Source: Priapulus caudatus
Taxonomy: Eukaryota > Priapulida > Priapulimorpha > Priapulimorphida > Priapulidae
NCBI RefSeq assembly: GCF_000485595.1
Contig: NW_014577986.1
Span: 92,683-138,061, forward strand
Reading direction: 5' to 3'
Length of the DNA: 45,379 nt
Of this stretch, positions 1 through 45,379 are shown piece after piece (the first letter of the stretch is position 1; each line of letters opens with the position of its first letter). The notes under the pieces were generated by a model that worked only from the letters and a program-made list of their open reading frames with translations, searched no databases and was not told the origin of the DNA. Position numbers and translations under genes: made by a program.

Positions 1-42
<42 letters not shown>

Positions 43-52
43 TCTCCTTCCA
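1..52. repeat. (CT)n microsatellite in an intron
   Basis: An almost pure CT dinucleotide tract opens the window, with a second short CT run at about 77-90. It is the polypyrimidine-rich intron end upstream of the exon that begins at 98, so it also serves as the pyrimidine tract of that acceptor. Confidence 0.85.
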
Positions 53-97
53 TTAGCTGTCCCCGCTCAGCGTACCTCTCTCTCTCTCTCCATGCAG

Positions 98-2183
98 GCG
101 ACACTGGTGCGTAACACGACGGATGAGAACGAGGCGCGCATTCTCTACGAGTATCTCGCCGAGGCATCCGTCGTCTTCCCTAAAGTTTTCCCCGTCATGT
201 GAGTAGATGCGTCGCGTCGCCGTGGCAACGACATCGCGACGCGATCCAGGGACTGTGGGGGGCGTCACCTTTTGCTCAGTGCAGTTTGATGAAGAACTTT
301 CTATAAACTCAGAAAATTTAACCCTTTACTTTACAACAGATGTTTTACTTTATTTTTATTCGTAAAATTTATTTTAACGAGTTTAAAACTTAAACATTTT
401 TAACGGTTTCATGTAACGTCGTTTCGGTTAAACTAGCGGTTTTCAGGAACCTAACAACGACATTAATGGGGCAATTTGTAAAAAAATTCCTAAAAACACT
501 AAAAGTTGGTAAAAAAAAATATTTTATTCACCGTCCATCTTTGTCGTGGTTTTCGGGATTCCTAACTACGACGCTAACGGGGGGAATTGTCACGTATACG
601 TTGTATATCAAAAAAATGCTTACCGTCCGTCCGTCCGTGCGTCTGTCGTCGCTTGCAGACACAGCCTCGTGGACGCTAAGATCAACAGCGTGCTGGCACT
701 CTGCCACGACCAGGTAATCCTGAACGCTGTGCAGAGCATCATCCAGAACATGATCGCATACGAAGACTCGTCCTCGCAGCAGCTGCAGCTCAGCTACCTG
801 CAAAGTACGTCTGCCACGCTGCCGCGCCGGGGCCGGGGGCGGAGGAGGGCCGGGGGCGGGGGCGGGGGCAGAGTCACGCTCTGGCTCAGGTTTTGGAAAA
901 TGGGGAAATGTTTTTCGGGTTGACTTGTCTACTGTGATTGCTGGCTGTCGTATCGGTGCGGTGTACTTACGTGTGGTTCATACGTTGCAGGCTGTGGATT
1001 CGGAGGGCTTTGGCGGTTTGCGGGGCCTTTTTGCAAGGTGAGTGCTCAGGTCGACTCAACACGCATTGCCGGTTCCCGTTTTCAACGTGATTTCCTGTAC
1101 TGTCTGATGTAGCCACGTTTCTAACGCTCACTTGTTCGTCAGAGCCGATGGCGAGCAGCGATGTTTGTGGTTGTTCACTTGTTTGTTGCAGACGACGGTG
1201 TGCGACCCGCGTTTCTAGCCGTTCACTTGTTTATTGCAGGCGTCAGTGAGCAACCCTCGTTTGCAACGCCCCCCTTTTTTGTTGCCGACGTCGGGTGTTT
1301 CTACGCGTTCGCTTGTTCTCGTTGCCGACAACATGCATCTTTGACGTTCGCTTGTTTCTCGTTGCCGACGACGGCGAGCCCGGACAACGCCGAGCTGTTT
1401 GTGACGTTCGCTTGTTTCTCGTTGCAGACGACGGCGAGCCCCGACAACGCCGAGCTGTTTGTGAACTGCCTCGAGGCGATGGTAGAGACGGGGTTGCCCG
1501 GGGACGATGCGGAGCAGCTGTCGCAGTACCCGAGCACACTCTCCGTCTCCTCCAACCTCAACCTCTCCTCCTCCATGTCCAGCCTCACGCTGAGCTCCCC
1601 GACCGAGAAGGAGGTCACGGGGGTAAGCAAGGTCACGGGGAGGTCACGGGAGTAAGCGAGGTCAGCTGGAGGTCGCAGGGGTGAGCGGGAAAGCGGGGGT
1701 AAGTGGGGTCAGGGGGAGGTCGCAGGGATCAACAGGGTCAGAGGGAGGTCATGGGGTTAAGCGAGATAACGAGTAAGCCAGGTCACGGGATGAGACGGGA
1801 TGCTTGCGGATAAATGCGCGATTCTGGCAGGCGCAAGGGTTACGAGTAACGACTAACTCAGACGAAATTTAAGAAATCGAGGAATTCGCGGGAATCGGTC
1901 TCGTGTCGGGGGCGCGCGTCTCGGCGAAACGCCAACCGAGCGGTCGTCCGAGATCGCGCGCGGAAACCACGAACCTGAGATGCCTGCCGCCGCTTATGTC
2001 TGTCTTTCTCTCTCACGCGTCCTCTCTGCGCAGGTGCTGGAGTACTCGCAGGCGAACGGAGCGACGAACAGGATGCGGCACGGCTCAGCGAACCAGGTGT
2101 GCAAGCAGCGATCGGTCGGCGGCAGCTTCAAGCGCAAGAGCTCCAAGAAGAACGGCGCAAACCCGCAGACGCAGTACGAGTAG
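98..2183 (+). CDS. C-terminal part of an unidentified protein (5 exons, 5' end outside window)
   Basis: Five exons join in frame: 98-198, 659-804, 991-1037, 1428-1622 and 2034-2183 (TAG at 2181-2183). All have AG acceptors and GT donors, and phases match at each junction (2, 1, 0, 0). The partial product is about 213 aa. Its first part is helical and leucine/valine-rich (for example EARILYEYLAEASVVF and NAVQSIIQNMIAYED), as in an armadillo/HEAT-type or similar alpha-helical domain. Then come a short GFGGLWRFAGPFCK segment, a serine-rich stretch (NLNLSSSMSSLTLSS) and a basic tail with SFKRKSSKKNG. I do not recognise the family, and the helical reading is by composition only. The 47-nt exon 991-1037 rests on splice sites and phase alone and is the least certain. 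The 60-bp duplication at the fourth exon's acceptor and the repeat array at its donor are described separately. Confidence 0.75.
1174..1463 (+). repeat. Minisatellite carrying copies of a splice acceptor
   Basis: Five or six decayed copies of a unit built on GTTCGCTTGTTTCTCGTTGC occur here. The last two (1344-1403 and 1404-1463) are exactly 60 bp and nearly identical. The final copy contains the real acceptor (TTGCAG, exon start 1428) and the first 36 nt of the exon. The copy before it reads TTGCCG, so it lacks the acceptor AG although it carries the same downstream exon-like bases. Earlier copies near 1174 and 1222 retain TTGCAG. Confidence 0.8.
1608..1800 (+). repeat. Minisatellite carrying copies of a splice donor
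   Basis: The exon ending at 1622 finishes GAGGTCACGGGG followed by the donor GTAAGC. The intron then repeats variants of this junction about 6 times at 18-30 bp spacing: GAGGTCACGGGAGTAAGC, GAGGTCGCAGGGGTGAGC, GAGGTCATGGGGTTAAGC and others. Several keep a usable GTAAGC or GTGAGC donor. Confidence 0.75.
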
Positions 2184-2606
2184 TCGCAGGGTCGCCATGG
2201 AGAGTCCGTTGCCGCGGCGACGCAGCCGCAGTGGTGACTGTTCCTATGAGGATGTCGGGGCGGCGTCTGCTGGCTCGACCTCTGCGGTAAACTGTTTGAC
2301 CTTTGAACCCGGGTCGCGCGGCGGCCGGCTTTACCGTGCCGGAGCGTCATTTGTTGGGGATGAAGGAGAAACTTGTTGAGATGCGAACCGTCTCCTCCCC
2401 TCTCCCCTTCCTCTCCAGGCGTCGTCGCATGGCCGGGCGGCCGGGCGGCAGACGCGTGCGAGAGAGACGAGGCGGCGTTATATTTGCCAGTCATTCACGA
2501 CATTCGTAAAATGTATTTTTATGCCTTCCTAGTGGGTCTTAGCAAGAGACGGGAGTTCTGCAGGAAGTAGGCTTATACTGATGGTGAGACAACAGCGAGG
2601 GAGGTG

Positions 2607-2690
2607 AGGTGAGAGAGAGAGAGAGAGAGAGAGAGTGAGTGTGTGTGAGAGAGAGAATGAGAGAAAGAGAAACAGATTGAGGGAGTCAGG
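2607..2690. repeat. (GA)n-rich microsatellite
   Basis: A run of GAGAGA with GTGTGT interruptions lies inside the probable 3' UTR. It continues more loosely to about 2930. Confidence 0.8.
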
Positions 2691-2907
2691 AAGAGTGTGT
2701 GAGTGATAAACTGTGAAAGGAGGGTAGGGGAGAGAGAAATAAGAGAGGAAAGGGCAAGGGAAGGTGCAGAAAGACAAAAGAGGTAGGGAGCACGTGTGTG
2801 AGTGAACAAAAGTTTGAGAGGGAAGGGGTGTGTGTATCTGTACGTGCGTGTGCGCACGTGTGTGAGAGGGAGAACGACAGACAGGGACAGGCAGAGATAG
2901 TGAGACA

Positions 2908-2913
2908 AATAAA
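2908..2913 (+). terminator. Candidate polyadenylation signal
   Basis: AATAAA lies 725 nt after the stop codon of the unidentified gene. A second AATAAA at 5125-5130 is also on this strand but is 2.9 kb away. Confidence 0.4.
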
Positions 2914-3293
2914 GACAGAGAGAGTTTAACATGCCAGGTCATCACTGGCATTCGTCTATCATATATCTTTATTTGAGATTTATCCTATTAGAATCTTAAA
3001 TCCTTTGCTTTGTGAATCATCGTTACCCTATTTTATGTGAAGAGGGAGCAATTCCCATATTTTGTCATCTAGAATCAATGAGCCATTGTTGCATTGTACA
3101 GTGTAATGTAAAGAGAGATGAATGCATGTGCCGCATTCTGGTTGGAGGAATTCGCATTAATCGGCTTGGAATCTGTTGTTGCCATTGTTGTTATCGTTGT
3201 TGTACCTAAAAGATGAAAAGTTATATATTTTGGTTTCGATTATCGTACTCTCGTGTTGTTGTGAGTTTTTTCCGGCTCGGGGGAGCTTCGTAC

Positions 3294-3384
3294 GCGGCAC
3301 CTCTCCGTACACGCCGCGGCGCCTCTCCATACGCGCCGCGGCGCCTCTCCGTGCGCGCCGCGACGCCTCTCCGCACGCCGCGGC
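3294..3384. repeat. GC-rich minisatellite, about 22 bp x 4
   Basis: Four copies of a unit like GCGCCTCTCCGTACACGCCGCG, with point changes, stand in tandem. They lie at the upstream edge of a CpG-rich stretch that extends to about 3.9 kb. Confidence 0.8.
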
Positions 3385-3689
3385 ATTAGTGCACGCGTGA
3401 GGAGAGCCGGTGCGGACGGAGAGCGTAGTACAAACTCCCGAGAGTCGGCTCGACGAAGGTGACCACTGTGTTTAAGTTTTGCCGTCTTCGATCGCGGGCT
3501 CTGCGAGGGATGCATAAAGCGTGTGGGAAGCGATGATCGTGTGTGAACCACGCACACCCTTACTGTTGACAGATGTAGTGGGATGCAAATGGTTTTCACA
3601 CTTACTGCTATCACCTTGAGTGGCGGTGTTTCATCTGTCCTTTAATCTAATGAATGGACGTATGTGCGAGCGAATTATCCACACGCCCT

Positions 3690-3890
3690 GTCAGAGGACA
3701 TTGTTGCCTGGTCGTTCGGTCGGTCAGTCTCGCCCAGTTTGTAGGCGGTTTGTCACGCGTGTGCACGCCAAAATGGCGGATATGCAGCAGTTCGCTGCTA
3801 CTCGTTATTTTAGAACGTTCTATCGCAACGCTGATTGGCTATGGCTGCGTGATGTCACGCACAGCAGGCAGATAGGGTAGTTCTATCCTA
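3690..3890. promoter_or_regulatory. CpG-rich stretch with CCAAT and CRE-like motifs (possible promoter)
   Basis: The segment has ATTGGCT at 3834-3840 (a CCAAT box on the opposite strand) and, ten bases on, the near-palindrome TGCGTGATGTCACGCA, which contains a CRE/ATF-like core. A start-like context, CCAAAATGGCGGAT, lies at about 3769-3782 and opens only a 35-codon frame. CpG density exceeds that of the AT-rich DNA to the right. No gene can be attached to it on either strand, so a promoter is only one reading. Confidence 0.25.
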
Positions 3891-5340
3891 TCGACGATGT
3901 GTATCACTGCACGTTTCGTCGCTTTCTTCTCGGCTCTCTATGCATTCCCGCAGAGCAAGTCGGTCAGGGTCGATGGCGTCTGTGTCAAGGTTATGTAACT
4001 TGTGAATGTGTAATCTACTGAATTCGCTCGCTATTGGCGTCTGTCGCGCCGTAAACTTTCGTCGCATAACTGCAGATCGAGGACAGCGAGAATGTTTTAT
4101 TGAGAGTTCGATCCTTCGATCGAATTCTTCCTAGAAGATAATTGACAGATTTTGTGATAAGCACAATCACAACGTTTGCACACGATGTTACTAAAGTATT
4201 TTTTCCCCCCGACGGTAACAGCATATTTTTTGTCTTTAAATTTGTCTAAATAATATTTTGCTGTTTTCGTTGGTTATTAACTGTTGCTTCATACATAAAT
4301 GCAAGTCTATTTTACGGTGCCAAAAAGATCAAAGTAGCATTTTATCACGAGTGTTATGTTCATCTCTACAATAACTTAAATTCCAGGAGCATGTATATTT
4401 CAACCTCATGAAGTGTCGTTTTTCTTTTTCTTTTTAATGGCTGGATGTAATTTGTCCCCAGCCGGACGTAGTGAAATCATGAGTTCATGTGAGCAACTTG
4501 TTATAAGTGGAATATTGTGAGTGATCGTCGTAACAGGAATCTGTACACGAACTGGCAATTTCTCGTCGTAGATATATTTCTTCGTTGGTCTCGTGGGGCG
4601 GTGAGTTGTCAGGGGTTTCGTCCGAGCTGCGTGCATTTATGCAGTAGAGAGAGAAGCTTCCAGCACAGCAGCAAGAGCACACGATTTGTGTTGTAGGTCT
4701 TAACAGGTTAAAGTGCTGCCGCTGCAACAGCTATATGTATATATATATATGTATGTATGTATATTATATACACGTTGGTTTTTGGCAATCTAGCATTCAC
4801 TGTGACAGGGGTCTATGGTTGTAATGGTGGCAGTGTGTGAAGAGGGCTGCGCCGGACATTTTTTCCCCAAATCAAAATTACGTTTAACCTCGCATATTCG
4901 ATCTGCATACGAAATCCTGTCAGTGACATGACACGATAGTTTGCTGCGGATGCTAGCTACGTGCATCGTGAAGCATGGCCGCAAGCATCGTCAAACACAT
5001 TTCGCGCGGTAGGCAGCAACTCTCTTAGCAACGTCCAAGTACCATCATGGCGTACGTGTAAAAATTTAAATCTATAATTATTACAGCAACTTTTAGCAAG
5101 TAATATTGTGTATATTATTTATCTAATAAATGTCTAAAATTCATTAAAAAAACAGCTTGGATTCCGTGTTTGAATGTACCCTATATTATTTGCATGGCAT
5201 ACAAATAGCAAAAAATGAATTTTTTAATTCTTGGATTTTTTGGAGAAAAAATTATACAGATATTTTATACAAATGAAACTATCGTTTTATTTAGGATCCT
5301 TTGACAATTAACATCACGTGAACTACTTGGACGTTTACAT
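3891..5340. other. AT-rich intergenic DNA
   Basis: Lies between the 3' end of the unidentified gene and that of SSBP1. It contains a short (TA/TATG)n run at about 4735-4770. ATGGCCGCAAGC at 4976 begins an 11-codon frame ending at a GTAGGC donor-like site, but no downstream exon was found. I see no conserved protein. Confidence 0.5.
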
Positions 5341-5346
5341 TTATTT
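5341..5346 (-). terminator. SSBP1: Candidate SSBP1 polyadenylation signal
   Basis: The plus strand reads TTTATT here, giving AATAAA on the minus strand about 400 nt after the SSBP1 stop codon. Another TTTATT lies at about 5286. Confidence 0.4.
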
Positions 5347-5742
5347 ATCTCTTCGACGATTGCTGTAAACTTTCGTATATAAAAGACAACATGATATCCA
5401 CAATGAAATTTATCTGCATGGTTCCCATGACTGAAGGAATGCTAAAATTGGCCACAATACTCTATCCTTCATAAACACCTTAACTGTAAAACACGATTCT
5501 GGGCCAATATTTTAGGTTGCTGTAGCACCAAAAACGTGAACATACTCATACAGATACGTTCATGGTAGCGCTCATGACAACTTTCTCACACGATAGCCAT
5601 ACCCGTTTTAACGACAGGCATTCAGCCAAAACAAGGCACACTAAACAGCATATGTTGCTGCTACAGTCCAATCTACACTATGACACTGGTTGAATATATA
5701 CCAACTTAAGACAAGGAATGCCAAGAAAACATGCATCGAGTT

Positions 5743-7813
5743 CTATAATGGTTCGTCGGTGCTCGCTGCCAAATCTTGCCCACTGTCACGTGAACTGCTC
5801 AGGAATATGACATCATCTGCAACGAAATAACAGTATTTTTATTGGCAAAAGGAATAATAAATTGTTCATCAATGTTTTTTATAATTTGAAAGCCATTAAT
5901 ATTACAACTAATGCCACAGCTAATTGAGTGACTTAGATTACCTGTGTAAGGTCATTATATAAATTTGATTAAAAATAATTCTAGTTATAAATGCAGAGAA
6001 TGCCCAGCAAAATAATATAATTCTCCATCTAGAGAATAAATGCTTACTCCCTATTTATCACACTTAGTAGACAACAATGGAAAGATTGAAAATCCGTTTT
6101 GACGCAAGTCAACGATAATGAGCAAGAAAATACACATCCACTCGAATGACGGGTTTCTGTAATCTCGGAAACGTGCGGCAAACCGCCGCTATACGAACCG
6201 GCAACGATGCTGGTTGTACTCCTCTGTACGCCGCTCGCGTCTGTGATCATTCCGTAACTCAGCCGACCGCTGACGTGAACACGCATGCTGAAACACACAT
6301 GATTACACAGCAATGTAGCAGCGATGTAGGTTCAAATCACTCGAAATCCGATGCGCGTGTAACGTGTAAACCACACGAGATTCCTGCCCTACCTACTCGT
6401 GGCTTATGAATGACATAACTTGAAGTATATGGCACATGTAAGCGAAACATGAGTCTTATTTCACATAATGTCACATACAGGTCACATATACGTGACATAC
6501 ATTTGCGATAGTGACATGAACATGACACATAAGTACGTTTTGTAAAGAGATAAGCTGCCTAAACCATGCAAACGACAACACTCGCTTGTTTTACAATCCC
6601 TGTGTATTCTCCAGTTCATTAACAACCACTTGAATTGTACAAGGTGCACAGAAGATATAGTAACGATGCTTACCCTTTCTTCAGGTAATTCATCATTGGT
6701 TCTCTGAGAGTGGGCTTAAATATACTGATGCGATGCCACTCTGCCTTCTGTGTCCGCTCTATAACAAAGCAAATTACAATATTACGTTCTAACTACATAG
6801 TCATTGCATGATATTAATCACTTCGTTGTTGTTTTTTGTTGAACTGCTACACATAGAACATGTTGACTGTTAATTACCTTGATTGGCATCTGTGTACACC
6901 ATGTTTGTTGCCATGGAGAATATTACAACTGGGTGCTGTTCAGTTCCTCGCAGCATTGGATCTGCACCTACTCTTCCAAGTAGTGTTACCTGATTTATAC
7001 CTGCAGCAGCAAACACAACACATACACAACACATACACAAATAAATCTCGAAAGACTGAGGAATGCACAGACAGATTGATGGACAGACAGAAAGACAGGC
7101 AACTCGATAAGACGACACACCCATGGTAACATGCAGATATTGGGATTGACATAGACATGCAAATGTATATACATATCGATATATTTCAAACAAACGGATG
7201 TGTATTTTGAAGCATCTACATGTGAACTACATCGACAGACAAGGGTCATAGCTAGAATGGAAACGGGGGGCGGGTGGCACTTGCCCCCTCCCAGATAAAT
7301 GCCCCTAGCACAAACTGTGCATGGCTTTGCTCCCCCCCCCCACACCTCCATAATGACTTAGCTATGCCACTGGCACTGCATACTCACATTTCTCATAGGT
7401 TTGTCGTAACGTAGCCGATGTGCAGAACTCTCTCTGTAGGGTTGGAATGAGCTAGAGGGAAAATAGCTGTTCTTTTACTTTTAGTACTGTCTACTGAGCA
7501 ATGAAATACACTTTACATGTCTTTTGTATCTCCAACGTAGGGGCAATGGCTAGGGGTCAGGTTAACCCGACCAGGCTGTGTGACTAACGTCCAATTGACA
7601 ATACACCTATTCTAACGGTAGCTATTCTACCGGTATTCTAACCCTAGCAGTAGCAATAGCCAATACCGTTTCTTGGAGCTAGGGGCCAGGTATGACCGAC
7701 ACTGCGACAGTCGACACTGACACTGTGCCGCAATGCTCTGGATATTGTATATCCTGTTTATGTACATATCTAACTCTATTAATAGGTACCTGCGACACGA
7801 CGTTTCTGAACAT
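5743..7813 (-). CDS. SSBP1: Mitochondrial single-stranded DNA-binding protein (complete, 6 exons)
   Basis: Minus-strand exons 7813-7790, 7433-7388, 7000-6878, 6758-6674, 6287-6199 and 5816-5743 total 441 nt (146 aa plus TAG). All introns are GT-AG and phases match throughout; human SSBP1 is 148 aa. The protein coats single-stranded mtDNA as a tetramer and works with Twinkle helicase and DNA polymerase gamma. The start MFRNVVSQREFCTS is basic and hydroxylated, as expected of a mitochondrial presequence. The OB fold then shows INQVTLLGRVGADPM (residues 25-39), VVIFSMATN, WHRISIF (72-78), MMNYLKKG and GRLSYG near 100, with STTSIVADDVIFL closing the fold. The tail after FLS is short and divergent. 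Exon 1 codes only 8 aa and was set by matching ATG, donor and phase; the other five exons are firm. GCN1 lies head to head with this gene. Confidence 0.93.
7256..7370. repeat. Possible dispersed-repeat fragment in SSBP1 intron 2
   Basis: C-rich and G-rich tracts are followed by TAGCTATGCCACTGGC, a phrase resembling tails of dispersed repeats in many animal genomes. No target-site duplication, terminal repeat or coding remnant is visible, so identity is uncertain. Confidence 0.25.
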
Positions 7814-8206
7814 TTCTGTCTGTGGCTTGATTACTATCTTGATATGACTGAACACAACAACAGATCACCACAACATGTGTCGATTCACGTGGTCGTGAAT
7901 TATGGGATAGCTATGACCCATGACCTATGACATATCATGGAAATCGCAGCTTTCAAGTTCCCATGCCATGGCATATGCATAGAAGAAAAATAAATGCGTT
8001 CATCAAGTTTTACATGATATCAAAACTTAAATAGAATTAATTGATGACGCTGTGGCCACAGTTCAAAAATTTTACAACGAGGAGTGGCAGTATTTAGGCA
8101 AACAAATCATTACATTGCCCTGATTGACAGGGTACATGACCCAGGGCACCGGTTACCGGCTGTACATGCATGTTTCGTTGCAGGAAAGACTGTTCACTTG
8201 ACCATA
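7814..8206. promoter_or_regulatory. Shared 5' region of SSBP1 and GCN1 (candidate bidirectional promoter)
   Basis: Only 393 bp separate the SSBP1 initiator ATG (minus, 7813) from the GCN1 initiator ATG (plus, 8207), so both 5' UTRs and core promoters must fit here unless there are further upstream non-coding exons. No clear TATA box is seen. The segment is not notably CpG-rich. A bidirectional arrangement is inferred from geometry. Confidence 0.6.
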
Positions 8207-9606
8207 ATGGCGAATCTCGTGCAGGTATTTTTCATTACGGCGATGTTTGGCCGGCATTTATCATGTCGTCGTCGATTAGTGCAATATCATTTATGTAAAT
8301 GATCAACGCGTCAACGACGGTTACTGTTATAGTATTAACGTGGCACCTTTGTGTTGATGGAGATCGCCAATGTTATTTGTAGTGCTGTGCATGTACATAA
8401 GCGTGTCTTGATACGTGACACATGACATGTGTGATCACTAGGCTCTACATCAGTACATGGCGCAATTCTAGTGTGGGAACCCGGGTCTCATCATGCATCA
8501 CGTGTACATCCCCTTCATGTAAAGTGAAATAAATACACGACAACATACTTGCTACTTAACAAATTAAACAATTACCGTTTGTAGGACATAGCAATATAAC
8601 TAGTAGCACTGTAAGCAGGATATTTGAGAAGGCATGCTGTTTATGGACGGATGGAGTGGGGAGGGCGCGGGAGGCTTGGCAGGTTTAACCAATTGGAGTC
8701 ATATACGCGTGTCATAAGCAGCCCCCAATACACAGGTACACTCGATCGGTTCGGAGACATACGTTAAGGTGGGTGGGACTGTGGTGAGATTGTCGAAATT
8801 AAACAGCTGGAAATTAAGGCATGTTGATTAGGGAGGTAAGACAAGGACGAAGGAATATGACACATGTCCCAAATTAGCTTCAGCTTTGAAGGCATATTGG
8901 AACCGGTGTTTAATTAGAGGATTGCGAAGAACCCTGATATAAGTATGACTGATAACTGTGTGTTTTATTAGCCAAGTGATATCCTGAAGGAATTGGTGTT
9001 GAAAATCACAACATCAAAGAGGCGAGAAAGAGAAAGAATCCTTCTGGCTGTGACATCACTTTTGGAGAATGGAAAAGGTAGATAAATAGTTGTTATATAT
9101 TTGGATATAAATTTGATAATGAATGTGATATTTGTTAAGGCAACACATAATACACTCACGTGGCCAGCTTCTTCTCTGTGTATTACAATATTCTATATTA
9201 TATAGATGTTCAAGACAATACCGTAAAAGGAATACTGAAGACCCTTTCACTAACCCTGTCAAGGTAAGTTCGCAACTGTGTTTTAACTGCAGCACGTCAC
9301 CTTATGTAATTCATATTGTCATCATTTGTTGTGTATTCCTCTCACAAAATCTTACACTGTTTGTGTTTTTCATCGAACATATTCTGCGACTCTGCTTAAT
9401 TTATTCGATATCACCACTGCATTGGTTTGATGCTCAAACGTAGTGTAATAAATATTTGAATTTCATGGCATTGTCAGGTATCAGGACAAGAAATCGCGAC
9501 AGTATGTGGCGAAAGTTCTTGTATCTCTGGCGTCCAGCAACGGTCCGGCGACGCTGTCCTGCATGACCAGTGTCCTGTCCGAAATCAAGCAGACGTCGGT
9601 TGCAAC
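8207..9606 (+). CDS. GCN1: GCN1 exons 1-4: initiator Met and first HEAT helices
   Basis: Exon 1 (8207-8224) codes MANLVQ and exon 2 (8972-9077) continues [19 protein letters not shown], matching the human N terminus where KVTT and a KERRE-like cluster follow at the same distance. Exon 3 (9206-9263) gives [16 protein letters not shown], like human AVKGLCKLFCLTLHR. Exon 4 (9478-9606) gives [20 protein letters not shown], matching the human YRDAASRRAL helix. Phases are 0, 1, 0 (nt 2) and 2 as required. The ATG was chosen because it is the only upstream one followed by a donor in the right phase. Intron 1 (8225-8971) shows no repeat or second gene. Confidence 0.9.
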
Positions 9607-11626
9607 GTGAGTACTGCAAGGCGACCAAAGAGTAAAGTACGAAACTGCAGTTCGATTACGGTCGGGGTTTGTACATTGTACACGTTTGTACAACTTTAGT
9701 TATGCCTGTTACGGAGTTCGTACACTGCCCCCACGAAGCCTAATAGAGCTGACAAATATGGTTTTGCGATTACGACACAGGTATTGGGACGATAAGGTAT
9801 TGGGACTTTACGAATCAAAGTAGACTAGCATCGATGTGGGTTACACGTGCGATTGTGTTGGTGTAAATATTTTGTGCAACTTTCGTTGTGTTGACGCTAC
9901 AGTCAGTCGACGTCGCGCCTATGCCTCAGCGCTCTCGTGTGGACGGCCATCGTCTGTAGAAGCCTGTTCAAGAGCGCGGATGATTGTAAAGAGCAGTCGT
10001 TCACCAAACTGGCAAGTAGCTTTAATTAACGTGACGATTCTTCGCAGTGCACAACGATTTAAACGAATCTAAGAGCTAGAGCAGCGGGGATGCTGCAGTG
10101 AAATTATTGTATTGTATTGTACAATAACGTATTGTATTGTATTGTCTAGATAACATGCGAGGTGGGATTCGAGAGATTAGTGGGCGCGGGCGGATGTTTA
10201 TTTAAAAAATAGAATTCTATGTCGCCGTTCCGCTTGCACGACAGTGTGTGGCGATCATCGGATCTTTAATCTTATACCATGTAGGTGGCGCTACAAGCAC
10301 AGTTACTGGACGGGAGTCTCGCGGCGCGTAAGAGCGTTCTCTCGAAGAGCGCCTACAACAAACTACGACGAATATGGAAGATGGTGAGTGCAGGCTTACG
10401 CTCGCGGATGAAGAGGCAGGGTATGTCCCTCCGAGGTATTCCTTCCCTAAATGCTCAGCTCGAGTTAAACGAAAGAGGGATAGAGAAAAGCCTGGCTTTC
10501 GCGTTTCCTCGGGGATGTTTAGGGGTCATGACAACACTGGTGTGTCTGGTTTACATGTGACGGGTGGAGCTAACTTGTAGATGCCAGCTAACGAGGCTTC
10601 ACATGATCGTGACACTGGCATGTCTGCTCTTGGTGTGCTAGCTACAGCTGTGTCTTAGATACTAGCTAGCGAAGTTACCCGTGACTCTGTACTCTCTGTC
10701 TAGATGTGTTGTTTACAGCTGAGTTGTAGTAGATGCCAGCTAACAACATTACGTGTGACTCTGTGTACTCTCTGCTGTAGGTGCCGGGGACGGCTGAGCT
10801 GTACGGTGATGCGATGCTAGCCGGCGACGCCGGGATGAGCGGAGTCTGCATGCTGGCGTGTCTCATGCGATTCTGGAGCGAGACGAAGAACGTTGCTGCC
10901 ATCAGCAACTACAAGGTAAACAATGTAACGTCCCGCGAAGGACGTCTGCTGCATACTACGCATAGTCCTTGTTGCCGATGCCTGATGCGAAAGGGAAAGG
11001 CAGATATTATGTTATTCTCCACTTCTCTATGTTGTAGTGACAGGAACGAGTGACTCTTGCACGCTCTGTTCAAGTCGTCACTATCGTGATCACCGTTTAG
11101 CATTTGCGGTAGCGCGAGATGGATGATGCGTTTGTATCACGTGCGACGTGAGTTGTCGCTGCGCGTCACGTACCGATTCGTGACCGCATTAGCGATGTTG
11201 CCGGCTGTGCAATCGGCGATGTGACGCTGACTCACATACGATCTGTTGATGGCACCCACCGTGTAGTGGCAGTGTGAGTTGCGTGTCTGCGTGGGTAGCT
11301 GTCGCGGATAGCTGTCGTGTGTTTTGCTGACTCGCCCGCATCGTTGTTCTTTACAGAAGCGTTTCCTTGAGGTGTACATTAAGGTTGTACTGAGCAGCAA
11401 GACTAGACCACCGGTGCACATCCTGGTAAGATATCTGGAATCCTCACGACACACACACACACTGAATAGCTCACTCTTGCCAGTATGTGTCAGTGATCGA
11501 CTGGGTTTAATAGATGATCGCTCGACTGTTTGACAAGTTCTTCTAAAATGTTCCTATCGATAGGTCAGACTTTTGTGTGACAGCTTGCGTAGAACTGTGT
11601 GTATGCTGTGCATTAGAGTGATTACA

Positions 11627-11674
<48 letters not shown>

Positions 11675-14600
11675 TGTACGCGTTTGTGCGCATGTGTACA
11701 TGTGTGTGTGTGTGTGTGTGCGTGTACGCGTGTGCACGTGCGTTGCCGGTTGTGACGTGTCTCATTGTAAATGATCTTTCTAAGGAGTGGAGCAAGTGGC
11801 TGCTGCGGCATGCCACTCACGAGGAGTTCAAGGGCATCTTTCTCCCCGCCGTGACGAAGGCAATGCTCAGAAGTCCTGAGATCATTCTCGAAGGTAGGTC
11901 CTCTCCCAGCGCTCGAGGAAAGACGGGTGACCTTGCTTGATTGAATTGTCTTACGGTTCGAGCAGAAGATGTTAAAATAGCGATGGTTTTCACTCGGTGA
12001 TAGGGTTGTCACGTTTCCATTGCAGGCGTGGGTCATCTGTTGTCCGGACTTTCCATTGACCTGAGTGCGTATGCATCCGACCTGGGAAAAAACATCGGAA
12101 GTAAGAGAATTGCAATACATATTATTTTTAAGTCGAGTTCTACTATATTATGTTCCGTCATAGAGTGATGAGACTCGAGCTCTGTTAGTGGCCACCTCCA
12201 TACAATACACTTGTCCGTGAGGGACACTTTCAGGGGTTCCCTTGGGTGACCCTTCCATACAGGTTCGGATATCATCTATTGCATCCTCGGTCGTGCCTGA
12301 ATTTGTGGCGACGTTCTCACTAGTTTGTGACGTCATTCGTTTGCGCGGTTCTCTGATACCTCGTCGTTCGTACGGCGAGATTCGGAACACCGTGATACAT
12401 GCAGTACGGAACACTGTGATACATGCGGTTCGGAACACCGTGATACATGCAGTACGGAACACTGTGATACATGCGGTTCGGAACGTCGTGATACGCGCGG
12501 TTCGAACGTAGCGTTGTTCTTTGCAGCGAACCTCTACTCGAAGGACGAGGGGAGTCGCGAGGAAGCGTGCGTCGCCACCAAGCATCTCGCGAAGCAGTGC
12601 AGTGATCCGGATGCCATCGAATCGCTCACACGCCACTACTTCAGCATCTTAAACGGTAGGCGTCACCGTCGTGTTGCCACGACAACGCATTCGCGTGCCA
12701 ACAGCCGCCTGTGATACAATTGTGGTGAGAGTACACGGCATATTGTAGTTGCAACAGCAGCCTGGTAACGCTACGAAGCTCTTTGATATCATTGCGATAA
12801 TTCTAACCATTCTTACAACGTCCTGTGATGTACAACAGGAGTTATTATAGTAGTTACAACAGCTTACAACGTCCTGTGATGTACAACAGGAGTTATTATA
12901 GTAGTTACAACAGCTTTTTAAGATGCTTACGATAGCGCATATTATACAACAGTTTCGGTTATAGTTACAGCAGCCTCTAATATAAAAACAAAAATACTCT
13001 ATACAAATCAATATAAAAATCACTTTATACAAAAGTAAAACTACTCTGTTCTTACAAAAGCCCATAATATACAGCAGCTGATATTTTAGTTTCCGTCAGC
13101 TCGTAACATCCTCGTAGGAACCACTCGGCGAACTCACCCGCGTGCTTCTCGTGTTACCCTGGTTTACCAGAGCCGCGTCGTTGCTTCTCGTGTTACCCTG
13201 GTTTACCAGAGCCGCGTCGTTGCTTCTACGTCGTTGCTTCTCGTGTTACCCTGGTTTACCAGAGCCGCGTCGTTGCTTCTCGTATTACCTTGGTTTACCA
13301 GAGCCACGTCGTTGCTTCTCGTGTTACCCTGGTTTACCAGAGCCGCGTCGTTGCTTCTCGTGTTACCCTGGTTTACCAGAGTCTCATCGTCGAGCGTCTT
13401 GTCATTGTTTGTGCTTGCAGGAGCCGAGGGTAAGTTGTCGTTGGCGGCGCAGCGTACGAGCGTGCTGAGCGGCATCGGCAGCCTGTCGAACAACGCGGTG
13501 GCCGGGAGCGCGACTCAGAGCCTCACCGCGGCCGTCGCCGACATGTTCGTTCCTCTGCTGCAGCAGGAAGGTAGGCCAGCATCCCCGCAGCATCCCGCCT
13601 GTATTCCCAAACATCCCAGCATCCCCACAGCATCCCGCGCCTGTATTCCCAAACATCCCAGCATCCCAAACATCCCAGCATCCCAAACATCCCAGCATCC
13701 CAAACATCCCAGCATCCCAAACATCCCAGCATCCCCAAACTGCCGCAGCATCCCAAACATCCCAGCATCCCAAACATCCCAGCATCCCTTCCCGCATCTT
13801 TCCGGCATCCCTCCTGTATCCCTTTAAGAATTTTGTGCAGCACGAGCAAGTTTCTCCAGAACGAATCAAAGCCTTTTTTGCGTAATAATAATAATAATAA
13901 TATTCATGCATCTTTATCATAATAATAATAATAATAATAATAACAAATGGTGTAATCGACAACACGTAACATGGACGTCGTGCGCGTTCTTGTCACACTC
14001 TGCATGTTGTCGTTGTTTCAGTGCACGCCGGGCTTACGCTGGTGCAGCTGCGCCTGGCGGGCAGCTGTCCAGCGTGGTGCGAGCGATTCACCTAACGCGC
14101 GGTGCCGGACAAGCTCGTAGCGTTTCTTCCGACCGGCATCGCGCTCGAAGTCGTCGACGTCGGCCGTGGCGAAACGCCTAACCTGCTCTGCATGACGGCA
14201 GCCTCTCTCGTCGTGAGTGGTCTAGAAGCGCTCCGGAGTCGTAGGGATGCGCGGTCGTTAGCGTTACATTAGTCGTTACCTGCCTCTGTTGCATGAAATG
14301 CAGCCTTCTGCTGCATCGTGAGTTGCCACAGCGTCCCGGGTTCGTTAAGGGATGCTTCATGTCAGTGTAGCTTTAATTAGTCGTCTGTTTTTGGAGGAGA
14401 TGGAGTCGCTGCAGCATCGCATGCGTCACACACATCTTGATAGAATGTGATTAATGAGCCAGTAGAGATTGGCGATGTATTAAATAAATCATACATGTAG
14501 TGTATGTATATGGTAACATGTTATATACATAAAGTTAGCGAAGTTATATATATATATATACAAACTGTATTGCACTTGATCTTGCTGACATGTGCTAACT

Positions 14601-17600
14601 TACAACTGGAGATTGACGACATATGTGGCGTGGTGTGTGTGTGTGTTGTGTGTGTGATGTGTGTGGGGGGGCGGTGACAATGTACTGAGCGGGCGTGGGC
14701 GATCGCGTCAGGACACTACCAACGTAGCGTGGCGGGCGTTTGTTTTTGCAGGGGATCAGCCCTGCTCAGGCCAGGGAGCTGCTGTCAGTGCTTGGCTGAA
14801 GACTGTAGAGAAGGGCCGTCAGTCGAACCAAGATGCTGCCTTAGTGACGGAGGCCCGTATGCGGCGTCGCAATCGCTCGTCAAGCTGCTGGCCTGTCTAA
14901 CGCACGACATAGGTGCGCCATCGTAGCGATCGTCGTCAGTACGATGCGGACGCTTTTATTTTTTTAATTTTTTTTTCATTTATAATAGTATCTGATAAAG
15001 TTTCGAATAAAAAGGGGAATGAGTTCCTATGAAATGTGAATCGCTTACTCATCGTGGCGTGTTTTTTTTTAGATCAACCGAAGCGCGACGACTTTCTGAG
15101 GAAACAGATACATCGAGCCCCAAGAAGCAGCTGCTGGTGTCGGAGTAGTACGCTTACAGCCTGGAGGGCGGGCCCGTACTGACAGACGTGTCGGGCGTCC
15201 ATGAGCGCTGGGACGCCAGCGTTATACGGTGCCGTCCACCCGACGCCACTCGGTCGAGTCTGCGCGCCTTCTGCGGCGTTTCCTCGGGTCCAGATCAGTG
15301 ACGGAGACGCAATCCGAGCCAGCGCAACGCGGGCCCCTACGGTGAGATGACGCGCGCGCCCTGCGCTAGTAGGGAGCGGCTCCGCCGTGCGGTCGCGCCG
15401 CGAGGTGCGCAGTCTGCTTCAACGCGAGCTCTGGTCATACTAGTAACGTCTGCTGCGCTATCCGTACATGACGTCTCAGCAGCGCTGACTGCGGAGCGTC
15501 AGTATGCTGTGGCATGCGTAAGACATCACGCGTAGAAGAGTTCTCTGTACAGTAGTCGTAGCTACACATGATAGAAAAATTACTCGCCCGCACCGACTGA
15601 CATAGATTGGCGTCATCATTTCCAGACTTAGCACATCTATTCTCTTCCCTCGCTCTAACTCATATTACCTCAGATATGACTTGATAATGAAGTATTCGTT
15701 TAATATTACATACTCCGGATTGATGAGAAGAATAACACAGAGTTAAATATATGATTTTAACCACGACGTCCGAGGACTTCCTGCTATTTCAACCTCACGT
15801 GGTGATTCCGTACGATTTCCCGAGCGCTAGAAATGCCGGTGTCTGACACCGCCTGCACAGTCGTTCGCGTTCAGAGAGCGCATGCAGCGACGACTTGCGG
15901 TCACGTAGCGTTGGAGTCAACGTGCGACGCGTCGTCTCGATACGGCGCGCGCGAGTCCGGTCGCTCAAACGTGCCAAGTGTCGTCGCATTATGGTTGGGC
16001 GGGCCAGGCCTCAGCCTCGCTCCTTCCTGAGCGCGGCGAGTGAGAGAACATGCTGGCGACGCAGAAGGTCCTGCGTCTCATTTGCTCTACAGTCCTTCAG
16101 CCAGGTCAGCTCGACCGCGCAGCTGCGCGCTTTGTTGCGTGTATGTTGTACAGTATTGGGTCTGCACTCGCGCACGACACGTTGCTGGTAAGCAGAATAA
16201 TATGACTCTCTCGTTTGCGGTAACGGAATCTGCCAGTCTTGTATAACCCTGTGTATTCGTTTATGGGTTTGCTTTTGTGTATCATGTATCGTTATATTGT
16301 CATTATTATTTGTAGTAGTCAGTAATGCTCAACCCAGCCACCTAGCGCACCCATCACGTAACACTTCAGTGCAGGACAGCAGGTTCAGGCTACTATATCA
16401 ACGAGCACCAACACAACCATCCAGTCGCGCACGCGCAAGCAGGCCAGTACGGACAGCAGCACGCAAGCAAGCAAGCAGGACACGCAAACGCACCAAGCAC
16501 CAGCCCTGCACCCACAGCGCCGCCCCAAGCCCTAGTCCCAAACCACCTAGTAGTCATCATTATTCCCATACTATCTTCACTTCCAGACTCGTCTTGCTCT
16601 CTCTGCATAGCGTGTCGTAGGACTCAGCCTTAGGCCGATCCGCTCGATAGAGGACTAGTACACAAGTGTGCGAGAACCCTGACGTCACGACGTTATGTAA
16701 TGATATATCTATATTAATTCGTAACTTGTATTCTACATGTATATGACGCAACGCAGATAAGCTAAGGCCGCAGCTGAGCGAACGCTAATCCTGATGGTGA
16801 CGAAGGCTCATCAAACGCCGACTTACAGTCGTCGCAGCATCGCCTGTTACCTGGGGCTATTAGATGGACTAAATCCTTCAACTCCAGAGCCTCGAGATGG
16901 TAGCTTCCGGTGACACGTCGACTATCGTGCCAGTGAGAATTTTGTAGCGACCACATGAGCGGGACGGCACCACCCACCATTCTCCTCCACAAATGCAGAT
17001 CGGAGTAAGGCCTCCGAGGGTATATATTTATACGTCGTATATATTCGTATCAATCGGAGTGTGCATTATGCGCAACGAGCGAACGGAGCACCACGTGAAA
17101 TCGTACTACTGTGTACTAGTTCTTAATCGCTCGAATGGTGTAGAACGAGATAAGGCTAGAGTCTAATATTTAATGTAATCTGGGCAGATTTAGGCGAGGG
17201 TCAATCAGCGTGGCGATGAAACTTAGGGACTTCCAAAGGAGTGCCTCACGACATGACCGCACTGCGTGAACTTTCTCATGGAGAACCCTTAATAGCTCTT
17301 CTCTCTCCTCTCTATGAGACAGAGTTTCTCTCTCTCTGTGACAGGTGGCCATTTCGCTGGAACTGCAAGAATGTGGCATGGTGAAGTGGATCTATCGTGG
17401 CCCAGTACTTTCGTAAAGTGTTTGTGCCAAATTATTTTATTGTGTTTTTTTCGCATCGGCTGTAGTCATGGAGAATCTAGACCTTTGGACGGACGTGCTG
17501 TGGCTTGATGCAGCGTGGACGCGGGCGCAGTTTTGTGTCGCGAGCCACGCTGAACGCCATTGTCCGTGATGCTCGAGCGAGAACCCACGCTCGACGAGGT

Positions 17601-20600
17601 ACGCTGCTCCGCGCCGCGCATCTCCGCCGGACGCTCTCCTTTGTCATGCGTATGCGGACGTCTATCAAACCCGGACTCATACGCCCGCGCCGACGTAGAA
17701 CGCCCGCGGCTCTTCGCGACATCGCGCGCTATACCTGACGGAGATGAAATGCGCGCGTGCGGTTCTCAGTAGGACATGCCGACTGAGTAGAATTGGTCGC
17801 TTGTTCTACGCGGAGCTACGGGTGACTGACTCGCACCGCGCGTATAGTCGTTTGGAGCAGTGATGGTACTGTGGCGCTCGTCAATGTGAGCTCGTGTGGC
17901 TGGTAATGATTGAAACGTGAACGGCTACGGACGCTCGTCTGTTCACTGGTGCTACACATGCAATATCATATATCTTACGCCTAATATGTGTGTGCTTACA
18001 TCTGACCCGCTGTCGTAACCTAACGTCTCTTGAGGACGCTGTAGCTCCCTGTCGGTCTGAGTCGCTCTACATGAGCGCGCGCTTCACGCGAGTGTGGTGC
18101 CCTAGGCGTCGGTGTCGCACTCGCACTAACATATCGTAGTACACTCTAGGACGACAGCTGTGCCCCAAAGTTATCTGGCCTTACTCAGAGTCATAAGTTC
18201 ATATGTGAGTGAGTGACCTGATCTCTGTTGTGTTGCATTCTGAACCTGATAACCCACATCTATGTGTTATTTTGTCCACGTGTAAAAGCATACCTATACT
18301 CGTATATTACACATCACTCACTGAATAAATAAACGATAATAAAATACAATCAACTCTACAAAACGCATCCTGCGACGATCCGTAAATGACAAGTTACGTG
18401 AGGTGGAACTGAGATAGTATGTCTCATGTGTCCGAGGCTTATGTGTATTGATTGAGTCAAGTAGCATTCGGAGCTTGTCTGGAGAGCGCGTATACACACC
18501 GTTTTCCGCGTTGTGTGTTCTCCAGACGTGGCGCGTTAACGTGAGCTCCTGCCACGAGCATCGAGCATCTCCTGCGTTTAGACCGCGAGCCGCGCAGAAT
18601 TGAGCCGAAGCGTCATCGAGTCAGAGTGATGCGCGTTGTGGCAGGGTGGAGAGCCGAGTACAGAGCGCGACCTCACAGATTGAGTCAGCTCGGTCGCGGA
18701 ACTACGCCGTTCGTAGGCAGGGATCAACTCAGAGGTGCGAGCGTCATACGCTGAGCAAGGATGCCGTTCATTCGGGAGAGGATAGGCGGACTTCGCTTGG
18801 CGATGTTTCACTGGTGTGATTTTGCGCGCACGAAGAGAAGATGGTTTCTTGAGAATGAGAGTGAGACGATGTAGAAGGGATTTTTATGCGTTGCAAGGGC
18901 ATTTGGGACTCGGTAGGTCACTGGCGGATGTCTTTCGCGTGGAGCTGTGCTCCTGTGGCTAGTATTAATAGCGCGTGAGCGATGTTTTGGGATGCTGGAT
19001 GGTTTTGGTGGAGTTGAACTGGATGGTGGGGATGCTTTTGAGGGGGATTGAGATCATGAGCCGCCAGATTGCAATCAGTCATAGTGACAGGGCGAGTGGT
19101 ACGACCTGTCCCTACAAGGCCTTCTTCTTTAGTGGCTATGCTGGGCAGGACGCTGCACGAGGAAAGTGGAGTATAGGGGGAGTTCGTACCTAGACCAGAT
19201 TAGGCGCGGGTTGTTTGCGCGCTGGGCCGGTGATTGCTACAGGTGAGAAGCGCTTAGGGAGACTCAATCGTCGCTCGTGTTTGCAGGGTGCATCCAAGGA
19301 TGAGGACCAGAAGGCAACAATCAAGCGGAAGAGAGCTAAGGGTGTCCACTAAGCCATCACAGAGACGCTAGCTTGCTGATCTTCACGAGCATGAGGGCGA
19401 AGAGACGTGAGCGCACACCTGTCCTGATCGCCACGTCGCGCATCGAGCCGTGAGGGCAAGCGGCCGGTAGCTGTCCGTCTGAAGTGATTCGACGGCGCAA
19501 GTCGTCGAGGGCCTGCAAACTGCGGCTGGAGAGGCTACAGTCACGCCTCGTCGCTCTCGTGCTCTCGTCAGGCTACAACGACACATGGCTATCCATAATA
19601 GTCTAGCTTCTTTAAACGATGAGGCGCGTGTCTGAGTGTGTATAATCGCGCAAGGGGTGAGCGTGTGGCGCAAAGTAAGAAAGCCCAACGAGACCGACGG
19701 GAATCGCCGAGACAGTCTTGTAATCGCAATGCGCAGTATAGATTACAAAGAACCGAGAGAAAGTTTAATTGTCAAGAACAGTGGCTTTCAAGGTATAAGA
19801 GCCAAGGTTAAATACGGAGTAAAAAGCCAACGACGGCGGGACCATTTTCCTTTATGTAATGACTCTAGGGGATATCTCGATGTATCTGAGCATTCATATT
19901 CGACTGGTTCGGTGCAGCACTGGTAAAGTCTCATCAGGCTGCTAGATCACGAGAAGCTAATACGACGGCGGGCCTGGGGTTAAAGCGCGCAGGAGACACG
20001 AGGTGATAGCAACGATCATTCGTAGCGCTGCGTGCTGTTATAGCACGTTGCAGGGAATTCGGATCTAATGGGAGCAACGATGCTTGCGTCTGGGTGTAGA
20101 TATTGTGTCTACTACCGGTTGTGTGTAGTCGACGTGTCGTTGGTGAAGCGACACTTGGAGCCTCGCGCGCGTGTCTGGATAACAGCGCTATTCGAGTGGG
20201 TTATACTAGCGGTGTTGCGTGCTCGGTGTCCCCTTATGGCCGCCGCCGTTCAGCGTTGAACTTGTGCGTCGTCGTTTGTTGCTACTTGAGGAGCGCACGA
20301 TAATGAAGAAGAGATGTGAGATAAGGTCAGCTCGAAGGATTAGCTGACCAGCGTGCGAAGGTATCGATGAAGGCCGCTCAGGGTATGTATGCTTTGAGAC
20401 GCCGGCAATGGCTGTGAGATTGATGACGTCGGTATGACTGGATGGTCATGTCCTGCATGCCCATAATCGCGTCAAGAAGGATAATAGAATATGTATCAAT
20501 CAACTCGTGCTATTGTAAACGATTATGATTTATTTAGGGTGGTGTCCTGTAGAGTAAGTGCACGAACCGTTGTAAGAGGTGTCTGTCCTTAGTTATGTTT

Positions 20601-23600
20601 GCTGACTGGTTAGTATTGAATAGGTGGTGAGGTGTGGGTCTCATCATCTGATACTTTTCTGGCGTTATTTTACTGGTTAAGTATATTTCTGTGGTTGTTT
20701 CTTGGTTACTCACGCATATACTGATGTCGAGATAATGTAAGCGCGGACTTTAGAGTATATTACATCAAATTATAATACTCCAGGCGATATATATATTATC
20801 ATCGGGATGTTACGTCTGTAGTGATTATTGCTCGACCATGATTGTCTGTGGCGACTCGCTTCAGAGAGCCTTCTGATTTGGAGAGAGAAATGCTGTTGTA
20901 CACATTACGTTAGTCAGACGAATTCCTGTTGATCGCAGGTCACATGGCGGGTATCGGCCGGTGTGCCTAAGGTATAAACGCGGCTTTGTCCAGAAGTGCT
21001 TAGCCTCGAGGGAACTGCTGATATCCGGCGGCTAGTGTAGCGTTCACGTAGGCCGTTACCAGGCTGCTGTGTGCGAGCTCGGGCACTGCACCCCACAACT
21101 CGAAAATCACGCGCTCTTCCTGGTAAGCCTGTCTCCTGGCTATGGCGGAGCACACTCATAACAGCGTGGTACGAACTTCCAACGAGCGCTCCCGGGTCTG
21201 ATGTTGGCAGGCGCGTGAACACGTCTCGGACTATAGCGTTGTCAACAATGAATTAAGCGGATCGAATTAACACTAATATGATTAAAGCGACAAATGAATT
21301 ATGATGAGAGGTCGCATACATAAAAATCGAACGAGATTAATTAATGCGATAAATAATGCTTCGAAAGAAAATAGTGAGACGAGAAATAATATATGACAGT
21401 TTACTACTCAAAGTAATTAGGCATATCAAAGCTTAAACTAGAGCAAACATGAGAATGAACCAAAATCTAGATGAACTGAAGAATTGGCTTTAAATGGTTA
21501 AGTGCATGAAAACGAACATCGACATATAATCGGACGCTCCATCAGCGCGACACCGTACTCAACCGCAATTTTCTTCGTCCTCGTTCCGGCGAGAGTAACG
21601 GCAGAGGTCTGCGCTGGAGGTTAGCGAGGCAGAGAGAGTGAAACGCCTAACGATATCGCCGAAACCGTCCGGGTCTCTACGGGACGTCCGAGATCCGTGA
21701 GTGTCATCTGTATGCGACTCGCATGGGCTGTCTGTCCGTGAGTCCTAGAGAGTTGACTCAGCCGGTGATGGTCTTCGCGAGAATCTCGCGCGTAGCGAAC
21801 GGACGAGGTATCCAGAGACCTGTCACGGCGGTTGCCGGCTGCGTATGCTGGAGCCGGCGGCATATGATCGGAGAATGAATCGATGCCGACACAATGCTAG
21901 TGAGGAAACGTCGCCACATAGAGTTGTCCAGAGCGCACGAGAGCCGGCAGGGCGTGAGGCTAGGCACCATAGTAATAGGATACTCGCCGCAGACCTCGCT
22001 GATCGAGGATTCGGCCGACCACTAAACGGCAGACCCCCGTGCTGATAGTGATCCCCCATCCCCGGCGGAGACCGAAATCGGTATCGTCGTGCGGAACTGT
22101 AAAGGTTGGCACACGATAAAGCCACGGAGAGAAGAGCTCGATCGCTCATTCACTCGCCTACTGCACAGGAACATGAAGTATAGTACGAAACGCTCGACTT
22201 AAAATGAAACTATGTAGGTTGCAGAAGTTAACACTGCCTATCCTCCTGAATGTTTTTCCCCCCTCCCACGGCCCTCGGGGGATGGACGCATACGGCAACT
22301 GCGAGGTCCAATAGGGAGGGATCGGGCGGACAAGCAGGAATGGGACGCCGGAGGAGGGGGCACGACGACGTGATGTCTAACCTGCCACCAAGGTAAACGT
22401 TGACACCAAGAACCGCCTACGTGAACCAGACGTGAAAACCATCGCATACTTTTACATCTTCTGCTCGAACCGTAAGACCAAATTTCAATCAAGAAGGTCA
22501 CTCCGTCTATTCCTCGAGCGCTGGAAAAGGACCTACGCTTCGAGAATGATCTCAGGACTTCTGAGCATTGTCGCCTTTCGTCCGCACGGCGGGAGCAGAA
22601 AGATTGCCTTGAGCTCCCCTCGTGAGTGGCATGCCGCGCAGCCATTGCTCCACTGCCTTAGAAAGATCATTTACAACTGGAGCATCACGTCACCCCATAC
22701 GCGTGCAACCGGCCCACCCGGTAGGCAGACGGGGAGGAGGCAGGGCAGGTGACAGGCGAGGACGGCAACGACTCGTCCTCCACGCCACAGGTAGCGCAAC
22801 GCCGAACACGCGCAGCACCGCACACGCAACACAACGTGATACACATGGCGCACAAAACGCGTACACGAACGCATGCATGCACGCAGCGCCGCACGCACCG
22901 CACGCACGCACGCACGCACCGCAACGCACGCACGCAGCGCACGCACGCACGCACGCTCGCACACCACTCGCCCCACGACGGAGGAGAACTCAGGGGTAGT
23001 GTGAAGGAGGACGGAGTAGCACGTGAGGCAGACGGATGAGGCGGAAGAGATTATCTACCCGTCTCAGAGATAAGACGCTGTACTACCCCGCAAGCTGTCA
23101 CACAAAGTCTGACCTATCCGCATAGGAACACTTTTGAAGCGACCTCACCTCCCGCTGTGAGAGCGACGGGCGAGCGCGAGAAGTGCAGTGGTAGAAGCGC
23201 GGCGGTACGAAGATCTTATACCGTACTCGAGTGACCTGACGCAGACAATACCTGGCAAGAAGTGACTACGTCAGTGTTGTGTGTGGTTGTCGTGAGCCGT
23301 ATTCCAGTACACTCCGTCCTCGGAGGGCGACGGAGGAGAGGGATGGTGCGAGAGCACTGTGCGTGCCGTCTCTAGGTACCGTACGCGACATCTTCTGCGC
23401 TGCTCAGTAACCAACCTAAGTCCCGCCCACCTCGACGAGGGAGAGAAGGCGGAGGGAGGTTGAGGGAGGGGAAGGGGAAAAGCGAGCGAGGGAGTGGGAG
23501 GGTGCAAAGCAATTCTACACGACCCCGACACCAGCGGTAGCAGGCATCATCGCCGACGACGCCTATGCGATTACGCCCGCCACCGGGAGCAAGAGAGCGA

Positions 23601-26600
23601 CGAGAGAGAGAGAGGAGCACTGGAGGCGGGGGGAGGGAGTAGATACTTCAACAGACCCCTAGGATTGTGTACAGGTACACAGCGGAGCACCACGCTATGT
23701 TCGCGAGGCAGAGAGGGTGTGCAAGGAGGCCGGGGAGTCCAGGCTGAAGGGGCTCGTGTCTCTACTCGCAACTGGTGCAGATGACTGCGTTATAGTCGGA
23801 TGCGTGACATTTCGAGCGCTGTCCCCGGCACGTGATACAAACCATCATCGCTAATCCCGTTCGCCGGGTGATTAATTGTTGCTCGGACGGAATAGTCGAG
23901 AGAGTGATGAGATGGCGTAGAAAACTCGGTTGTGTCGAGAGAATTCGACCAGACGGTTTCGATTTTGATGTATGTGTTGGTAGCGAGGCGCTCTGATAAC
24001 TGACGGCAGTGCGTTAGCAGAGTGAGCTATTAGAACTGATTCTGTACTGTCCGTGTGTTCGGTATCGTTGTGTGCGTAGCCATCAGTTACGTGATAGTGA
24101 AGTTCGAGTGATGGAATTGAACTAGTATATATGTTGCTTGCTCTTTGCCTCGCCTGTGTTCGCGCGAATGCTATGTCATATAATAGGCGCCTTGGTGCGT
24201 GCAGAAGTACTCAGTACGAGACGTAGACTTGGTAGGAAGCGCTGACCGCCTTCAGACGTTAGCCGCACGGCACGTCGGGTAAGCCGACTATGCACATGTT
24301 CTTGTGTTTTTCTACTCTTTGTGTGCGCGTGCGGAACTAGGAAGCTCATAACGTTTTTCTCGTCTTGAGCGTGGTTCTCTGTCCACCCAAGTCTGCTCAT
24401 CGAGAAGCAGTGTACTGAGGCGCGGCGGCGCGGCGGTGGAGGCGACGAGAACGTCCTCTGCCAGGCCCTGAAGGGCGTCAATTCTTTCCACCCAACGCAA
24501 ACGCTCAGCCCAGAGCCTGGCCAGACTCCGCACGTCGTGCAATTATCCCGAGTCGACGCGAGCGCGTAGTGATGAGTCAAGCGTGAGCGTGTGTACACCA
24601 CAGCTGCATAAGTGGTAGAGGGTCGAGAGTACGCCAAGGTAGCGCCTGTAACGAAACTGGAAATGGAGTCAGGCACGAAGGAGGTGGCACAAGGAGATGT
24701 ACACGCCACGGAGACATTGTTGAGGTGTGTTAGAGCTGGGCTAGGTCTCCTAGATCACACAGCTCGCGGTCTGAGTGCATACGCTAACACACTTATTGCG
24801 GTAAAGATCCGCGATAGGAGGCCATAAGGAGTGAGAGTAAGATGGCGGCTGCGGCTAGAATAGGGTCATAAGGGGTTGACGATCTTATGTACCAACACAC
24901 AGATCCGTGTCAACAGTATACAGGTAATGGTAGGCAGGGTGGCAGTAAACCAAGGTAATGGTAAAGGGGTCGCGCTATGGAGTAAGAGTAGAAGCAGTAA
25001 CATGCTAAATGGATGAGCCAAGTAGTAGAGCTGCTACGAGGAGTGATACAGTAGCTGACGGGTGTCATTCCGCTAGCTAGTAATAGCCGATTAGATCCTA
25101 CTGCTCACAGACACTAGAACACCGCAAGAAAGAGGAGAGCAGACATGACAGACCAGACGGAGATTTCCTATCTTAGCGGTCTGAAGCGCTCGTTTTAGCT
25201 CGCCTCCACTACTCAGCTGTTTAGACTCCCAACCCGTCACATGTAAACCAGACACCAGTGGTTGTTATGCACCCCTACCACATCCCCAGGAAACGCGGAA
25301 AGCCGAGCGCTTTTTCTCTATCGCCTCTTTGTTACCGAGCTGACGCATTTAAAGGGAAGGAATATCTCGGAGGACATACCCTGGCTCTTCGATCCGCGAG
25401 CGGAACCGCACTCCACCATCTTCCATATTCGTCGTAGTTTGTTGTAAGGCGCTCTTACGAAGAACGCTCTTACGCGCCGCGAGACTCCCGTCAGTAACTG
25501 TGCTTGTAGCGCCCCTACATGGTATAAGATTAAAGATCCGATGATCGCCACACACTGTCGTGCCAGCGGAACGGCCGACATATGATTCTATTTTTTAAAT
25601 ACACATCCGCCCGCGCCCACTAATCTCTCGGGACTCCCACTGCATGTTAATCTAGACAATACAATACAATACGTTATTGTACAAACATCAATAAGTTTGC
25701 ACTGCACATCCCCGCTGCTCGAGCATTCTTAGAGTTCGTTCTTAAATCGTTGTGCACTGGCGAAGACACTGTCACGTTTAATTAAAGCTACTTGCAGTTT
25801 TGGTGAACGACTGCTCTCTCACGAGATACAGTCTGTCTACCCGCGCGTCTGGAACAGGCTTTCTAATGCACGTAAGACCTGGAATTGACGCTCCACAACT
25901 CGTGTAGTCGCTGACTGCCATACCAGGCGGCGACGTTTCGACTTGACTGTAGCGTCAACACAACGAGAAGTTGCACAGAATATTTACCATCCCAACCATC
26001 AAATCGCACGTGTAACCCACGATCGCAAGCCCGTAGTCTACCTTGGATTCGTAAAGTCCCCAATACCCCTTTTATAGCGCGAGTTTACCCGTTATAGTTA
26101 CTATACGCGTGGGTTGTCGTATACCCGCCACACATAGCCATAATTCTCGTTTCAGACCCTCCTATGTAGTGACCCTTTCGTGGGGCAGTTGGTGACAATG
26201 CGTAACTCTCACCGACAGGCATAACTAAAGTTGTAACAAACCCTATCATCTTAATTACTCGCTCTATCCACAAACCACTCGAGGCGCGTTACCTCGCATG
26301 CAGTTTTCGTACTTTACTCTTTGGTCCGCCCCTCTTGCAGTGTGACCTTCACGTCTTGCAGGCCAACCCTACCTGAGCGCCAGTTCTGGGCTTTTGATTT
26401 CGAGAACGGATCCTTGGCTCAATGCCATTCCCAGTTCAGAGCGACAAGCGGCGCACCGACGCCCGCGTTTGCGCGCTGGACCGCTCACAGAGATACAAGA
26501 AGCTATTCGCGCCCATACTGTCCGCGATTTTCTTGTCGCTGATACCTGACAATGCGATCGAAATCCAAATATTTATTCCAGCCTACGTTTGAGCATCAAA

Positions 26601-29600
26601 CCAATGCAGTTGGTGATATGAATAAATTTAAGCGAGAAGTCGCAGAAATATGTTGCGATGAAAAACACAAACAGTGTAAGATTATGTGAGAGGATACACA
26701 ACAAATGATGACAATATCTATAAGTACTAATAAGGTGACGTCGCACCATAGTTAAAAAAACAGTTGCGAACTTCCCCCTACAGGGGCGTGATCTAGTGAG
26801 AAGGGTCATCCTCCGAGTATTCCTTTTACCGCGTTGACTCTTGACCTTGAGATACCTATCTCACTCATTAGTTTACCATGCTAATACCTGTTGAACTACC
26901 ATCGAGCAGCGAGAACGGCTCCGAGCGCCCCACGTGGGTGTATTAATGTGTTCCGGCCTTAACCTAAAATACTCAACATTCCTTATCAACGAGTCTTTGA
27001 GTAGTCTCACAAATATCATACCAGACTATATGCTTCGTTCAATTCCATCTACGTCTGTGTCGTGTCCGCTAATTCCTAGCGTCCCGAAAAGTGAGAGGTA
27101 CAGGCAGAAGGATTGCTATGTTTTGCTGCATTATCTCGCTTTTGCGTGGGTGGGAGTATATGACCCGGGCTCTCTTTCTTAGAGTTGCTTGGCGCGAGAT
27201 TTTCCAAACAGGACGTTCTCCCAATTCCTTCAGGGTCAGCTCATCCACTTTGCGCCGCACGCGCCCTAATAAAACACACCAGTTAATCATCCCATACTTA
27301 TATCGCGCCCGGAGGGTTCTTCGCATCCCCCGTAATTCAAACACGGTTCCAAATATGCTGCCGAGAGAGCTCCTGCAGTACCTCTCCAGCAGCGCGAAGG
27401 CAGTACGCGAAACCTCACAAGTTCGTCGCGCGCATGCAACGAGGAAACGACATTGTTGTTACCCGGACGTGGTCCTACTCTGAGGGGCAGGTTTCACAGT
27501 CATTGTCGTGTACACAGACACCACGCAGACCACTGCATGCAACCACACAACCAGCATAACGCACACACAATATCCACAAGGCGCACACGCCACACAGCAT
27601 ACCACCACGATCGTACACTCATACTATGCACGTACGCACCCGCGCAACGTCCTCCACACACAACACACAAGCAGAACTCGTCATTCCTGCAACAACATTC
27701 TCCATGCCATACTCTCTCTGTACTATTCCGTCCACAACAATTAACGCCCACTGGTTTACGGCAACAGCCGAAAGTCCCCAACTAAAGCACTTCAACGGAG
27801 ACGAAACCCCTTCCTCCGCCCTCCGCCTCCCTCGCGCCTCCTCCTCCATCCCCGGGGAATCACACTGTGTCGCCTGTCGTACCTGGGGGCGGAGAATTCT
27901 CCCCTCCCTCCCTCCTCCCCTCCCCTCCTCCCTCCCTCCGGGGGGTCAACGTGTCCGCGTGCGGTACCTGGGGCGGAGAATCTCTCCGCGCCTCCCTCCG
28001 CTCGACTTTCCCCTCCCCTCCCTGCCCTCCTCTCCCTCCCCCCGGGGGAGGGGGTGTCGGCGTCGTAACCTTGAGACGGGCATCTCTCCCCTTCCCTCCC
28101 TCCCCTCCCCCGGGGGAGGGGGTGGTCGCGGTCATACCTGAGCGGAGAAGGTGCTCATCTTCGCCCCCCTCCTTCCCGCTCACCCTCCCCCTCCGCCCGC
28201 GGGGAGGCGGGTGTCGGCGTCGTAGCTGAAGACGGAGAATCTCCCCCATTCCCTCCCTCCTCCATCCCCTCCCCTCCTCCCTCATCCCTCATCCTCCCCC
28301 GGGGGGAGGGAGGGTGTCGCGTCGTACCTGGGGCGGAGAATCTCTCCCCGCTCCCTCCCTCCCCTCCCCCTCCTCCCGGGGGGAGGGGGTTCGCGTTCGT
28401 AACCTGGGGCGGAGAATCTCTCCCCCTCCGCTCCTCCTCCTCCTCCTCCTCCTCCCGGGGGAGAAGGTGTCGGCGTCAGTACCTGGGGCGGAGTAATCTC
28501 TCGGCGGTGTTTGTGTCCGCGGCGGTCGGTCGCGTGTAACCGACTGGCGACGGCAGCGCTCGCACGGGTCTGTCTGGCAGCGCCTCCTGGCCATGCCACG
28601 CAGCTATCCAAGCTGCACACGCACGGCTGCCCAGCATACGCAAGCGTCACGCTGACGCGATCAGGTCACCTTGACGACGGCAATCAACACAGAAATGAAC
28701 GACCGTGATTGCGATCGGATTCTGTGTTCACCCTCGGCATCGCAACCACGTTCGGTTCTCGCGCAAATTGCCAATTGATCGTTCGTATATACGTCGTTTA
28801 TTATTAATCTATCACATTATTAATGCATTATTATAGGTTTTTTTAATTTTATTTTTTTTAATTTATTAATATTTGTTTTATGTAAATTTTTTTTACTATT
28901 TTTTGATATTATGATTATTGATTTGTTCTTATTTATTATCACCATCATCATAATTCATTTTGCCTAATCAATTATTTAATCATCGTTATTTATTGTTTTA
29001 TAGGGGGCAATTCAACGCGCCTGCAACTCAACCGGTGTTTGAGGTCGTACCGTGTAATCGCCTCAGACGAGCTGCACGGAAGGCCGCGTGTTCGCGTGGG
29101 GGGCGCGAGCGGTGACGCAACAGGCCGCAGCAGCCCTGCGAGCAGGCACGCGGCGGTGCACGCGCGGCGGCCCCCTGCGTTGCCGTGCGACGAATGCGCG
29201 CAGCTAACGGATGCCATCGACTTCGAGAGCTCGCACCATCAGCGCTGTCGAGAAGCATCCAAGACCGCGAACTCGTTATTCATGCCGTTAATTATAAGTT
29301 AATTATGCGCTAATATATCGCTCGCAAATGCTCGTTGCCAGTGAGTCGCAAGCACGATTCATTACAAGAAATCGCCGAAGTTAGCAGGGAGCACCCCCCC
29401 CCATACCACGTCGGCACTACAAGGCGCCACCTCACCGTCGGGCACATAACAGGCCCACCTAGCGTCGTTTAATACGAGTTTGGTGTCATGCTTACCTTCT
29501 TGAGATTCGGCGGCGCGAGATGTGCCGACTCTCTTCTCGACAGCTGCGCGCTTCAGGCACTTCCTGCTGCTTCCTTACTCAGCTGGGGCTTCTCCTCCTT

Positions 29601-32600
29601 AATTCTTCTTCTTCTTCTCCGCTCCTGTAGCAAGGGACGCGTTAACGTGAGGGTGGGCCAATCGTCCAGCTCCCACCACCGCACCCATGCCAACAACAGG
29701 GCGCAGCACATGTACACACAGCACGCACGACACGGCCAGCGCACAACACAGCACGCACACACGTACGCACGTTCCTCGCCAACCAAGCACATCACGGCTT
29801 TAAGCCCGAAGCTTAAAACGGCCTGGCTACAACTATGTACCTAAGTTAGCAGAGTTACTGGCGTGCCTGTAGAAATGTCGTACTCTGCTCTAGTTGTAAG
29901 TTACATTAAATTTTCCTCGGTTTAACTAACCGTGGCATCACAAGATTCCTCGATTCCCTCGCTGGTTTATTGCCACACGCCAACACCATCAAACCGCCAG
30001 GTAAAAGCTAACAAGAAGAGAGGACTGACAGAACGCCTGCTGTCCAGCCACCACATGCATCCATCACACTGCTGATCACTCAGACACCTCCGCTTCCACG
30101 GCCTGATTGCAGACGTGGAAGGTGTTCGCTCACCCTTCGTAGCTCTAAGTCATGCCAAGACTAGCTCCTTGTAGCTATACACCTTGCTCTCTCCGCTTGA
30201 TGTTGCCCTTTCTGGTCTCATCCTTGATGCTACAAAGCACGAAGATTGTCCATAACGTTTCACTGTAGTCAATCAGCACGCAGCAGCAAACAACCCCTAG
30301 CTGTGTTGTGACCCTCCCCCCACCATGCACTCGCGGCAGCATAGGCACTAACGCAGCTTTGATGTAACGTTGACTTTTTTAGTGCAAATATGCTAACTCA
30401 TCCCTAAGACCCAACGCTCCATTAACAGCTCTGGCTAATTAAAGTGCCAAGGCAGAGCAAGATTTATACGCGAGAAATGCCTTGCCAACGATAAACACTT
30501 CTACTCGTCTCACCTTTCACTTTCATGCACTTCGTTTCTGCGCAAAAACAAGTGAACGCAAGCGGCAGTCCCATACGCTCTCGATGACGGACTTGTCCGT
30601 AGTACGTCGCCCTCTGGTGTCATGTAGACGGCGTAGTCGGCGAGCAGATATCTGCTTGCGCGCCGACGCGTCAAGGCAACAGCCGACTCACGTTGATCGA
30701 CGAGCTTCGGCAATGGCGCTCGGCGGCGACGACCGTGCAGAGCCGGGCGAGCTCGCGATCACTGTTACGGCCCAGTCGATCCTGAACCCCGACACGACCG
30801 ACGTGGACGCGTTCAAACGCTCGTGACGGCAGCACGTCGACCTTGCACTCACGATTCCACACGTAACTGTCATTTAGAAACGGGATCGTGCGGCAAGGAA
30901 TGCGTTTGTAGAGTCTGATTGATTTTTTATGCGTTATTATTCGTGTGATTCCGAATAGTTGTTCACGTACAAACATAGGTGTTCAGGTATGCCACCAGGG
31001 GTCAGGTCATATAAATGGCAGGTTATTAAAACACAATTGGGTGTCAAAATAACAGCCATTAAAGGGGCACACGTACCACAAGCAAGGGGGTCATGTAGCA
31101 CAACAAGGAGTCTATCCTAACGACAAACAAGGGGGTCATGTAACACCACAGGAAGTTAAACTAAGGGTCACGTAAGCATAACAATGAGCTAAGCAGCAGG
31201 ATCATCCACAAACGCGGTACATAAACGAGTCACAGACCAATCGACCAGACATTCACAGCCGGCGGGTACACTACGTAAAGCAATATTACAAGCATGACCC
31301 GATCCAGCGCGAGCGCGCTGAACGGTCGATATGACGTCGCATTACGGCAATGACTAAGAGAGCGTCGCGGAGATGGCGCGGGGGAGAGCGTACCTCGTCG
31401 AGCGTGGGTTCTGCGTCGCAGCATCACGAAGATTGGCGTCAGCGGGGCGCGAGCACAAATCTGCACCGCCGGTCCACGTGGTTCACGTCCACAGCACGTC
31501 CGTCCCACAGGTCTGGATTGCTCCATGACTAGCACGGCAGCGAAAAAAACACATAGAAATAATTTGCACAAGACACACTTTGACGGCGCCAAAATTATGC
31601 ATCGATAGATCACTTCACCATGCCACATCTTGAAGTTCAGGAAATGCAGCTGTCAGCATGAGAGAGAAACTCTGTCTCTAGAAGACGAGAGAGAGAGAGC
31701 TGTATTAAAGGTTCTCCATGAGAATTCAGAGGCACGTCGGCACTCGGGCCCACATTCATCGCGCGACGATTGGCCTAACTGGACTTAACATGAATTATTA
31801 ATTTAACCCTCGTGTTTACGAGTAAACATAGACGACAGTAGCACCAGTACGTATTAGCTGTCGGGCCGCCCGTCGCGTTACGCACTAACCACGTTAAAAA
31901 AAACGCGCGAAACCCCGACGTAACCGACGAAGGGTGGTGGTGGCGCGTCGGAGCAGTGTTTCATGCGGCGATGAGGTGGACGTCGCGGGCGGTGAGGTCG
32001 GGCACGGCGGCGAACGCGGGTTGCCCTCGCGAAGGATGCGTCCCGCGCGCCTGCTCTGGCGACGTCGCGGTCGTCAGGGTCGGCAGCGTCTGCCTTCACG
32101 AGGTCGTAAGCCGATCTACGCACGAGCAGAGAGCAAGCGAGTGAGTGAGAGATGATATGATGCTACTGGTGAGGTGGGGCGCGGGATGGTGCTGCTGCTG
32201 CTGGTCTTGCTGCTGCGCTCTGCTGCTACCTGCTGCTGCTGCACTGATGTTGTTGTCTTGTTTCTTGTTGCTGCTGCTGCTGGGGGTAGTGTTAGTGATG
32301 GTGGTAGTGCTGGTGATATTACTACTACACTAATAATAATAATAACAAATAATACATAAAGCAAAAGAACCTACACAGTTTATACAAACTGCAATTCGTT
32401 ACCGCAAACAATCAAATTCGCGACAGCAACGTGTTCGCGTGAAAATACCGGACAACAACAAAAACATGCGATGGTGAGAACGGCATATACAGACCTTCTG
32501 CGGTCGGCCAGCATGTCCCTTGAACTCCCGCGCAGAAGGACAGGGCGAGGCTGGCGCCCGCCTAGCGACGCGAGCATCAGCTGCGCACGCCTTCGCGCGT

Positions 32601-35600
32601 ACAGACGACGCGCAGTTGCGCAGCGTACGACCGCGTGCATCGCGTAGAACGACTGCGCCGGCTAGAAACGGCTTCGCGCTGGAATCGGACGAAAAATGTG
32701 AATAAAAGTCTTCGGGTGGAAAAAAAACGGACTTGGAAAGCATCATCCGAGTGAGATACACGACTTCCTTACATGATTGTTGTTAGCCGGAGAAGCAGAC
32801 GAAAAGAGCAGCCTAGAGCGGCGGGAAATCTCATCAGTACCGACGGCGTCAAGAAAGCCGACGCTGATTNNNNNNNNNNAGCATCCCAAACATCCCAGCA
32901 TCCCAAACATCCCAGCATCCCAAACATCCCAGCATCCCTTCCCGCATCCCTCCGGCATCCCTCCTGTATCCCTTTAAGAATTTTGTGCAGCACGAGCAAG
33001 TTTCTCCAGAACGAATCACTTGCGTAATAATAATAATAATAATATTCATCATCTTTATCATAATAATAATAATAATAATAATAACAATGTGTATCGACAA
33101 CACGTAACATGGACGTGCGTGTCCGTTCTTGTCACATCTGCATGTGTCGTTGTTTCAGTGCACGAGGGCACGCTGGTGCACGCGCTGGCGCAGCTGTCAG
33201 CGTGGTGCGAGCGATTCACAACGCGCGTGCCGGACAAGCTCGTAGCGTTCTTTCGCACCGGCATCGCGCTCAAGTCGTCGACGTCGCCCGTGCGAAACGC
33301 CTACCTGCTCTGCATGAACGCAGCCTTCTCTCGTCGTGAGTGCAAGCGTCCGGGTCGTTAGGGATGCCGCGGTCGTTAGCTTAATTAGTCGTTACCTGCT
33401 CTGCATGAATGCAGCCTTCTCTCATCGTGAGTGCAAGCGTCCGGGTCGTTAGGGATGCTGCGGTTGTTAGCTTAATTAGTCGTCTGTTTTTTGGAGGAGA
33501 TGGAGTCGCTGCACATTCGCATGCGTCACACACATCTTGACTAGTAATGTGATTAATAGCCAGTAGAGATGTGCGATGTATTATAATATACATGTATGTA
33601 TGTATATGTATTATAATAACAGTTAAGAAGTTACACATAACTTTTTACTTGATCTTCTGACTGTGCTAACTTACAACTGTGACTTAGAGATTACAACATA
33701 TGGGGCAGTGTTGTGCGTGCGTGCGTGCGTGCGTGCGTGTGGGGGTGACAACGACACGAGCGGGCGTTGCGATCGCGTCAGACATACCAACGTACGTGCG
33801 GCGTTTGTTTTTCAGGGGACGCCCTGCCTCAGGCCAGGGAGCTGCTGCCAGTGCTGCTGAAGACTGTAGAGAAGGCGGCCGGTCAGTCGAACCAGATGCT
33901 GCTTGTGACGGAGGCCGTATCGGCGTCGCGAATCCTCGTCAAGCTCGCTGCCGTCTACGACGACATAGGTGCGCCATCTAGCGATCGTCGTCAGTACCGA
34001 TGCGGACGCTTTATTTTTATTTTATTTTTTTCATTTATATATATGATAAGTTCGAATAAAAAGGGGAATGATTCTATTGAAATGTGAATCGTTATCATCG
34101 TGGCGTGTTTTTTTTTTAGATAACGAACTGACGACTTTCTGGAGCACGATACTCGACCCCAAGAAGCAGCTGCTGGTGTCGGAGAAGTACCTGCTAGCGG
34201 CGGGCGACGACGCCGCGTTATACGGCCTCACCCGCCTCGTCGAGTCTCTCGTCATGGCCCACCCGCAGCGCATGGACGCGCACATGTGAGTACGGCTCCT
34301 CCAGGGGGCGCCGCGTGAGTACGGCTCCTCCAGGGGGCGCCGCGTGCGCGTGGTGGTGCGATCGCGCACACGTGAGTACGGCTCCTCCAGGGGGCGCCGC
34401 GTGCGCGCGGGGGTGCGATCGCTTCCGACTCGCATGCTAGTAACGTCTGCCGCGCGCGTCTGATCGACGTACTTCTGCACCTGTGTGCATGTAAAGATCA
34501 GGTGTGCTTTCTTGACGCCGTGGTACTGATGAGATTTCCCGCCGCTCTAGGTGTCTTTCGTCTGCTTCTCCGGCTAACAACAATCACGTGAAGGAAGTCG
34601 TTATCTCACTCGGATTGATGAGTCCGTTTTTTTCCACCCCGAGACTTTTTTTCACATTTTCGTCCGATTCCAGCGCGAAGCCATTCTACCGTGCAGTCGT
34701 CTACGCGATGACGCGGTCGTCGTGGCAACTGCGGTCGTCTGTCGCCGCGAGCGTGCGCAAGCTGATGTCGTCGCTAGGGGGCGCCAGCCTCGCCCTGTCC
34801 TTCCTGGCGGAGTTCAAGGACATGCTGGCCACGCAGAAGGTCTGTTATGCCGCTCTCCCTCGCATGTTTTTGTTGTTGTCGGTATTTTCACGCGAACATG
34901 TTGCTGTCGCGAATTTGATTGTTTGTGGTTACGAATTGCAGTTTGTATAAACTGTGTAGTTCTTTTGTTATTATTATTGTTATTATTATTATTATTTGTA
35001 GTAGTAGTAATATCACCAGCACTACCACCATCACTAACACTACCCCCCAGCAGCAGCAGCAACAACAACAACAACAACAACATCAGTGGCAGCAGCAGCA
35101 GCAGCACCACCGCTGCCGCCGCCACCATCACCAGTAGCATCATTATCATCTCTCACTCTCTCTCTTCTTTCTTCCCCTTTCTCTCTATCTCTCTCACTCA
35201 CTCGCTTCTCTCTTGCTCGTGCGTAGATCGGCTACGACCTTGTGAAGGCAGACGCCTGCGACCCTGACGACCGCGACGCGCAGAGCAAGCGCGCGGGACG
35301 CATCCTCGCCGAGGCCAACGCCGCGTTCGCCGCCGTGCCCGACCTCACCGCCCGCGACGCCGACCTCATCGCCATGGAAACACTGCTGACGGCCCACCAC
35401 CCCCTCGTCGGTACGTCGGGGTTTCGCGTTTTTTTTAACGTTGTGCGTAACGCGACGGGGTGACAGTAATCGTGACTGTGTACTGTCGTTTATGTTTACT
35501 GTAAGCACGAGTTAAATTAATAATTATGTAAGTCCGATTAGGCAATCGTGGCGATGAATTGGGCCCGAGTGCCCGACGTTCCTTCTGAATTTCTCAGCGA

Positions 35601-38600
35601 GAACCCTTCAATAGCTCTCTCTCTCTCTCTCTAGAGACAGAGTTTCTCTCTCTCTGTGACAGTGCATTTCCTGAACTCAAAGAATGTGGCATGGTGAAGT
35701 GATCTATCGATGCATAATTTTCGGTCAAAGTGTTTGTGCAAATTATTTTATTGTGTTTTTTCGCTCGCTGTAGTCATGGAGAATCCAGACCTGTGGACGG
35801 ACGTGCTGTGCTTGATGCGCGTGGACGCGGGCGAGTTTGTGTCGCGGCACGCTGACGCCATTGTCGTGATGCTCGACGCAGAACCCACGCTCGACGAGGT
35901 ACGCCCTCCCCCGCGCCATCTCCGCCGGACGCTCTCTTGTCGTGCCATATGCGACGTCTATCGACGTAGACGCGCGCTCGGGTTTCTGTAATCCGGCTGA
36001 ATGCTCTGTAGAATTGTCTTGTTACGGTTACGTGGTGGCCCGCCGTTGTGTTGGATGATGTCTGGTCGTGTCATGTGAGCTCTTGTTATGTTACATGACC
36101 CCTTGTTGTGTTACATGACCCCCTTGTTGTGGTACGTGTGCCCCTAATTGTGTTATTTGACACCCAATTGTGTTTAATAACCTCCATTTATATGACCTGA
36201 CCCCTGGTTGCATTACCTGAACCCTAGTTTTGTCGGAATCACACGAATAATAACGATAAAAATACAATCAACTCTACAAACGCATCCTGCGACGATCCCG
36301 TAAATGACAGTTACGTGTGGAATCGTAGTGCGGTCGCACGTGTGCGGTCACGAGCGTTGAACGCGTCACGTCGCGTCGTGTGTTTCAGACGTGGCGTAAC
36401 GTGATCGCGACGCTCGCCCGCGTGTCGCCGCGAGCCGCCATGCCGAAGCTCGTCGATCACGTGATCAGTTGCCTTGACGACGTCGGCGCGCAGCAGATAT
36501 CGCTCGCCGACTACGCCGTCTACATGACACCAGAGGGCGACGTCTACGACAAGTCCGTGATCGAGAGGTATGGGACTTCGCTTGCGTTCACTTGTTTTTG
36601 CGAAAAAACGAAGTGCTGAAGTGAAGTGAGACGAGTAGAACGTGTTTATCGTTGCAAGGCATTTCTCGGTATATCTTGCTCTGCCTTGCACTTTAATAGC
36701 GAGCTGTGTAATGGAGGTTGGGTCGTTAGGATGAGTTAGCATATTCACTAAGTCAACGTTACATCCAAGCTGCTTTAGTACCAGTGAAAAAAATACACGG
36801 GGGCTCGGGGTGATCTAGCCCCCGAAATGCCAAAAAGAGACCCCGTAAATTTGCATGAGTTTAATGCAAACCAAATTTTAGAGTGCTATTTTCATCCACG
36901 CGAGCTTGAAAAGTAGCCCCCGAAAAATAAATTATATTTTTTTCCCTGTTTAGTGCTATGTGCTAGAGTGCCATGTGTGGGGGTCACAACAAGTAGGGGT
37001 TGTTTGCTGCTGCAGTGATTGCTACAGTGAAATGTATGGACAATATTCGTGTTTGTAGCATCAAGGATGAGGACCAGAAGGGCAACATCAAGCGAGAGAG
37101 CAAGGTGTATAGCTACAAGGAGCAGCTTGCTGACTTAGAGCTACGAAAGGTGAGCGACACCCTTCCACGTCGGCATCAGCGGGAGGGGAGTGTCTGAGTG
37201 ATCAGCAGTGTGATGGATGCATGGTGGCTGGACAGCAGTCATTCTGTCAGTCCTCTTCTATGTTAGCTTTTACTGGTGGTTGAGGGTGTTGGCGCGCGTG
37301 GCAATAAACCAGCGAGGGAATCCGAGGAATCTTGTGACGCCACGTTAGATTAAACCGAGGAAACTTTAATGTAACTTAACTAGAGCAGAGTATGACATTT
37401 CTAGATGGACGCATAGGTGAGGGGTAGGTTAGCTGTGTGTGTGCGTGTATGTGTATGTGCGTGTGCATGCGTGTATGTGTATGTGCGTGTGCGTGCGTGT
37501 ATGTGTGTGTGTGCGTGCGTGTGTGTGTGTGTGTGTATGTGCGTGTGCGTGTGTGTTGGCATGGGTGCGGGTGGGAGCGACGATGGGCCCACCTCTCACG
37601 TAACGCGTCGCTGCGTGCGTCCCTTGCTACAGGAGCTGGAGAAGAAGAAGAAGAATAAGGAGGAGAAGCCCCAGCTGAGTAAGAAGCAGCAGGAGATGCT
37701 GAAGCTGCAGCTGGAGAAGGAGAGTCGCACGCGCGCCAATCTCAAGAAGGTAAGATGGATGACACAACTCGTTGTTAAACGACGTAGGTGGCGCCTGTAG
37801 TGCGACGTGTAGGTGGCGCCTGTAGTGCGACGTGTAGGTGGCGCCTGTAGTGCGACGTATAGGTGGGGGGGGCTCCCTGCTAACTTCGGCGATTTCTTGG
37901 TAATAATCGTGCTTGGACTCACGGCAACGAGATTTGCGAGATAATTAGCGATAATTAAGTATAATTAACTATAATTAAGTATAATTAACTATAATTAAGT
38001 ATAATTAACGAGTCGCGGTTTGATCTTCTCGACAGCTTGATGTGCGACTCTCGAAGTCGATGGGCATCGTTAGCGCGATCGTCGACGGCAACGCAGGGGG
38101 CGCCGCCGTGCACCTGCCACGGCTGCTCGAGGGGCTGCTGCGGCTGTTGCCGTCACCGCTCGCCGCCCCCCACGCGACACGCGCCTTCCTGCAGCTCTCT
38201 GCATGCGATTACACGGACGACCTCAAACACCTCGGTGAGTGCAGGCGGTGAATTGCTATAAACAATAATAACGATGATTAAATAATTGATTAACAAAATA
38301 AATTATGATGATGGTGATAATAATAATAACAATAATAATCATAATATGAAAAAATATTTTAAAAAAATATTTTTTTTAACAAATATAATAAATAAAAAAA
38401 AAATATAAATAAAAAAACAAAAACAAAAAACCAATAATAATGATTAAATAAGTGATAATTAATAATAAACGACGTATACGAACGATCAATGCAATTTTGC
38501 GCGGAGACGCGAACGTGGGTTGCGAGCGAGTGAAACAGAATCCGATTGCATCACGGTCGTTCATTTCTGCGTTGTTGCCGTCGTCAAGGTGACCTGATCG

Positions 38601-41600
38601 GTCACGTGACGCTGCGTATGCTGGAGCCGGCGTGTGAGCTGGACAGCTGGTGGTGCCAGGAGGCGCTGCAGACAGCCGTGCGACGCGCCGTCGCCATCGT
38701 ACACGCGACGACCGCTGCGGACAAACACGCCGAGAGATTCTCCGCCCCAGGTACGACGCGATACCCGCTCCCCCGGGGAGGAGGAGGAGGGGGAAGAGAT
38801 CTCCGCCCCAGGTATGAACGACGCAGACACCCCCTCCCCCCGGGAGGAGGGGAGGGGAGGGAGGGAGGGGGGAGAATTCTCCGCCCCAGGTACGACGCGA
38901 CACCCTCCCCCCGGGAGGAGGATGAGGGGAGGGAGGAGGGGAGGGGAGAGGAGGGAGGGATGGGGAGAGATTCTCCGTCTCAGCGTACGACGCGACACCG
39001 CCCTCCGCCCGGGGGAGGGGGAGGGGAGGGAAGGAGGGGGGGAGAGATTCTCCGTCTCAGGTATGACGCGACACCCCCTCCCCCGGGGGAGGGGAGGGAG
39101 GGAGGGGGAGAGATTCTCCGTCTCAGGTACGACGCGACACCCCCTCCCCCGGGGGGAGGGAAGGAGGGCGGAGGGAGGGGAAAGGAGGGAGGGAGGGGGA
39201 GAATTCTCGCGCCCCAGTAGCGACGCGACCACGTTGATCCCCCGGGAGGAGGGGGAGGGGAGGGGAGGAGGGAGGGAGGGGAGAGATTCTCCGCCCCAGG
39301 TACGACGAGCGACACGTGATCCCCCGGGGTAGGAGGAGGAGGGCAGGGAGGGAGAGGGGAGGAAGGGTTTCTCTCCGTGAAGTGCTTTAGTGGATGGGTG
39401 AACTTTCGCGTTGCCGCTAACGCGTGGGGTTAATTGTTGTGGACGGCAATAGTAGAGAGAGGTATGATGGGAGAATGTTGTGCAGGAATGACCGAGTTCG
39501 TTTGTGTGTGTGTGAGCGTATGCGCGGTGCGTACGTGCATAGATGAGTGTACGTGTGTGTATGTGTGTGCGTGTGCGTGTGTGTGCAATGTGTGTGTCGT
39601 ATGTGTGTGTGTGTGTGCATGCATGTCTGCGTGTGTGCTGTGTACAGACAATGACTGTGAACCTGCCCCTCAGAGTAGGACCACGTCGGTAACACAGATG
39701 TTTCGTTTCCCTCGTGCCGCGGACAACTCTAGGTTTCGCGTACTGCCTTCCGCTGCTGGAGAGTGTACTGAGGCGCGGCGCGCGCGGCGGTGGAGGCCGA
39801 CGAGAAATGTCCTCTGCCCAGGCCCTGAAAGGTCATCTCACGCACGGCAAACCTACTCGCAACCCGGACGCTGATACCGACGACGACGATGATGACGAAG
39901 CTAGCGTGGTGAGCACAGCGTAGTGGTAGAGGGGTGGCAGTAGCAGGGTAGCAGTAACATGGTAATGGTAGCAGGGTGGCAGTAGCGGGGTAGTGGTAGA
40001 GGGTGGCAGTAGCAGGGATAGCTGTAACATGGGAATGGTAGCAGCGTAGTGGTAGAGGGGTGGCACGTAGCAGGGTAGCAGTAACATGGTAACAGTAACA
40101 AGGTAATGGTAGCAAGTGGTGGCAGTAACAGAAATGGTAAAGGGTGGCAGTAGCAGGGTAGGCAAGTACATGTAATGGTAAGCATGGTAACAGTAGCGGG
40201 TAAACAGTAGGTGGGGAGCAGTAAACATGGTAACAGTAGCATGGTAGTCAGTAACAAGGTAATGGTAGCATGGTAAACAGTAGCATGGTAGCAGTAACAA
40301 GGTAATGGTAGCAGGGTGGCAGTAGCGGGGTAGTGGTAGAGGGGTGGCAGTAGCAGGGTAGTGAGGTTTTGGGATAGTGAATTTATATACAACGGGTAAT
40401 TGCAGTGAAGTTGTCCGTTAAATGATACGTTATTATAATTAGACTAATCATTCTGACTATGAATTCAAAACCATTTCATACGAATTCCTTTCTCCACACA
40501 TATTATATAACTATATAATATGTTGGGAAGAATACGTATGAAATGGTTTTGGATATTCATAGTCAGATGATTAGTCAATTGTCAGAACGAAACGTACTTG
40601 TTTCGCCCCTGTGTTTTGGCAGCAATGGCCCGGTACCTGTTGCCGCGCCGACAGATGCTGCCGCAGCTGCTGACGGCACGTGTCGCTACGAGCGCCGGCC
40701 GCCTCCACCAGATTGGCGTGCAAGGCCAATGCTCGAACGGCCGTGTGTGGCGAGTGGCATCGACGGCTGCGCCAGCGCCACCCAGGGGAGATCGACGTAC
40801 TACTGGCTTGGCCTGCAGTCTCCGCTCTCACCGTCAGGAGAAACGGCTCTTCAGGTATTATGTGCGCGTGCGTGCATGCATCCATGCGTTGCATAACGAT
40901 TATTATACATTTGTCATATGTGTCTGCAGTGTCTGATCGTAGTGGTGCTGATATATATGTTTGTTCTGTGTGCGTGCGTAGCGTGCGTACCTATGGTGCG
41001 CGTGTGTCTCCATGTATATCTCGCAGTGTCTGATGGCAATGATACTGGTGATATACTCAAGCATGCGCGTGCGTACATGCATGTGTGCGCGATGTGTGTA
41101 TACATCGCTCTCCCATGTATATCTAGACACATGGTGTCTGATGGCGATGAATGCTGCGTATATATACCAGCAAGCGCGTGTACATGCATGCGTGGCGCGA
41201 GTGTGTGTATACATCGTCTCTCTATGTATATATCTCGACACAGTGTCTGATGGCGATGATGCTGGTATATACCAGCATGCGCGAGTACATGTATGTGTGC
41301 GCGATGTGTGTATACATCTCTTCGTATATATCTCGACACAGTGTCTGATGGCGATGATGCTGTATATACAGCATGCGTGTGTACAATGCGTGCGTGCGTG
41401 ATGTGTGTATACATCGTCTCTCTATGTATATATCCTCGAACAGTGTCTGATGGCAGATGATGGCTGGTATATACCAGCATGCGCGCGTGTACATGCAATG
41501 TATGGCGTGATGTGTGTAATACATTCTCATGTATATCTAGACTCAGTGTCTGATGGCGATGAAGCCGGTATATACCAGCATGCGTGTGTACATGCGTGCG

Positions 41601-44600
41601 TGCGTGATGTGTGTATACATCTCTCTGTATATCCTCTCGACACAGTGTCTGATGGCGATGATGCTGGTGCTGCCGCTGCGACGAGGAGATGGACGAGGAG
41701 CAGGGCATGCGACTCGTGCAGAGAGTCTGGGTCGTCAGGCACGATGAGGAGGAACGACGAAGCGATCCAGATCCTCGCTCTCAGGTTCGTTGTCATCCTC
41801 CTCGATGCTTGGTTTATCACTAATGGAAAACGTAAAGAGGAGAAATGGATGGTAGATATGGCTAATAATAATAGTACTAAGGGGAAACATACGGGCGGGG
41901 GAGAAATGGATGGTAGATGTGGCTATAATGGGACTAAGGGGAAACGTAAGGGGGAAGCAAAAATGGACGGTAACTATGGCTATAATATTGGCTGTAAGGG
42001 GAACAGAGGGGAATAATACTACTTGGAAGATAATCGTTTAGTATGGCTTATTTGTTTAACCCCTGCATCATCACACACCACACTTATGCTCTGTAACAAC
42101 CTCACTAATTCTTCATGCAGCCGCACTTTCCACATGCGCATACTGTAACCCCCACCAAACACACACCACACACACCCCCCCACGGCCAGCGCAGCATCCA
42201 CGGTCGCTCGGCTGCGTGACCTGACGACCTTGCCGCGTGACCTTGCAGGCTGTGGGACGAGACGGGGATGAGCGTTGCCGCGGCGATGTGTTCGCGACTC
42301 ATCGACGACGTGATCCACGACGAGGGAGTTGTTCGCCGCGCCGCCGCCGAGGCGATGTCTCGCGCGCTAGAGCTGCACCGCGGCCGGCATGGACGCCGCC
42401 CTCAGCGCCATCTACAACACGTACGCCACCAAGCTCAAGGTACGTTCACTGTCGGTGGCGACGCCGACGCCGCCTTGGTGTGTTTGCTTGTTAGTGGCGG
42501 TGCTGATAAAGGTGTTGGCATGTTCGTTTGTTTTGGGCAACTCATATGTGACTGAACTTAAGCTATGTTTACTATGTTAATGACGCCTACGCCACAAAGA
42601 TGAAGGCTGATGCTGTTTACTAAAGTACATTTGCATATTAAATATAAATACTAAATGCATTTGGTAAACATTTGTGTGTTTTGTAATGAAGTTGACATTA
42701 ACCTGGAGTTATAAGCTTCACACTATATAACGTTAAAATCTATGAGTAGTGTCTGTACAGTATGACAGTGTTTGTAGATACACAATTCTGCTGCTAGGTG
42801 GTGCCACCAGTACTCGATCAGTTTGGCCGACTCGTGGCGGAGAAGGTTGGACGAGTGGCCGGCCAGAAGTGGTCTGGCTCTGACCATTGGCAAATTGTCT
42901 CTTATCTCACCGAAGACCAAATCGGTACGCAATCGTCTTTTATTTCTCAAAAAATATTTTCTCTTCAAAATCGGATCTTTGTTGCTGGTTTGAACTCATA
43001 CTTCTTTCATGAGCAAATATCGATAGTAGAGTGTGTCTTAAAGTCACATGTCGATTTTATTTGCATTGATTATTCATCTCGAATTATTAAAATTATTTTT
43101 TTATTTTTTTATTTAAAATTTAAATAGAATAATAAAAGATAATACAAGTGTTAACGGAATAATGCAAATTATTTTTTATCACAATTTCAGGTCAGCTTTT
43201 CACGTTCTTCGTGGAGGAGGGGTTGGCTGATAGAAACGAGGAGGTTAGGAATCACATGCTGATGTCCGCGGTCGTTGTCATCACGGATCACGGCAAGGTG
43301 GGGGACGAGGCGCCTGTCAGTTATCACAGTTTACACACGCATTATCGAGTCTCGCAGCTGCTGCTAACCTAAGCTTTATATACGTGCATAGATTGTATAG
43401 TGTTTCCTTAGCAGTGAGACCACTGATCTTTATATACTAACTGGATGGCGCTTGGCCTATCCAGAGTCGGTGAGAAAGTGATGCCTCCATCTTTACTTCC
43501 ATTCCTAAAAGCTGAACTCTGCCAGTGTGCAATGCATAATTGGATTTGCATTTCAATTGGATAATAACTAAATGCAGCTTATTTTATCATTTTTATTCGC
43601 ATGAACACAAACTTTGATAAATACACTACAGAATTTATATTTTTTATAGATAGTTACATACAGCGAGAAAAATAGCATTTTTTGCTGCTGCGCGTGGTGG
43701 CCCCTGTCAGTCAGCATTAACGCGCGCGCGCCGTATTTGTCTCGCTAGGAGTGCGTGAACCTGCTGCTGCCGGTGTTTGAGGATTTCCTGGACAAGGCTC
43801 CGCCGTCTGGTCGCTTCGACGCTGTACGGCAGAGCGTCGTCATCCTGATGGGATCGCTCGCTCGTCACCTTGACACCGACGATCCCAAGGTCAAACCGAT
43901 CGTCGCCAAGCTGATAGCAACGCTCACCACGCCGTCACAGAAGGTAGGTGGGCAGGTGGGGGGGGAGGTAGGCAGGAGGGGAAGGTAGGTGGGCAGGTCA
44001 CGGGGAGGTAGGCAGGAGGGGAAGGAAGGTGGGGTAAGGTAAGTGGGAGAGAAGGAATGTAGCCTGGAGGGGGAAGATAGGAGGTAGGTGGGGTAAGGTA
44101 GGCAAGAGAGAGGAGAACTGTAGACAGGAGAGGGGGAAGGTAGACAGAAGAGGGGAGAAGGTAGGTCGGGAAAGGAAGGTGGGGGAAGGTAAATGGAGTG
44201 GAGTGGGAAGGTAGGCGGGAGAGAGGGATATGTTATGTTACTGTTACCGTGTCGTCTGCTGTATGTTTGATGCTTGTCTCTATCGTCTGTCTTTGTATCA
44301 CAGGTACAGGAGGCCGTAGCAAACTGCCTGCCCCCTCTCGTGCCAGCCATCAAGGCCGAGGCGCCAGAACTCGTGAAGAAGTTGCTCCAACTGTTGCTGG
44401 AATCGGAAAACTATGCCGAGCGCAAAGGTCAGTCGGCACATAGCGAATGCTCAGCCGTTAGAATTTCACTTAAAGCCATATTTTTATCACTATGATTTAT
44501 AAAATGATTATGATGGTGTTTCGTGCGAAACTCCCACTGGAGGAGGGTGTTACCACATAGAATAATATTTTGCACTCACTGTGTCTTTCTGACTTTGTAC

Positions 44601-45379
44601 TATTATCTTAAGTTATGCGCCATCGTTGCATATCTACCGCGAATAGTTACTAATTAGAACTTGCTTAATACTAATTAGTGCTATTAATTACTATTAGTTT
44701 ATATTCACAGTCACTGATACTAGTGACGTAGACGCATTAGTTACTGGCATTGTAGCCAAAACTAAAAAATATTCTAAACTAAATCAATCTGAATCAGCAG
44801 GTTAACACTGTGAGGTGTTTGCTTGCAGGGGCTGCGTACGGACTCGCAGGCCTGGTGAAGGGGCTGGGCATCCTCGCCCTGAAGCAGCTAGAGATCATGC
44901 CGCAGTTACAGGAAGCTATACAGGACAAGAAGAACTACAAGCACCGAGAAGGTGGGACGCGCGATCCCTTCTGCGACTTTGTTTCCATCACCGTTCATGT
45001 TATCTGTCGTCACACCTGTCATCCTACCTGTCATCCTACCTGTCATCCTACCTGTCATCCCACCTGTCATGTCTCCGCCTGGATGTCCCACTTCTATTGA
45101 CACAAGCTGACACCCTAGCACCGATTAAAAATGACCTGATTTCCCCTAAGATGTATCAATTTGCCCAACTCGGGGACGAAAATATACGATAGATACGTAT
45201 GTACGATAGAAAATGCGCTGTCGATATGAATCGTGTTTGTTTTAAGCATTTGTTTGTTTGTGGGATGATTTCAGGAGCGTTGTTTGCGTTTGAGATGCTC
45301 TGTCACATGCTGGGACGACTGTTTGAACCGTACATCGTCCACGTGCTGCCCCATCTCCTGCTCTGCTTCGGAGATGCAA
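8207..45379 (+). CDS. GCN1: eIF2alpha kinase activator GCN1, N-terminal ~55% (33 exons, continues past window)
   Basis: GCN1 is a cytosolic HEAT-repeat protein that binds stalled or collided ribosomes with its ABCF partner (GCN20 in yeast) and activates GCN2, which phosphorylates eIF2alpha in the integrated stress response. Exons: 8207-8224, 8972-9077, 9206-9263, 9478-9606, 9903-10011, 10285-10383, 10781-10915, 11357-11425, 11785-11893, 12026-12100, 12527-12655, 13421-13570, 33159-33335, 33816-33968, 34120-34285, 34674-34839, 35227-35410, 35774-35898, 36389-36567, 37059-37149, 37633-37749, 38036-38234, 38589-38750, 39733-39908, 40623-40854, 41646-41784, 42249-42439, 42798-42924, 43191-43297, 43749-43943, 44304-44427, 44829-44951, 45275-45379. 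Phases agree except at 24/25 and inside frameshifted exons 25-28. About 1,475 codons align collinearly with remembered human GCN1 (about 2,670 aa). The C-terminal GCN2-binding region is beyond the window. The 19-kb insert in intron 12 is treated as artefact. Confidence 0.95.
9903..10284 (+). other. GCN1: Non-canonical GC-AG intron after GCN1 exon 5
   Basis: Exon 5 ends CTG at 10009-10011 and the next bases are GCAAGT, the consensus form of a GC donor. The intron ends GTAG at 10281-10284. The only nearby GT alternative (GTAGCT at 10016) would shift the frame and destroy the match of exon 6 to GCN1. Confidence 0.8.
9903..11425 (+). CDS. GCN1: GCN1 exons 5-8: N-terminal HEAT region
   Basis: Exon 5 (9903-10011) codes [17 protein letters not shown], matching the human ALLALTWTCLLVRIVF helix, and ends FTKL at a GC donor (GCAAGT). 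Exon 6 (10285-10383) gives NKLRRIWKM, matching human KKLTKLWK. Exon 7 (10781-10915) contains [15 protein letters not shown], matching human YAGMLGLLVQFC. Exon 8 (11357-11425) gives [17 protein letters not shown], matching human LLDFYMKNILMSKVKPP. All four junctions are phase 0 except the entry into exon 5. Intron 6 contains a decayed duplicate of the exon 7 acceptor region. Confidence 0.9.
10105..10145. repeat. (ATTGT)n microsatellite
   Basis: Repeated ATTGT/TATTG pentamers are interrupted once by ACAATAACGT, in GCN1 intron 5. The inverted copy of this tract can be recognised at about 25.65-25.68 kb. Confidence 0.85.
10560..10780 (+). repeat. Decayed tandem copies of the exon 7 acceptor region
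   Basis: The real acceptor is preceded by GTGTGACTCTGTGTACTCTCTGCTGTAG. About 75 bp upstream a near copy reads CCGTGACTCTGTACTCTCTGTCTAG, and the phrase ATGCCAGCTAACAACATTACG also recurs as ATGCCAGCTAACGAGGCTTCAC. At least two copies of a 75-150 bp unit are present; neither upstream copy includes the exon itself. Confidence 0.6.
11629..11745. repeat. (TG/CG)n microsatellite in GCN1 intron 8
   Basis: TGTGTG and GTGCGTGCG runs alternate, with potential for Z-DNA. The opposite strand reads as CACGCACG, which marks the inverted copy at about 22.86-22.96 kb. Confidence 0.9.
11785..13570 (+). CDS. GCN1: GCN1 exons 9-12: HEAT region before the assembly insert
   Basis: Exon 9 (11785-11893) codes [20 protein letters not shown], matching human SEFKDLILPTIQKSLLRSP. 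Exon 10 (12026-12100) gives [16 protein letters not shown]. Exon 11 (12527-12655) gives [20 protein letters not shown], matching human NLARQCSDSSAMESLTKHLF. Exon 12 (13421-13570) gives [20 protein letters not shown] and ends VPLLQQE. Donor G of exon 12 plus TG of exon 13 at 33159 makes the Val of VHEGTLVH, exactly as in human GCN1, so exon 13 is the true next exon despite the 19.6-kb separation in this assembly. Confidence 0.93.
12386..12512. repeat. 24-bp minisatellite, about 5 copies
   Basis: Tandem copies of a unit like CGGAACACCGTGATACATGC alternate GTACGG and GTTCGG between units. The array ends 14 bp before the exon 11 acceptor and does not include exon sequence. Confidence 0.85.
12812..12914. 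repeat. 51-bp tandem duplication
   Basis: Two copies of a unit starting CTTACAACGTCCTGTGATG and ending GTAGTTACAACAG are almost perfect, in GCN1 intron 11. The unit contains a small inverted repeat, CCTGTGATGTACAACAGG. Confidence 0.85.
13141..13390. repeat. 39-bp minisatellite, about 6 copies
   Basis: Each unit contains GCTTCTCGTGTTACCCTGG and TTTACCAGAGCCGCGTCG. The array ends about 30 bp before the exon 12 acceptor, and units carry no exon bases. A noisy inverted copy is recognisable at 19.92-20.05 kb. Confidence 0.9.
13578..13796. repeat. CCAGCATCCCAAACAT minisatellite
   Basis: About ten tandem copies of a 15-bp unit (CATCCCAAACATCCCAG) begin directly after the exon 12 donor. The same array reappears at 32881-32940 just after the Ns, marking the overlap between the two flanks of the insert. 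Confidence 0.9.
13869..19800 (+). other. Low-accuracy forward copy of 33.0-37.4 kb (probable assembly artefact)
   Basis: The sequence matches 33019 onward but with frequent small indels. Recognisable exon copies: exon 13 at 14022-14212 (191 nt against 177), exon 14 at 14752-14912 (161 against 153), exon 15 starting near 15073, exon 16 ending near 16067, exon 18 at 17466-17598 (133 against 125), exon 19 starting near 18535 and exon 20 near 19293. The intron phrase near 19690-19770 still matches 37315-37380. Introns are damaged as badly as exons, and indels are mostly insertions, unlike gene or pseudogene decay. No open GCN1 frame survives, and none of the short frames here should be called as genes. 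Confidence 0.85.
19918..22980 (-). other. Low-accuracy inverted copy of about 13.4-11.6 kb
   Basis: Read on the minus strand this follows the GCN1 locus backward. Traces of the 39-bp minisatellite appear at 19.92-20.05 kb, a phrase from 12745-12775 at 21.03-21.07 kb, intron 10 sequence from 12290-12390 at 21.78-21.93 kb, exon 10 at about 22.24-22.36 kb, exon 9 at about 22.54-22.68 kb and the TG/CG microsatellite at 22.86-22.96 kb. It is much longer than its source (about 3.1 kb against 1.8 kb), consistent with insertion-heavy error. Stretches of 20.1-21.0 kb are too degraded for me to align by eye. Confidence 0.75.
22981..25000 (+). other. Low-accuracy forward copy of about 38.8-40.2 kb
   Basis: The firmest anchor is 24411-24478, which matches exon 24 (39757-39830) in forward orientation: GTGTACTGAGGCGCGGCG, then GGCGGTGGAGG and CAGGCCCTGAA. 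It is followed by a copy of the exon 24 donor region and of the GGTAATGGTAGCAGGG minisatellite (24.9-25.0 kb). The purine-rich tract at 23.4-23.65 kb corresponds to the exon 23 donor array. Boundaries are approximate. Confidence 0.65.
25000..27365 (-). other. Low-accuracy inverted copy of about 10.7-8.9 kb
   Basis: Minus-strand matches include exon 6 (10285-10383) at about 25.42-25.53 kb, the ATTGT microsatellite at 25.65-25.68 kb, exon 5 near 25.85-25.95 kb, exon 4 at about 26.38-26.55 kb and intron 1/exon 2 sequence of 8890-9000 at 27.21-27.36 kb (CCAATTCCTTCAGG, then CTAATAAAACACAC). Indels are frequent in each. Confidence 0.8.
27366..32869 (-). other. Low-accuracy inverted copy of about 39.8-34.5 kb
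   Basis: The junction at about 27.37 kb passes directly from inverted 8.89 kb to inverted 39.77 kb. The segment then runs backward through exon 24, the TG tract, the exon 23 donor array (27.79-28.50 kb), exon 23 (about 28.52-28.70), exon 22 (about 29.03-29.24), exon 21 (about 29.5-29.64), exon 19 (about 30.58-30.76), exon 18 (about 31.39-31.52), exon 17 (about 31.93-32.11) and exon 16 (about 32.50-32.68), stopping near 34505. It is less damaged than the other copies, about 5% longer than its source, but still frame-broken. Confidence 0.85.
32870..32879. other. Assembly gap (10 Ns)
   Basis: Ten consecutive Ns separate the noisy mosaic from clean sequence. The base after the gap resumes the CCAGCATCCC array of 13.7 kb; 32901-33018 matches 13751-13868 at a constant offset of 19150 with two mismatches. 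Confidence 0.98.
33025..33086. repeat. (AAT)n microsatellite
   Basis: Two AAT runs are separated by TATTCATCATCTTTATC. This is the clean version; the damaged copy lies at 13883-13943. Confidence 0.9.
33159..34839 (+). CDS. GCN1: GCN1 exons 13-16: HEAT region after the insert
   Basis: Exon 13 (33159-33335) codes [20 protein letters not shown], very close to human [20 protein letters not shown], then [13 protein letters not shown]. Exon 14 (33816-33968) gives [14 protein letters not shown], matching human LIQTVEKAASQSTQ. Exon 15 (34120-34285) gives [20 protein letters not shown]-like sequence, matching human EKKQVFTSEKFLVMASEDAL. Exon 16 (34674-34839) gives [18 protein letters not shown], matching human VRKLLSSLGGFKLAHGLL. 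Frames are open and phases consistent, in contrast to the damaged copies elsewhere. Confidence 0.94.
33298..33476 (+). repeat. About 90-bp tandem duplication of exon 13 end plus splice donor
   Basis: The stretch CTACCTGCTCTGCATGAACG through CGTCGTGAGTGCAAGCG and on to TTAATTAGTCGT is repeated once downstream (second copy from about 33388) with a few substitutions, including ATGAAT for ATGAAC and CATCGTGAG for CGTCGTGAG. The second copy lies in the intron and has its own intact GTGAGT donor. Both copies are also visible in the noisy segment near 14.2-14.35 kb, so the duplication belongs to the genome. Confidence 0.9.
34282..34430 (+). repeat. Tandem copies of exon 15 splice donor
   Basis: Exon 15 ends CACAT followed by GTGAGTACGGCTCC. 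The unit GTGAGTACGGCTCCTCCAGG then GGGCGCCGCG occurs three times (34286, 34315 and 34373), the third again preceded by CGCACAC. All three keep a perfect GTGAGT. Confidence 0.9.
35038..35130. repeat. CAG/CAA-rich microsatellite
   Basis: CAGCAGCAG and CAACAACAA runs follow short TTATTA repeats. They lie in GCN1 intron 16 and are not part of the frame. The inverted copy is at about 32.2-32.3 kb. Confidence 0.85.
35227..36567 (+). CDS. GCN1: GCN1 exons 17-19
   Basis: Exon 17 (35227-35410) starts [17 protein letters not shown] and ends [13 protein letters not shown], matching human AQEMLIISHHPSLV. Exon 18 (35774-35898) gives [20 protein letters not shown], matching human GLWPALLARMKIDPEAFITR. Exon 19 (36389-36567) gives [20 protein letters not shown], matching human REEFAIMQTPAGELYDKSII, the best conserved short motif of this region. 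Splice phases are 0, 1, 0 and 2. Intron 17 has CT and GA runs near 35.61-35.66 kb. Confidence 0.93.
36060..36232. repeat. About 21-bp minisatellite, about 8 diverged copies
   Basis: Units resemble GTTACATGACCCCTTGTTGT, with substitutions that grow toward the right-hand end. They lie in GCN1 intron 18, and no exon edge is included. Confidence 0.75.
36795..36825. repeat. Small perfect hairpin in intron 19
   Basis: CGGGGGCT and AGCCCCCG form an 8-bp perfect stem about 11 bases apart. The phrase AGCCCCCGAAA recurs at about 36.917 kb. The element has no other recognisable structure. Confidence 0.5.
37059..37749 (+). CDS. GCN1: GCN1 exons 20-21: charged linker
   Basis: Exon 20 (37059-37149) codes [19 protein letters not shown], matching human MKRENKAYSFKEQIIELEL. 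Exon 21 (37633-37749) starts [20 protein letters not shown] and continues as a Lys/Glu-rich, likely coiled-coil helix, matching human KKKGIKEEVQLTSKQKEML. This is the highly charged segment that interrupts the HEAT solenoid in GCN1. In-phase GT-AG junctions join it to exons 19 and 22. Confidence 0.94.
37437..37560. repeat. TG-rich microsatellite in intron 20
   Basis: GTGTGTATGTGCGTGTGC repeats run in an irregular order. The frames that cross it are cysteine/valine-rich low-complexity shadows. Confidence 0.9.
37772..37866. repeat. 25-bp minisatellite, about 3.5 copies
   Basis: CGACGTGTAGGTGGCGCC then TGTAGTG is repeated in tandem, starting 23 bp after the exon 21 donor. The exon edge itself is not included. 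Confidence 0.9.
37940..38010. repeat. AT-rich tandem repeat (ATAATTAA units)
   Basis: Alternating TATAATTAAG and TATAATTAAC units (20-bp composite) sit just upstream of exon 22. Confidence 0.85.
38036..39908 (+). CDS. GCN1: GCN1 exons 22-24
   Basis: Exon 22 (38036-38234) codes [20 protein letters not shown], matching human PLLKSPLAAPRIKNPFLSLAAC. Exon 23 (38589-38750) gives [20 protein letters not shown], matching human LVSHVTLRLLKPECVLDKSW, and ends ERFSAP. Exon 24 (39733-39908) starts [16 protein letters not shown], matching human FSLVFPFLKMVL, and ends in an acidic run, [13 protein letters not shown]. The exon 24/25 junction does not add up: exon 24 leaves phase 0, whereas the conserved frame of exon 25 needs one or two carried bases. 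A base error or another small exon there would explain it. Intron 22 (38235-38588) is very AT-rich. Confidence 0.88.
38733..39366 (+). repeat. Minisatellite of about 8 units, each copying exon 23's end and donor
   Basis: Units of 65-90 bp each start GAGAGATTCTCCGCCCCAG, the last codons of exon 23, continue into the donor GTACGACGCGACACC, and end with a C-rich/G-rich stretch (CCCCCGGGGGAGG, then GGGAGGGG runs). About six units keep CAG followed by GTA; the fourth reads CAGCGTACG and the seventh CAGTAGCG. The G-runs could form G-quadruplexes. Proline/glycine/arginine-rich frames across it are shadows. Confidence 0.92.
39500..39650. repeat. TG-rich microsatellite in intron 23
   Basis: GTGTGTGTGAGCG and GTGCGTGTGTATG runs are irregular and non-coding. 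Confidence 0.9.
39925..40375. repeat. GGTAGCAGTAACATGGTAAT minisatellite
   Basis: Short GGTA/CAGTA-based units form longer composite units, such as AGTGGTAGAGGGGTGGCAGT at about 39.92, 40.00, 40.05 and 40.33 kb. The array lies in intron 24, 17 bp after the exon 24 donor. Confidence 0.9.
40442..40576. repeat. 135-bp near-complete palindrome (foldback/MITE-like)
   Basis: The left arm GACTAATCATTCTGACTATG and beyond to CATACG (40482) pairs with the right arm CGTATGAAATGG through to GATTAGTC (40576), with a few mismatches and one-base gaps. The AT-rich centre TATTATATA/TATATAATA continues the symmetry, so almost the whole element is self-complementary. AATT flanks both sides and could be a short target duplication. 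There is no coding content. Confidence 0.75.
40623..42924 (+). CDS. GCN1: GCN1 exons 25-28, with several frameshifts
   Basis: Exon 25 (40623-40854) needs three frames to follow GCN1: RRQMLPQLL first, then [18 protein letters not shown] (human EEVDVLLCALQSPCASVR), then ETALQ. Exon 26 (41646-41784) starts [11 protein letters not shown] (human GLMELHMVLPA), shifts to [16 protein letters not shown] (human LLRRLWVVKFDKEEE), then shifts again to EAIQILAL. Exon 27 (42249-42439) has [20 protein letters not shown] (human LIDDVIYHEAAVRQAGAEAL) and one extra C near 42383 before [17 protein letters not shown]. Exon 28 (42798-42924) starts [15 protein letters not shown], needs another frame for [17 protein letters not shown] (human DQWEARCGLALALNKLS), and returns for YLTEDQI. 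Exon borders are firm; the internal frame as given is broken. Confidence 0.85.
40926..41645 (+). repeat. About 100-bp minisatellite of splice-acceptor plus exon 26 start copies
   Basis: Eight spaced copies of CAGTGTCTGATGGCGATGAT, or close variants, begin near 40926, 41022, 41128, 41234, 41336, 41433, 41540 and 41641. The last is the real acceptor and first bases of exon 26. Each upstream copy diverges after about 24 nt into ATATACCAGCATGCG, TGCGATGTGTGTATACATC and a TATATCTCGACACAG lead-in. Most copies keep the acceptor AG. Confidence 0.9.
41823..42015. repeat. About 60-bp minisatellite, 3 copies
   Basis: Units contain GAGAAATGGATGGTAGAT, GGCTATAAT and ACTAAGGGGAAAC, in GCN1 intron 26. No exon edge is included. 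Confidence 0.85.
43191..45379 (+). CDS. GCN1: GCN1 exons 29-33: entry to the eEF3-like HEAT region (runs off window)
   Basis: Exon 29 (43191-43297) codes [20 protein letters not shown], matching human PLFQFFVPDALNDRHPDVRK. Exon 30 (43749-43943) contains [19 protein letters not shown] and [13 protein letters not shown], near-identical to human. Exon 31 (44304-44427) gives [15 protein letters not shown]. Exon 32 (44829-44951) gives [20 protein letters not shown] and [12 protein letters not shown]. Exon 33 (from 45275) gives [20 protein letters not shown] and [10 protein letters not shown], still open at the window end. This is the most conserved part of GCN1 here and leads into the eEF3-like repeats that contact the ribosome. 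All phases agree. Confidence 0.96.
43298..43748 (+). other. GCN1 intron 29, no further feature
   Basis: This 451-bp intron is AT-rich in its second half and ends with a CG-dinucleotide-rich tract (GCGCGCGCGCC) before the acceptor TCGCTAG. I see no repeat array or conserved frame in it. Confidence 0.7.
43938..44230 (+). repeat. Minisatellite of exon 30 donor copies
   Basis: Exon 30 ends ACAGAAG followed by the donor GTAGGTGGGCAGG. Units such as GGGGAAGGTAGGTGGGCAGG, then GGGAAGGTAGG and GGAAGGTAAGTGGG, follow for nearly 300 bp. At least eight keep AAG/GTAGG or AAG/GTAAG, that is, the exon's last codon plus a donor. Confidence 0.85.
45008..45068. repeat. 12-bp tandem repeat x 5
   Basis: CACCTGTCATCCTACCTGTC-type units (12-bp period CCTGTCATCCTA) lie in GCN1 intron 32. 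Confidence 0.9.

What the first reader, a model, noticed from the sequence alone, without database searches (positions are those of the whole stretch)
1174..44230. Minisatellites seeded at splice junctions across two genes
About eight of the roughly 17-20 tandem arrays here have units that include the edge of the adjacent exon with its donor or acceptor: the unidentified gene at 1174-1463 (acceptor) and 1608-1800 (donor), and GCN1 at exon 7 acceptor (intron side only), exon 13 donor, exon 15 donor, exon 23 donor, exon 26 acceptor and exon 30 donor. Random placement would rarely give this. A shared process, such as replication slippage or repair at AGGT-like junctions or at transcription-linked structures, could be responsible. 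Tandem duplication of AGGT-containing DNA is a proposed route to new introns, so this genome may show intermediates. The other arrays (3.3, 12.4, 13.2, 13.6, 36.1, 37.8, 41.8, 45.0 kb) do not include exon edges.
Basis: partly seen in the sequence, partly recalled or inferred. Interest (0 to 1): 0.78.

Follow-up and report, generated by a model that had tools for sequence, protein, structure and literature searches.

The report
Minisatellites spanning exon edges ("mirages")
Several short tandem repeat arrays in an animal's NF1 and GCN1 genes duplicate the edges of exons with their splice sites; the arrays look real but are of a kind already described in lancelets, and their position is not convincingly better than chance in a stretch where a quarter of intron DNA is such repeats.

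Summary
The arrays are real. The 'unidentified gene' is the NF1 C-terminus; the other is the N-terminal half of GCN1. By TRF, 6 of 21 arrays in the clean gene bodies contain an exon edge (donors of n4, gL, gV, gCC; acceptors of n4, gY); a seventh (gN donor) starts at one. The 'exon 7 acceptor' repeat is intron-only. In all seven, the splice site joined to the coding exon is the exon-proximal copy; extra copies lie in the intron. Read-like second copies elsewhere in the window repeat two arrays (gV 8 units, gL 2 units).

Non-random placement is not robust. Whole arrays placed at random give 9.6 edge arrays against 6 seen. Single repeat units placed at random give 3.3 (P=0.09; 0.006-0.04 under stricter or more generous rules). 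Only 2 of 5 array donors are AG|GT, against 18 of 30 others. Introns with edge arrays do not show matching ends.

This matches the published 'mirages' of amphioxus, here in a bilaterian that is apparently not a lancelet. About 19 kb of the window (13.8-32.9 kb) is apparently garbled gap filling that repeats flanking GCN1 DNA; the finding does not mention it.

The parts
98..2183 (+). NF1 (neurofibromin) C-terminal exons n1 98-198, n2 659-804, n3 991-1037, n4 1428-1622, n5 2034-2183 (stop)
   Evidence: open spliced frame; spliced protein matches neurofibromin chains in the PDB (7pgp and others), E=3e-57, query 1-202
1160..1477 (+). acceptor array of NF1 exon n4: 6 diverged copies of a TTG(C/T)(A/C)G acceptor region (start by eye); TRF core 1342-1477, 60 bp x 2; the last copy holds the acceptor joined to the exon; the three copies just upstream read GCCG instead of GCAG
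1608..1800 (+). donor array of NF1 exon n4 (TRF core 1610-1687, 29 bp unit; ends by eye); first copy is the donor joined to the exon (GT at 1623); further donor-like copies at 1652, 1681, 1699, 1773
8972..45379 (+). GCN1, N-terminal half, exons gA-gFF (32 exons modelled; the window ends inside the gene); frame open from gA to gW (1021 aa) if 13571-33158 is read as one intron
   Evidence: Pfam PF24993 GNC1_N E=1.1e-38 and PF24987 HEAT_EF3_N E=2.9e-21; GCN1 of 7nrc E=8.5e-21; animal GCN1 proteins
33302..33483 (+). donor array of GCN1 exon gL: 91 bp x 2 (34 exonic bp plus intron); donor joined to the exon GT at 33336, second copy GT at 33427
   Evidence: the same two copies in the read-like duplicate at about 14198 and 14300
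34278..34422 (+). donor array of GCN1 exon gN (TRF 34286-34422; 8 exonic bp added by eye): three copies of GTGAGTACGGCTCCTCCAGGGGGCGCCGC, GT at 34286, 34315, 34372
38733..39373 (+). donor array of GCN1 exon gV: 8 units spaced 62-95 bp, each with a GAGATTCTCC..CAG-like motif and most with a GT donor next to it; first unit joined to the exon (GT at 38751)
   Evidence: 8 units in the read-like duplicate at 28500-27901
41006..41668 (+). acceptor array of GCN1 exon gY: about 6.5 copies of a 109 bp unit ending in ..CACAG|TGTCTGATGG; last copy is contiguous with coding sequence (exon from 41646)
   Evidence: lies in a stretch with frame jumps (gX-gZ)
43938..44230 (+). donor array of GCN1 exon gCC: AAG|GTAGGTGGGCAGG-type purine-rich units (TRF core 43940-44033, 40 bp; further extent by eye); donor joined to the exon GT at 43944; only 4-6 exonic bp
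   Evidence: by eye; not reported by TRF
13789..32879 (.). apparent assembly gap filling inside the gK-gL intron: 13728-15170 forward copy of 32880-34206; 15.2-25.0 kb poor matches to both strands; 25149-26848 reverse copy of 10637-9206; 27369-32868 reverse copy of 39776-34497; 10 N at 32870-32879

Best explanation
These are intragenic minisatellites in a genome region saturated with them; some began with a duplicated unit that happened to straddle an exon edge. A tandem duplication (slippage or unequal exchange) of a segment of tens of bp across a splice junction leaves the mRNA unchanged if the exon-proximal copy of the splice site stays in use, because every extra copy then falls on the intron side. 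Such arrays are therefore tolerated, while arrays extending further into exons are removed. Further copies arise by repeat turnover. This is the 'mirage' structure described in amphioxus genes. Shown here: the units, their orientation, the open reading frame across the modelled junctions (except gX-gZ), and two arrays repeated in read-like copies. Inferred: the duplication mechanism, which splice copy is used, the role of selection, and that the read-like copies are separate reads.
For: The 21 arrays (7 microsatellite-like TRF rows dropped first) cover 25.5% of clean intron bases, 19.6% of gene-body bases but 2.8% of exon bases. In 6 of 7 edge arrays the copy joined in frame to the coding exon is the exon-proximal one; in the seventh (gY) it is the copy contiguous with coding sequence, in a stretch with frame jumps. 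Using the first inner donor would put a stop in the extension for gL and gN and shift the frame by 29, 61 and 41 nt for n4, gV and gCC. The units are mostly unrelated: all-against-all comparison of the 21 arrays gives two cross-hits at E<0.01 (gCC-gV, gCC-n4 donor), all purine-rich by inspection. Whole-array overlap with edges is not above random. Published mirages match in structure.
Against: Single-unit null models leave a possible excess: 6 seen versus 3.30 expected, P=0.09 (0.030 if gN counts as a seventh); 5 versus 1.96 with at least 10 bp on each side, P=0.032; seeds limited to 50 exonic bp P=0.10 (0.037 with gN), to 25 exonic bp P=0.024 (0.006 with gN). In one search the null with at most 10 exonic bp gave P=0.003, but it cannot produce the overlaps of 13-50 bp that are seen. 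Several inner donors pair with U1 as well as the donor in use by my computation, so why the exon-proximal one should win is not explained. No RNA data.
Confidence: 0.75

Rival explanations
1. Seeding is targeted: breaks, slippage or transcription-linked structures at splice junctions start the arrays there.
For: Borderline excess under single-unit nulls, P from 0.006 to 0.10 by rule; arrays at both acceptors and donors, in two genes.
Against: No excess for whole arrays or with arrays allowed up to 50 bp into exons (5.85 expected, 6 seen, P=0.55). Array cover of intron bases falls towards the edges, 9.9% at 1-10 bp versus 21-22% at 51-200 bp, though arrays themselves lengthen introns. AG|GT donors are not over-represented, 2 of 5 versus 18 of 30. 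The window was picked because a reader saw the pattern.
Confidence: 0.13
2. The arrays are intermediates of intron birth by tandem duplication.
For: The mechanism is published for a duplication across an intron-exon boundary (PMC4974935 abstract) and proposed for mirages (PMC3087553 passages). One NF1 array copy carries an acceptor-like CAG, six bases, then GTGAGC (1237-1251).
Against: Of 35 introns, gW-gX has donor and acceptor flanks far more alike than shuffles (0 of 1000, z=5.9); by inspection that match is low-complexity coding sequence on both sides, in or beside the stretch with frame jumps. The seven introns with edge arrays range from 5.2% (gCC-gDD) and 7.4% (gX-gY) of shuffles reaching the observed score to 99% (n3-n4). 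No new intron was seen within an array.
Confidence: 0.05
3. The arrays give regulated alternative splicing by offering several near-equal splice sites, as the title of the human 6-16/IFI6 minisatellite paper describes.
For: Inner donor copies have the same or nearly the same computed U1 pairing as the donor in use for gL, gN, most of gV, and some n4 and gCC units. Read-through of the gV array stays open in the gene frame to 39220.
Against: The first inner donor of gL and gN adds a stop; those of n4, gV and gCC shift the frame; in gV the only in-frame extension before the stop (+234 nt) uses a weak donor. Amphioxus mirages are reported not to disturb splicing. No RNA data here.
Confidence: 0.05
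4. The edge arrays are assembly artefacts.
For: The window is badly assembled: 19 kb of apparent filler, and exons gX-gZ do not share a frame.
Against: The gV array has 8 units, with similar variants in units 4-6, and gL has 2 units, in copies that differ from the in-frame sequence mainly by insertions, as separate raw reads would. The n4, gL, gN, gV and gCC arrays adjoin exons that are in frame. Only gV and gL could be checked against a copy.
Confidence: 0.02

Closest known systems
Amphioxus 'mirages' (Adh3, globin BflGb6/BflGb9, PGBD5 and others; PMC3087553 and PMC3902484, passages seen; the Adh paper itself is not held)
   Different: The host here is apparently not a lancelet (GCN1 39% identical to Branchiostoma belcheri); splicing and length polymorphism not tested; seven edges within two genes
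Human internal tandem repeats at exon-intron boundaries in segmental duplications (PMC2812944, passages seen)
   Same: Minisatellites averaging 30 bp units, some at exon-intron boundaries, that can change splicing
   Different: Those vary between recent paralogues and were checked against transcripts; here no RNA
Human 6-16/IFI6 minisatellite with multiple splice donor sites (only its title in a reference list was seen; first author Turri is recalled)
   Same: Donor-containing tandem repeats
   Different: There, by its title, the repeats provide donor sites in a transcript; here use of inner donors is not known
[quoted passage not shown] PMC4974935, abstract)
   Same: Tandem duplication that includes splice signals
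   Different: No new intron shown here; the introns with edge arrays lack significant donor/acceptor similarity

Membership tests
[quoted passage not shown]
   6 of 21 TRF arrays contain an edge, a seventh starts at one
[quoted passage not shown] units tens of bp to about 160 bp | tested here: met
   donors n4, gL, gV, gCC (and gN) and acceptors n4, gY; main units 29-109 bp
[quoted passage not shown]
   no RNA; frame is open through gA-gW and the NF1 exons if exon-proximal sites are used
[quoted passage not shown]
   gV 8 versus 8 units and gL 2 versus 2 in the read-like copies, whose haplotype is unknown
[quoted passage not shown]
   GCN1 39% identical to Branchiostoma belcheri, the only lancelet compared, and 37-40% to 11 other animal proteins; Asymmetron and other lancelets were not compared
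[quoted passage not shown]
   seven introns with edge arrays: best 5.2% of 1000 shuffles reach the score (gCC-gDD), 7.4% for gX-gY, the rest 13-99%; one intron without an edge array, gW-gX, exceeds all shuffles in low-complexity coding sequence
[quoted passage not shown]
   no animal genomes are held; the genome search did not complete

The most novel reading that the evidence does not exclude
In this lineage mirage formation is targeted to splice junctions genome-wide and supplies raw material for new introns and micro-exons; the NF1 n4 acceptor array, where three neighbouring copies have lost the acceptor AG and an upstream copy (1234-1251) carries AG, six bases and GTGAGC, would be such an intermediate.
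Probability: 0.07. Interest if true: 0.75.

Novelty: new member of a known kind. Interest (0 to 1): 0.3.

Why it matters
If mirages are common outside lancelets, a second lineage becomes available for testing whether boundary duplications are neutral passengers or feed new introns. It also warns that such minisatellites go with broken assemblies: this window carries about 19 kb of apparently false, duplicated GCN1 sequence that begins in one of its minisatellites.

Tried and rejected
Rejected: two diverged alleles or a true inverted duplication for 27.4-32.9 versus 34.5-39.8 kb. In all 7 filler-against-clean pairs aligned the filler has more insertions than deletions (gap openings 50 versus 8, 27 versus 3, 46 versus 8, 21 versus 7, 11 versus 1, 9 versus 1, 12 versus 0); the eighth pair, filler against filler, is even (6 versus 6). 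The tblastn hits printed (over 24 bits) all lie outside 13789-32879. My LCS test for two interleaved strands at 15.2-25.4 kb was clear only in parts: forward z above 5 in 6 of 17 blocks, reverse z above 5 in 3 of the 7 blocks tested (the reverse was not tested before 21.2 kb), and forward z between -4.9 and 1.6 from 18.8 to 22.4 kb. How the filler arose is inference.

Tried without result: Rfam (0 matches); ARAGORN (0); Pfam on single ORF pieces (0 of 4); Pfam on the NF1 tail (0 families). The best PDB hit of the GCN1 piece, 8i9x chain LR (2898 residues, E=6e-62), is labelled 'Ribosomal protein L19', a label I cannot explain; the GCN1 label comes from 7nrc. Donor-versus-acceptor similarity of introns: one outlier, gW-gX, not convincing. 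A first motif count for gV with best-match search gave 2 versus 5 anchors; that mode seems to skip matches, and it was replaced (8 versus 8). Organism not identified: the GCN1 search scored only the 7996 candidates sharing most words and gave 14 hits; 12 of the 14 are in the identity table and 8 of them plus the window in the tree, which puts the window with two molluscs at support 0.33. The papers PMC306954, PMC1783408 and 10.1093/nar/gkf386 are not held.
Full report
What the window is. It is animal DNA holding the last exons of NF1 (98-2183) and the N-terminal half of GCN1 (8972 to the window end), both on the + strand. I located exons with tblastn using guides recalled from memory, then set the junctions by hand on the sequence: 37 exons, 35 donors of which 34 are GT and one (gD) is GC. 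The spliced NF1 tail matches neurofibromin chains in the PDB (E=3e-57). The spliced GCN1 pieces match Pfam GNC1_N (E=1.1e-38) and HEAT_EF3_N (E=2.9e-21), GCN1 of PDB 7nrc (E=8.5e-21; the best hit there, 8i9x chain LR, carries another label) and animal GCN1 proteins (14 hits). Identity to 12 of those 14 is 37-40%, with 39% to the one lancelet, so I infer that the animal is not a lancelet; its phylum is open.

A large part of the window is apparently not real order. The GCN1 frame runs unbroken from exon gA to gW (1021 aa) if everything between exon gK (ends 13570) and gL (starts 33159) is treated as one intron. That interval holds 13789-32879, which repeats the flanks: 13728-15170 is a forward copy of 32880-34206, 25149-26848 a reverse copy of 10637-9206, and 27369-32868 a reverse copy of 39776-34497. 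In all 7 filler-against-clean pairs aligned, the filler has more insertions than deletions (50 versus 8, 27 versus 3, 46 versus 8, 21 versus 7, 11 versus 1, 9 versus 1, 12 versus 0 gap openings). Between about 15.2 and 25 kb there are forward matches to 34.2-40.4 kb and, from about 20.7 kb on, reverse matches to 12.7-10.5 kb in the same stretch; a direct test for interleaving was clear only in parts (see Tried and rejected). I infer gap filling with raw long reads, begun at the 17-bp minisatellite of 13.6-13.8 kb, which resumes at 32880 after 10 N. Separately, exons gX, gY and gZ (40.6-42.4 kb) do not join in one frame; homologous residues jump frames within them, so this stretch is also poor.

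The edge arrays. On the clean locus (filler left out) TRF gives 21 merged arrays with period 9 or more inside the two gene bodies; seven rows that look like microsatellites were dropped before the count. Six contain an exon edge: n4 acceptor, n4 donor, gL donor, gV donor, gY acceptor, gCC donor. A seventh (gN donor) starts at the GT. The exonic part of the six is 4-50 bp. In all seven the copy next to the coding exon is the exon-proximal one: the first copy for donors, the last for acceptors. Six of these join in frame; gY is judged by contiguity with coding sequence in the poor stretch.

Are they real? The read-like copies serve as a check, if they are separate reads. The gV array has 8 units in the in-frame sequence and 8 in the copy, with similar TCAG-type variants in units 4-6 of both; the same search found 1 match in 11.8 kb of other clean DNA and 0 on its reverse strand. 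The gL duplication has 2 units in both. The n4, gN, gY and gCC arrays have no usable second copy.

Is the placement special? Nulls disagree, and all are given. Whole arrays at random in the gene bodies: 9.6 expected, 6 seen, P(>=6)=0.99, P(<=6)=0.05; circular rotation 9.7, P(>=6)=0.98; at TRF score 40, 6 of 23 with 10.0 expected. Arrays confined to introns but allowed 50, 25 or 10 bp into exons: 5.85 (P=0.55), 3.38 (P=0.10), 1.50 (P=0.003); with a hand-extended set of 21 arrays and 7 hits the P values are 0.45, 0.06 and 0.0008. The 10-bp version cannot produce the overlaps of 13-50 bp actually seen, so I give it little weight. One repeat unit placed at random: 3.30 expected, P=0.09 (0.030 if gN counts as a seventh); with at least 10 bp on each side, 5 seen versus 1.96, P=0.032; seeds limited to 50 exonic bp P=0.10 (0.037 with gN), to 25 exonic bp P=0.024 (0.006 with gN). 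Arrays cover 19.6% of gene-body bases and 25.5% of intron bases, but 6 of 72 exon edges (8.3%) lie inside arrays; array cover of intron bases is 9.9% within 10 bp of an edge, 21-22% at 51-200 bp and 55% at 201-400 bp, where arrays themselves have lengthened the introns. The fair reading is no robust enrichment, with room for a modest seeding bias.

AGGT and intron birth. Twenty of 35 donors read AG|GT. Of the five array donors two do (gV, gCC), so 18 of the other 30. If arrays were making introns by the published route, donor and acceptor flanks of the same intron should be copies. Among 35 introns one pair, gW-gX, beats all shuffles (0 of 200; 0 of 1000); by inspection it is low-complexity coding sequence, and gX lies in the poor stretch. 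The seven introns with edge arrays rank 4th (gCC-gDD, 5.2% of shuffles reach the score), 5th (gX-gY, 7.4%), 7th (gV-gW, 12.7%), 10th (n4-n5, 21%), 31st, 33rd and 35th of 35. Inner donor copies keep near-equal computed U1 pairing in gL, gN, most of gV and part of n4 and gCC. Use of the first inner donor would include a stop in gL (24 nt after the exon) and gN (2 nt), and shift the frame in n4 (+29 nt), gV (+61) and gCC (+41); stops follow 31 and 43 nt after the exons n4 and gCC. Read-through of gV stays open to 39220, where the only in-frame inner donor (+234) is a weak one.

Comparison with print. [quoted passage not shown] A passage of PMC3902484 reports the like for lancelet PGBD5. Passages of PMC2812944 report tandem repeats at exon-intron boundaries of human paralogues. 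The abstract of PMC4974935 reports an intron gained by a duplication across an intron-exon boundary in potato. The IFI6 donor minisatellite was seen only as a reference-list entry. I make no claim that mirages are unreported outside lancelets; my searches on this were made, in one open-licence library.

Verdict. Real arrays of a known kind in an animal that is apparently not a lancelet; the claimed non-randomness, the AGGT process and the intron-birth reading are not established here.

Noticed in passing
13789-32879: About 19 kb of apparent gap filling that repeats flanking GCN1 DNA in both orientations; any gene model or repeat count over it double-counts exons and arrays.
   Followed up: yes
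40623-42439: GCN1 exons gX, gY and gZ do not share one frame, although the exons before and after are clean; likely unpolished sequence between long arrays.
   Followed up: partly
1282-1367: In the NF1 n4 acceptor array the three copies just upstream of the acceptor joined to the exon have GCCG where it has GCAG, while two copies further upstream keep CAG; this may reflect selection against competing AGs or spread of one mutated unit.
   Followed up: no
1234-1251: One NF1 array copy reads TTGCAG, six bases, GTGAGC: an acceptor-like and a donor-like site around a possible 6-nt micro-exon.
   Followed up: no
9903-10011: GCN1 exon gD ends in a GC donor (CTG|GCAAGT), the only non-GT donor among 35 modelled.
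   Followed up: no
38751-39220: Read-through of the gV array stays open in the gene frame for about 155 codons.
   Followed up: no
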